Positions 1-64,000 of a stretch of DNA of 64,000 nucleotides are shown here, in pieces. Made by a program: the position numbers and the translations under genes. The number at the start of each line of letters is the position of its first letter. Within the stretch, counting starts at the first letter, position 1. The notes under the pieces were generated by a model that saw nothing but the letters and a program-made list of their open reading frames with translations, had not been told where the DNA came from and searched no databases. Source of the stretch: Capitulum mitella (lineage: Eukaryota > Arthropoda > Thecostraca > Pollicipedomorpha > Pollicipedidae); NCBI GenBank assembly GCA_030062745.1, contig CP099846.1, positions 3,038,001 through 3,102,000 on the forward strand. Direction: 5' to 3'.

Positions 1-1560
1 TTTGACATCACCATGACCAGATCTCCCAGGGATCACAAGTCCATGGAAGAATATGGTTCCTTGGTGCTGCCGCGCAATGGCAAAAGAACGCACCTTTTCT
101 TTCGGTAGTTTTCGGGCGAGCGAAAAGGCCGCTTTGGCCTCATAATTACTTACCGAGCTACCTTACGAAATTTTAATTCAGTTCGGCGAGTGGAGCAGGA
201 CGTGGTGATAACAGTGCACATATATTTTTAACCATTATGAAAATAACGGTGTAAATGTCAAAAAGGTAAATGTCAAAAAGGCTACGGCACTACACAGTTG
301 GCCTACCACTCCACATAAACAATCGCAGAAAAACTCAAGTGAGACAAAAAAGCGGATCCCAGACATGTGTTTTTCTGCCATTCTTTCAATCTCAAGGATC
401 AAGCAGTGGTCATTAACACACGTTTATTTGTACCTGGCTAAATACTATGAACATCCATGGGCAGTCAGAAATATGGCTGCAGCAGGTGGAGCCGTACCGC
501 TATAGGTGACGATCGCGCTGATACTCGCATCTGAAAGTCAGTCGGTGAAGACCTCTGTGCAATGTACCCCTAGTTGGTTTCAAGATTTCAAGTTCATTTG
601 GTTTCAAGATACTGGACAGTCAGTAATACGCCAAGGCATGTGATCAAGTATATTGCTGTTCACAACCTGACATTGCGAGGACAAGTTAATGGCCAAGAGC
701 AAAGTGACAAATAAAGTGGGCCACGAACAAACAAAAGTGCCATGCCAGCCATTTACGCACAGCTTTTCCACGAAAGCATGAGTTGTCGTGCATCTCTTCT
801 ACAGCGACACAGCCGTGGCCTGGTGTGCTTGAGAGACCCTTAGGCATGTGTCCGTGCTACGGAGGCTTGCAGAACGCATGGAGTCTTTGATTGGCAATTA
901 AACGTCCGATTTAAGACCGGTCCAGAACTTATGTTTATAAGTTGGCATGAGGGGCAGCAGATTTTCGCATATCTCTTCGATCTTTGTCCGATTGATACTT
1001 ATCGATCCGGAGCGTTTCCAGAGCTCAGCAGATGGATCGCGGGTCTTCTTGAGAAGGTCGAAGGCTTTCCAGCCTGGCTGCCTGAAGTCCCGCTTCGTCT
1101 AAAACAGGCGCGAGCCTCTCCTGACCTGAACTACTACCAACTCCCTGAGGTGAGGATGCTGGCCCTCCTGCAGAAGGCGAGTTTTCTGCTGGCTGCTACC
1201 GTCTTGAAGACAAAAGAAGTCGCCAGGTAAGGGTGGTGGCGCTGAGTCCTGCCCGGTGGACGAGCGGCTTGAAATCCTCAAAATCCGCGACTTGCCAACT
1301 TTTCCTGGTTTCTTTTTATCTGTTTTTATCACTTCATGGTGTGAGCCCACACTCATAGCTGTGCGGCCAGTTCTGAGACATATGAACGTGATGCGCTCTG
1401 CACCCATGGATGTCCCATTGACTGCTTGCAGCAAAGGCAGTCAAGGCAGTCCAGCTCCTATCCTGAGCGCTGCAGTTGTCCGTGCACATGGTCACGTGGG
1501 TCCGGTCGCGATGCTCATGTAAAACGGCGAGCAACGTCGAGACCACGTCTTCCGGATCGA
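1..1560. other. No recognised gene; one weak exon candidate
   Basis: Nothing in this stretch matches a family I know. The only item of note is a plus-strand open frame from about 844 (after a TAG) to 1228, with an ATG at 931. It runs straight into a strong donor-like CAG|GTAAGG at 1226-1232. The translation is not low in complexity and ends in a leucine-rich, helix-like segment (about LLQKASFLLAATVLKTKEVA). It could be an internal exon, but no partner exon was found, so it is only a candidate. Confidence 0.2.
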
Positions 1561-1587
1561 GTTCATCCACGGCCTCTGTCAGAGCAC

Positions 1588-2109
1588 GGCCACTGAGCCC
1601 GGCCCGCCTCCCGGCCACTGAGCCCGGCCCGCCTCCCGGCCACTGAGCCCGGCCCGCCTCCCGGCCACTGAGCCCGGCCCGCCTCCCGGCCACTGAGCCC
1701 GGCCCGCCTCCCGGCCCGAGCCCGGCCTGCCTCCCGGCCACTGACCCGGCCCGCCTCCCGGCCACTGAGCCCGGCCCGCCTCCCGGCCACTGAGCCCGGC
1801 CCGCCTCCCGGCCACTGAGCCCGGCCCGCCTCCCGGCCACTGAGCCCGGCCCGCCTCCCGGCCACTGAGCCCGGCCCGCCTCCCGGCCACTGAGCCCGGC
1901 CCGCCTCCCGGCCACTGAGCCCGGCCCGCCTCCCGGCCACTGAGCCCGGCCCGCCTCCCGGCCACTGAGCCCGGCCCGCCTCCCGGCCACTGAGCCCAGC
2001 CCGCCTCCCGGCCACTGAGCCCGGCCCGCCTCCCGGCCACTGAGCCCAGCCCGCCTCCCGGCCACTGAGCCCAGCCCGCCTCCCGGCCACTGAGCCCAGC
2101 CCGCCTCCT
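1588..2109. repeat. GC-rich 25-bp minisatellite, about 21 units
   Basis: Tandem units of 25 bp (GGCCACTGAGCCCGGCC followed by CGCCTCCC) run head to tail with very little divergence. Some units have A for G at one site, and one stretch near 1709-1755 is shortened and disrupted. The period is not a multiple of three, so long open frames on the minus strand are by-products of the repeat and I do not regard them as genes. Confidence 0.95.
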
Positions 2110-5100
2110 CCCAGCACGCTGAATGTCTCGCTGACCACAACGAGTCTTGGGGTGGAAAAGCACGTTTTATGTGGAAGTTTCGGTAACATTAACACCTTCA
2201 TCACGTCGGCGCTCGCCACGACTGTCCCCTCCTTCCAGTTTCTTTCAGCGTCCCGTTCGCACTCGTGCCGAACAGCTTCCGCTCATGACAGCTGTTCTTG
2301 GAGACGCAAACGCCACATCTCAGGGGCCATGGCGGGCACTGCACCACACGGTGGTGGTGGTTTCGCTTGCACTTCTCAAAGTCCTCGGTAGATAGGCTCG
2401 TGAATCCGATAGTTTTCGTCTCTGAGTATTTTGCAGTATGTTTCAAAGCTGCGCGCCGAAGCCGCTGTCCTGGATGAATCGTCGCACAGTGCACGGATGG
2501 CCAGCTCTGAGGACAGATATTTGCGTTTGGGCGCGTGCACGTGGCGGTAGTGAGGGGCTACCGGTCTATATTTTTCTATGTGCCTGACATGTCCTCTCTT
2601 GATCGTTTGTTGCTGGCTTCATGCTGCCCTCTCAGATCGGGCGGTGCGATGACCGTGGTGTCCTTCAAGTCGCTTTGAGCCGCCATATCGTTACAGACTC
2701 GCAACCCCAGGGTACGCAGAAAGAAGCTCTTGCATACCTTGACCTTCGTTTCATTTAACATGGGTAGCTGCCAGACCAGCAGACGCCTCCTGCCCTACCA
2801 CTGCTGTCTCTTCTGAAGCTCTTTCAACGGAAAAGTGGGTTTTAAACCACTCCTGCCTTGCCTCCACTGTAGCCGTTCACGCTTTGGTTCATGGCCTCCG
2901 CTAGGGTTCGGTCACAGAAGTGGTGCACTTCAGCTTGCATCCCTTCTGTGTAACTGCCAGGGACAGGAGGAAGGGGATGTTCACAGGCATAGTTGAGTTT
3001 CTTCTGAAGGGAGCTGGGTGCATGACTCTGTTTTGGTGCCGTGGCAGAGGTGGGACGGTGACCTGATGGAGTGATGTCATCGATGCGTGTCTGGTCTGCC
3101 AGTTTGGGTGCAGAGAAATGACCAATGGAGCATTAACAGCAGAAGGGGAGGGAGGGTTGGGCATAGTGGCAGCCACCATGGAAGGCTAGTAACTAAGGTC
3201 TATGAAGCTGGCCAGAGCCAATTTGTCTGCTCCACTGGTGGCCACTGTGGCAGGCAGACACCGCAAATGTTCTGGATGAGAAAAATGGGGAGGAATAGGG
3301 TGAGAAAGCAATTGTAGCTGTATCAGCAGTATGTGGCAAGCACCATATATCTGTTCAGCCAGAGGGCAAGGGCAAAACTGCAGCTGCAATTGTGGCAGGG
3401 ATGTGTGGCAGGCACCCCTGGGTATTCTTTATCAGAGGTTGAGGGTACAACCAAGTCAGACTAAAGGGAAACAACTGATGCATGTGTGGCAAGCACCACA
3501 GATCTCCTGAATCAGAGGTGGATGATATGTCTGTTCTGATTTTGGACACAGACAGAGACAGACAGTAATGTTCAAGATCCAGTGTGTGATGTGATGTGTT
3601 GGCCAGGAGCTGATGCTACTGGAGGTATGCTGTGTTAGTTGGGAGCTGTTCTTCTGCCTCATTGACAGTATACATTCTAAAGACTATATGTTAATTTACC
3701 ACACAAATGATTTGGTTCTTTTTTTTGCCTTGGTGAACCTCTCACAAACAAAGAAGACAATTTTCTGCAAAACTTGGGGCAGTTATATTTCTTTCAAAAA
3801 TAAACGTACATGTAAAACATTTTAGGAGAAAGTGCATGCCATGTTCACAACTGCAATGGCATAAAAAAACTCAAAATTGCCAACAAATGAATAGCATTCC
3901 TTTGTTTTTCCATGGCAGTGGACATAGACTTCAGAGACTCCACTGGGGTTAGAATGCAGAAAATCCTGGGGAAAATTTCATTAAAATCAAAAAAAACCCA
4001 GCAAATGGTTTCACAACCAACACTGTATGAACAAAAGATATTCAACCCTCATGTGGCAGTGGGTTAAGTATTTAATCAAGCCCATATTTTGCACACACAA
4101 TTTCCTTCCAAAGATACATCAGATGTTACTGAAAAAGCACTTAAGTCTTCACAGTACTGAGGGACCACCCTAATGTCCATTTGACCTGACTCAAGGTTAT
4201 CACAGGCCCTGAAATAAGTGCTGATGTATTAAAAACATGATACAAGCATTGAATAACATTCAAACAATCAACATCAAATGCAATCCATTTATCTGAGAAG
4301 CAACAAATGCCCCTTTTGGTCATGATGATCCAGTCTGGCATGCACTGTAACACCAATGATAACAGCTGTACAAGAATGCTGTTATTTCTTATTTGCACTT
4401 TTTGTTAATAAGCTCAAGATACCCTTACAAAATTGCAGGAAACATTCTGACATCCTAGTGAGCAGGTGTGTCCTACTTTGGTTGCTGGCCTGTACTTGGC
4501 CAATCAATTCAAAGCCAGACATGATATTCACCAGGCAGAAGTGGGAGGCCTTTACCTAGAGCACCTTTATTTCAGTTTATCCTAAACATATTCAACAGCA
4601 CAATAAAACTCTGCAGGAATACAAACAACACCTGCATTCCCTAACTTTTCACAAAATGCTGCTGTTGTTTCTGAGGTCAGTACAGTGTTCAACATAAACC
4701 TCAGCAAAAGCAATAATATAGGCACTCATTGTCTAAACTGCTTATGTAAAGAGTCCTGACATGGGGCGTCGGCTAACCCATGCACAGTTCTAAGTGTCAT
4801 TCACTAATACACCAAGGACAGAATATGTCTAATCCTGCTGATGAAACGGGGATGCAAGCACGTTTGTAATGAAACCTTACGTGGTGTTCCAGAGATCTGG
4901 TCCAAGCAAGCTCAGGCTCCCGGCCTACAATGTCCTACGCTTCCACACACGTTCCAGCGCGAGTGTTGCCTCACGCTTCCCGTTACGACCGCAAAGATTG
5001 CCGGGGTGGTGGCCACTCATCGAGGGGGCATAGGTCAAGGTCATTGTAAAACAATGATGCGGCATCCCAAAGCCGCCTTGGACATGGTTCAGGGATCAGG

Positions 5101-6900
5101 TCCAAAGCTAACAAATATGTCGGAATTGTATGAAGCGCGCTAAATCTGGCGAAATATGGTATCAAAAATATCGGTAGATCATTTTATCCATCGAAATTTT
5201 CCTTTTAAACTAAACAACAGTTTCATCCTTTCCCTAACTTGCCTTTCATTGCTTTACTCTTATGTGTCGATATTTCAGCTTTTATAATGGAAAAATCAAA
5301 ACTCTTTCACGCTTAAGAAACCTTTTAGATATTTATGTTTTAAAACATACTTTTTTCTAACTGGTTTTCGAATGATTTTCGCCAATTTTATGTTGGAAAT
5401 TGGAAGCTCGATCGCCTTCGAAATCGGTGCGTATGTTTCATATCATACATATCTTCCATTTCATATATCATTTCATCAGACGACTGACTGACACCCGACG
5501 AGACACAAGACTTGACCCAAGACTTTGGACACCTGAGCCCAAGAGGTTGTGTGTCCTAACTCACAAACAAACAAACAATCATTTCATAACACAGGCTTCT
5601 TCAGCAGTATCTGTTACGCTTGATTGCCGTGTATAGACTGAGGGTAAGGACTGATGGAGGGTCTTTTGATGTCCCCTTCTTTTTAAGCCTGACGTTCACT
5701 TTTCACGCAGTGCCATTTGCTGCTCTTGTGACTGATGTTTCTCTGTGAAGATTTTTATGGGACTGTGAGCCCTGATCCAACTTGCTGCCCCAAGCTGTGG
5801 TGTGCTGATCCAATTCTGGCAGTGGTGTCTGAAGACTATTGAAAGCTTCCCCAAACCTGTCTTCTTGCCAAAACTCTGTCTCTTATGATATGGTATCATT
5901 CATATATATCATATGATGTGGCCAAAAAAGAGGTCTCGTTAAAACCTGCCCTGTTCTTCAGACTGGGTTGCATGATGCTGTCTGAAATATTCTGTGGTTC
6001 TATGTCTAATGTCTAATATATTCCTATGGGTGATACAGTGATAGAATAAAATTTTCCTGAATAAATGGCATGTAACTTTTAAGGGTCTGAAAGGAAAAAG
6101 GAAAAAGGTTGAAAAATGTCAGATATTGGGCTTGTCTCAAAAACATGCATGTGCACATTGTCAGCTCTGCAGCTAGTGGGAGTTTTTAAGGGACTGGAGT
6201 AGCAGAAGTAATAGTCCCCTAGCTTGGGGAAATTTAGGAACATACAATGGTGATGCTTTCAAAAAAACTGAAAATGTTTTTTTATGCACTGGCTCAAGTA
6301 TATTATATCATCATTGCTATCAGCTCTTAAAATCTGCAATTTGAATGGTGTACAAAGACAGCTAAATCACCATGATACAATTAAGTGTTAAAATTCTGAA
6401 TATGGAGCCTTTTATGAACTAGGGATAGCCTTGCCCTCCTCCCCTTGCTGAAAGCACTGTGGCACATAAGAGACTGGTCATTACATTGCCTTTTATTTTA
6501 CCATTTAAAGTATGCCATAATGTATGTCAACATTCAGGAGCATACCAAAAATGGACCTACAAAAATTGAAATGTGTTTTGGTATAGGGAGGTCAGTTGAG
6601 AACTTCAGGAAAATCAGTAGGAACCAAGACTTCAATGAAATGGTGACACAATAAATAAAAACGGGAGATATTAGCAGAAATTTTGTGATTTGATAATAAT
6701 CTTTCTTTTGGGTCTCTTTACAGGCATGCTGTTGTGGTGTTTTATTGTTTTCTTTATTTTTGTTGTTATTAAAAATTGTGCTATTTTATTGGGGTGTTGA
6801 GTTTGATGTGAGATTTAACATGTCAGCTGCTAACCAAGAGAGACATCTAATAATTTAATGTATTCAGAATGTCATGTTATTGATGCTGTGTTTTTTTCAG
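2110..6900. other. Intergenic or 5' flank, no recognised gene
   Basis: No coding region is supported here. Between about 3246 and 3500 there is an old, degenerate tandem repeat: GTGGCAGGC or GTGGCAAGCACC recurs at about 3246, 3333, 3405 and 3486, roughly 70-85 bp apart. The rest is AT-rich unique-looking sequence. A 5' non-coding exon of the next gene probably lies here, because its first recognised exon starts with a splice acceptor, but I cannot place it. Confidence 0.4.
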
Positions 6901-6913
6901 GTCAGGTTACTGC

Positions 6914-9900
6914 ATGGAAATAATGGATGACTCTGAAAGAAAAGATTTAAGTGCAGAACTGGCTCAAGACTTATCCATGCTAGCACAAGTAGATTTTTCA
7001 CAAGAGGTGTGTATTTACTCTGCACAGATACGTGCATACATATATATTTAGGTGTATATTTATGCATTCAGTCAGTTAAAACACTATCACTCACAAGATA
7101 TTTCATTTGTTGCACTACCAATGGGATGCATTACTATGATCACACTTTTCACAGCATGTCACAGCTGCTCGTGGTCATGTCGCCATCACCTCCAACAACT
7201 GTACAGTGGTACACAAACTTAAGTATAGGTTTAGAGTGGGCTGCTTCTCTTGTATGCTGAAGGGCTTTGATGACAGGAAGTCTTTTTCATCATTAACTGG
7301 TTTGAGTATCTTGATGTTCTGCATCAGATGTCATCACCAGTTGTGGGTGGTGTGTGCAGCAACATGTGTTGGATGAGCCCTCCCTCATGCAGATGTATCA
7401 TGAGGTGAGGTCACAGGGTCACAGGGTCATGGTTGTCATACCAATATAGTTTCCAGTGGGATGAAGCTGACAGACTTTGTATGGACATTGGAACTGGTAG
7501 ACTACACTGGTACTCTTCAGTGGGCTTGAGTCTCGATCTTGAGAGATGTTGTTTCTCATGATGATGTCTCCCACCTTGGCATTTTGGTAACAGATGGTAA
7601 GGCTAAGCTTGGCATTGGACTCAGTGCAGAGAACATTGCAAGTGATGATCTGGCACAGGACCCTGTCGTTGACTCTATATGATGGCGACCTTTGGTTTTT
7701 GTAGTATAGAGGTACATTGTGGTGCTGCTCTTGTCTTTGGTGGAGGTGATGATGTCAGCAGATCTGGTCTTTGACTTCGAAGTCCACGTCGGTTTTGGTG
7801 TAGGCGTTGTTGTCGATAATCCGCGTGCAGCGTTGCAGTTTTTGGTGTGTTGAGCTCCAGTTGGAGCAGTACTTGATTGCTCTATGGATGAACGAACGGA
7901 TGACATTGGTCCGGTGTGGCTGAGGGCACTCACTTGCTCCATTAATGCATCGGCTGTAATCTGTAGGCTTGCGGTACACCTTGGTTTTCAATGCTCTGTT
8001 TTCTTGGGGAAGCTCAGAGTCCAGGAAGGTGGATGCAGTTGTTGATGCTGAGCTCGGTGGTGAAGCGCAGACATGACCCCTGTTCCATGGCTGCTTGAAG
8101 ACTTTGCAGGTGTTCCTCATCCCGACCTTTGACAAAGATGTCGCCCACGTGACGGCAGTAGATGGTCAGTGTGTATGCCTTATTAAGAGACTTCTGGTGG
8201 CTGGCAGCCACCAGGCATTGCGGCAAACCTCACCAAAGTCTCTCACGAATATAACACGCAGTCCAATGGTCAACTACGGCGGCCAAGGGTGAAAACAACG
8301 CCGGAACGCGTAGATTGAGCTTTAGCAGCGCGGATGCTTACAACAGGTACCCTGCAGAATTTTATAATATAGGAATAGGCCGATTTAAGGTAATTACTGG
8401 CCGAAATGATGCTGGCAGGGATGGACTAGAGTTGTTGGCTGAATGTAGTGTGTTTTGTTGCCTGAATGCATGTGGTTTTGCTTTTTGTACCTGTGCCTTG
8501 ATTTCCAGGCTTGCTGTTTTACGTCCCTATTAACTTGGAAGAGCCACGTCATCGTTGAAGAGTTGAATCGATATGCTTCTGTATGTCTCTGTCTGTGCAT
8601 GGTCGGTTTGATGCTGTCGTCGAGTAGCACGTGGTTCTCCAGACGACGCATGCACATGTTGTCAGAAAGGCACCCCAGCGGTGACCCCGTGGCTATGTAA
8701 TTTACTTATGCCTTACTATGCTGGTACAGCTTGCTGTTGGGCGCACGAAAGGCTGCTTCGGTTGTACATATGAGAAAACCTTCAGAGATATTTTTTTGGG
8801 AAGCTTGAGTGGAGGCGTGGTAGGGTCGTCATACACCGAAGTGAGGATGAGCTTGGTGGTCTGTTGTACAGGCTCGTTTGTGAAGAGACTACATCCAGAG
8901 ATGACAGGACTTCAGGCTCCTCTGGATGTAGGGAGTCTCTTCACAAACGTGCCTGTACTGTAGGTTGATGGTTCAGAAATCACCAACCTACAGCAATGGA
9001 ATTCTAGCGTCTTTTGATTTAGAGAGCCTGTTCACAAGCGTGCTTGTACAAGAGACCATCAAGTTCATCGCCACCTCGGTGTCTGAACACCCTACCATGC
9101 CACCACCCAACCTCCCAAAAAATTTTGGAAGACCTTCTCAAGATATGTACGACCAAAGCAGCCTTTCGTGGTCACAACGGCAGGCGTACCAGCAAACCAA
9201 TGGCTTAGCCATAGGGTCTCCTCGGGGGTGCCTTTTTGCCAGCATGTACATGTGTCACCTGAAGAACCGCGGGCTACTCGACGACAGGACCAAACCTACC
9301 ATGTGTTGCTGCTAGGTGCCGGCATAGCAAGGCGTAAGTCAATTACATAGCCATGGGGTCACAGCTGGGGTGCCTTTTTGGCAACATGTGCATGTGCCTC
9401 CTGGAGAACCGCGACATCTCTCTCATCTATCGTACTCGACCATCTATCATAGCATCTCATCATGCTCGACGACAGCATCAAACCGACCATGCACAGGTCT
9501 AGACAGATAAACGTATATTGATTCAACTTTTCCATGATGACGTGGCTCTTACAAGTTAATAGGGACGTAAAACAGCAAGCCTGAAAATCAAGGCACAGGT
9601 ACAAAAAGCAAAACCACACGCATTCAGGCAACACAACACGCTATATTCAGTCACCAACCCTAGCCCATCTCTGCCAGCATCAATCGGTCCTTAAATCGGC
9701 CGAGTCCCATGTCATAAAGCTCTGCAGGTAACCTGTTGTAGCATCCGCGCCGCTAAAACTCAATGACGCGTTCCGGCGTTGTTTTCATCCTTGGCAGCCG
9801 CAGTTGACCATTGGGCCGCGTGTTATGTGCGCGACACACTTTGGTGAAGTTTGCCGCAATGCCTGGTGGCTGTCCGGTCACCGGAATTCTCTTAATAAGG

Positions 9901-12900
9901 CACACCCACCGACCATGTGACATCGCCTCACGATGCATCTGCACGAGGGGACACCCATCCAACGCATGCTGCAAACACACCACCGCCAACTGACCCGCGA
10001 CGATCTGACGCAGAATACCGAGATACTCAAACGAGTTGATGACAAAAAAGACTTTCTGCCATCAAAGCCCACTGCGTACAAGAGGAGCAGCCCGCTGTAA
10101 ACAAGCATCTTAGTTCGTGTACCACTCTAGAACTGTTCCAGGTGACGGCGACATCAACACGAGGAGCTGTGACATGGCGTGAACAATGTGATTGTATCAG
10201 TGTAGTGTAATTGGTGAAATATCTTCTGAGCAATGGTGTGTTAATCGTGACTGCGTACGATATTTTATATTTGTATTTTAATTCTGACAGCGACATGACA
10301 AAAACGATACTTTTGAAATGGATCAGGTAGACCCGAAACGTTACGCAAGCAAATAGGTAATGTTATCAGTGTTGGATAATTAATTTTCTGTGCATCAGAG
10401 GCAGAAAAAAACAATACGAAACATCGAACGGGCAAGAGAGAAGTTTATTACAGCGCGTAACGCCCTTGCGTTCAATAGGAATTGCAGATATATATATATA
10501 TATGTATTATATGTACATCGCTGAACGCAATTTAATGACAAGGTTTATGTGATATGTTGATTTCGTGACACTGTGGAAAAACCAGCATGTAGGACTATGT
10601 GTATGCAACTTAGATGAAAAAGACAACGTGTAGCTAGCCTGCCTGTGCATAATCTTCAGAACGAAATTTCAACTTTCGGGAAATATGAAGAACAAATATA
10701 GTTTTATATTTGAGATGTATGATGTCGTCGGTAATTTTTAAAACGCAAAATTTTAGTGTCGCGATGAATGCCTTTTAGCATATTCTGAAGATGAAAAATG
10801 AACTTTTCCAAAACGTAAATGAATGAGTGTCTTTGTGATCCTGATATCCCGATTAATGATCAAACTGGAGACGACAGCTCAAACGATCGAAAAAAGAACA
10901 ACAAGGAGGCTGGTAAAAGCTAACGTTGCAGTCCCTTTATCACAAAGATATGAAATTGGGAAGCATATTTTTTGTAATGCAAAATATGGGAAGAGCAACA
11001 GTGCACATGCAATAAATGTCGTTCCGATGTAATTTCTGTTTTACATAATAACCCATGTCCGACTGGGGCGTTGGTGTCCTCCCCCCCAACAGACATTTTC
11101 CAAACATTGTGGGAGAATAAACACATCGCCATGAAATTCTGATCACCCTTTGTTCTGTACGCCTAGCGTCATTGTTTACATCATTGGTCAGGTCAGATCT
11201 CTGACTTAGGTCATGTCAATTGCAGAAGAGTTTTGCACCCGTAATTTTCTCGAAAACATAATTTTCTAGGACTAGAGAGTTGGACGGAGATCAGATTGAG
11301 TTTTGACATTTGCAATCTTTGTCATACAGCTTTCATTTGTTATTGTACCGCGTATTTCAGGAGACAAAGTAGTCTTTATTGTGGCATAAGCCGTGGTATA
11401 TGAGTCAGATACATGTTTGTCTTTCATTCTGTTCAAGTGCCAGAAATTGGATGTGGCCGTGGAAGACATGTTGGCAAAACTTGAAGAGTTCGGAAGCCTG
11501 ATGGAAATGGTATGTCACAGTCATTTCAAGCTTGCTTCGGTGCTGTGAGGATATCAAGCACTTAGTTTCAGGTAGTCACTGGAAGTAGAAGAGCATATGA
11601 ATATGACCGCTACCATGCAGATGTGCCGTTTGAGTGTTTTTCTCCGAATACTACGTCATTCGTCATTCGTCGTTCATCATTCGAATACAGAAAGCGTGGC
11701 AAACACGTCCAGTCTGCGTTTCTGCGCGAGAGATGGCTCGTTTCGCTGGCAGGCGTTCACGCCGTTTCACGTTCCCGTGTGGAAGTGCTGGAGGTGACAC
11801 GCCGCCGGTTCCGCCGTGCCCAGATGTCGGAGTGCTCGGGCGCCGCGCTCAGCGAGACGGTGCCCCGCGTCTTCTCGGCGCGCCAGCAGCTGCAGCAGCT
11901 GTTCGGCCGCGTCGACGCCATGGAGGCGTTCGTGGCGACGGCCGGCGGCCAGCTGGCGCGGCTGGAGGAGCAGGTGGAGCGGGCCGAGCGCCAGCTGGTG
12001 GCGCCCGGCTCGCTCAGTCAGACGTTCTCGGCCCTGTTCCAGGTACGTCCCCGGCCCTGTTCCAGGTGCGTCCCCGGCCCTGTTCCAGGTGCGTCCCTGG
12101 CCCTGTTCCAGGTACGTCCCCGGCCCTGTTTCAGGTGCGTCCCTGGCCCTGTTCCAGGTGCGTCCCCGGCCCTGTTCCAGGTGCGTCCTCGGCCCTGTTC
12201 CAGGTGCGTCCTCGGCCCTGTTCCAGGTGCGTCCGGCCCTGTTCCGGCGTTCTCGGCCCTGTTCCAGGTGCGTTCTCGGCCCTGTTCCAGGTGCGTTCTC
12301 GGCCCTGTTCCAGGTGCGTCCCCGGCCCTGTTCCAGGTGCGTCCCTGTTCCAGGTGCGGCCCTGTTCCAGGTGCGTTCTCGGCCCTGTTCCAGGTGCGTT
12401 CCCTTTCCAGGTGCGTTCTCGGCCCTGTTCCAGGTGCGTCCCCGGCCCTGTTCCCGCCCTGTTCCAGGTGCGTCCCCGGCCCTGTTCCAGGTGCGTCCCC
12501 GGCCCTGTTCCAGGTGCGTTCTCGGCCCTGTTCCAGGTGCGTTCTCGGCCCTGTTCCAGGTGCGTCCCCGGCCCTGTTCCAGGTGCGTCCCCGGCCCTGT
12601 TCCAGGTGCGTCCCCGGCCCTGTTCCAGGTGCGTCCCCGGCCCTGTTCCAGGTGCGTCCCCGGCCCTGTTCCAGGTGCGTCCCCGGCCCTGTTCCAGGTG
12701 CGTCCCCGGCCCTGTTCCAGGTGCGTCCCCGGCCCTGTTCCAGGTGCGTTCTCGGCCCTGTTCCAGGTGCGTCCCCGGCCCTGTTCCAGGTGCGTCCCCG
12801 GCCCTGTTCCAGGTGCGTCCCCGGCCCTGTTCCAGGTGCGTTCTCGGCCCTGTTCCAGGTGCGTTCTCGGCCCTGTTCCAGGTGCGTCCCTGGCCCTGTT

Positions 12901-13905
12901 CCAGGTGCGTCCCCGGCCCGGCCGAGACGTCGCAACGTCCCGGCAACGCCAGCACGACGCTCCTCAGTTTTTTCTGCCCTTGCCTTTCTCTGTTCTGCCT
13001 CGTCTTGCAACATGAACACAACCTGAACAAGCAGCTCTTTTGAGCGAACAATCTGCATGTTTCCATGTATTCACGTTGTTCAGCAGAATAATTTTAGAAC
13101 GCGCCCAAGCGCTTCTTGGCCATCAGTCTCGTGTGACCTATATCTTTTATTAGAAATGATACAGTCGTGATATGTGACGGTAATGGCATTTCTACTCAGT
13201 AGGTGATGATTATGTCGTTTGGAGGTGTATGTGAGTATAAGGGTATGATCTTATAACATTTGCAAGAATATACGAGATTCTTATAAGATCTGTTATATTC
13301 ACGTATACTCCGAAACGACGTGTGGCGAGGAGAGGTCTCGTTAGTGTTATCGAGGTATTAGGTGGACATACCAGATCAGAGACAGACTTTGTTAAACGCA
13401 GGCATACCTTATATTATGTCGTCATAGTCACATGATTACACACTGCTACCGAATGCACGTGGAAGAAACGATTTTTGTGTGGTATGATGCTGCATCGGTT
13501 GTTGCGGTCACGTGACTTTATAAACTTAGCATTCCGGTGGTCGCGGAGAAGGCAGTTAATGCCGCTGATGCTCCAAGATATTGCTCCTCGTATCGTTATA
13601 TCCGGTAGTGATCTGTATGTTATCTCTTATTGCCGTTGGGTGGACGTAGGGTATGCGAGGTCATGAGGTCAGTTGCATGGTCGAAATGGTTGCCGACCGT
13701 ATGCAGAACGGTTGCCCTCTGCGCTTCGTACCGCCGATGGATAAGCGTACCCGATTGGCCGTCAGGCGGCGCCACTGTTCGCCTCGCATTTCAGAGCCGG
13801 AGAACGGATGGGCCGCAGGAGCCGCCCGTGTTCTCACCGCCGGACATTTACCACTCAGAAGACTATTTCCACCAGAGGAAGGAGCCGCCGGGAATGCCCG
13901 AGTGA
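6914..13905 (+). CDS. BLOC1S4: BLOC-1 complex subunit 4 (cappuccino homologue), 4 coding exons
   Basis: Join 6914..7006, 11444..11509, 11824..12042 and 13795..13905; about 162 aa, all introns phase 0. In the known family this protein is a coiled-coil subunit of the cytosolic BLOC-1 complex, which sorts cargo from endosomes to lysosome-related organelles. The match rests on motifs in the right order. Exon 2 reads LDVAVEDMLAKLEEF. Exon 3 has SETVPRVFSAR, then GRVDAMEAFV, then ARLEEQVERAERQL (a helix). The last exon ends with PPVFSPPDIYHSEDYF, matching the family's conserved EDYF tail. Human BLOC1S4 is about 217 aa, with a longer N-terminus. The ATG at 6914 is chosen because the exon opens at an acceptor (TTTTTTTCAG) at 6901. 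The exon-1 donor is GTGTGT, rather weak. Intron 1 (4437 nt) holds Penelope debris; intron 3 begins with the donor minisatellite. A possible AATAAA lies at 14785-14790. Identity is inferred from memory of the family. Confidence 0.85.
7261..8912 (-). mobile_element. Decayed Penelope-like element (RT plus GIY-YIG endonuclease)
   Basis: Read on the minus strand from about 8912 down, this shows the reverse transcriptase start (SLFTNEPVQQTTKLILTSV). Next comes a non-coding block (about 8280-8630), then the RT catalytic region near 8134-8162 (IYCRHVGDIFV, where the expected YVDD is degenerate). The motif KVYRKPTDYSRCINGASECP, typical of Penelope-like elements, follows near 7940-8000. Further down, SVVYQFQCPYKVC and NYIG (about 7440-7500) mark the GIY-YIG endonuclease, followed by frameshifts and stops. 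It sits in intron 1 of the BLOC1S4 gene and cannot be active. Confidence 0.8.
8913..10105 (+). mobile_element. Second decayed Penelope-like element, inverted to the first
   Basis: Plus-strand frames show DLESLFTSVLVQETIKFIA (about 9016-9075) and QTNGLAIGSPRGCLFASMYM (about 9195-9255), the RT motifs A and B region. A non-coding block (about 9423-9800) follows that is the inverted counterpart of 8280-8630. Then come RLTMHLHEGTPIQRM and the endonuclease C-terminus (about 9930-10100). Catalytic RT motif C and the EN start are missing. The junction with the previous copy is a near-perfect palindrome with arms 8868-8900 and 8920-8956. Confidence 0.75.
12027..12918 (+). repeat. 23-bp minisatellite made of copied 5' splice sites
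   Basis: About 38 tandem units, usually 23 bp, each contain CTGTTCCAG followed by GTGCGT (GTACGT in two early units). The first unit is the real end of BLOC1S4 exon 3 and its donor at 12043. The array is therefore a tandem amplification of an exon-intron boundary. Some units are shortened (around 12230-12250, 12345-12365, 12400 and 12450), and units alternate CCCCGG, TTCTCGG and CCCTGG spacers. All three plus frames stay open across it, so the long ORFs here are repeat artefacts or possible intron-retention products. Confidence 0.95.
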
Positions 13906-16092
13906 CGTCATTGCCGTCCGGGAGTGGCGTCGTTGACTTGTTTTTGACGACACTGTGACTCGAAAGTGACGCCACGGTGATTTGACAGTGGCGCCATTGA
14001 GACCTGCAAGTGATGGCAGACGGTTTGAATCTCCAAGACCTTCAGTATGGTTTTTATTACTGAGGGCTGTGGTTGTACTATAATAGCCTGACGTTTGCTT
14101 TATCATGGAGAGTTATGGGTTATTATGGGATTGATGTCGTGGCTAGATAATTTTGGAAAATCGCGCTGATGGCAGTGAAATTGGCTGGAAACCTGTCTTT
14201 GGCATTCCATTAGTAACATTGTATCGAATGTGAACGGGTGCCCACCAATTGCTGTCTGTAGGCATTATTCAGTGCTTTGCATTATACGTGTGTGAAATGG
14301 AGTGATAGGGTTTGAGGGCTGTTTATTCCTAATGTTTATCCGAGTTGAATGAAGGTGATAGTCCGCGTCATTTCAAATGCAACAACTTATTGAATAGGTA
14401 AAAGATTCACAACGTGGCCACTTAAGTTCGGAACCTGCCGTTGTCGTGAAAGCTTGTCTGTTTCTGAGATGAATTTGAAACCTTGGGTCCTATGTGGACA
14501 TGTGCTATTTACGTCCATGTGTTTTCCTTTTCTTGTCAGCATTGGCTGGGTCATTTCTTTCCACTGCTTTTTATGGCGAACGTTGCATATGTTTTTTCTA
14601 AGATTTCCATAGATACCAATATGATGCATTGCTTCTTTTCCACTTCATCAAAGGATTGTTCCACTAGGCCACTTATACGTTTGAAGTTTTTCTTTGTGCA
14701 GTCTCCCAGGCCACCAGATGTGCTGTGTTGTTTTCATTCATATAGTCTGCTTTATTGGATGACAGCCAAGTGTTGGACATGCGTAATAAACTTTTCATGT
14801 ACCGGTTGGTGAATGACCACTGAATAGACGGATGTGGTTTTGAGCTCCGAAGAAACGATGCAGTTTCGGGTGCTGCTTTCATATCAGGCGTTTATGAGAT
14901 GCTTGTGTGTTCCAAAACGTGACAAAACAACCAAAAGTGTTCCAAAACGTAATCAGTTATGAATGAGACCGTTTGTGGTTTGCTCGTTACCTACGGAATG
15001 AGTTCTCTCCTGTTCACATGTATGTCTAGCTGAAAACAAATATTGCTAGTTCGGCCATGTATGACACGAAGCAGACGTGAGCAAGTCGCCGGACGTCAGT
15101 GGCCCCACGGTGGATGACTACAGTACAAACTGTTAATCAACAGCCAGAGGTTACCTGACGGCAAAGCCGCGAGACGGCAGTCTGGGGCACGAAATCAGCC
15201 GGCGGTCAGGCCGTGCGCTTTTTACACGAAGGTGGAAAAATTGCAGTGGGGTTGCAAAACGTAGCTCGTACATATGTACAACTTCTAATTTACCGTACGG
15301 AAGTTACGTCAGGAATGTTCTCGAGACACTGCCGGTAAGGTCTTTCGAGGCGATTAAAATGCCCGCACAAATATGATGTAAGAAAGATTTGAAACTCGCA
15401 TAAAAATGTAAAAAACAAAATAAGTGCCTATTTCTTAATAATGCTGAGAGATTCAACTCAGCCTAAGCACTGAGAAGCTTTTAAACATTTCCCTGGAAAG
15501 AAAGTAATTGGGACTGTTTGTGAATTATATTCAAGTAACTATGCAAACACTGGGAAGCGATAGCTCTGGTTTTCATTGGTCGCATGACAACGTTCAAGTG
15601 TACCGGTAAGTACCAACGCCGACTATTCCTCCCACGTGTACAGCGATGGAAAGTGTAGGTGTCGGGCCCTCAATTGAATCGGATAAAAGAGAGAGGGAGA
15701 CGTGCGGGTGGTCCGGCCGCCGCTCGCCGCGGGTGTGTCCAGTGGGGGCTGGTCGACAGGTTTGCGTGCCGGTCAGAGGAGCGGTTGGCCTTGCCTCTGC
15801 CGTTTGTTTACCTGGCCGTCCGGACCCTGGCAGTGAACCCCGCCGCGCTCAATGCCAAGCCCTCTGCTCTCTTCTCCAACCTCCCCCCCCCACACACACA
15901 CGCCTCCACGCCGGACGCCTCCGCGGGTTGCTAACCTGCCAAGGTCAGCACTGACATGCCGTCTGAAGTTGTCGTCGCGTGCTCTCTGAGAGCATTTTCG
16001 GCGATTAATGCAGTGTCTGGCAATAAACAAAATTGCCGCCAATAGACGACCACGTCGAAGATAAATCTTGTAATAGCAATTGTAATCCCTTG
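13906..16092. other. 3' flank of BLOC1S4, no further gene recognised
   Basis: The last exon ends at 13905. The next clear AATAAA is at 14785-14790, which would give a 3' UTR of nearly 900 nt; this is only a guess. A GC-rich patch at about 15640-15940 has short overlapping open frames but no recognisable protein. I see nothing else. Confidence 0.3.
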
Positions 16093-16273
16093 CGGGGGTG
16101 TCGGTTTCTGTAAACAATTGGATGGGCCGAGCCGAGGGCCCGAGAATGTAACCTCCCCCAGATTTGATTTCCTCAATGGATTTAGCCCACTTTATTTTGA
16201 TGTACAGAAAGTTTTTGTTAGTATTTATCGAATAGAAAATTGCATATGTCCTGATGTATAGAGGTAAATTTAT

Positions 16274-16321
<48 letters not shown>

Positions 16322-16325
16322 ATAA

Positions 16326-16366
<41 letters not shown>

Positions 16367-16563
16367 ATATAGATAGATACATCACTTGATGCCTTATTCT
16401 GTATTTTCCGCCTGTCTCTTATCTATTGTAGCCGTTCTTTTCGTTTTTATTGCCGATTTGCCTTAACCGGCAGAAAATATTATCGGGCCAAAACCAACAT
16501 CGGAGGGGCCCAAATCATTATGAGGATAGGGCCCTCTTAAAAAAATTAAGATCGACATCCCTG
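16093..16563. mobile_element. hAT-like miniature element, family D, with central (TA)n
   Basis: The ends are degenerate inverted repeats (GGGGGTGTCGG at the left; GATCGACATCCCTG at the right). TCCCTTG is repeated directly on both sides (16086-16092 and 16564-16570), consistent with a 7-8-bp target duplication. The interior matches the copies at 39412, 44681 and 49562. Its middle is an AT dinucleotide tract (about 16276-16366) that includes a palindrome centred on ATATGATATAAAT. It has no coding capacity. Confidence 0.7.
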
Positions 16564-17503
16564 TCCCTTGCAGTCGTAACATGCAAGCACATACATCGAA
16601 AACGCTAGGTATATGCTTTCGAAACACTTCATTTTTCTAAAGCCCTAAAACATCGCGTCTTGACTGAGATCGCCGGCCGCCATTTGGCTTTATTGACCGG
16701 CTACTTGAAAATATTTTTGAGTTTATGAGGGCTTTTAGTAGGTTATTTCAAAATGGTCGATTTCAAAATATGTCACTGCATACATATTTTTTACTGCAAA
16801 CAGGTAATCTATCATACTGCGACACTGCTGCGACGCCCTAAGATGATTCCCCTACCCCATAATTCTCACTGACAGTAGCAAAATCCCCTCATCTACCCCA
16901 TCACTCGCTATCACTTAATTTGCTAGAAAAATACCGTCATCTACCGTCAGTTGTGGAAAGCTACGGTGCATGAGCACTTCAAGTAGCTTTCCATGAAAGC
17001 CCACCGTCAAGACTTTTCTGAGTGCAATTTTCGCGTGGCAAACATGGTCCAGTTAACATTTCCGCCGCCGCCGCCGCGCCCGCCGACCGCGCCGCCGCTA
17101 AAGCTGGCTATGTCGGCTGTATGCCCCTATGTCATAGAAACTCCGGCATCTGTTCACTGTACTGCTGGCACTCTGGCGGCCGGGTGTATGGGGGGTTAGG
17201 AGGGTGGAGGACGACACAATGTCCAAAAGATGCTGAGCTGGATCTTCTATTGGCGATCAACAGCATGATTGCAGGTAACCCGTTTTGATCTTTTTGATGA
17301 TCCGCCAGGTACGCCGTCGACTTGACAAAAGTTCCACAAATCTGGGGTGTTGCCATGGCACCACCCTACTTTTGAACGTGGTACAAACTAAAGCCTAGAG
17401 GCCGCCAAACATGCTACCCCCGTTCTTACGCTCATCTAGATATGTGTGTAACAAGCTAACAAAATTCCTTTATGAAGTGGATCAGATTAGTGGTGATTCT
17501 GTA
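16564..17503. other. No gene recognised
   Basis: Apart from a CCG-rich stretch at about 17060-17100, which yields short proline-rich frames, I see no supported feature in this interval. Confidence 0.3.
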
Positions 17504-18981
17504 CAGGCACGTAGCTAGATTTTTCCTCAGGGAGGGGCCAAATACCAAATTTTGGCATATGCCACCGGTATATGGCGAAATTTGTACGAAAAAGCAACAA
17601 CTTTAACCCTATTCCCGGCAGGGGGGGCTGAATCCGCCCCCTCGGGTTTTTTGCTTGCCAATTCTAGGCTTTTTAACGCGGCTTCACGAAACTTGGTGAC
17701 TTTTCCTAACTATTCTTTCTACGCGCCGTGACAAAATTTCAAAATTCCATTTTGCTCAGGGGCTGAGCCAGGCAACGTTTTTGGGAGGCACCTCACGCCA
17801 TTTTTGGTCATGTTCAGGGCAAAAGGAAATTGTCTGTCAAAAACAGAGTTTTTAAGATAAAACTTAAAACTTTATATGGATGAATATCTAACTAGTTGGG
17901 CAATGTGCAGATGTATTTTCGCTCATCTGAGGTCAATTTACAAGGTCAGGTCAAGGTCAAAAGTCAGTTTGTTTTTTGCAATAATTTCGGTGCCATTTTT
18001 CAAATGCCAAACCCGGAATATATATGACGTAGAACGGTGCCCTCTACTTGTGTATCAAGGTTCAGCTTGATATCAGGTCGGGTCACGGAGCTATGACCTA
18101 AAATGTCAGTGCGCGTACCCTATATAGCAATCGCCATAAAATGAAATTTCTGAAATAGAGTGAATTCAAATGATTGAAAACGTTTACAGATAATATTAAA
18201 TGGACACGAGATCATTCCAAGTGATCCCTAGGTCACTGGGGGTCAATTAAGGTCAAAGGTTACAAGTTGGTCTGAAGAACGTGTGACCATGACAGTTTCT
18301 CCTTTTTTCATGTCCCTGGCACCGCCTATGCTAACATTATACAAACATTATGATGCGATTTGTACTTCTTTAGCATAACACGACTAGCAGAAGCCAAAAA
18401 AAGTTTTTGCTGTTTTTGTTCATTCAGTTAATAGAAAACTAATCCTCCTATTTTTAAAATCCTGTGAACGCCCATGAATTTTCTCATAATTTCAGATTTG
18501 TGTACCCATGGTAAAATCCCTATCCATAATCTCTCGATTCATGCCAGTTTTATTGAAATCGGTCGATAAACCCGGAGTTATAAGAAGTCCAAAAATACCC
18601 CTTATTTTGACATTTTTGCCTCCTGTATCCACATGTTTCACAATTTCGAGAATTTCTTTTTATAAAAATGTAGTTCACGTCATGGCAAATCGATTGCCGT
18701 TTGTTGCGATAAAATCGAACGAGTAGTTCTCGAGATCTCAGAGGGGGGGGGGGGCGAATCCGCCGCCCCTGCCGGGAATCGGCCATACTGTCTAGCCGTC
18801 CGGGAATAGGGTTAAGTAACTTACCTCATATTTAACGCACCGGAAACATATGTTTGCTTTTGCATTGCATATGCGATCGCTTTTACGTATTCCTGCGAAA
18901 TCGCTATATATTTAGTGTAGACCGTTTGGCTCAGGAAGGGGACTGATGGCCCCATGCCCCCCTCCCTTGGCCACGTCCCTG
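17504..18981. mobile_element. hAT-like miniature element, family C, split by a nested insertion
   Basis: The element starts CAGGCACGTAGCTAG and ends GGCCACGTCCCTG. A perfect 8-bp direct duplication, ATTCTGTA, flanks it (17496-17503 and 18982-18989), as expected for the hAT superfamily. Its own sequence is only about 265 bp (17504-17602 and 18816-18981), because a 1.2-kb family A element has inserted at a TTAA inside it. Intact relatives are at 28299-28652 and 60853-61106. Confidence 0.85.
17607..18811 (-). mobile_element. TTAA-flanked non-autonomous element, family A copy 1
   Basis: The ends are inverted repeats CCCTATTCCCGG and CCGGGAATAGGG, directly flanked by TTAA (17603-17606 and 18812-18815). 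Terminal CCC/GGG next to a duplicated TTAA is the signature of piggyBac-type transposition. The 1205-bp interior has no transposase and is rich in AGGTCA/TGACCT half-sites (for example around 17943-17960 and 18228-18262). It is in the opposite orientation to copies 2-5 and is nested in the hAT-like element. Confidence 0.85.
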
Positions 18982-18989
18982 ATTCTGTA

Positions 18990-20078
18990 TTCGCTTAACT
19001 GAGAAAAATTCAGCATGCTTGGAAATGATGCCAAACTGCTCTTTCCATTTGCCAGGGTATGTTGTTGACTAACGTCGGTATCAGCAAAAAACCACCAATT
19101 TACCAGAATGCAGGCATCTCAAACGACGTTGTCAGTCGTGCGCGTTAATTGTTTGTAGGGGTTCAAGCGCAGCTGGGACAGCGCAGCGCGGCCTGTTTTG
19201 GCTGGGCTCGGCTCGGCGCTGACCGCTCCGACCTTGACGATCCTCAAGGTCACGGCCACGCCCCTCTCGGAATAGGCGGGTGCGTACCGCCAGGGGCCGG
19301 ACGCCGCCGTTCTGGCCGCAGGCTCCCCTCCCCTCGCCGAATACCCCGTGACGGGCGGGATGCGTGACGCGTCACGCGGCGCGCTCACCTCGCAATAATC
19401 GGGATGTGGCAAACGAATCGGGACGTTCCCATCGTCGAATAAATCAGGCTCCGGACTGGAGACGTGCCTAACTGCAAACGGATTTGTCCGCTCACGAAGT
19501 TGCGGAACCCGAGAGTCAATGACTTGTTTTAGTATAACTCACTGAGTTCCGCCTCGCATCGTAACTATTTTCAGAATTACGAGGCAGATAGGTCACCAGT
19601 CTTCAATAAAAGCGTTGCTGAGCGGTTAGTTCTTTTTCTGCGGAAGCACTCAGCTTCATGGATGATTCAACGGGACTTTTTCAGATGTTAGCTTGGTAAG
19701 CTATCATTAACTGCGTTACTAGTTAGGGCATGTATGACATAAAGCCGACGCCGTGAGCAAGTTGTCGATGGTTCACGATGAATAAATGGCCATTGAACTT
19801 GAATCTGAACTTTTTATGATGCGCGTTTCAAAATATAAAACAGTTTACTTTTTCGGTAGCGTTACTTTTTTATCCGCATGCAGTGGGTGTCTGACAGCCG
19901 AGCCGTCTGATACGAAGCTGCGGCACAAAATCGGCCGGGCGTTAAAACGTGCCCTCTGTGCGGGGGAGAAGGAGAATTGCCAGCCGGCATATTTTTTTCT
20001 AGCCTAACTCTTTGGTAAAACGTTAGAGCATCGAAAGTTTGTGTCTGCTGCTGTACCCCGAAGGGATTCTTTGCAGTT
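18990..20078. other. No gene recognised
   Basis: A GC-rich patch lies at about 19150-19400, with a 97-codon minus-strand frame (19119-19412) and an overlapping plus frame. Neither resembles a known protein or ends at convincing splice sites. The remainder shows nothing. Confidence 0.3.
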
Positions 20079-20082
20079 TTAA

Positions 20083-21294
20083 CCCTATTCCCGGAGGGCT
20101 AGACGATATGGCCGATTCCCGGCAGGGGGGGCGGATTCGGCCCCCCCCTGAGATCTCGAGAACTACTTATCCGATTTCATCGCAACAAACGGCAATCGAT
20201 TTGCCGTGACGTGAACTACATTTTTATAAAAAGAAAATTTCAAAATTTTGAAATTTGTGGATACAGGGGGCAAAAATGTCAAAATGGGGGGTACTTTTGG
20301 ACTTCTTATAACTCTATTGTTTATGGACCGATTTCGATGAAACTGGCATGAATCGAGAGATTATGGATAGGGCTTTTACCATGGGTATGCAAATTTGAAA
20401 TTTTGAGATAATTCATGGGCGTTCACAGGGTTTCAAAAATAGGGGGATTAGTTTTCTAATAACGGAATGAACAAAAGAGGCCAAAACACTTTTTTAGCTT
20501 CTGCTAGTCATGTTATGCTAAAGAAGTACATATCGCATTACAATGTTTGTATAATGTTAGCATAGGCGGTGCCAGGGACATGAAAAAGGGGGAACTGTCA
20601 TGGTCACACGTTCTTCAGATCAACTTGTGACCTTTGACCTTAAATGACCTCCAGCGACCTTGGGGTCACCTGGAATGATGTCGTGTGCATTCAATATTAT
20701 CTGTAAGCGTTTTTAATCGATTGAATTCACTCTATTCCAAAAAATTCATTTTTTGGCTTTTGCGATATAGGGTACGCGCACTGACATTTTAGGTCATAGC
20801 TCCGTGACCCGACCTGATATCAAACTGAAACTTCGTACACAAGTAGAGGGCACCTTTCTACGTCATATAGATTCCGGGTTTGGCATTTGAAAAAACGGCG
20901 CCGAAAGTATTGCAAAAAAACAAATTTTGACTTTTGACCTTGACCTGACCTTGTAAAGTGATCTCAGATAAACAAAATTACATATGCACATTGCCCAGCA
21001 ATTTAGCTATACATTCATATAAAGTTTTAAGTTCTATCTTAAAAACTCTGTTTTTGGCAGACATTTTTCTTTTACCCTCAACATGGCCAAAAATGACCTG
21101 AGGTGCCTCCCAAAAACGTTGCCTGGCTCCGCCCCTGAGCAAAATAGAATTTCGAAATTTTGTCACGGCGCGTAGAAGGAATAGCTAGGAAAAGTGACCA
21201 AGTTTCGTGAAGCTGCGTTAAAAAGCCTGGAATTGGCAAGCAAAAAACCCGAGGGGGGGCGGATTCCGCCCCCCCCCCCCTGCCGGGAATAGGG
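20083..21294 (+). mobile_element. TTAA-flanked non-autonomous element, family A copy 2
   Basis: TTAA flanks at 20079-20082 and 21295-21298 enclose 1212 bp. It begins CCCTATTCCCGGAGGGC and ends TGCCGGGAATAGGG. A subterminal repeat of the CCGATTCCCGGCAGGGGGGG type follows the left end. The interior contains eight perfect TGACCT/AGGTCA hexamers, among them TGACCTTTGACCT near 20628 and a TGACCTTGACCT run near 20935-20952. No coding region is present. This is the cleanest copy in the window. Confidence 0.88.
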
Positions 21295-21298
21295 TTAA

Positions 21299-24238
21299 AT
21301 TTGAAAATCGCTGTATAACTTTTCCACAGTAGCTCGATCCAGTCGGGAGAGCTGTCCCGCGGTCCGTCCGTCGACGGTGGCGGACGGCCGCCCGCGTGTC
21401 GTGCCGGAGGATGGACATGACGTTGCTCATGGAGCAGCTGCTGCCGGACAGCCTGCTACAAACCAATGTGGGGAGTTAGCCTGCGTGATAAATTTACAAC
21501 CAAGGGCAATGGTTGCCTGCATCATGTCAGTCGAGAACCGCCAAAGTTATGTGATGAACGTGAAATATTTTGTCCTTTTCCTATGCATCCGTCCAAACGA
21601 TCTCAACAAAGCTTTCTCGGGAGACAGTTCATACTATGAAAGAATTTACCCGGAAGCACAGGCGACTCACATGCAGTCAATAAAAGTCAACGGGCACTTT
21701 AAATGCATGATGAATACAGGTGTCCCACGCATAGGAAAGCTAAATCACCTGAGACCATGCAATTGTCAGTTAGTGAAGAAGCAGCATTCCTTCTTTTCTC
21801 CAGATCTACCCAAATGATCTCATTTGGATTTAGTGAGGATGCATTTTGCTGACGTCGGTTGATTTTGGGTGACCCCATACAGTATGTCCCAACTACTAAT
21901 AATCTACCAAATTGCCTTATCTTTGATTTTAACAAAAAATGCCCATCATGATCAAATACTGACCTGGGTTGGCGTCAGCTAACCTGGCTAAGGTCTGTCT
22001 CATCGTCCAGCATACTGTTGCATCATTCACACTAAGGCTCCAGAAAATTGGGTTGCGAACAGTTCAGTAGATCTGGGTAAAAAGGGTGCTATTTGTCCGA
22101 TTTAACTTTGTTTGACCTTCATTTACTTTACTTTCACTATGCAAGCTAACTCCCCCCCCCGAAATCGTTCCACTCGGTGGAACAGATCAGGAGAACGAGG
22201 TGAAGCAAAATGTGTCCACTCCACGGAGTATATAATCATTACACTCAACTGTTCAAATTCAAATGCGCACGAATTATTTTGTACTGAAAGGGAGCTGAGT
22301 CAGTAATGTTTCCGTAAGGCCGATTTGTGTGCGATTTGCGGAAAGCTCTTTCGAGATGACTAAAATGTCCACATAAATGCATTTTTTCCACTAATTTGTA
22401 AATAATTCCTACGGGTTTAGCCCACAACTGTCTGTGGGAGGCGTTGAATCGTCCGCCTGGAAAAAAATTAGTTAAACTGTTTTCTGGACACGGTCAGAAG
22501 AGCACCGATTTTTTTCCAACGTACTGTGCGTACAGCTCACACAGCAGTTTGTTGCAACAGTGCAAGGTGTTTTGTATGTTGACGTTTGGCGGTTTTATGA
22601 AGATTTCAGCTGGCGAGTAAATTGGTGTCGTCCGTTTGACGCTCTGAACGACCGGTATGGAAATATCGGCTTTTGCAATGTTGTGAAACATTCTGAGAAA
22701 GTGTGCAGCATAGGGCAAACTGACTCGTAGGGTCATTCAGCGGCGCCATATTGGAGATTATTAGCGTACTTGTGATGCTCTTAGTATGAAACTACAAATG
22801 TTGCGATATTGCATGCATACGGTAATGGGACGATTTGAAGGCTTTTTGTGCCTAAAGATCGTGGAAGATGTATTTCTTTAGAATTTCTCGCCCAAATGGG
22901 TCAGGAAACATGCATTGCATGACCAAGTATAACGGACGTAAAATTTGACCTATACTGTGACCTTGGACTTTGATAATTTAGGGTTAGGGTCCTCTCAAAA
23001 TATGGGTTGAAGCTCCCAAACACATTGCCATACAAACTTTAGGCTTGGTCTGCTTTTCAATGCGATTAGGCAACTCTGGAGAAAGGGGTCACTTTTGGGT
23101 GTTTGACCTGACCTGTGACGCCATGAGTAACTCGAAAGTAAAGGCATCTTTATATACCAGAACCGCAGGGTTCGGTGCTACCTATTGCCGTTTTGAATTA
23201 GCCGAATCGGGGATTAATTTCCGAGATAGACGAGGGGCGTTAACCCCCACCACCCGTCAATGAAGGCGGGGAAATACCCCAGTCAATCCCGGGCTTAAAC
23301 TAGACTAAGAACTGTGCAGTTTTAAGACGTTTCTCTGATTTGACTCACATTTGTCCGAAAAATTATCTATCCTCAGCAACACAATGGAAGTCAATTTCAG
23401 TTTTAACCAGAAAGCTTTATTTGCATCTATTTTTCCAGTCACTCCTCTCCCGCCTAGCCTAGGCCTCAATGGAATGAATCTACAGTACAACTTGATGTCA
23501 TAGCTGGTCGTGTCGATCGTAGTGGCCGAGTGTTTCAGATACTTTGTTTGATATCCTGACTGTATTGACTGGGAGCGTTTACTATGCTGCCTAGATTTGT
23601 AGAAACATGCGGAACGAAAGTACGTAAACTACTGACGCCAAGCAATCTTTGCCAGTCAAGGAGATTGGCAGATAAAGTGAAGAATATACACGAAGGGCTT
23701 GTCACTACCTGGCAGCTTAGTTATGCGGTTAAAATATCAAGCTCCTGGCGTCAAGACCTGGAAAGGAGTCCGACACTTCTGGTTTGGGTGTCCTATTCTG
23801 CAAGCAGCACAAAACGTTGGCCGCAAAATGACCCAAACGTCTACCGACCGCTAAATGTCGGCCGCTGAAATGGCCGATGATGCACCACCATCCTTGGACG
23901 ATGTGACGCAAAGAAAATGAAACTGACGCAGCGAAACAGAGGCGAGAACTAAAACTAATGTCACCGCAACGGGCAAGAAGGCTGTTAACCTACACAACTG
24001 TGGCTGATATCTACCTTTACTGGATTGTAGAATCTAGTCTACAGCTTTCCTGAATGAGAAAACGTTTGTGCGTGGCATAGCACCTCTAATATCTCTTGCC
24101 ACAACCCAACAGCTCCCTGCAACCAAACAACGATTAACGTTCGTTTCGCTGAAAAAACCTGGTGATTTTTGCGACGAGCATGAAAAAAAGTTTTCCTCTT
24201 CAACTACCGAATCGAGGAGAGCTGTCGTGGACGCAAGA
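21299..24238. other. No gene recognised
   Basis: A GC-rich segment at 21360-21480 contains a small frame beginning MDMTLLMEQLLPDSLLQT (about 21413-21478). It looks protein-like but has no partner exon or homologue that I recognise. The other open frames (for example 23584-23868) show no family features. No RNA gene or intact repeat was recognised. Confidence 0.25.
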
Positions 24239-24505
24239 GGACTGGACAGACGTGGCTGGTGGACTAAGCAAATGTGACCGATGGACTGACACAGATGTGA
24301 CTAGTGGACTGGACAGACGTGACTGGTGGACTGGACAGACGTGACCAGTGGACTGGACAGACGTGACCGGTGGACTGAACGGACGTGACCATGGGACTGG
24401 ACAGACGTGACCGGTGGACTGGACACACGTGACCGGTGGGCTGGACAGACGTGACCGATGGACTGGACAGACGTGACCAGTGGACTGGACAGACGTGACC
24501 GATGT
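24239..24505. repeat. 22-bp minisatellite, about 12 units
   Basis: Degenerate tandem units of about 22 bp carry the core GTGGACTGGACAGACGTGAC. Units vary at the base before GGTGG (CCGG, CCAG, CCGA). The array ends about 245 bp upstream of the promoter of tyrosine-rich gene 1. Minus-strand open frames across it are repeat artefacts. Confidence 0.85.
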
Positions 24506-24749
24506 CTACGCCGACACGATCTGCGATCTGGACAGGCGTGACTGCTCTCTGCGGCACGTCAACAGCCCCCATTACGGAGCGCGGCCGGCGCCCCTGTCAG
24601 CCAGCTCGGCGTGGCGATTCGAGACGCGCCACGGGCGTGCTCCCTCCGCGTCCGACCATTAAAAACAAGACGATCCTTCAGCAATGTAAGGTCACGCTAA
24701 ACTGGAGGTCCTCGGGCTATCGCTGTCTCCGCAAACAGCGTTGCATGCA

Positions 24750-24796
24750 CACGATTGGTCCTCGCCGCAGGAGGTCTACTAAAGGATGGTATATAA
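24750..24796 (+). promoter_or_regulatory. Core promoter of tyrosine-rich gene 1
   Basis: An ATTGGTCC box (inverted CCAAT) at about 24754 lies about 35 bp upstream of TATATAA at 24790-24796. The ATG follows at 24842, which leaves room for a very short 5' UTR. The same ATTGG-then-TATA order occurs upstream of the other four paralogues. Confidence 0.7.
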
Positions 24797-24841
24797 CAGG
24801 TAGCGTTCCCGGCAACACGCAGTAATCTGTTCCCTGGCAAC

Positions 24842-26179
24842 ATGAAGTGCGTGGTACGTATCAAACCTGCAGCATTCCAGCGTAAATGGCAATTCTGTGT
24901 TTGGCCCTATCTTCAACAGAATCATTTTCTGTGCTTTGATGTGCAATTATGTGTCAGTCCTAATGTTGGTCGATTTTATGAAACGTCCAGTATAGAGTCT
25001 GTATCTGTGGTGCATTTCTATATTTATTTGTGTTCGCTAAAGAACGACTAATTCAAGCCGTTCAGTTTTTGTGAAATGATGTATGGTCTTTTCCTTCATG
25101 GAAGGCTAAAATGGCTGGGTTTCATTGTAATTTTTCCTGCGGTGGGCATTTCTGCAACTCACATTTTCTGAAACGGTGAGAGCGGGACTTATCCTGGAGT
25201 ATCGGGAGTCCACGGAACTGTTTGAACACGCTGCCATTTTCCGCAGTACCTCAGGCTGTAGGACGCGGTCGACAGAGGCCCATGACGTTTGTTCTGCTGT
25301 CCTGTTCTCAGGCCCTGCTGTTGGTTGCGGTGACTTGTGCCTCGGCACAGGTCGCCTACTACACGTACACAACGCATCCGTTCTACAGAGCCTACTACAA
25401 CCCCTACCTCGTGAGTGCAGGCCGGACAGTTTGGAGCTGCACATCTGACCTGCTGGCTGCATTACGTGTCCCCGTCATATCGTCATGTCTTTTGGAGTAT
25501 CTACTTCAAAATTAACTGAATTTGCAAAATGCTGCCCATTTATCCCAGTTCTGCACTAGCTTTACATTTCTCGGATTGTAAAATGTCTTAAATCTCAAGC
25601 ATGTGCATGTACTTAGAAGAAAAACACAATTTCGCTCCCAGACAACATTGTCACTGTTTCAGAGCTGTACGAGCGCCTAGTTAGGAAAGAAACATGTCTT
25701 TCCTCCCAAATAACACAATCAGTACTTACATTTATGTTATTTTTCAGCTGAGAAAGAAGCGTTCTGCCCCTGAAGCCCCAGCCGACGACCAGCAGGCGGA
25801 CAACGCCCTATTGTACAGCAGTGTGTACTCTCCGTACACTCCTCTCGTGTACTCGTACCCGTCAGTGTACAATCCGTACGGAGTGCCGTTCCTCCGCAAG
25901 AAGCGCTCTGCCCCTGAAGCTCCCGCCGGCGACCAGCAGGCGGACAACGCCCTGTTGTACAGCAGTGTGTACTCTCCGTACACTCCTCTCGTGTACTCGT
26001 ACCCGTCAGTGTACAACCCGTATGGAGTGCCGTTCCTCCGCAAGAAGCGCTCTGCCCCTGAAGCCCCCGCCGACGACCAGCAGGCGGACAACGCCCTATT
26101 GTACAGCAGTGTGTACTCTTCGTACGTGCCCAGATTTTATTCCCATTATGGCTACCCTTACACCTTCTACAAGAAATAG
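24842..26179 (+). CDS. Tyrosine-rich secreted repeat protein, paralogue 1
   Basis: Join 24842..24853, 25312..25410 and 25748..26179; about 180 aa. Introns are 458 and 337 nt, both phase 0. Residues 1-16 (MKCV then ALLLVAVTCASA) form a signal peptide broken by intron 1 after codon 4. Exon 3 is three tandem units of 48, 48 and 47 residues (25748-25891, 25892-26035, 26036-26179). Each starts RKKRSAPEAPADDQQADNAL and continues with a tyrosine/proline/serine-rich tract (YSPYTPLVYSYPSVYNPYG). The last unit ends YKK. RKKR is a furin-type site, so the secreted chain could be cut into near-identical tyrosine-rich peptides. It is the most divergent of the five paralogues, lacking the AAHPYS motif and having SAPEAP at every unit. 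No AATAAA is evident in the 300 bp after the stop. The family is unknown to me; a cuticle or other extracellular-matrix role is inferred from composition and gene structure. Confidence 0.85.
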
Positions 26180-28298
26180 ACGGACCAGCCCTGCGCGACT
26201 TCACCGACTTCCCGACCGCCCCTACGTGTTCTTCGCCGCGTGAATTCGCAACTTGCACGCACCTGACATGTGCTCAAGTGTGAATGACGCCCTTATTGTA
26301 GTGTCGCTGAAAACAAAATGCAAAAAAAAAACATTTCCCAGGTTTTTTCGCACGGGCAGTAACCTGAGATTGTGCACAATGAACAGTGTTGCTGTGAACA
26401 AGGTCAAACAACAATGCTCCAAGAATACGGCGATCAAATTGCTCACTGCGTCTCCAAATAGTCTCATCTGACGCCGGATTGTGTCCGACTGCAAATTCAT
26501 ACGTCAGTGGATTTACCGTACGAAATGCGCGAAACAGCCTGAATCTAATCTCAGTTCACGTTGAGGGCTTCACTTAACCTGGCATCGGAGAAACAGCGAT
26601 GTATCTTTGGCCATGAAATACCAAATTTCGGCGGAACGATTTTCTGCGACATTTTTGTCTTGTTATGTGATTTATATTTGGGACTACTGTAACCATACAC
26701 GTAGCTCAGGGCTGCAGCTCATCTCCTTCAATGAAATGGGTCATGTTCTGCAAGTGTAACAATGGTTTTCGTTATGCCCATTTTCGACCACTTGAGATAT
26801 GCAAACAAGAACCATTAACAGTACAAATCGTGGGCCTGTCCAAGCGGCATCAAGGGCCAGTGCCCCCTTGAGGATTGAAGATTTAGCTTATTATTTACTT
26901 CATTTTCGGCGACAGAAGAAGGACTTCCTGACGCCGAAAATGAAGTGGCCGAAACCTGAATAGTTCTCCGTTTTGGGGATTTAAACCTGTCCTGGTCACC
27001 ATCTTGGCGAAATCCTGGCTACGTCCGTGTTACAGGTCATTACGATACGAGACAGAAAGCTCCAAGCCTGTATGGTAATACGCATTTGCTTGAGACTCGG
27101 AGTCAGGCGTTCCGTAACATGACAAAAAGGAAACATTTCTTTGCAGTGCAATTATTGCCAATTAAATATATTCCTTCCCAGGATGGGTCATGGCCACATT
27201 CACAGTCACTGACCGATACAGTTTCATTTTTGGCAGCGAATGATACTCACTCAGGGACAATTGCCAAGAAACACACAGAGTTACTGACTGGAGAATGAGA
27301 ACAAAGTGACGAAGTATCACCACTTGAAAGAAGAGGCACGAATGCTTATAGCTCACGTTTGACAATACGCCACCAGGAGCGCGAATTTCGAAATATGATA
27401 GGACTGTCTCATGACTAGGCATCAAGAAAAAGCAGTCCCGTAGCGTCTAGTCAGAGTGTTAGTAGTACAGTCAGATGTAGGGTTCGTTGTACCAGCTAAC
27501 CAGCACTGATGAGTTTTCCGTTGCGCGCCATTTGATGGAAAATGTGATTCTGTTATTGTTTGTTGTGGTCCTGACGCAAAACAATCCAGCATATTTTACG
27601 TGGGGTTGTTAAATAGGTAGGTTTGATTCGACGCAAGATAACCTTGTCGATGAAGGCCGATCTACTCGGCTAAACAAGGATCAAAGTGCTGCACTGCTGA
27701 CGCCAGTGGATTTTTTTTTAAATCCGATGTAAAGTATTAAAAAGAGCAATATTTATAGCATTCATTGCAGATGAGTACAAAACAAGTCTGGAAACAAAAA
27801 TCTGCCAAGGCACTACTTCCGAAAAATTTGGACACACACTGAAGATCCGCTAAAATAAGCCCTGCCTAACGAACATCATGTAACCAATGTATCAGGAACA
27901 TACAACAGAAACCTGGGAGCTCTTTGCACATCAGAATTTTTCGTTCTCCTCTACAGCTCACTGATTTTGCCTCATCTTACACACTGCAGCCGTATCCGGG
28001 GATCCAACACTCCTTGTATTGACAAACAGGTAAACTAAGTTTAGCATTTGCACCACGCGAAAACGGACCATCGTGCTCGGCTGATCATCGGTGCCGATCC
28101 TGGTACTCATACTTCCCATCTGTTCCGATGAATATAACATTTAAAATTCCCTGTCCTATTCAAATCCCAATTTTTGATGATTCTTCGTGACCTTTTAGGT
28201 AGTCGTCTTCCCCGGCCCCTTTCCAGCAAAATCGCACTTTCCCATGAGCTTAGACCAAAGAGAGACTGAAAACACTTACAGCCACAATCAGACCGACA
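26180..28298. other. Intergenic, no gene recognised
   Basis: This stretch contains a perfect 15-bp inverted repeat (ACTTCATTTTCGGCG at 26897-26911 and its complement at 26932-26946, loop about 20 nt). No coding region or transposon is recognised. Confidence 0.35.
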
Positions 28299-28652
28299 CA
28301 GGGACGTAGCCAGGGGGGGGGGCATGGGGTCATGTCCCCCCTAAACCAAGTGGTCTACACTATATGTATAGCGATTCTGCAGGAGAACGGAATAATGATC
28401 ATATATATGTTGCAAATGTAAACATTATATGTTTTCCTGTGCGTAAAATATGAGGTGGATTACGTAAAATTGCTGCGCTTCCTATAAATTTCGTCACATG
28501 CCAACGGCGTACGACAAAACTTGACATTTGGCCCCCTCCTGAGGGGGGGGGCATTTGTCATTTGACATTTGGCCCCCTCCTGAGGGGGCCAAATGTCGTA
28601 GCATAGCATAGCATATGTCATAGCACGTAGCCAAATCCTGGCTACGTGCCTG
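28299..28652. mobile_element. hAT-like miniature element, family C, copy 2
   Basis: Inverted ends CAGGGACGTAGCCAGG and CCTGGCTACGTGCCTG are flanked by a perfect 8-bp duplication, GACCGACA (28291-28298 and 28653-28660). The right part contains a partial internal duplication of the GCCCCCTCCTGAGGGGG segment. It is 354 bp with no coding capacity. Confidence 0.88.
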
Positions 28653-28772
28653 GACCGACAGCAGTAAACGTACCATCTAACTGCAGGGTAAAAACTGTCG
28701 GATTTTTTTCAATTTTTGCTCGGGCCCTAACATAGTTTTACATTAACTCTGTGGCGATGACGATAAAGAAAT

Positions 28773-28935
28773 CATAGGCGCAAACAAGGGGCCCGGGGGG
28801 CACGGCTCCTTCCCCTTAGACCCACATTATTTGTGGAAACCGTTGCACATCGTCTTACCGGCAGGCGGTTTTCGTATGACTTCAGTCCACTCTAAGCTTC
28901 GGTCCCCCCTGAAGAAAATCCTGGCTCCGCCCCTG
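28773..28935. mobile_element. Short hAT-like miniature element
   Basis: The right end reads CCTGGCTCCGCCCCTG; the left end CATAGGCGCAAACAAGGGG is a degenerate counterpart. A perfect 8-bp duplication, AAAGAAAT, flanks it (28765-28772 and 28936-28943). At 163 bp it is non-autonomous. Its right end resembles family C but the interior does not clearly match. Confidence 0.65.
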
Positions 28936-28943
28936 AAAGAAAT

Positions 28944-31445
28944 GACTTCAAAATGACTTGCAGCCGCCCGCCCCCTCCCCCTGAACTCGGCTATCGCGCT
29001 ACAAATGGCGTCATGCGTGATGCAAATGCCGCAATTTACTTTGTTCATCTAGTCTAGCCGCATACGCATCGTGACGTTGCCACCACGGCTTTGTGCGAGT
29101 GTTCGAAATCACTCAAATCTGATAATGCAGTGGCGGCATCCGATTCGCCAGTTTCGGAAATCCTGGGGCCTGGATAGCCCCCGCCAGGACGGCGAATGAT
29201 GTCCTCTATGTTCTGTCTCGGCCCAGTTGGCTGACGCACCCGAGACCCAGCTGCCGCAGCGCGGGGTCTCGAGCGGCCGGAGCGCGGGCTCTGGCGCGAT
29301 ACCGCAGTCATGGCTGCACGCGGCTCGTTGTCTTACGGCTTCACTAGCTTTTACTTGACACTGACGATGACGTCACCAAGGTAAACATGTTTTGCAATTC
29401 CATGTCGAATTTCATTTCGCCGTTTCATTGTCGATGTTTTACACTGCATGACTTTAGTTTACAACGCATGTTAAAATGAACTGACGGTTCAGTATGGAGC
29501 ATTAAAGAGCCGTAAAAGTTAAGTTCAACATTGTATTGACCATGACGTCATAAAGACAACCATGTTTTGTTTTTCGGCGTCTGAACGTACTTTGCCGCGT
29601 CATAGTCGATGTTTGTTGATTGCCGATGAAGAGCTGTAAAGTGAAGTTTAATATGATATTGACATTGACGACATAATGACAGCTATATTTAGCGATTTGA
29701 CTCCCAGTTTTACTTCCGCCATTCCATTGTCGACATTTTTATACTGTATATTGAATGTGGTTTGCATTGCATACTAGCATGAACTGTGGGTTCAATATCG
29801 AGCATCCCAGACCTCATACTAGGTCATCTTAGGCCCAGTACGCATTTGTCGTTTTCCGAGTACAGCGAAAATACGTTTTAAAAAGTAACTAAACGAACGT
29901 ATTTTTCGAACAGATATATTCACAGAATTTCTGACGACACCCTGCACGTGCGACGAATACAGCAGGCTCCTGAAACAATGCAACATTTCCGCGGTCTGAC
30001 ATTTAGCGGTTTTCTGCGGATTTCAGCGTACTGAGTAAACCAAGTGGTGTCCGACTGTCGCTGCGAACGACCGGCGCGGAGATATCGGCCCTTGGGACGC
30101 TACGCAACAGTCTGTGAAAATGTGCAACATGACGAAATCGACATGACGTTGCACGAGTTACATTTGACTAGTTTTGTTATCTTAATTCGAATCCGTACAG
30201 AAGCAACACAGGCCACGGATCCCATGGGTGTGAACGACATCTACGGTTGGCCTTGACTACTTGCGAACAATGTCTATTCAGAATCGTATTCTCTATGCTT
30301 TCGATGGGCTTAAAAACTCCAAATCATGCAAGGAAGCTCAAGACCAAACACACAAGTTGCTGCGGCATATCTTGACCATCTTTTCCCGTCAACTTCCGAA
30401 CGATAAAAAGCGACAAATTCCACATTTTTCGCCCAAACAATACGCGTATCAGGTCATTACAGGTGAGGTCATCACTTCGCAACCTAAATCACAGGAGCGG
30501 TTTCAAGGCATCGTTTACATTTCCGCACCTGCCCTGTTCTTGGGAAATAGCTTGTAAGAAGCTCATCAAGGATGACACAAAGGACAAGCGCAATACCCCC
30601 AACTCATTTGTCACCTAACGTGAGGCCATCAGCGATCATTTGTCGGCTGTGTACGGTACTGATTTAACTTCCTGTTTGTCACGTATGTGGCTTTGATGGC
30701 CAAGGTATTGTGAATACAAAGAAATGTCACATCTGAACCCCTCATGCACTTCTTCGCCATAAACTTGTCAGTGGCCAAAGATCAGGTCATGACACCGCTT
30801 CTGCTCGAAAACTAGATTGTCTAGCGCAAATTTTTATGACTCGTGATTAATGAAAATGTCCCGTTCCTAGTAACTGGAACGTGACGAACCTCAGCCAACA
30901 GCGAATAAAAAACGTTGCCAGTCAACAGCAAACTTGAAATCGCATTGCTGCACGGCTCGCTTCAGCCGTGCTGCTAGAGACGGGCTAAGAATTAACTTTT
31001 TAAGCTTGCGACGTTAACCGATTTTAATTAAATTTATTTGGCAGAGGCCTGACGGCAACGGCATTATGTCGTCGGGACGTTCCGCACGTGACCGAGCTCG
31101 AGCTTCGGGTCAGATCGTGGCTTTGTCACATGTTGTTCAACCCACAACGCAGGGGCTTGATGCGCAGGCTATGCATGCGTCGCATTGATACTCAGACATT
31201 GTTCTTTTTAGTTATCGAAATATTGATATCGCAAAATGCCGCATTATGAAGATATTCCTGATAACCCATTTTAAATGTACAGTCCCAATGTCATTTGCTG
31301 CTTAAATCGCCCTCTGTTATACTGCCCAAAACGGAATCTTAAAACACCGATCGAATACGCGCAGGAATTTGCCGTTGATAAATGTCATGCGTATTGATAC
31401 CAACCTCACATCGATGCTGTTTTCTCTGCTTTAAATTTCTTGTAG
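28944..31445. other. Mostly featureless, no gene recognised
   Basis: Apart from the doubtful ORF at 29054-29311, I see no supported feature. A short plus-strand frame at about 31066-31188 (MSSGRSARDRARASGQIVAL) precedes the candidate exon at 31446 and might be related to it, but no fitting donor was found. Confidence 0.25.
29054..29311 (-). CDS. Unassigned ORF, possible N-terminal exon
   Basis: An 85-codon frame begins MTAVSRQSPRSGRSRPRAAA and later contains PRQNIEDIIRRPGGGYPG and SDAATALSDLSDFEHSHK. It is GC-rich, with a basic, disordered N-terminus followed by an acidic, serine-containing part. It reads like the start of a regulatory protein, but no homologue comes to mind and no downstream exon was found. 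It may be a chance frame in a GC-rich patch. Confidence 0.2.
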   Translation of the reverse strand: MTAVSRQSPRSGRSRPRAAAAGSRVRQPTGPRQNIEDIIRRPGGGYPGPRISETGESDAATALSDLSDFEHSHKAVVATSRCVCG

Positions 31446-31664
31446 GGTCCAAAAGGATCGCCACCGAACACATCTGCTTCGTCTTTCCTGTCAGATCAAT
31501 CATACCAACCCGTTAATGTTAAAACGCGCAGAAAAAGACGAGATGAGTTCCGTGCGGTTAAACACAGGATAGCAGGCACCGAACCGTTCACAAGAGCCCA
31601 GGCAGTTGCTGGATATCGAAACGCCATCATAGGAAGAACTATGAGAAATGCGAACAGAGTCTAA
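31446..31664 (+). CDS. Candidate terminal exon, unassigned
   Basis: A pyrimidine-rich acceptor (TTTCTTGTAG, ending at 31445) opens a 73-codon frame ending in TAA at 31662-31664. The translation (GPKGSPPNTSASSFLSDQ, then VKTRRKRRDEFRAVKHRIAG, then a QAVAGYRNAIIGRTMRNAN end) has a serine-rich start and a basic helix-like end, with no low complexity. I do not recognise the family, and upstream exons are not identified. It may belong to a gene or to a decayed transposon. Confidence 0.3.
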   Translation, partial: GPKGSPPNTSASSFLSDQSYQPVNVKTRRKRRDEFRAVKHRIAGTEPFTRAQAVAGYRNAIIGRTMRNANRV

Positions 31665-31955
31665 AGGGCAAAAATAATATGAGGGAAATACATCTTCAGA
31701 GGCGACATTTTTCTGACAGACTATTTTTCGTACAGCACGCAGCGGGGCATTAAATGCATTGTTTCATTTTTACAGCTACGACACTCCAAACTGAGAGGTC
31801 CTTGTCTCAACACCAGAACAGACACGTTACAAGGAAACAAAAAGAGAAACAAAAACTGTCTGACATCTCTAGACGAAGCTGTACACGAGGCGTATATCCG
31901 CCTCCGTTCCCACGAGTGGGAGCTCAGGTCCGCCGAAGATCAAGCGACCCCCGTC

Positions 31956-32219
31956 TGAAATGAAAGCATCGTCACCAACGCTGATTGGCTAGTTTGGTGG
32001 CAAGAAATGGTGGTTTGCGATGCCCGTGGCAAGAGTTGGGCTGCAGTTGTTACAAGGGTAGGAGCCCGTGGTTCACTGGCACAGGTAGTCGTGCGAAACA
32101 GATTTGGAGAGAGCAGGTACTCGTATATGTTTCTCCTCGCCTTTCCTGACCGCAGAGCTTTCGAAACAACCCACATGTTTTCGGGGTCAAAATGGGAAAA
32201 GAAAACCGTGAGGGAATAA
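31956..32219 (+). CDS. Unassigned ORF with compact-domain look
   Basis: An open frame after a TGA at about 31953 runs to a TAA at 32217-32219. Its translation includes NADWLVWWQEMVVCDARGK, AAVVTRVGARGSLAQVVVRN and YMFLLAFPDRRAF, a tryptophan- and beta-rich pattern that resembles a folded domain more than a random frame. The first ATG is at 32007. It lies about 600 bp upstream of tyrosine-rich gene 2 and just downstream of the candidate exon at 31446. No family is recognised; a transposon origin is possible. Confidence 0.3.
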
Positions 32220-32724
32220 CCACCGTAACTTGCGTTAAGAGAACTACGTGCTGTCTGGTTTCCTGGATGTTCGGATGCTACGCAAGGTTTTCTTCTTTCT
32301 GCTCGCGCGATACGCCGTGGATCATAAGACGGTCTATTTGCGGCATTACGAGATGGCTGAAAGAGCTCAAATTCGCTCCAGCATCCATAGGAGCCCGTAA
32401 TGGCACGTTCACCCTGTTGCTGTTTATGTCACTCGGCGTACACGTGAGTTAAATGGTCGTCTGGTGCTCCTAAACTGTCACCAACAGACGGCTATGCTTT
32501 CGGCGCTTCGCACAGCGGAGTGAGCGCAAAGATCATGACAGCAGATCAATCTGCAATGACGATAATCGCTGCGTAGTTTGTCCTTTATTTCGGAAATCAC
32601 CATAAGTTACTCTGCGTGATACATGATTTGTTAGATAACAAACAGGAATATTCTTTGTTTGGAACTGTGTAAAGCTGCAAAGAACGTCGTACAAAACAGG
32701 TTTTCTCAAGGACACAAGTTTTTG

Positions 32725-32800
32725 AAGGCGTTGCTGTTCAAAACGTGATCTGATTGGTCCTGCCTAGGGTGTGCCTTGAGTCGAGCCCCTGCATATAAGC
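32725..32800 (+). promoter_or_regulatory. Core promoter of tyrosine-rich gene 2
   Basis: In order there are AAGGCGTTGC (32725-32734), GATTGGTCC (32752-32760), CTAGGGTGTG and TATAAG (about 32794), then the ATG at 32847. The same blocks in the same order stand upstream of genes 3, 4 and 5, so this is a conserved promoter module and not chance similarity. Confidence 0.75.
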
Positions 32801-32846
32801 AGACGTTCTTTATCATCCAACATTATTCAGCTCAGCTGCTCTCATC

Positions 32847-33911
32847 ATGAAGTGCATTGTGAGCAAAACATTATATCTGCAAGAACTGTAATGCAATCGC
32901 TGTTTGCCTTTCTTACGAGAACCTTTAAACACAAATAAATGTCATTACTTTTTAAGTGCACTTAAGGCAAAAAGATATTTCATTAAATAACCTTGCATTC
33001 ATTGCCTCAGAGCCCTGGTACACATGCTTCGGGTCAAATGAGCATGCACATTTGTTCCAGGCGCTGCTGTTGGTTGTGGCCACGTGCGCTTCGGCGTACT
33101 ACTACACGCCGGTGGTGTACAGCGGGTACTACGGCTCTCCTTTCTCGTCGATCTGGGTAAGAGGCTTGTGCACCTGTTTGTCACGTAGAGTTTCTCTTGG
33201 TTTGTTATAAGCTCTAGATTGTTGTAAGTGGTCGCCGCATTTTTATCAAAACGAGCATGTTTCGATCCCTTCATGACATGAAACGTCAGCGTACAGCAGC
33301 GAGGCCTTCAGTTTAGGTCACAGCTATGTCGGACGGACTCCAATACTCGGGACATAGTCGGACTGTGACAGAAGTATTTGCCTGGTGATCAGATATGGCA
33401 GGAGCTGTAATTTTGAACGATGACCATTCTTGTAATTCCCCAGAGAAAGAAGCGGGCTGCCCCGGAGGCTCCCGCCGAGGACCAGAAGGCTGACGAAGCA
33501 CTGCTGTACAGCTACTATGCTGCCCACCCTTACTCCTCCTACTACGACTACTATCACCTCCTGAAGAAGCGCGAGGCCCCCGCTGAGGATCAGCAGGCTG
33601 ATGAGGCGCTGCTGTACAACTACTATGCTGCCCACCCTTACTCATACTACAACTATGTTCACTACCTGAACAAGCGTGAGGCCCCCGCTGAGGACCAGAA
33701 GGCTGATGAGGCCTTCCTCTACAACACCTACTACGGTGGCTACCCGTACTACTCGTCCTACTACGGCACTCCATTCTACCGCAAGAAGCGTGATGTGGAC
33801 CAGAAGGCCGACGACTCTCTGATGTTCTACTCCTCGCCGATGGCTTACAGCGCCTATGGAGCCTATGGAGCCTATGGGGCCTACGGCTACCCGTTCATCT
33901 ACAAGAAGTAA
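32847..33911 (+). CDS. Tyrosine-rich secreted repeat protein, paralogue 2
   Basis: Join 32847..32858, 33061..33156 and 33444..33911; about 191 aa. Introns are 202 and 287 nt, phase 0. Signal peptide MKCI-ALLLVVATCASA is followed by YYYTPVVYSGYYGSPFSSIW. Exon 3 (155 aa, 33 of them tyrosine) starts RKKRAAPEAPAEDQKADEAL and has units of about 35-43 residues ending in KKR, NKR or RKKR. Units 1-3 share APAEDQ(K/Q)ADEA(L/F)LY and then YYAAHPYS or YYGGYPYYSSY. The last unit starts DVDQKADDSLMFY and ends with four AYG triplets and YKK. One dibasic site is NKR here where the other copies have KKR. AATAAA is at 34044-34049. Secretion is well supported; processing at the dibasic sites and a structural or peptide role are inferred. 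Confidence 0.9.
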
Positions 33912-34108
33912 ACAAGACCTACTGCCCGGACGGCCTACTACAAAGACTGTTTGAAGGGTTCTCGCATTGCAAAACAGACAAAGATGCTGTTGATCGATCT
34001 CAGCGCTTTTCCTGTTACCTTATGTGACTTCGAAGGGTCTGTGAATAAAGCATCTCCCTATAAATTGTTTTGTTGATGTTGTTTGCTGATGCAGATATTT
34101 TGCTGAAT

Positions 34109-34352
34109 ACCCGTTCATCTGCAAGAAGGAAACGATAAATACTGCCCCGAAGGTCACTACAACGAGAACCTGAAGCGTTCGCCCTTCGCAAAGCACGCAA
34201 GGATGATGCTGATTCCGACACCTTCGTAATCACTGTGAGTGAATTCCTGGTTTCAGTAAATAAAGCATCTCTTTCAAAACAGTATTCTCTTGAACTTTTT
34301 GACGGCTAACAGAAAGGAATGTGATTTTGGTTCGGTGCGATGAAATGTACTT
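34109..34352 (+). pseudogene. Orphan 3' end of a gene 3/4-type paralogue
   Basis: The segment starts with a relic of the coding end (YPFICKK, no proper stop). It continues with sequence matching the 3' UTR of genes 3 and 4 (CTGAAGCGTTCGCCCTTCGC, then AATAAAGCATCTCTTTC near 34259). It lies directly downstream of the true 3' UTR of gene 2, so two 3' ends stand in tandem. This is a remnant of an ancestral end or of unequal crossing-over. Confidence 0.75.
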
Positions 34353-34355
34353 TAA

Positions 34356-35574
34356 CCCGTCCCCGACTGGGGGGGTGGCAGTTGACTGCCCCCCCTGAGG
34401 TTTTTCTGGCATTGCGAGAGAACCAACAAACACAGAGCCACGAAACTTTGTGTACGTTTTGCTCCATCAATTTTACGTCTCGTGTCAAAATTTTGACCTG
34501 AGGTCAGCTCAGGTGCCTGACCTAGGTCAGGTCAAACAGACCTATGTTCAAAAAAGTTTAACGCCCTCTAACTTTTTCGCAAAACAAGATATCTCAGTAA
34601 TACTTTCAGAGAGTAGTGACCGTGATAGATGCAACAAATCTGCTATCTCAGATTTTTCGGAATTTTCCAGGTCATTGACCTAAGGTCAAGCCCATTTTTA
34701 AGACATATCGCCGTTTTTTCGGAAATTGACGGAATATTCCATAACATTTTTAGTGTGGAATGAAGCAGACATCTACTTACCGTCATTGGACAAAGTATCA
34801 GTGACCTCCAGCCATTGACCTGAGGTCAGGTCACGAATAACTGTAGTGGGCCAAAATGTACCACCGTCAAAATCGACGATGAACTACTCAGAATGCGTAG
34901 AAAATGGCAGAACTAACTTGCACAGACGTAATTAATACCAGGAACCTCAAAAAGTTTGAAAAAGTAGCATATTTTGGAAATAAATAGGCTCTCGCGAATA
35001 AAGCTCCGCCAACTTTGTAGACTGGTAACTAATCAATTTTCCCAAAATTTAAGCATGAGAAACCATCACAAGAACCACAAAGATCAATAAAATTGACATA
35101 GATTGTCCTTTTTCGCGAAAATAAAGGAACGCCAAAATTAGTTCCCGTCAATTTGGTACCGCATGCGCCAGCGGCGCGCACTGACGGCCGACCGGGAGAA
35201 TTACGGTGTCTTTAACTCAACGTTTCGGTGTATATATTGAACAAATCTGAGGAAATTAGACGTGTATCGGCATCCGCGGACATTTACTTGTGCGCTGGTG
35301 CCTTTACCTATGCGTTATTAGTCACAGCCCTTGAGATTCAGGCCATTTCTCGGTCTTATGCAGTCGGCTATGAGAAAACATATATAGGGCGTAAATTGGC
35401 TTACATATTATCTAAAACTAAAAATGAGACCAGTTTCGAGCTCTTCTCGTCACAGGCTTTCGACCGGTATGCTTATTTTTATCGTGCGACCAACCGTTCG
35501 TGAGTTAGAGGGGGGGCAGTCAACTGCCCCCCCCAGTCGCCGATGTTCGGGACGGACCGACGGTCGTGCGCGGG
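34356..35574. mobile_element. TTAA-flanked non-autonomous element, family B
   Basis: TTAA at 34352-34355 and 35575-35578 flanks 1219 bp, beginning CCCGTCCCCGACTGGGGGGG and ending in CGGG. Subterminal inverted repeats share the cores CGACTGGGGGGG and GCAGTTGACTGCCCCCC. The interior has no transposase but several paired half-sites (TGACCTAGGTCA, TGACCTGAGGTCA, TGACCTAAGGTCA). The corresponding flank of gene 3 lacks the element. It is probably piggyBac-like, by its TTAA target and CCC ends. Confidence 0.8.
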
Positions 35575-35578
35575 TTAA

Positions 35579-37416
35579 TTACAATCCACTGGCAACAGAT
35601 ACGCGATATAAGCAAATGATGGAATAACGACGATCATTTCCCACAAAAGATGTAAAAAGACGAAATGTACGCCTACACAGTTGCTTTTTCTCTCTCTTAA
35701 AGGTGCGCCAAGATAGGTACTTCGTGGTTTGTGTCCCGTTAGTAACGCATCTTCAGCATCCATGCCATTTGTGTACTGGAAAAGGAAATAGGCGCCAAAC
35801 ACGGCCACCTAGCATTACGCAGGCGGGCGTCGCATCGTGTACAAGATAGTTCTCGGCAGCTCAGACAGTACTAGCGCCAGCGCCTTCACATTCACAAGAT
35901 GAGCAGTTGAGCAGAGAATGAGTATATGTGCCACATTTCAGTTCTTTTCAATCAGGAGCCCAACGTAAGAGGAAGTTTCTGGAGGTCCCCCAAACGAAGA
36001 TGGCGCTTGCGCCGTGTACCCATTATCGGGAGGGTTTAACCTGCACACCCACTGAGGACCGACACGAGTGTCGTCCATGGGTGTTACCACTGGGGGTCAG
36101 GGGAGGGGAAGGCTGGGGCTAAATCCCCCCCCCCAATTTTGGCATTTTGGCACCTTGTCCTCCTGAGGTTTGGTTGGAGAGAGAACATTCTTCGCAAATT
36201 GCCATTAAAAAATGAGATTTTGGGTCGGACCGTCCCCCAGTTTTTTTTTTGTCCCCCACTTTCTGAGACGTGGCTAAACCCGAGATGTCGTGGATGAAGA
36301 GTCTGCAGGGGACCCAAACTCTAAGACCCAGGTCGTCTCCACACAGATTATTGTTACATATGGCGTGTTAAAATTATCACGTTTCGGAGCCGATTTAAGG
36401 TAACGCAGAAATTGCGACAACTGGTGACATTTTAGGCCAGTGTGGCGTGTAAATTGGAATGAAACTTAGCAATCCTGGTAAGACATTTCTTTTGGCTTCA
36501 TGGATATCAACCTGTGATCGCCCCTACCAAAATAATGTATTGGCGTTATTGTGCTAGTGACATCTGGGAGGCCGTCGTGGGTCGGCGGTCAGTTGGCCAA
36601 CTGGTTATGCCCGCTATGTTTGTTTACGACTGGCTTTGACGGAGGCGGGGACCGGACATTGTCTGCTTGTGTTTCGTATTTGATATATCTGTACATAGTT
36701 TTACATTTGTGTAAATGTTTTTAGGCAGGCTATGGCATGGGGTTAAAAATTAACAGAGGCTTTTGGGGCTAAGACAGTTGCAGGGACAGGGGAGGGACCT
36801 TGGCAGGCGATCGATCTTCTTAAGTTCACCATCCATCCAAGTTCACATCCAGAGGAGAAGTCAGAAACGGTCAGGCTGGGTGTTCCTTTCACGGTGAAAT
36901 CAATTTCACCTTTCAAAATCAATCGTCAGTCAGCATCAACAGCTTGCCATCTACATCGCCAGAAAAGAAAGCATCCAGGTCTTACGAGTGTGCGGAGAAA
37001 CTTCCCATTATGGGCGTGGTGGTCAGTGGGTTTTGTGGATGGGCACTGCAAAAGCATACCCGATAAAGCCTTAAGGTAACTGCTAGTATTATGCTTTGCT
37101 GGCGACGTGATTTGCCGCCGAAAATAACATGGTAAAATGTGCCGAATTTTTGATTTTGTTCAAAATGTTCATGCCTTGTCTCGATGGATTCCGGCCGAAA
37201 TTGTTCTTGTGGGTCGTACAGGTATACGAACCACATTACAGAAGAACTCACATATCATGATACCCCTAACATTTCCAGTACTTTGCTCATCTTTAGACAA
37301 ATTTAAAGAACCACCGATCACACGAATAAAAAATATCGCTTCACAAAGCTGAGATGATCTTCGTAGTCAGTCAAATTTTTGGACCTAATTTCCCCAGACA
37401 TGTCGTGATGGATCAT
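35579..37416. other. Duplicated flank followed by featureless sequence
   Basis: About 35580-35670 matches, inverted, the region 46010-46080 downstream of gene 3 (shared GATGGAATAACGACGATCA), marking the edge of an old duplication. The rest, including a G/C-run region at about 36090-36250 that looks like transposon debris, has no recognised gene. Confidence 0.4.
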
Positions 37417-37956
37417 TTAAACTACCTGTTGAGTTATGGTGAATTTTTTTGAGAGCAGCGCTTTAAGTGCTGTCTGCCTGCCTGCGTCCTTGCATGCTTT
37501 TGAGAAAGCTGTGCTGTCAGCGACTTGTTGGTGCGCGCTGGTTGTATGGTGGCCCTTTTGCACGTGTTCGGTTGGAGCGTCGTCGTGTAAATGCATGGCG
37601 AATCGTAAAAGCATGATAGTTGTTACTATACCAATGTAGTTAGCGGGACGAAGTGTGCAGCCTTCATGGGGCATTTGAATTGGCATAAGACATTGGTACA
37701 TTTTAATTTGTCGTTTCGTGTCTGTGGGCTGTTCTTCACCGCCAAATTTGATGTTCGCTTTTGGGTTTCGTAATATCTCTCTCGCAATATCCAAGAACGC
37801 ATGTTGCGTGCGTGCGCTATGAAGGCCGCATTCCGCGACCCAAAAGGACACTTGTATGTGCAAGTGGAAAATGTGTCCACGGGGTCCCCACCTGGGTCCC
37901 TTCTCTCTAATCTTTGCGCTCAAAAGCAATGACCATCCTCTGACACAAACATTCAA
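37417..37956 (-). mobile_element. Decayed Penelope-like element, endonuclease part
   Basis: A 179-codon minus frame contains RQIKMYQCLMPIQMPHEGC, then NYIGIVTTIM and RFAMHLHDDAPTEHVQKGHH, then LKALLSKKF. These match the GIY-YIG endonuclease tail seen at 7261-8235 and 9930-10100. The catalytic YIG is recognisable; the upstream RT is missing. It lies head-to-head with the next copy. Confidence 0.7.
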
Positions 37957-38765
37957 CTACCTACTCTACGTTGACGATATTTTCCTTGACGTACTCGACA
38001 GAGCTCATAACTCCGGTCGTCTTTTGAATACGACGCCAGTTTCAAATTCACATACGACGTGAACACGAACACGTGAATCAGTTCCTTGATATCCACATTC
38101 AGTTGAACTGGTCGTCATATTACGGCAGTGCATCGCAAAGACACCCGCGGAGGTCAGTGTGTGTTCGTGTCGAATGTCCCGAACGGTATGAAGCCATCGT
38201 CATTCCGTCATTCGCCTGACGGTAATTCAGACATTGCTCTGATTGGACAGCGCTGCGCAAAGAAATGACTCGAGTGAGAATATTGAGTTAATAATGGCTG
38301 TGCCAGTAACGATATCGATAGAGAACTTTGCCGCTCAATGAACAGGGCACATGCACGTGGCAACAAAGCTGCTAGGCACAAAACGATCGACATATGGTGC
38401 AAAAATCACATGTCAGCACCATGTAAAGACAACGAGAAGGCTCAAACATATGATAAACAAATATGTGACCCCTACGGTTGGTAACGGAGCTCTCATTTAT
38501 TACAAAACCAAGAAAACATGGAATTTGCGGACGAAAAACAGTCCACAGACACGGCACGAAAAGCTAAAATGCATCAGTGTAGAATACCATCACGCATGCT
38601 CCAAGAAAAGTTTCAGACTTTCCCAGTAACTACACTGGTGTAACAACTGCCACGATTTTACGACGCCTCACCATGCATTGAAGCGATGATGCTTCTGCCG
38701 AACACATGCAACAGGAGCACCACACAACCATTTCACGCAAACAACTCACTGGCAACACACACTCG
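37857..38765 (+). mobile_element. Decayed Penelope-like element, RT and EN fragments
   Basis: The plus strand shows TGSPPGSLLSNLCA (about 37878-37920), then NYLLYVDDIFLDVLD (about 37953-37997), which is an intact-looking RT motif C. Several stops follow, then ARKAKMHQCRIPSRM (about 38555-38600) and a degraded HLHEG-like end (MQQEHHTTISRKQLTG, about 38706-38755). It ends at a CA/CG dinucleotide tract. Not functional. Confidence 0.7.
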
Positions 38766-38829
38766 CGCGCGCGCGCACACACACACACACACGCACGTAC
38801 GCACGCACGCACGCGCGCGCGCATGCACG

Positions 38830-38875
<46 letters not shown>

Positions 38876-39090
38876 TCGAAGACCTCTGCATAATAGGCGT
38901 TTTTTACTTTCTTTTCCGTCTCCTCAATATCTCTTTATCTAGCTGGAAAACACTACTACCAAAATGACTCACATCTTCTATTGGGGACTATGTTTCGTTG
39001 CACTTATGGTATGACCAAGACAAATAATGGGGAACCGTGAAATGACGACGACGTAATGATATGTAATTATGGAATGGAATATATATGTAC

Positions 39091-39133
<43 letters not shown>

Positions 39134-39411
39134 TTCTTAAATACAGGTTATATGTTCATCATTACATACAAAAACTGTGCAACGAAGCATTTATCGGCGC
39201 TTTTTGTGGTGTCTCTGTTTCTACTCATTTTCGTTCGTATGTTTGTTTTTTTACATCTCGGACCTAACAGCCATTGCACTGTGGAGAGTCGATTAGCCCT
39301 GTGTGGAGCAATGGGTTAGTGCTGCGTGACAGAGGAAGTTATGACACTGCACAAGGTAATGAATCGCTGATCACAAACCCTTCAGGTGATATCCATGTTT
39401 CACGCTCCCGC
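38766..39411. repeat. CA/CG and (TA)n simple-sequence tracts
   Basis: Alternating CG/CA dinucleotides (about 38766-38830) run into (TA)n (38837-38873). A second (TA)n tract lies at about 39094-39130. The short frames around them are not supported as genes. Confidence 0.85.
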
Positions 39412-41051
39412 CAGCGGTGTCAATCTGCATTTTTTGAAAGGGCCTGGCCCACCCATTGTATGTTGATTTGGGTCCCCCAATGTTGGTTTGGGCCCCTCTA
39501 ATATCTTACGACGGTTTTAACCCTATTCCCGGAGGGCTGTACGGTATGGCCGATTCCTGGCAGGGGGTTGGGCGGATTCGGCCCCTCCTAAGATCTTGAG
39601 AACTACACATCCGATTCTATCGCAACAAACGCCAGTCGATTTCCCATAACGTAAACTACACTTTGAAAAAGAAGTTCTCAATATTTTGAAAGGGCTAGAT
39701 ACAGAGGGGGAGGAAAAATCAAAATGGGAGTTCCTTTCGACTTCTTATAACCCCCTTGTTTATGGAGCTATTTCGATGAAACTGGCATATTGGCAAACTG
39801 GCATCGATAGATTATAAATAAGGCTTTTACCATAGATGCACACATTTGAAATTTTGAGAAGATTCATAGGCGTTCACAGGGTCTCGAAAATAGGAGGATT
39901 AATTTTTCAAAAGCTGCATGATCAGAAAAAGTAAAAGCACTTCTTCGGCTTCTGCTAGTCATGATATGCTAAACAAGTGCAAATCGTATTACAATGTTTG
40001 TATAATGTTAGCATAGGCGGTGCCAGGGACATGAAAAAAGGATGACTGTCATGGTTACATGCTCTTCAGATCAACTTGTGACCTATGGCCTTAAATGACC
40101 TCCAGTGACCTTTGAGTCCCTTGGAATAATTTCATGTGCATTTAGTTTTATCTGTAAACGTTTTCGGTCATTTGAATTCACTCCATTTCAAAACTTTTGT
40201 GATGCAGCTATTGTGATATAGGGTACACGCAATGACATTTTAGGTCATACCTCCGTGACCCGACCTTATATCAAGCTGAAACTTGGTATACAAGTAGAGG
40301 GTAACCTTCTACGTCACATATGAGCTGGGTTTGGCATTTAAAAGATACGATCAAAATTATTGCTATAAAACCAAATTTTGCTTTTGACCTTCACTTGACC
40401 TTGTAAAGTGACCTCAGAGGAACAAAATTGTATTGGTATGTTGCCAAACTATTTTGCTATACATCCATATCAAGTTTTAAGTTCTGTCTCAAAAACACCA
40501 TTTTTGGCAGTCATTTTCTTTTACCCTCAACAGGGCCAAAAATGACTTGAAGTACCTCCCAAAAACATTGTCTGGCTCCGCCCCCGAGCAAAATGGAATT
40601 TCAAAATTTTGTCAAAATGCGTAGAAAGGATATCTAGGAAAAGTGACAAGTTTTTTGAAGCTGTGTCCAAAAGCCTGGATTTGGCAATCAAAAAACCCGA
40701 GGGGAGAGCGAATTCAGCCCCCTGCCGGGAGTAGGGTTAAGAGAAATGAGTAGTAACAACGAAAGAACGGCCACAATAGATAAAGGAAATAGATAAAGGA
40801 TTAGGTCTAAAGCGATGTATCTATCCATTTTTTCATCTTATATATATATAAGATATACCTTTACGTATATACATGGAGATAAAAGCAATTTTTAGGTGGT
40901 ACCTAAAAAGTAACAAAAACTTATCAATTTCCGCTGGTCAAAATAAAGTGGGCATAATCCGCTGTGATGTCCACATTTGGGGAGAGGTTAGGTTGTCGGG
41001 CAGTCGGCTCGGCCCCCTCCCCTCAATCATTTACAGAAATCGATACCTCTG
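39412..41051. mobile_element. hAT-like family D element interrupted by family A copy 3
   Basis: It starts CAGCGGTGTCAATCTGC and ends near ATCGATACCTCTG. Flanking octamers GCTCCCGC and GCCCCTGT agree at only 5 of 8 positions, so the target duplication is decayed. The family D interior (GTTGATTTGGG(T/C)CCCCCAATGTTGG, then the ATAGATAAAGGA and TATATATA parts) resumes after the nested TTAA element at 39517-40740. Confidence 0.7.
39521..40736 (+). mobile_element. TTAA-flanked non-autonomous element, family A copy 3
   Basis: TTAA at 39517-39520 and 40737-40740 encloses 1216 bp. It begins CCCTATTCCCGGAGGGC and ends TGCCGGGAGTAGGG, with one mismatch in the right inverted repeat. It is more diverged than copy 2 and some AGGTCA-type hexamers are mutated. 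It is nested in a family D hAT-like element, so it is younger than that element. Confidence 0.85.
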
Positions 41052-41490
41052 GCCCCTGTGCTCTTGACAGTATATATCTTATGGCTAAACGTACGTTTCT
41101 GCCCGACGAAATCGCAAACAATCCTTTGTATAATTGCCACCAATGTAAGGAATGTATCATCCTGTTTCTAACCATACTTTCCACCACTTGATTTTGTAAA
41201 AAATAACAACAAAATCGTAACGATAACGTACCACACAGTAATACCGTGCTGCAGTCGACTGGCGGAGAACAACATTGTTCCGCGGCGGAAAATGTAGTGC
41301 CGCCAAGGTTAACGTTATTGACATCAAGGATGTGTAGACCCTGCATGCACCTTCAAGCGATCAATGACGTCATATATATGAAAATTTTATTCTGTTGCCA
41401 CAAACTGAACTTGGAGGAACTTCTGAATGATTACATTATGACATTTAATACTCGTTAGATTACATTAGGTTGCTAGGTTGGGTTGTGCTG

Positions 41491-41565
41491 GGCTAGGTTA
41501 GGTTAGGTTAGGTTAGGTTAGGTTAGGCTAGGCTAGGCTAGGCTAGGTTAGGTTAGGTTAGGTTA
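41491..41565. repeat. Interstitial TTAGG telomere-type array
   Basis: Fifteen uninterrupted pentamers (GGTTA and the variant GGCTA) form the arthropod telomere motif TTAGG. Degenerate units continue on both sides (41465-41490 and 41570-41582). Transposons surround it, so it is interstitial, not a chromosome end. Confidence 0.85.
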
Positions 41566-41749
41566 CTATGTTATGTTAGGGTAAATTTTTATTTATTGTT
41601 TTATTTCACTTCCCAATATTTTCCAGTTTTGTTCCGTGATTTCTTTTTCAGATATTTTATTTCACTGCTTTTTTTGTATTTTTCAGATTGGAACTTCACT
41701 TTTCCATCTTTGTAATATTTTTACTTTTTTATTATTATTGCTGTTTCTT

Positions 41750-41817
41750 CTTATTGTTACTATTTATTATTATTATTGTTGTTATTATTATTATTATTAA
41801 TATTATTATTATTACAA
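41750..41817. repeat. (TTA)n-rich microsatellite
   Basis: Imperfect ATT/TTA trinucleotide repeats follow a T-rich stretch. The overlapping isoleucine-rich frame at 41688-41996 is produced by the repeat. Confidence 0.8.
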
Positions 41818-44680
41818 CGACTAACTTTTTTACTTTAAAGATAATTCATATCGTATTAGTTATTTCCCCAACCTTTTTTATTACTCTTGATTGGACGTTG
41901 AGTCCGACCGACGACCAATCAGCGCCGAGATCTCACGTAAACAAATTATTTAGCGCAGAAACGTCAAAAATCCCTACGCGAGCGGGTGGCGGTTAGCATA
42001 CCAGTGACGACGCAATCTGTTTCGGGGGAAATAATGTATATTTCTGGTTTTTCCGGCTGAAATCGTAAGTAACGCTTATCAATATTGCATTTGAAGCGCC
42101 ATGCAACCACTACTATGATTATTTTCCCTCGAAGTAAGCGCTCGGTCAAAATCTTACCGTTGACCCAGGATCGTAAATTTTGGCAACAAGGCAACATTGG
42201 CAGGTCTGATGGATGTTAATTGGCATGGGATCAGCATGGAAAACTGCGCTAGCCTGGTCAGTCAAATTCCATTCCAACGCTCATAAAGGTACGTAATGCT
42301 CAGTCTTACCCTGAATCGGTCAGGCTTTCTTTGCTGTTTGCGTAAGTTTTCACGTCACAGATTCTGCATCTGCATATCTTAGATTTGTATCTAACGAATA
42401 AAAAAACGGTTTGTTAACCATCACTTGCAGAACTGGCAGAGCTTACAATCTGTGGAACGAAGACCCTATATACCAGGTACAGTCGTCGTCGTTTTGACTG
42501 TTCCGTGACGTGGACGCGGGACGTCACTGGTACTCACAGACCCAAAATGTTATTGCATTTAGTGATCAAATGCAACTTAAATGTCGTCGTATTTTCCGAA
42601 CAAAGAGAGATAATACGATTTTACAATGGCGATATGCTGGAGCGACCCTTAACTGACAAAAGAACTTGTTGCATGTCCTACGTTCTAGGAAGGAGGAAGG
42701 AAAGAGGCGATTTGTGTCAAGAGCGCCAACAGTGTATAACCAGCTCCCCAATGAGCTTACAGCGCTTCGATGGAAAATTTTTGCCTGCGCCACAAGACCG
42801 TGGTATCTCAACTGTGATCGACTATCCGACTAGCCTGGCACGACGCTCTGTGACATCGTGTCAACACCGGTGTATTTTCTGTACGCAGTGTGCATGTTCT
42901 GACTTCGTTTGCTTTTGTACCTGTACCGCAGTTGATTAGAGGCAAAATAGCCACTAATGGCTGTGGAGCACCTCACGGTTGTGAAAAAAAAAATAAAGAA
43001 CAAAGAATAAAGAGTCCAAAGCCATTTTTGGCTAACTTTTACCGTTTGTCCCGTATAGCTTCCCAAATGGCGCCATGCAGATCTTATGTCCTAACGACAG
43101 GTAGCTGGCATCGTTAAGCACGAGAATTCGCGCAAGCGAATGGAAATTTCGTTGACTAAAAATGAGGGGATGTTAATATGGATTTGCTTTATTTTTTTCC
43201 GTTGATACGTAACTGAAATATAATCGACAGTTAAAGTCTATTTCCAGTCTCATGATATCCGTTATTGAGCCCGTTACAGACGTGACACATGTCGATTTGT
43301 CCTTTTCGGTGATGTTGTTTTATCAAACTCTTTAAACGATCCAAGAACCTTACTGCGTGATTTGCAACGTATCTCTCTGAAACATGTCTTTTGGAAAAAA
43401 GTCCACAAGACCTGATCTAACTTGAATGTTCTCAGACCCCCTCGGAACATGAAACACAATAACTCAGGAGTCTGCCTACTGCTTGGCGCTCAGGTAGCCA
43501 TGGAGCGAAACTCCATTCTTGGTCAGTGGGATGTCATTCCTATTAAATTAAAGAGTCCCCTTTTGAGGAATCAGTCGAACGCCTGCGACGATGACGTCAC
43601 ACCTCTCAGGGTTGTGAGCGAGATTTATAAAGAAACGTTCTTCATTTCTGAAGAACAAGAAGGTATGCGAAGAAGATAACCTTTTGACGAAAATTTTACT
43701 ATTCCAGAGACATAACTACTGAACTTTACTAAGTTTCGACAAAGTTACATGAGTGGGATGTGCCTATGTACCCTACCCTGCACACGACATTGCTAACGCT
43801 GCTGCACTGGCAACAGCGTCGGCCATGTTGTGTACCTTTCCCGTCTTTCTTTCGGCCGACCGTAGATAGTGTTTGGTCATCTATTATTGCCATAGATGAG
43901 GCATATTGTGTTTGATTTTCTGTTGATGATATTTTAGGTTAGGGATGTTTTTTCCACAAAACTGCAGTCATGTTCATTTGTGCTGCAGCTCCGTGTAAAT
44001 CTGCGCCTCGTAAAGGTGCCTCCGTGGCGGCGAGGGCTTAGCGAAGTAACATCATTTTGCATGCTGTTTCACTGTAGGATGAAAATATTAATTCGATCTA
44101 GTTATAACAAAAGCGAAAACCGTGGAAATTCTCATGGAAAGTCGTAAAACATCCAATAAGACATTGCATCCTCATACCAGTCTGTGTCATGCTATGTAAA
44201 GATGGCGCCACGGCCACGGTCTGTTGAACGGCCACGGCTTGAACACGGTCTTTGGGCCGGATGCCCGTACGTGGTATTTAGGGCCTTGATTCTTGCTGTC
44301 TTATGTAGGAAAATACCTAGGTACGATCTGCTTCGACCACGAGCTGATAAAAGAGCGAGCTGGTACCTGTGTTGCAGTGTTTTTATGGCACTTGTTCTGC
44401 GTGACAGTGCTTTTTTGTGGGATTTGATAGTTGCGGCCATGGAACGCGCTGTCGTCTTTTTGGTTGCCCCGCACGTAACCATCGGAGGACGTGCAAACTA
44501 GGTGAGCCCAACAACACATGTCTTGAAGCAGCAAGATCAGAATGACATGAATGGAACAGCCACGAAACAGTAGACAACGGTAAAGTCTGTTTTGAATGCC
44601 GCGCCAAGAACTGCGCCATAACTGTCTACAAATGTGGTGTTAGTGGTTTTCATCGCTCATGGTCGGCAAAAGGATGACAC

Positions 44681-44889
44681 CACGGGTGTCGATTTGTATT
44701 CTTTCGAGGGGGCCCTGGCCTACCCAATGTTGATTTGGGCCCCTCCAATGTTGGTTTGGGGCCCCTCCAGTATTTTCTGCCAGTTTTAAAGGCAATTGGG
44801 CAAAAATAACGAAAGAAACGGACGTAGTAGATAAAAGACAGGTAGAAGGTATAGAATAAGGCATTAAGTGATGTATCTATCTTTTCTAT

Positions 44890-44940
<51 letters not shown>

Positions 44941-45115
44941 GTATTTACCTATATACGTGAAATATACATAATTTTTTGTTTGAAAAAAGTAACAAAAAGC
45001 AAAATTTCCGTTCATAAAAAAGTGGGCAAAATCCAATAAGAAAACCACATTTGGGGGCAGGTTATATTGTCATGCCCAAATTTACAGAATCAATTTACAG
45101 CAATTGACGCCCCTG
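44681..45115. mobile_element. hAT-like miniature element, family D, best copy
   Basis: Inverted ends CACGGGTGTCGATTT and AATTGACGCCCCTG are flanked by a perfect 8-bp duplication, GATGACAC (44673-44680 and 45116-45123), which assigns the family to hAT-type transposition. The 435-bp element has a (TA)n tract at about 44893-44939 in its middle and no coding capacity. Confidence 0.88.
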
Positions 45116-45259
45116 GATGACACCCGGTTGCGTAGAACGCTGTTCGACCAGCATTCAAGTTCGAAAGGGATTAATCCTTGTCTGTCCTTTGTTTGCATGT
45201 CTAAGCACGTGATCTTGTTCCGTCAGTGGTTTGCATGTCTGAGGAGTTGCGGAAGATCC

Positions 45260-46240
45260 TAGTTTTGAACGTGCTGTGAAGTATCATGATTATGTTCATA
45301 TTTTTGGACTATGAAATGGCTCATATGATACCAATGGAAAGATCTTTCCATTTTCTAGCATCATTTCTTTTGAAAGTTCTATTAATAGCAGTGTAATATG
45401 ATTCTCATTGGTTTGCCTCCATTTGAAAACGTTATTTTTTCTTAGGCATACATGTTTTACAACTTTGGTTCAAAGTGACTAATTATTTTTGCTAAGATGA
45501 AACGTGCATCTCGGTTACCGATACCATGGTCAGTCCAAGATTATTTACAAAAACCAGTAATTTCATAAAGAGCTGTCCCATAATCATCTCATTTATAATT
45601 ACCGTTGTTCTCGCAGATTGCGTGTTAGTTGCGAACTGGGATCCACCATCTCGGGTCACGGCGCTGTCAGTCGACATTTATAATCCCTCCCGGAGAGCAG
45701 CATGTCTCGTGTCGTGGCCGTGGAAATATATAGATGTCGCGAATGTGGGGTAGTTTCGCGAATAGAACCCCATGGCCTCTCCAAATTCATCATCCACGAC
45801 CACTGCTCCCATGGTGTGGAGGGCGCGTTGCATTGTTTTATCATTCGGCTGAGTCTGCTTTTTCGGTAATGAGGCACATTCACGTATATTCACACGGAAC
45901 TAGGAAAAAACACTTGGCGAAACGCTCGATTGACAGTTAAACAGACAAGGAAGTTAAGACTGCGTGGAGACCGTCATCATCCGGTGCCAAACTTGGCAGG
46001 AGAAAACTAGCAACGGCGTGGGCGTACATTTCATCTTCTTATACGTTTCTGTGGCAAGTGATCGTCGTTATTCCATCATTTGTGTACTACACATCTTGAT
46101 CAAATATCTGTTCTGATTTGATTGTTTTTTAATTACGTATTTCGTCGCACCGAACTAAGACCATATGCCCTCCTAATAACTGTGAAACAAGGTTAAGAGG
46201 ATACAGTTTCGAAATAAATGCTTTATTCACAGACACCGGG
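45260..46240. repeat. Duplicated 3' flank of gene 3 (paralogous to 53860-54800)
   Basis: Several blocks are shared in the same order with the flank of gene 4: GACTACGAAATGGC-type and ATACCAATG-type sequence near 45310-45340 and 53890-53920, then CAGCATGTCTCGTGTCGTGG near 45699, then CCCATGGTGTGGAGG near 45808 and 54337. Divergence is much higher than in the upstream flanks of genes 4 and 5, so this is an older duplication. No gene is seen in it. Confidence 0.7.
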
Positions 46241-46349
46241 AATTCACACGCAGTGATAACGGCGTTGAAACCAATATCATCTTTACGTGCTTTGCAAAGT
46301 GAGAACGGTTCAAACTCTCGTAGTAGTCCGTCGGGGCAGTATCTATCGT

Positions 46350-47482
46350 TTACTTCTTGTAGATGTACGGGTAGCCGTAAGCCCCGTAGGCGCTGTAAAC
46401 CATCGGCGACGAGTAGAACATCAGAGAGTCGTCGGCCTTCTGGTCCACATCACGCTTCTTGCGGTAGAATGGAGTGCCGAAGTAGGACGAGTAGTACGGG
46501 TAGCCACCGTAGTAGGTGCTGTAGAGAAGGGCCTCATCAGCCTTCTGATCCTCAGCGGGGGCCTCGCGCTTCTTCAGGAGGTGATAGTAGTAGGCGGAGT
46601 AAGGGTGAGCAGCATAGTAGTTATACAGCAGTGCTTCGTCAGCCTTCTGGTCCTCGGCGGGAGCCTCACGCTTCTTCAGGAGGTGATAGTAGTTGTAGTA
46701 GGAGGAGTAAGGGTGGGCAGCATAGTAGTTGTACAGCAGCGCCTCATCAGCCTGCTGATCCTCAGCGGGGGCCTCACGCTTCTTCAGGAGGTGATAGTAG
46801 TCGTAGTAGGCGGAGTAAGGGTGGGCAGCATAGTAGCTGTACAGCATCGCCTCATCAGCCTTCTGGTCCTCGGCGGGAGCCTCCGGGGCAGCCCGCTTCT
46901 TTCTCTGGGGAGTTACAAAGATTCGTTATCGTTCAAAACCACATGCCCTCCCGTATCTGACTGCAACGTAATTACATCTGTCACAGTCCGACTAATGTCC
47001 CGAGTATTTGAGTGCGTCCGGCATAGCTGTTAACTGTAATCTAAACTGAAGACCTCGCTTCCAGACGCTGACGTTTCATGTCATGAAGGGATCGAAACAT
47101 GCTCGTTTTGATGAAAATGCGTCGAACACATAAAACAATCTAGAGCCGATAACTAACCAAGAGAAACTACGTGACAAACAGGTGCACAAGTCTCTTACCC
47201 AGATCGACGAGAAAGGAGAACCGTAGTACCCGCTGTACACCACAGGCGTGTAGTAGTACGCCGAGGCGCACGTGGCCACAACCAACAGCAACGCCTGGAA
47301 CAAACAGCCCAGTCAGCTGGTTGTGAATATGCCATGCATCATGTACGAAAAACGCAGGCAGCGCGGCTGAAATCTCCTGTAGTTTGTCATAGTTTAAAAA
47401 GAAACCGAAAATATTGGCTCGCTTACAATTCGCTTTACGTATAACGAACAAAACAAATGGTTCTGCTTACAATGCACTTCAT
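46350..47482 (-). CDS. Tyrosine-rich secreted repeat protein, paralogue 3
   Basis: Complement of join 46350..46904, 47199..47294 and 47471..47482; about 220 aa, the longest copy. Introns are 176 and 294 nt, phase 0. Signal peptide MKCI-ALLLVVATCASA is followed by YYYTPVVYSGYYGSPFSSIW. Exon 3 (184 aa) carries four APAEDQ(K/Q)ADEA units where genes 2, 4 and 5 carry three; the extra unit (EALLYNYYAAHPYSAYYYHL) lacks two residues. Units end LLKKR. The final part is GTPFYRKKR, then DVDQKADDSLMFY and a C-terminus with only two AYG triplets before YKK. AATAAA lies at 46222-46227 on the minus strand. Intron 2 is homologous to that of gene 2, whereas intron 1 matches genes 4 and 5. Intact by inspection. 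Function inferred only: secreted, tyrosine-rich, probably cut at dibasic sites. Confidence 0.9.
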
Positions 47483-47530
47483 GATGGGAAGAACTTGGCT
47501 ATGCAATGCTGGATGGTTGAGACTGTCTGG

Positions 47531-47600
47531 TTATATACAAGGGCTTGACTAGACACACCCTAGAGTGGGCCAATCGAAATTGACATTGGGCGGCAACGCC
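47531..47600 (-). promoter_or_regulatory. Core promoter of tyrosine-rich gene 3
   Basis: Read on the minus strand: AAAGGCGTTGC, GATTGGCCC, CTAGGGTGTG and TATATAA (47531-47537), with the ATG at 47482. The order and spacing are the same as in genes 4 and 5 and close to gene 2. Confidence 0.75.
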
Positions 47601-48384
47601 TTTGTTAAACCTGTATGCTTCAAAGAAACCAGTTCCACCCTTTGTAGCGTTGTGTAATGCCGCACTAGGTTTGTGTTTGTTGTTTTGGAGATGCTGGGCA
47701 TCGCGCACAATGATTTGGATGGCGATGGGGGAAACAACAGATTGCAGGCTGCAAAATGTAGACATAGCCGCGTTTTCGTCGCAGTAAAATAGTAGAATGC
47801 AAAGGCTGCATGCTTGCTTCGCTTGCGGTAAGCGACGACATTTCGTGCGATGCGTGACAGCCTGCGGTGATTATGTCCCCACGGACGTTTGCATTCACCG
47901 TTGTGTGCCTGACACAAATTTCATTGCTCTTTATTTCTTGACACCCTAGATGTTCCTCGTTTTAAAACATTCCATACCTCATCCATGACACTTTTTGTGG
48001 CGTTTGACATATGGGTACATATAGTTCCTTGTTTTATCATGACAAGAAAAAATAAAGAAATTGTGCTTAATCCGTTCAGGAACTCCGGTGTCTTTGTCAC
48101 GTTGCATTACTGAAGAATAATCAGAAGTCATTGCTATAGTGTGTAAACCTCGTGCTATTCAAAAACGAAAACTCGACACTTTTCAGGGGTGTCATTTTCC
48201 ATAGATCTGGATGTGCCTAGGCCCAACAAATAGTGCTGCATAGTCCCGTCAATGCTCATCTGATCTTTACCGAAGTTTTTTACGGGAACAAATGTCAAAT
48301 CACAAATGTATGTAAGAAGGCTCATGAAAAAGTAGTACTAGGGATCAGGAATTTCATACAACAGAATGTTAGTACAAATATATA

Positions 48385-48451
<67 letters not shown>

Positions 48452-49561
48452 TCCTTATCATTATCGCTCTATCTTGTCACTCTAGATGTCATTCGCTTTA
48501 AAATATCCCGAATGTTGTCTGTGACTGCTTTCGTCATGTTTCATAGATGAATACGTAGGGTGTTGTATTTCATAAATGATCAAAAGCACACAAAATTTGA
48601 CTAAATCCGTTGGGAAACTCACAATGGGGGTGGGGGTGGCGATAGTTTATCGGTCCTCGGCTGAGCCCCAGCAATCGTCTGCACAAAATGACACCACTAC
48701 CTCTTTTTGTTGCATTCTGTTGTTGGCCAAGCGCGTTAGCCAGCCGTGAAATCTTGGATGTAGAAAAGCTTCGTCTATAATCTCTGTTGTATGGACGCTG
48801 CAATACGCCCGATAACGGATAAACAGTACAACTGAGGACGCTACGTAGGAGGTGCACTCCGGCCCTTCAGAGTCCTGTATAGCACTTTTACACTGACACA
48901 AGGCTCCGAGCTACTTCAGTCTTTTATTGTTCGAAACGCAGAAAAAAAATCAGATATGGAGCAACGAACTTGAGCCATAATAGTCACTTGATACTAACCA
49001 TAGCTCACAACCGATGTTTTAAAGAAACTCTTCAGACGAAACAAAAAACAAAACCGGTGGGCAGACGTATGGCATGTAGCAAATACCAGCGGCCACTCTC
49101 GCGTTCGTCATCATGAGCTCAAAAATTAAATGTAAATGATGAGAACCCCCAACGCGGAGGAAGATTGTGTAAAAAAAAAACAGTTCTGTGAATCAGTCTG
49201 CGGTAAAACGCCTATCACCATCCGAAAGCATCGTCCGAAAGATCCTGATTGCAATCTTGGCAACATGGCGCGCAAAAGAAGTTGTACTGCACATTCCACG
49301 GTTTGTAGAATTAAATTCACAATAGGGTTGACAATTGGCGAAAACCGTGGAAACACGCCGCAGGAGCAGCCCGAAGGCGATGTCTCGCCCTGCATTCGAT
49401 CCCGTAATTTGTCGCTCCGCAGTCTTAAATTATTAACGAACCGGACAAATCTCAGAAAACCCGGGAATCCGATGGAGGTATGTTTTCGCCTGATATACCG
49501 TAGGAGTTTGGTTCATATGACGAAACAAGTTACTAATATCGGCAAAAGGCAATCGCCGGAA
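47601..49561. other. Duplicated upstream flank of gene 3, then no gene recognised
   Basis: About 47601-47930 is homologous to the upstream flanks of genes 4 and 5 (for example CTGCATGCTTGC near 47805 and CAGCCTGCGGTGATTATG near 47859), after which similarity stops. A long (TA)n tract is at about 48391-48449. The 148-codon plus frame at 49136-49582 has no recognised domain and runs into a transposon, so I do not call it a gene. Confidence 0.5.
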
Positions 49562-49970
49562 CAGGGGTGTCAATTTCGGTAAATGATTGGCTGGGCCGAG
49601 CCGTCGACCCGACAGCCTAACCTCCCACAAATGTGGGTTTCTCAACGGATTTAGCCCACTTTATTTTGATCAATGCAAATGTTTGAGTTTTTTATTGATA
49701 TTTTTCAAATGAAAAATTGTATATATCCCATGTGTATAGGTATATTTGTATAGATAAAAGATAGAAAGATAGATAGAAACATCACTTTATTCCTTACTGT
49801 ATACTTTCTGCCTATTTTTTACCTGTTGCGGCCTTTTCTTTCGTTATTTTTGCCCAGTTCCTTTTAAAACCGGCAGAAAATATTGTAGGTGCCCAAATCA
49901 ATATTGGAGGAACCCAAATCAACATTGGGTAGGCCAGGGCCCCTCGAAAGAAAACATATCAACACCCCTG
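49562..49970. mobile_element. hAT-like miniature element, family D, copy 4
   Basis: The ends are CAGGGGTGTCAATTTCGG and ATCAACACCCCTG. Flanking octamers CGCCGGAA and GGCAGGAA agree at 6 of 8 positions, so the 8-bp duplication is slightly decayed. The (TA)n centre has largely been lost, leaving short TATAGATAAAAG-type sequence. Confidence 0.75.
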
Positions 49971-50162
49971 GGCAGGAACTATCGTACAGTGTAGGAATGA
50001 CTGTAATCTGCCGACCAAGAGCTGAGATATGGCCCTGTAAAAACTACCCACGCAGCAGGTAGAAACAAGAACCTGGTTACGCTGTGCAGAACACGACGTC
50101 TTGCTCTGTCATTTTACATGCAAGCCCCAAGATGCCAGTAGATTTAGTATACCGCAGAGCTA

Positions 50163-50203
<41 letters not shown>

Positions 50204-52406
50204 GATTTTATGCACACTGTAAATAAAATCAAGCAACAATTACTGGGTAGCCAGCGCACCAGCCACTGCAATGTTATTTTTACAATCAATGCTTAAACTT
50301 CTTGTGTATCGCTCATAGAGCCATGCGGATCGTGTTGGCATTAGACGTTACCGGCCACTGCCATACTGTTCTGTCGCCCTTTTTCTCGTATCAGGGTTAC
50401 ACTGCAAACACGTGACATGTTCTCGTCGGATAATGCACGCCTCTTGGTTGCAAGTGCTACTCCGACGATGTGAAACAAATAAATCGCTGGAGTTCAATCA
50501 CTAGAGTTCTGTGATTTATTTGAAACAAATAAATCACAGGGCGCCGGGGACGTGCAGCAGGTAGAAACAAGAGCCTGGTTTGTGCAGAACACTGTGTGTT
50601 CGCTGTGTTGTGCTGTGCAGCGCTGTGCAGAACACGACGTCTTGCTCTGTCGTCCTCGTGCCAGCACCCGACGACGACGCCGCCGATCTGCGCCGGACGC
50701 CAGTCGCTGGTCTCTGGTGCGATGGCGAGTGAGTCGAGGTGACAAGTTCCCATGCCGTAAACGGTAAGTCATCTGGGCTTGGTGTCGCTTTGTCTCAGAT
50801 TATGGATCCATTGGAGTCTGATTGAAGACTAGATATGATACGCATTTGTGACAGATGCCACATCAGTTTGTGTCCTGTTTTGGGCCGAATTTGTCTTCTG
50901 ACGGACCATAAAGTTAAATGAATAATCGTTCAACTCCGATACTACCAGTGACAGCAGCCTTGCTTTTGTTTCATGCTTCCATGAACACCAGTAAATCTTT
51001 GAAACACTGCTCGACGTCCATGATGTTTCTTTTTCTTTGTTGGGGAATAGTCAGTACCTACATCAGTTGTCATGGTAGTAACAGTCAGTAAAGCACATCA
51101 ACATAACAAACTGGAAAATATAGAGGAGGTATCCATGAAACCCATGCGCTCTGGTAGGCGCAGAATAGCCTCAACCGTCGATGCGCCTCAAAAGCCAAAA
51201 GTCCACTCATCAATCATCAAATGTCTTTGGGACCCCGAACCATTTTTGTGGACCATGTCATTTCTAGTTCGGTTGTAGCCCCGTAAACTCCTAATGGTTT
51301 ACGGGGCTGAATTGTTTCAGGGCGCCGGACGATATCAGGCCCTCGCCGTCTTAAGTGCCTCTGACAGGTCGCAAGAGCCTGAACAGACTCCGTAACTTCA
51401 CAGCTTCAGGACCTCCTAATCGTCTGAGAGCGTAAACCATCTCTGGGTTCCTAACCGTCTTGAAGGAGCCCCAGCCACCTTTGGTTCCTGGTCATATGGA
51501 TGGTTCCTTGATGGTCTCTGGGTGCCTGACCGTCTCGGGTGTCCCCGACTCTTGGGGGGACCTTAAACCGTTTCTGGGGTCATTGATTTTTTTCTGAAGT
51601 CTTTGCAGACAACATAGATACGGTGACCCCCGGGGCCCATCCACAGTCGCAAGAGCCCCGAATCGTCTCGGGGCCTTGAACCGTCCCGAATCTGTAGCCG
51701 GGTCGGGGGAGGGGGCCGTCCTGGGGTCCCTGGCCATGTGGAGCGGCCCCTACTGTCTCGTGGCCCCCTATGGTCTCGTTGGTCCCTGATCACTTCTGGA
51801 GCTCTTGGTCGTCCTTGAGGCTATTCCTGGAGTCGGACTATTTCTGAGGACCCTGCATGGCCCTGTCTCTGGGGCTCCTGACTGACTGGGGTCTCGACTT
51901 CCGACCGTCTCGGGGTCCCTTGGCCGTCCTGGGGCTCTAGCCATCTTGAGGGTCTGACTGTCCTGAGCGGCCATAAGGATCTCGGTTCTTCATGTCATCG
52001 TCATCGAGTCATCGTAGATGATATGGGAACCGAGATGGTTAGGGCCGCCCGGTCCCATGCCATTCATGATGCCAGTAGAGATGCCAGATATCGCCCAGTA
52101 TGCTAAATAGTATCATGCTCTCATTTTGCTATTGTGTCCAAATGCCCACACAATGTGTGCTTCACGGAGTAGGAGTTTGATCGATATATTTTATTTTAGG
52201 AATGGTATTTCATTGACCACAAGTATTCGAGAGATCACACGCGATTGAAACGAATTCGTGGCGCTGGATAAATGTTTTGCGTTCGTCGTCAGGATCTCCA
52301 TTTTCGTCATGAATTCGTCCAATGTACCCCACCCTATATTCAAATGTTTTAACGTGCGTTCTACAGTGGACGTTGTAATGTGAACTTTGTTCGCGTTCTG
52401 TTTCAG
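49971..52406. other. Repeats and no recognised gene
   Basis: This stretch contains a (TA)n tract at about 50167-50200. It also has a direct repeat (50052-50110 and 50553-50650, sharing AGGTAGAAACAAGA and AGAACACGACGTCTTGCTC) and the degenerate GC-rich tandem region listed separately. A short stretch at about 50650-50726 ends at a strong donor-like GA|GTGAGT and could be an exon, but it cannot be confirmed. Confidence 0.4.
51330..51975. repeat. Degenerate tandem repeat with GTCTCGGGGTCCC-type core
   Basis: Variants of CCTGACCGTCTCGGGGTC recur irregularly about every 20-30 bp (for example near 51525, 51665, 51715, 51775 and 51915). Divergence is high, so this is an old minisatellite. The minus-strand frames rich in RDPRTAP and similar are artefacts of it. 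Confidence 0.65.
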
Positions 52407-52559
52407 ACGGGGATACCCTGCGGTTGGTCACAGACTCTGCGCACCCACACCGCGGCCCTGAAAACTACGAGGCGGACCACGATGACCGACAGAACCGTCA
52501 CCTCGGAGGGAGTGGTCGTCAACAAAGACCCTGACGTGCGAGACGACCTCTTGCTATGA
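52407..52559 (+). CDS. Candidate terminal exon, unassigned
   Basis: A strong acceptor (TTCTGTTTCAG, ending at 52406) opens a 51-codon phase-0 frame to TGA at 52557-52559. The translation includes TLRTHTAALKTTRRTTMTD and RTVTSEGVVVNKDPDVRDDL followed by LL. The threonine-rich stretch and conserved-looking hydrophilic tail are protein-like. I do not recognise the family. Upstream exons should lie to the left, perhaps the donor-ended stretch near 50726, although its phase does not fit this frame. Confidence 0.4.
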   Translation, partial: TGIPCGWSQTLRTHTAALKTTRRTTMTDRTVTSEGVVVNKDPDVRDDLLL

Positions 52560-54789
52560 GCTTTAGCCCGTCCACCTTTTCGCGCAAAGCGTCGGAAAAC
52601 GGGTGAACCCGCTCCTGCGCTCTGTGTAGCGCACTTGTCTCGGTTTAAAGGACAGCCAAAGCGTGACGTGCCGCAAGCAGAGACAAAAGTTTGCTGGTTT
52701 TCTCGGCCTGCTCAAATGACTTGATTGCCCGGTGTGACGGGACAGGAGCCCCGCGGTGTTTTGATGTAGGGACGTGGGGACGTTCTAGCACGGGACTATT
52801 CGCCACCAAATGCCCACGTTAAATCGCCTCGGTCACGGCGAACACGACTTGTCCTTATGTCAGCTGTCAATCTGTCAGTCTGAAGTCAGTCTGACGTGTC
52901 CGTCTCTGTCAGTTCAGCTGTTGGGAGAAACGTTGATTGCGGTGCAAAATGTCATGCGTGTTGCTGGAAAACATAATTCCATCCAATGTTCTTTGCGCGG
53001 AAGATCTGAGGCATAGCATGCAGGTACATAGGAGAGGTTTTCAAGGAAACAGCTTTCTTCCATACAGCGCTCTCCTATGCTCCTGCAGGCTAACATGCTT
53101 TGCGCCAACTGCGTCATACCATCGGGAGCGTTTACGTTGAATTCCCGCGTAGCGCTACAGTCCGTGGTTTGAAATACAGGGTTGCTTTTGAACAGACTAC
53201 TGTGTTTTTAATGTTTGTTTGTTTGATTGCTAGTTGGGACACAAATACTCCTGGGTACTGGTGTGCAAAGTTTTTCTTTGTTTTCAAGCCTATGAAGAAT
53301 GCGCTGGCGATGCTACAGTTTGGCTACGATGATGTTTCGGCGCCTTCGGTGAACCTTAGCATTACGAGGGTTATGCTAAGTTAAGGTAAATAACCAGGTA
53401 CACGTACAAGTCACCAAGGTGTAATGTATGTAGCCGTGCGAGCCAAACCATCGTTGGTGCGTTGCGCTTAAATTGCTGGCAAATGTGGCTACATCTCCAC
53501 TCAGGTTGTTAACGATAACATTATTAGCCTCACCCAAGTAATCTGGTAAGTCCAATGAGGCAAACCCTGATAGCTAACTTAATAGTACGATGATATGAAG
53601 TTGGCCCAAGTTGCACTAGTAATTCGCTATCAGCGTGATACGTGGTGAGCGCCATAGGTGTGTCATGGTACACGGCACTGCACGGGCAAATTTGCGCTGC
53701 GACTAGATCTACTAATTGCTCCTGGATTTTGTTTAGACTGCTTGTTTAGACTTAGAGTTTGCTGACTCCACCAGTCAGCAAACTGACTGTTGGAGTCAAG
53801 TTCCGTCAGTGGCTTGCGTAGTTGGCGAATTGTGAAGAGGTCACTTTAAAGTGTAGTGTGAATAAAAGTGTTTATATTCGTTTTTGAGACTACGAAATGG
53901 CCCATGTGCTACCAATGAAAAGATTTTTCCACTTCCTAAAATCATTTCAGTTCAGTTCAGTGTAGTACCATACTCACGCAGTTGCTTCCAGTTAGCATCA
54001 TTATGCTTTTTTATTTATTTATACTACTTATGGACAGTCCAAAATTTTTAACAAAAACCGGCCATTTCGTTAATTACACATCTTATATTCATCTCTATTA
54101 TAATCGTTCCCGCCATGTCATGTCCCGACATACCGTTGCACTTGTAGTTTGCTTGTGGCAATGTAGGATGCACCATTTCAAGTAGGTGAACTGTGAATTC
54201 ACATTTACCATCTCTCCTGTACAACAAGATGTCTCGTTATGTCGTGGCAATCAAGATATCTGGATGTCGTAAGCGTGGGTAGTTCCACGAACAGCATCCC
54301 ACAACGTTTTTAAATCACCGTCCGTTGCCACGGATCCCATGGTGTGGAGGCCACATTGCCTTATTTTACCAAACGGCTGCGTCCGCTTTTCTCCTTTCTG
54401 AACCTCGGTGTCGAGACGCATTCATCTGAATACTGCATCATGCGGGAGCAGAAAAACTTTTCTCGCAACGTTCGATTATCAGCTTCACAGACGACGGAGT
54501 TGGCGTGTGTGGAGCCGCGCTATCCGAAACTTACCTAACTTGGCGGACCTTTTGGGCAGAAGATAACAGTGTGGAGGTACCTTTAATCATTTTACATTTT
54601 TTGCGGCAACGTGTTCCTCTTTCTTGCATCATTTGCCTTCTTTACATCTTTATCGCGTATCTGCTACTAATTCATTTCACATGAACGGTGCATTTCTTTG
54701 CACCGAATGACCGATCTGAAGATGTCTGCTCTTGTTCCTTTCCGTAAACCGTCAAAAAAGTTGAAGAGAATACATTGTGAAAGAGATGC
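52560..54789. other. No gene recognised; right part is a duplicated flank
   Basis: 52560-53860 shows no supported gene. From about 53860 to 54800 the sequence is the diverged counterpart of 45260-46240, downstream of gene 3. Confidence 0.45.
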
Positions 54790-54919
54790 TTTATTCACTG
54801 ACACCAGGAGTTCACACACAATGATAAAGGCGTTGGAACCATTATCATCTTTACGTGCTTTGCGAAATGAGAACGCTTCAAATTCTCGTTGTGGTAGACC
54901 GTCGGGCAGTATTTATCGT

Positions 54920-56005
54920 TTACTTCTTGTAGATGAACGGGTAGCCGTAGGCCCCATAGGCTCCATAGGCTCCATAGGCGCTGTAAGCCATCGGCGACGG
55001 AGTAGAACATTAGAGAGTCGTCGGCCTTCTGGTCCACATCACGCTTCTTGCGGTAGAATGGAGTGCCGAAGTAGGACGAGTAGTACGGGTAGCCACCGTA
55101 GTAGGTGTTGTAGAGGAAGGCCTCATCAGCCTTCTGGTCCTCAGCGGGGGCCTCACGTTTCTTCAGGTAGTGAACGTAGTCGTAGTAGGAGTAAGGGTGG
55201 GCAGCATAGTAGTTGTACAGCAGCGCCTCATCAGCCTGCTGATCCTCAGCGGGGGCCTCACGCTTCTTCAGGAGGTGATAGTAGTCGTAGTAGGAGGAGT
55301 AAGGGTGGGCAGCATAGTAGCTGTACAGCAGCGCCTCGTCAGCCTTCTGGTCTTCGGCGGGAGCCTCCGGGGCAGCCCGCTTCTTCCTCTGCAGAGTGAC
55401 AAAGCCGTCAGCGTCCCAAATGATAGCATGTAACACAGTAATTCCTTAGGACGAAACACTCGTTACATCTGCCGTTATTTGATGACGTGATATTTTGACG
55501 AAACATTCGAGCCCTCTAGGCTCTAGCCACGACCGCCTCTCCTTTTTAAATAAAGACCTCAAACACATCCACTGGCGTTCGTTTTACCGAGAACTGTTTG
55601 CTCCGTGTGAGAACTCATGCAAGATCCTGATTCTGATAAATGTTGAGTAGAGTATCATGGTCTTGAACCACTGTTCTTCCGAGAAAGCTAAGCGCAGAAA
55701 ATGTATGCATTCTTATCTTACCCAGATCGACGAGAAAGGAGAACCGTAGTACCCGCTGTACACCACCGGCGTGTAGTAGTACGCCGAGGCGCACGTGGCC
55801 ACAACCAACAGCAACGCCTGGAACAAACAGCCCAGTCAGCTGGTTGAGAATATGCCATGCATCATGTACGAAAAACGCAGGCAGCTCGGCTGAAATCTCT
55901 TGTAGTTTGTTTTAATTTGAAAAGAAGCCGAAAATATTGGCTCGCTTACAATTCGTTTTACGTATAACGAAGAAAACAAATGGTTCTGCTTACAATGCAC
56001 TTCAT
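54920..56005 (-). pseudogene. Tyrosine-rich secreted repeat protein, paralogue 4, frameshifted
   Basis: Complement of join 54920..55388, 55722..55817 and 55994..56005. Promoter, ATG, signal peptide (MKCI-ALLLVVATCASA), splice sites and the first three repeat units look intact, and the structure matches gene 2. In the last unit, after DDSLMFYS, one extra G (at about 54999-55000; CGACGG where the paralogues have CGACG) shifts the frame. The normal end with AYG triplets and YKK, with its stop at 54920-54922, is replaced by a frame read to 54795. That makes exon 3 197 aa, not 155, with a tryptophan- and leucine-containing tail reaching the polyadenylation signal (54790-54795). Everything before the shift is under evident constraint, so the lesion is recent or a sequencing error. 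It could also still be expressed with a new C-terminus. Confidence 0.75.
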
Positions 56006-57120
56006 GATGGGAAGAACTTGGCTTTACAATGCGGGATGGTTGAGACTGCCTGGTTATATACAAGGGCTTGACTAGACACACCCTAGAGTGGGCCAATCAA
56101 AATTGGCATTGGGCGGCAACGCCTTTGTTAAACCTGTATGCTTCAAAGAAACCAGTTCCACCCTTTATAGCATTGTGTAATGCCACACTAGGTTTGGGTT
56201 TGTTGTTTTGGACATGCTGGGCATCGCGCACAATGATTCGGATGACGATAGGGGAAACAACAGATTGCAGGCTGCAAAATGTAGACATAGCCGCGTTTTC
56301 GTCGCAGTAAAATAGTAGATTGCAAAGGCTGCATGCTTGCTTTGCTGCGGTAAGCGACGACATTTCGTGCGATGCGTGACAGCCTGCGGTGATTATGTCC
56401 CCACGGACGATTGCTTTTACCGTTGTGTGCCTGATACGCATTTGAACACCAGCTTGTCTGATACTCTTTTCATCCATATCCTGATGACAACGGCTGTAAG
56501 ACCATCCAAGCACTCACAAACCCGAGGCGATAGAGAAGCGGAACATAGACGAGGAAGTAGCCTAGTCGTTATGGGACGCGATACCCCGTTTGGCTCTTTG
56601 AAGTAGCGCAAAGACCATGCAGAGGACCTCAAATGGCGTCATCTCGGTGGATGCCGGTGTTCTTTCAGTCTTATGAAACATAACCAGTAGGGCATACTTG
56701 GAGGGCTCATAATGACTTCTGACGGTGACTAAGGACTAACATTGTTGTTAGCATGCAGTCAAGCAATCAACATCAGGTTGGCATGCAATCAACATGCAAT
56801 CAACATCAAGTTAGCATGTTAGCATGCAATCAATAATTCAAATACTGAATGATCCCTCTGGGGTCAATACAAGGTCAAAAAGGCTAATGATCTCAATTCA
56901 TGGTTTTGTGTCGTATCAAGACTTCTCGCTGACATTCCTCGAGGAAGCGGTCTTAGATTAGAAATCTTCCACGGTACTGACGTCAAATTTTTGAGGACCA
57001 TATAAAACAATGAAAGTTGGCGAGGCAAAATTGCAGAGCGATCAGAGCAGTGGTTAGTGGTTACCTTGCGCTACAAAATTTCAGGTGAAGGTTGCACTCG
57101 CCTGCACTAGCGACGGTTAA
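55389..57120. repeat. Duplicated block around gene 4 (paralogous to 61910-63641)
   Basis: Introns (333 and 176 nt) and the 1115-bp upstream flank have exactly the same lengths as in gene 5 and differ by scattered substitutions. The flank includes a small tandem of AGCATGCAATCAACATCAAG-type units at about 56749-56832. It ends at GCGACGGTTAA, the point where a family A element has inserted in the gene 5 copy. No second gene is seen in the flank. Confidence 0.85.
56054..56125 (-). promoter_or_regulatory. Core promoter of tyrosine-rich gene 4
   Basis: On the minus strand: AAAGGCGTTGC, the ATTGGCCC box, CTAGGGTGTG and TATATAA (56054-56060), with the ATG at 56005. Nearly identical to gene 5 and gene 3. 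Confidence 0.75.
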
Positions 57121-57846
57121 AACACTTATTGTTGGCGCCAAACATGTTGTCGCTACCTGTAGAAACAAGATGTACAAAGTGAGGCCTGCACACACCGCGC
57201 CGTAAACAAAGCCAGTTTTTTACGGACGCCATGTGTACCGGGGATTTCTGACGCAATTTCGATTACATGTTTCTGGTCGTCAAAAGGCTGCTCAGAAAAT
57301 CCAGATGCTTTCCATTTGCTCCAGTTCTAAATTGTGTGAGGTGCAAAAAGAATACAAAATATTTTGCTTGGGAACTGTGTTGTTGAAGTTGGCAAACTTA
57401 CCTGATGGTGGTCGCTAGACACTTTGTTGACGCTTTGACAGCGGACAGGAACGCCGGGTTGTGAATCAAAACCTTCGAGGGTAGCACATTGTCCTTACAA
57501 CAAATGTGATCTTGCTTAGATGCGTAAAGGTGGAGGAAACTACAGGTTTCAAGCGAAAGAGCTCCGTTGCATCCTGAAATCGTTCACAGACAGCAATCAT
57601 GATAACTTCTGTCCTTCATTCACGATGCTTGTGTCTTGAGCACACGGTTGCCGCACGCTAACTAACATACTAACCAAAATGCATGAAAAGTAATGATTTT
57701 ATTCGTAAAAAATAACTGTGTGACGCCTGTTTAGGCGCATTAACACGTCAAAATTTCAGCGACCGGCGCAAAGCTAATGCGTGAAACCCACGCCGGTCTT
57801 ACAAAGCAGACTATCTGCTGTCGAGCTGACGAGCAAACGATACTGT
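57121..57846. other. No gene recognised
   Basis: A 61-codon plus frame at 57233-57418 has no recognisable features. I see nothing else. Confidence 0.3.
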
Positions 57847-57850
57847 TTAA

Positions 57851-59084
57851 CCTTGTTCTCGTACTCTTAATGCAAGGGCGCATTCCCTTATAGGGGTTCT
57901 TATTCCCCCCACGAGATCTCGAGAACCACGCGTTCGATTTCATCGCAACGTACGACAATCGATTGGCTATGACTTAAACTATGTTTTTATGAAAAAAGAA
58001 AATTTGGAAATCATGAAAGGTTTAGATACAGGGGGAAAATACATCAGAATGGGGAGGAATATTTCCTGAATTGTTATAATTATGCCGTTTATGGACTGAT
58101 TTTGACGCAATTGGTATGAGTCGAGAGATCATCGATATGATTTCTACCACTGGCCCATACGTTAGGAATTAGAAAAAAATGCCTTCACGATGTTTGGAAA
58201 TGGGAGAAATATTTTTTTTAAAAGTTAATTAATATGACAACTTTAATTTTTTTAACTTTCACTAGTTGTTTCATACTTAAGAAATATAAATCTTATTACA
58301 CTGGTTGTATTATGTTGGCATATGCAGCGCCAAGGACATAAAAAAGGAGAACTGTCGTGGGCACCCGTTCATCACGTCAGCTTATGATCTTTGACCTTAA
58401 ATGACCTCACAAGACCTCAGAATCACTTGGAATGGCTTTGAGCTCATTTCATCATGTTTGAAAACGTTTTCCATCATTTGAATTCTCCATATTTATAAAA
58501 TTGCTATTTATGGCCGTAGTGATATAGGGCACGAGCACGGACATTTTGAATCATAGCTTCTTGACCCGACCTGATATCATCCTCATACTTGAAGCACAAC
58601 AAGAGCACTGTTCTAAACAATGACACTAACTAAACAAAAGGACGCCGTTCTAAGTCATTGGTATTCCGGACTACGCATTTTGAAAACTGTCGTCAAAAAT
58701 AATTACCAAAGAAATCAACTTTTGACGTTGAATGACCTTGAAAAGTGGCCTCAAGCTCTCATGAGTATTTTCTCGTATTTGTGTCTAGTTATTTATGTAT
58801 CCACTTGTATAACCTTTTTAAGTTTCATCGTAAGAATTCCATTTTTGTCAGGCATTTTTACCTTCAGTATTTCCAAAAAATATCCTGAGATGTTTACTAA
58901 CAACGTAGCCTGGGCCCACCCCTGAGCAAAATGAAGACATGCAAAATTTAGCATAACACCTGAAAGGAACAGGTAGGAAAAGCTACCGAGTTTCGTGAAG
59001 GTGCTTCAGAAATCCTGGAAATGGCGATCCGGAGAAAAAACGGAGAGGGGCTTCTGAAGCTTCCCCTCCCACATGGGAATAGGG
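57851..59084 (+). mobile_element. TTAA-flanked non-autonomous element, family A copy 4, old
   Basis: The right end GGGAATAGGG followed by TTAA (59085-59088) is well kept. The left end is degraded (TTAA at 57847-57850, then CCTTGTTCTCG in place of CCCTATTCCCGG). The interior follows family A throughout (for example GAGATCTCGAGAACCACG, GACCGACCT-type blocks and the CCCACCCCTGAGCAAAATG-like end), but with many substitutions. This is the oldest copy in the window. Confidence 0.75.
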
Positions 59085-59088
59085 TTAA

Positions 59089-60852
59089 TGCGGCACTGAC
59101 TGGGGTATTTCGCTAGCCATCAGTTTCTAAGGAGGGGAACTGTTTTTCCCCAGATTGTCTCTAGAGCCAATGGTCCGTTTTCGGCGATTCAGGCGGAAAT
59201 TCATAGCCCGTCATCCTGAATTCCCTGAATCTCCCAATAAACCCCATTTGTTGACCACTAGGTCAACGCCAGATCAAAGGCCGAAAAGAGGCAGTTATCT
59301 GGTAACAGCTTTGGAAATGTATTTACGTTACAAGAGTGTTGGGAATGGCTTTTTGTGTTTTCAAACGAACTCTTTTTGTACGGCAGACAGTATTTTTGTA
59401 AAAATTGGCCTGAGGTCATCCTCGGTCACGAGGACAAATAAGATCATGGGCTGAGTTTTGGCCTTTTACGTGTTTCTAATGTAGCATTTAATGTGGCGTT
59501 CAGTTTGCGTGTGCTCGTGTTTTGTAATAACCAATGACAAATATTGTAGTGGATGTATGCATGCAATATACAACAAAGAGCTTATTTGTATTTCGTCTTA
59601 CAGCAGTTTTATTTAATGTTTGCCCTAATATTGGACAGGTCAGTGAGCTTATTATTGTATCATTCAGCAACTGCACAAAGCGTGTGCATTGCATTTCTTA
59701 TTTAATTTACGAGCTGCCCATTAACCCGAAAAATCTATCAGAAGGACAAGCACATTGTGAGATAGGCCGTAGTGATTATTGAGGTTGTCACACAGTCATC
59801 ATGCAGAATCTTATAGGATAATATTTCCGTTTTCAAAATAATTTTTGCAACTTTTCAGCCATGAAGAATTTACTGGTGCTTCTGCAAGTTCTGTGTGTGT
59901 GTGCTGCTGTTTACTGCTAGTTTTGCACGAAAATCATAGCTTGAACGTACACTAAGCCTGCAATCTGACGTCACCTCTTACTAATTTTTATTTTTGGGAA
60001 ATTTGAAAAATTGTGTGCTAGCGATGAAAGTGTGGGAGATATTAACTTCTGGTCATTTGGCCCTCCGTTCGAAACAAAAAATCGGCAAAACCAAGGGCCT
60101 TAGGACCTTGTCGACGGTGGGTAAAACTTTTGCAACATTGCATGCCTTGGACCTGAAATTGGCGTGGAGTGCACGACTGGGTGTGGAGTTCAGGGGCTAT
60201 TTAAAAGGCTGTTCTCATCAAAGCCTTTAATCCCCAAAACCACTCCAGCTATTATCTACTGTAATTCTTATCAGAGATAATAAAAACTCCCAGAAAACAC
60301 TCGCAGCGTAACATAGTCACGTAACAATGACTCCAATTCGTCAAATGGCTGAGGCCCGTTTTTCGGCAGAATGTTGAACATGGAAATAAGATCACCAGGA
60401 ACGACAGGTTAATGCCGGACATCATCGCACGTATTTTGTCAACTCGGCAGCAACCAGCGGTTTTCACCTCATCACAGGAATAGGAGACGTCTTGGTCACC
60501 AGGTCACTGTCGCTACCGCTGTGCTGGGGAGTTGAAATGCCTTCTGTGGGTAAAGACGTATGGCAAGCATTTGTTATATATGTTCCTGATTTTACAAGTA
60601 TTTGTTATATATGTTCCTGATTTTGCGCAAACATTCACACATAACTGAAACTGCTTCAGACGACATAAACGTGATCCGTGTTGTAAACTTGGTGAAAATA
60701 GGTTAGCAGAAACACGTATTTTGTGTTCTGTTTTGTCAGCAAGAGGCTTTTGAAAACATATGAATGCCATAAATCACAAGTCTCAAAGTATTTCTAAGGT
60801 ACATGCTTAACGTATGCGGTACAGCTTAACGTCTATTACCGCCAAGCTAATA
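59089..60852. other. No gene recognised
   Basis: A 32-bp tandem duplication (ATTTGTTATATATGTTCCTG twice) lies at about 60570-60640. Open frames at 59155-59454 and 59994-60230 are not recognised and lack supporting splice or promoter signals. Confidence 0.3.
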
Positions 60853-61106
60853 CAGGCACGTAGCCAGGGGAAGGGGGCCATGGGGCCATGCCCCCGAGCT
60901 TAGCGGTCTGCACTAGATATTTAGCGATTTCGCAGGAATAAGGAAGAGGGGTCATATATGTCATGCAAATCCAAAGAAAGTTTTTCCTACACGTTGAATA
61001 TGAGGTTAATTGCATGAATTGCTCCTTTTTCCTATAAATTTTGTCATATGACAAAATTTGACCTTTGCCCCTCCCCCTCCCCAGTGGAATCCTGGCTACC
61101 TGCCTG
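60853..61106. mobile_element. hAT-like miniature element, family C, copy 3
   Basis: Inverted ends CAGGCACGTAGCCAGG and CCTGGCTACCTGCCTG are flanked by an 8-bp duplication with one mismatch (AGCTAATA at 60845-60852, AGCTAATG at 61107-61114). At 254 bp it shows what the interrupted copy at 17504-18981 looked like before its insertion. Confidence 0.88.
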
Positions 61107-61447
61107 AGCTAATGGTGTCATGGGGGTGAAGTCACGTGAATAGCAGTTCGCGGCTGCAGACCCCGATCCAAAACGAGTCATAAAGAACTGTCGTACTGAC
61201 TAACACGGCAGATGAGGCATGTAGTGCTTCATTAATGCATCCTGCTCCGATTTTCCCATTTCAGTAGCTTTGTTTTTTTGTAAGCATCAGCAAAACAATT
61301 GATAGAGAGATGCTTTATTCACAGACCCTTGGAAGTCACATAAAGTAACAGGAAAGACACTGGGGTCGATCAACAGCATCCTTGTCTGTTTTGCAATGTG
61401 AGAACCCTTCAGTCTTTGTAGTAGGCCGTCCGGGCACTCAGTTTTGT

Positions 61448-62526
61448 TTACTTTTTATAGATGAACGGGTAGCCGTAGGCCCCGTAGGTCCCATAGGCGC
61501 TGTAAGCCATCGGCGACGAGTAGAACATCAGAGAGTCGTCGGCCTTCTGGTCCACATCACGCTTCTTGCGGTAGAATGGAGTGCCGAAGTAGGACGAGTA
61601 GTACGGGTAGCCACCGTAGTAGGTGCTGTAGAGAAGGGCCTCATCAGCCTTCTGGTCCTCGGCGGGAGCCTCACGCTTCTTCAGTAGGTGATAGTAGTTG
61701 TAGTAGGAGGAGTAAGGGTGGGCAGCATAGTAGTTGTACAGCAGCGCCTCATCAGCCTGCTGATCCTCAGCGGGGGCCTCACGCTTCTTCAGGAGGTGAT
61801 AGTAGTCGTAGTAGGCGGAGTAAGGGTGGGCAGCATAGTAGCTGTACAGCAGCGCATCATCAGCCTTCTGGTCTTCGGCGGGAGCCTCCGGAGCAGCCCG
61901 CTTCTTTCTCTGCAGAGTGACAAAGCCGTCAGCGTCCCAAATGATGGCATATAACGCGGTAATTCCTTAGGACGAAACCCTCGTTACATCTGCCGTAATT
62001 TGATGACGTGATATTTTGACGAAACATTCGAGCCCTCTAGCCTCTAACAACGACCGCCTCTCCTTTTAAATAAAGACCTCAAATACATCCACTGGCGTTT
62101 CGTTTTACCGAGAACTGTTTGCTCCGTGTGAAAACTCATGCAAGATCCTGATTCTGATAAATGTTGAGCAGAGTATCATGGTCACGAACCAGTGTTCTTC
62201 CCAGAAAGCTATGCGCAGAAAATGTATGCATTCTTCTCTTACCCAGATCGACGAGAAAGGAGAACCGTAGTACCCGCTGTACACCACAGGCGTGTAGTAG
62301 TACGCCGAGGCGCACGTGGCCACAACCAACAGCAACGCCTGGAACAAACAGCCCAGTCAGCTGGTTGAGAATATGCCATGCATCATGTACGAAAAACGCA
62401 GGCAGCTCGGCTGAAATCTCCTGTAGCTTGTCATAGTTTAAAAAGAAACCGAAAATATTGACTCGCTTACAATTCGCTTTCCGTATAACGAACAAAACAA
62501 ATGGTTCTGCTTACAATGCACTTCAT
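61448..62526 (-). CDS. Tyrosine-rich secreted repeat protein, paralogue 5
   Basis: Complement of join 61448..61909, 62243..62338 and 62515..62526; about 189 aa. Introns are 176 and 333 nt, phase 0. Signal peptide MKCI-ALLLVVATCASA is followed by YYYTPVVYSGYYGSPFSSIW. Exon 3 (153 aa) starts RKKRAAPEAPAEDQKADDAL. It has two YYAAHPYS units ending LLKKR, a YYGGYPYYSSYFGTPFYRKKR unit, and DVDQKADDSLMFY with AYGTYGAYG before the final YKK. The frame is intact at the site where gene 4 is shifted. The polyadenylation signal (minus strand) is at 61314-61319. Promoter, introns and 5' flank resemble gene 4, but the 3' UTR resembles that of gene 2, so the gene is a mosaic. Function inferred as for the other copies. 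Confidence 0.9.
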
Positions 62527-63641
62527 GATGGGAAGAACTTGGCTATGCAGTGCTGGATGGTTGAGACTGTCTGGTTATATACAAGGGCTTGACTAGACAC
62601 ACCCTAGAGTGGGCCAATCAAAATTGGCATTGGGCGGCAACGCCTTTGTTAAACCTGTATGCTCGAAAGAAACCAGTTCCACCCTTTGTAGCGTTGTGTA
62701 ATGCCACGCTAGGTTTGCATTTGTTGTTTTGGATATGCTGGGCATCGCGTACAATGATTTGGATGGCGATGGGGGAAACAAAAGATTGCAGGCTGCAAAA
62801 TGTAGACATAGCCGCGTTTTCGTCGCAGTAAAATAGTAGATTGCAAAGGCTGCATGCTTGCTTCGCTGCGGTAAGCGACGACATTTCGTGCGATGCGTGA
62901 CAGCCTGCGGTGATTATGTCCCCACGGACGATTGCATTCACCGTTGTGTGCCTGATACGCATTTGAACACCAGCTTGTCTGATACTCTTTCCATCTATAT
63001 CCTGATGACAACGGCTGTAAGACCATCCAAGCACTCACAAACCCGAGGCCATAGAGAAGCGGAACATAGACGAGGATGTAGCCTAGTCGTTATGGGACGC
63101 GATACCCCGTTTGGCCCTTTGAAGTAGCGCAAAGACCATGCAGAGGACCTCAAACGGCGTGATCTCGGTGGATGCTGGTGTTCTTTCAGTCTTATGAAAC
63201 ATAACCTGCACGGCATCCTTGAAGGGCTCATAATGACTTCTGACGGTGACTAAGGACTAACAGTGTTGTTAGCATGCAGTCAAGCAATCAACATCAAGTT
63301 AGCATGCAATCAACATGCAATCAACATCAAGTTAGCATGTTAGCATGCAATCAATAATTCAAATACTGATTGATCCCTCTGGGGTCAATACAAGGTCAAA
63401 AAGGCTAATGATCTCAATTCATGGTTTTGTGTCGTATCAAGACTTCTCGCTGACATTCCTCGAGGAAGCGGTCTTAGATGAGAAATCTTCCAAGGTACTG
63501 ACGTCAAATTTTTGAGGACCATATAAAACATTGAAAGTCGGCGAGGCAAAATTGCAGAGCGATCGGAGCAGTGGTTAGTGGTTACCTTGCGCTACAAAAT
63601 TTCAGGTGAAGGTTGCACTCGCCTGCACTAGCGACGGTTAA
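61910..63641. repeat. Duplicated block around gene 5 (paralogous to 55389-57120)
   Basis: This copy has the same total layout and the same intron and flank lengths as the gene 4 block. The upstream tandem of AGCATGCAATCAACATCAAG-type units is at about 63268-63351. The block is cut at TTAA 63638-63641 by family A copy 5. Confidence 0.85.
62575..62646 (-). promoter_or_regulatory. Core promoter of tyrosine-rich gene 5
   Basis: On the minus strand: AAAGGCGTTGC, the ATTGGCCC box, CTAGGGTGTG and TATATAA (62575-62581), with the ATG at 62526. Spacing is the same as in genes 3 and 4. Confidence 0.75.
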
Positions 63642-64000
63642 CCCTATTCCTGGAGGGCAAGACGGTATGGCCGATTCCCGGCAGGGGGGGCGGATTCGGC
63701 CCCCCCCCTGAGATCTCGAGAACTACTTGTCCGATTTCATCGCAACAAACGGCAATCGATTTGCCGTGACGTGAACTACATTTTTATGAAAAGAAATTTC
63801 CAAAATTTTTAAATTTGTGGATACAGGGGGGCAAAAATGTCAAAATCGGGGGTACTTTTGGACTTCTTATAACTCCATTGTTTGTGGACCGATTTCGATG
63901 AAACTGGCATCAATCGAGAGATTATGGATAGGGCTTTTACCATGGGTGCACAAATCTGAAATTTTGAGAAAATTCATGAGCGTTCACAGGGTTTCAAAAA
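63642..64000 (+). mobile_element. TTAA-flanked non-autonomous element, family A copy 5 (partial)
   Basis: It begins directly after TTAA (63638-63641) with CCCTATTCCTGGAGGGC and continues with the family A left part (CCGATTCCCGGCAGGGGGGG, then GAGATCTCGAGAACTAC). It runs off the window end, so its right end and second TTAA are not visible. It is close to copy 2 in sequence and therefore fairly young. Confidence 0.85.

Follow-up and report, generated by a model that had tools for sequence, protein, structure and literature searches.

The window, a stretch of 64,000 nucleotides, holds five paralogous genes whose products may well be secreted structural (cuticle or matrix) polyproteins that are cut into short tyrosine-rich peptides; we give this reading a probability of about 0.5. 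The course that we infer for cleavage, assembly, cross-linking and tissue is as follows. The signal peptide would be removed from the precursor, a furin-type convertase would cut at the RKKR/KKR sites and a carboxypeptidase would then trim the basic residues. The predicted products are one leader peptide, rich in tyrosine and about 20-25 residues long, and 3-5 unit peptides. A unit peptide would measure about 28-44 residues and combine an acidic DQ(K/Q)AD head with a core rich in Tyr, Ala, Ser and Pro, its C-terminus being bulky and hydrophobic. Such heads may hold the sticky cores in solution; once released, the cores would assemble, and their tyrosines would perhaps be cross-linked by oxidases in the cuticle or a similar extracellular layer.

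In our splice models, all five genes have three exons; the introns are in phase 0 and are bounded by GT and AG. On the forward strand, gene 1 (24842..26179; exons 24842-24853, 25312-25410, 25748-26179) encodes 180 aa with three units and RKKR sites, its exon 3 (25748..26179) containing a 144-base repeat at 25754-26125, and gene 2 (32847..33911; exons 32847-32858, 33061-33156, 33444-33911) encodes 191 aa with four units. On the reverse strand lie gene 3 (46350..47482; exons 47471-47482, 47199-47294, 46350-46904; 220 aa, five units), gene 4 (54920..56005; exons 55994-56005, 55722-55817, exon 3 from 55388; four units) and gene 5 (61448..62526; exons 62515-62526, 62243-62338, 61448-61909; 189 aa, four units). 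Exon 1 always comprises four codons (MKCV or MKCI), exon 2 the rest of the putative signal peptide (MKCIALLLVVATCASA, read by inspection of the translations) and the leader, and exon 3 every repeat. Arthropod cuticle-protein genes typically have a very short exon 1 and, within the signal peptide, an intron in phase 0. The cuticle-like layout proposed in the sequence-only reading, with the intron after codon 4, was found in all five genes; secretion, also proposed there, is probable.

The same reading had put 3-5 repeat units in each gene and 33 tyrosines among the 155 residues of gene 2 exon 3. Both counts are correct, the latter being 39 tyrosines in the mature part minus 6 in the leader. Its common leader type and its APAEDQ-type acidic stretch in every unit hold in part: the leader of gene 1 differs (QVAYYTYTTHPFYRAYYNPYL), as do its heads, which are of the APADDQQADNALLY type, and the final unit of genes 2-5 (DVDQKADDSLMFY) is without the APAE part. 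All five paralogues lie where they had been placed, but the frame of gene 4 is broken. One extra base near 55000 shifts the frame in the final unit, so that it departs from the family pattern past DSLMFYS and stays open to 54795; the end at 54920 had presumed an unbroken frame. Gene 4 is either a pseudogene, a broken allele or an assembly error. The region 61387..63521 (reverse strand) is a tandem duplicate of 54856-57000, with 94% identity over at least 2.1 kb including introns and upstream sequence, the bounds being the limits of our search. Exon 3 is broken or degraded at 4 of the 12 places on C8 and C9.

ATTGG (88-94 bases) and TATA (52-55 bases; 52 in gene 1) precede the ATG in all five window genes, for which the gene 2 promoter region (32750..32846, forward strand) is typical. 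The poly(A) signal is kept in four of the five, with AATAAA 133 bases past the stop codon in gene 2. Across 21 pairs, gene 1 left out, dN/dS of exon 3 was 0.09-0.29, which shows that this exon is under purifying selection; gene conversion may have lowered both dN and dS among the copies. The aligned KKR columns are invariant except for a single N in gene 2, and synonymous changes occur inside the KKR codons.

The punctuation of the polyproteins was analysed with 31 sites and 31 unit peptides from eight intact C8 and C9 genes. It is regular: in each of the eight genes the mature residues were shuffled 5000 times, and no shuffle reached the observed number of [KN]KR motifs, in agreement with the claim of a tyrosine-rich, regularly punctuated protein. 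There are 17 RKKR sites, 13 KKR sites without Arg at P4, and one NKR, which replaces KKR in gene 2. The residue before a site is always bulky and hydrophobic (L in 18 cases, W in 7, Y and F in 3 each), and the one after it is A, E, D or S. Glycine stands before no site, as had been noted. Every unit peptide is acidic (net charge -2 to -6) and the leader peptides carry 0 or +1. Apart from those in the sites, in the head's DQK and in a terminal KK, there are hardly any basic residues. The cores contain 19-44% Tyr and 0-6% acidic residues, and the mature parts of genes 1, 2, 3 and 5 contain no cysteine on inspection.

The family reaches far past the window. A survey of the arthropod genome (477 Mb, 16 contigs) showed the five genes to be part of a wider superfamily. 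It forms clusters on three contigs, C8, C9 and C12, and has a further pair at another place on C8 and perhaps one or more members on C16, in total about 26 places, nearly all clustered. Its signature is the convertase-type site, the acidic DQ(K/Q)AD head and the tyrosine-rich core. A DNA pattern of the head matched 49 times genome-wide, 48 of them inside the superfamily; the remaining match, on C3, is due to chance, the opposite strand carrying a frame that by eye resembles a transporter. The layout of the window genes recurs in three of the four C12 loci printed (the fourth stretch ended short of exon 1) and, of the distant C8 genes (C8b), in the single one examined. C13 gave a match (E 0.044). 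In the stretches fetched around the C10 matches (E 0.66-7.2), frames with 80 or more residues and over 6% Tyr were inspected and none was family-like, and a scan of viral contigs did not confirm a relative.

Heads and cores, divided by hand, behaved differently across subfamilies. The residue order of the heads matched better than that of shuffled sequences in all six comparisons (0-2 of 1000 shuffles as good), that of the cores in two of six at the 1% level; plain identity favoured the heads modestly (21 of 32 pairs). Across subfamilies the heads keep sequence order and the cores mostly composition alone, a pattern that sets the family apart from precursors of hormones or antimicrobial peptides. 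This does not hold universally for the cores, since order was kept between C12 and C8b (1 of 1000 shuffles) and between gene 1 and C8b (9 of 1000). The acidic stretch had been taken for a spacer; because its order is kept in every cross-subfamily comparison, a functional role is likelier than that of a filler.

Searches of Pfam, NCBIfam and PDB, and of open papers with six motif strings, yielded neither a named family nor a description of this one, in line with the sequence-only reading, which knew of no named family with this architecture. Judged against these resources, the family is provisionally new. A FidL_like match of gene 1 in Pfam (E 0.00014; 22.6 bits, the cut-off being 27; best stretch 14 residues), an SGP match in a C8b exon (E 4) and the best PDB matches (E 0.48 for gene 2, 0.18 for a unit profile) are attributed to chance. 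Rfam gave no match at gathering scores. Neither a chitin-binding nor another known cuticle domain was found in genes 1 and 2, one C12 protein and the C8b exons; a Cuticle_1 search without a match is uninformative, its control having matched nowhere either. The AlphaFold2 model from eight aligned exon 3s was uninformative (mean pLDDT 37, all residues below 50).

Among the cuticle proteins of arthropods, the low-complexity ones (CPLC-type and other non-RR groups) are small secreted proteins with Tyr/Ala/Pro-rich repeats encoded in tandem clusters. The family, which is probably secreted too, resembles them in size, repeats and clustering and in the short first exon and the intron in the putative signal peptide, but differs by its regular RKKR/KKR punctuation and conserved acidic DQ(K/Q)AD head; we know of no named cuticle group that has both. 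CPR cuticle proteins are likewise secreted and clustered, and numerous in this genome, where 150 places were scored out of 627 Chitin_bind_4 candidates, but their RR domain is absent from the family members scanned, and among the 150 matches listed none lies near the family, the nearest being about 1 Mb off on C8. Shematrin and prisilkin, likened here by description only, share the Tyr-rich matrix character and the basic C-terminal residues; they are molluscan shell-matrix proteins and, unlike the family, Gly-rich and unpunctuated. In the precursors of apidaecin and yeast alpha-factor, each repeated unit consists of a dibasic site, an acidic/Ala/Pro head and the product. The family has the same plan, yet residue order is best preserved in its head, and its product is acidic, long and Tyr-rich.

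An antimicrobial multipeptide precursor like that of apidaecin would account for the repeated units, the acidic N-terminal parts adjoining dibasic sites and the tandem family. Because the products are acidic, and with leader peptides hardly charged and cysteine absent from the mature parts of genes 1, 2, 3 and 5, we consider it most improbable. A neuropeptide-like or pheromone-like precursor releasing several related peptides would explain the signal-peptide-like start, the multiple copies and the regular dibasic sites. Lack of amidation glycine counts against it, although unamidated families such as orcokinin exist. A barnacle orcokinin precursor is listed in PMC3462748, a survey of barnacle neuropeptides whose main text does not contain the words KKR or NPLP. 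In a signalling precursor the product should be better conserved than the spacer. Here the heads are conserved and the cores mostly unordered, and for this reason the neuropeptide-like reading is disfavoured; with about 26 mostly clustered places besides, it is very unlikely.

Alternatively, the protein could remain uncut, with the KKR blocks as charged linkers, its basic, acidic and aromatic blocks self-assembling or phase-separating as one chain. Composition, clusters and the cuticle-type gene layout fit this equally well, and the sites without Arg at P4 and the NKR are weaker than the furin consensus. Yet a charge linker needs neither full RKKR at more than half of the sites, nor a bulky hydrophobic residue before and A, E, D or S after every site, nor the near confinement of basic residues to the sites; we regard this explanation as rather unlikely. 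A barnacle adhesive (cement or temporary adhesive) overlaps with both structural readings, the tissue being different and the processing the same. The genome may be a barnacle's, and a leucine-rich group of barnacle cement proteins, similar by description only, is reported to be enriched in tyrosine (PMC8371367); the available text of that paper does not mention convertase sites ("furin" 0 occurrences), and we regard this origin as unlikely.

A cleaved structural polyprotein agrees with the large tandem clusters, which are often seen in structural families. Against it count the lack of a known cuticle domain in the members scanned, the distance to the listed Chitin_bind_4 places, the two core comparisons in which order is kept, and the broken or degraded copies of exon 3. 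As a tentative and somewhat doubtful extension, the genes could make up a superfamily of arthropods whose single soluble chain is divided by furin-type cleavage into several acid-headed, Tyr-rich peptides; these would assemble and cross-link extracellularly, and the conserved DQ(K/Q)AD head would switch solubility or assembly. If the polyprotein is processed as predicted, regular dibasic sites along a secreted protein would not by themselves be evidence of a hormone, and peptide-precursor processing would be joined to extracellular materials in arthropods. The products would then be short Tyr-rich peptides, genetically encoded and open to direct tests of assembly. Should the genome prove to be a barnacle's, the family would be a candidate component of its cuticle or adhesive layer.

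Each repeat unit consists of an acidic DQ(K/Q)AD head, a tyrosine-rich core and a dibasic or furin-type site. Unit anatomy was read from the eight intact genes on contigs C8, which carries the window, and C9; gene 4 and the degraded copies were removed beforehand. These genes contain 31 sites (RKKR 17, KKR 13, NKR 1). The sequence-only reading had noted the lack of glycine ahead of the cleavage sites, and this holds throughout: the preceding residue is L (18), W (7), Y (3) or F (3). The following residue is E (14), A (7), D (7) or S (3). Predicted cleavage would yield 31 unit peptides of 28-44 residues, each with a net charge of -2 to -6; the eight leaders measure 20-25 residues with a charge of 0 or +1, and exon 3 ends in YKK in all eight genes.

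The genome (477,042,490 bases, 16 contigs) was searched with exon 3 of gene 2, one member of the subfamily cluster on contig C12 and one of the distant C8 members. Combined, the three queries placed the superfamily at about 26 places or more: at least ten at C8 3.06-3.36 Mb, at least two close to the C9 end (30.65 and 30.67 Mb), at least 11 at C12 10.66-10.73 Mb, at least two at C8 21.37 Mb (the distant members) and one short, weak place on C16 (E 5.2, 0.086 and 0.50 with the three queries, respectively). Exon 3 is intact in 8 of the 12 C8/C9 places; gene 4 and the copies at C8 3114.5 kb, C8 3145.0 kb and C9 30672.8 kb are visibly degraded. On C12, the copies at 10678, 10694 and 10730 kb have stops within the match, as has one of the two at C8 21.37 Mb. 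Exon 2 is present in the C8 genes at 3107 and 3179 kb, but a pattern search did not find their exon 1. The C12 genes, with exon 1 visible in three of four loci inspected, begin MKFL followed by VLLAVLGAAAAAEDQKADDATL, and the distant C8 gene begins MKLL followed by VLLAVLGAASAQ; a short first exon is common to both. A DNA pattern for the head, DQ(K/Q)AD then GAN and GC, matched 49 times genome-wide, 48 of them within superfamily loci, and the reversed control pattern matched once. The remaining match was taken as chance. The head of gene 1, DQQADN, falls outside this pattern.

The five paralogues proposed in the window all have splice models, and the products of genes 1, 2, 3 and 5 have 180, 191, 220 and 189 residues. 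Gene 4 leaves the family pattern because its last unit contains a single additional base at about 55000; the candidate explanations are a pseudogene, a broken allele and an error of the assembly. Upstream of the start codon, every one of the five carries a TATA box (52-55 bases away) and an ATTGG motif (88-94 bases away). AATAAA follows the stop by 123-133 bases in four (gene 4 measured from 54920) and is absent in the 400 bases downstream of the gene 1 stop.

Genes 4 and 5, together with their introns and roughly 1 kb of upstream sequence, form a tandem duplication (54856-57000 and 61387-63521), 94% identical over 2.1 kb or more; the comparison ended at its own bounds, so that the true length may be greater. 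Gene 3 shares about 720 bases (5' part and upstream) with it at 96-97%. The best exon 3 stretch of gene 2 (33441-33963) matches gene 4 (54869-55391, opposite strand) at 95% over 524 bases, compared with 91% for gene 5 and 88% for gene 3. Because gene 2 is nearer to gene 4 here than to the other two, this suggests gene conversion.

Exon 3 pairwise dN/dS was 0.09-0.29 in 21 pairs, values that gene conversion may distort; the seven gene 1 pairs were left out because their dS could not be computed or was around 2 or higher. Where aligned, the KKR columns are invariant except for one N in gene 2. With the head/core boundary drawn by hand, mean identity across subfamilies was 0.57 in the heads against 0.49 in the cores, a modest lead, with heads ahead in 21 of the 32 pairs. 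The contrast is sharper against same-residue shuffles (four units, one per group, out of the 10 used for identity). Heads gave 0-2 per 1000 in all six cross-subfamily comparisons, whereas cores gave 1, 9, 40, 116, 469 and 866. Therefore heads retain their order throughout and cores mainly their composition, the exceptions being C12 and gene 1, each against the distant C8 member.

The cleavage punctuation would fit a hormone precursor, in which the product is expected to be better conserved than the spacer; here the heads keep order and the cores mainly composition, and we disfavour this reading. An antimicrobial precursor, also cut at such sites, is disfavoured as well: most yield cationic products, and all 31 unit peptides are net negative.

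The sequence-only reading could point to no named family with this architecture, and the searches gave none. At cut-off, Pfam returned none for genes 1 and 2, one C12 protein and the distant C8 exons, nor did NCBIfam for gene 2; neither gene 2 nor the unit profile had a convincing counterpart in the PDB, and six family motif strings had zero occurrences among 5.39 million open-access papers. Novelty is limited to these four sources, and arthropod protein databases may well hold family proteins annotated as uncharacterized.

Across the genome, Chitin_bind_4 scored above cut-off at 150 or more places (150 scored of 627 candidates), which marks it as an arthropod's, with very large tandem cuticle-gene clusters at C9 23.43-23.58, C10 28.58-28.75 and C13 17.71-17.86 Mb. 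The insect odorant-receptor family 7tm_6 had only three matches, an argument against an insect, although intron-split genes could escape. Five weak matches (best E 0.0105) were obtained with 92 residues of barnacle cement protein 20k; three of them, cysteine-rich (E 0.01-0.2), lie at C1 27.60-27.65 Mb, possibly a diverged cement-protein cluster. Within the window, a GC-rich minisatellite (12029-12919; 23-base unit, higher periods 46 and 69 bases) has long open frames on both strands, probably its by-product; others lie at 1587-2108 (25-base unit) and 24239-24501 (22-base unit, about 340 bases upstream of gene 1). Broken minus-strand frames at 7419-8165 resemble a Penelope-type reverse transcriptase by eye, and their pieces had no Pfam match at E 0.01. 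A minus-strand frame upstream of gene 3 (47499-47870) reached Pfam TMEM52 at E 0.0011, 19.3 of 26.4 bits and so under cut-off, probably by chance.

We favour a secreted structural polyprotein that is cut into short peptides, because conserved sites and acidic heads, tyrosine-rich cores of freer order, clustered copies and a cuticle-type gene layout occur in combination. The convertase-type sites would be cut and the tyrosines might then be cross-linked at the destination that we infer for the protein.
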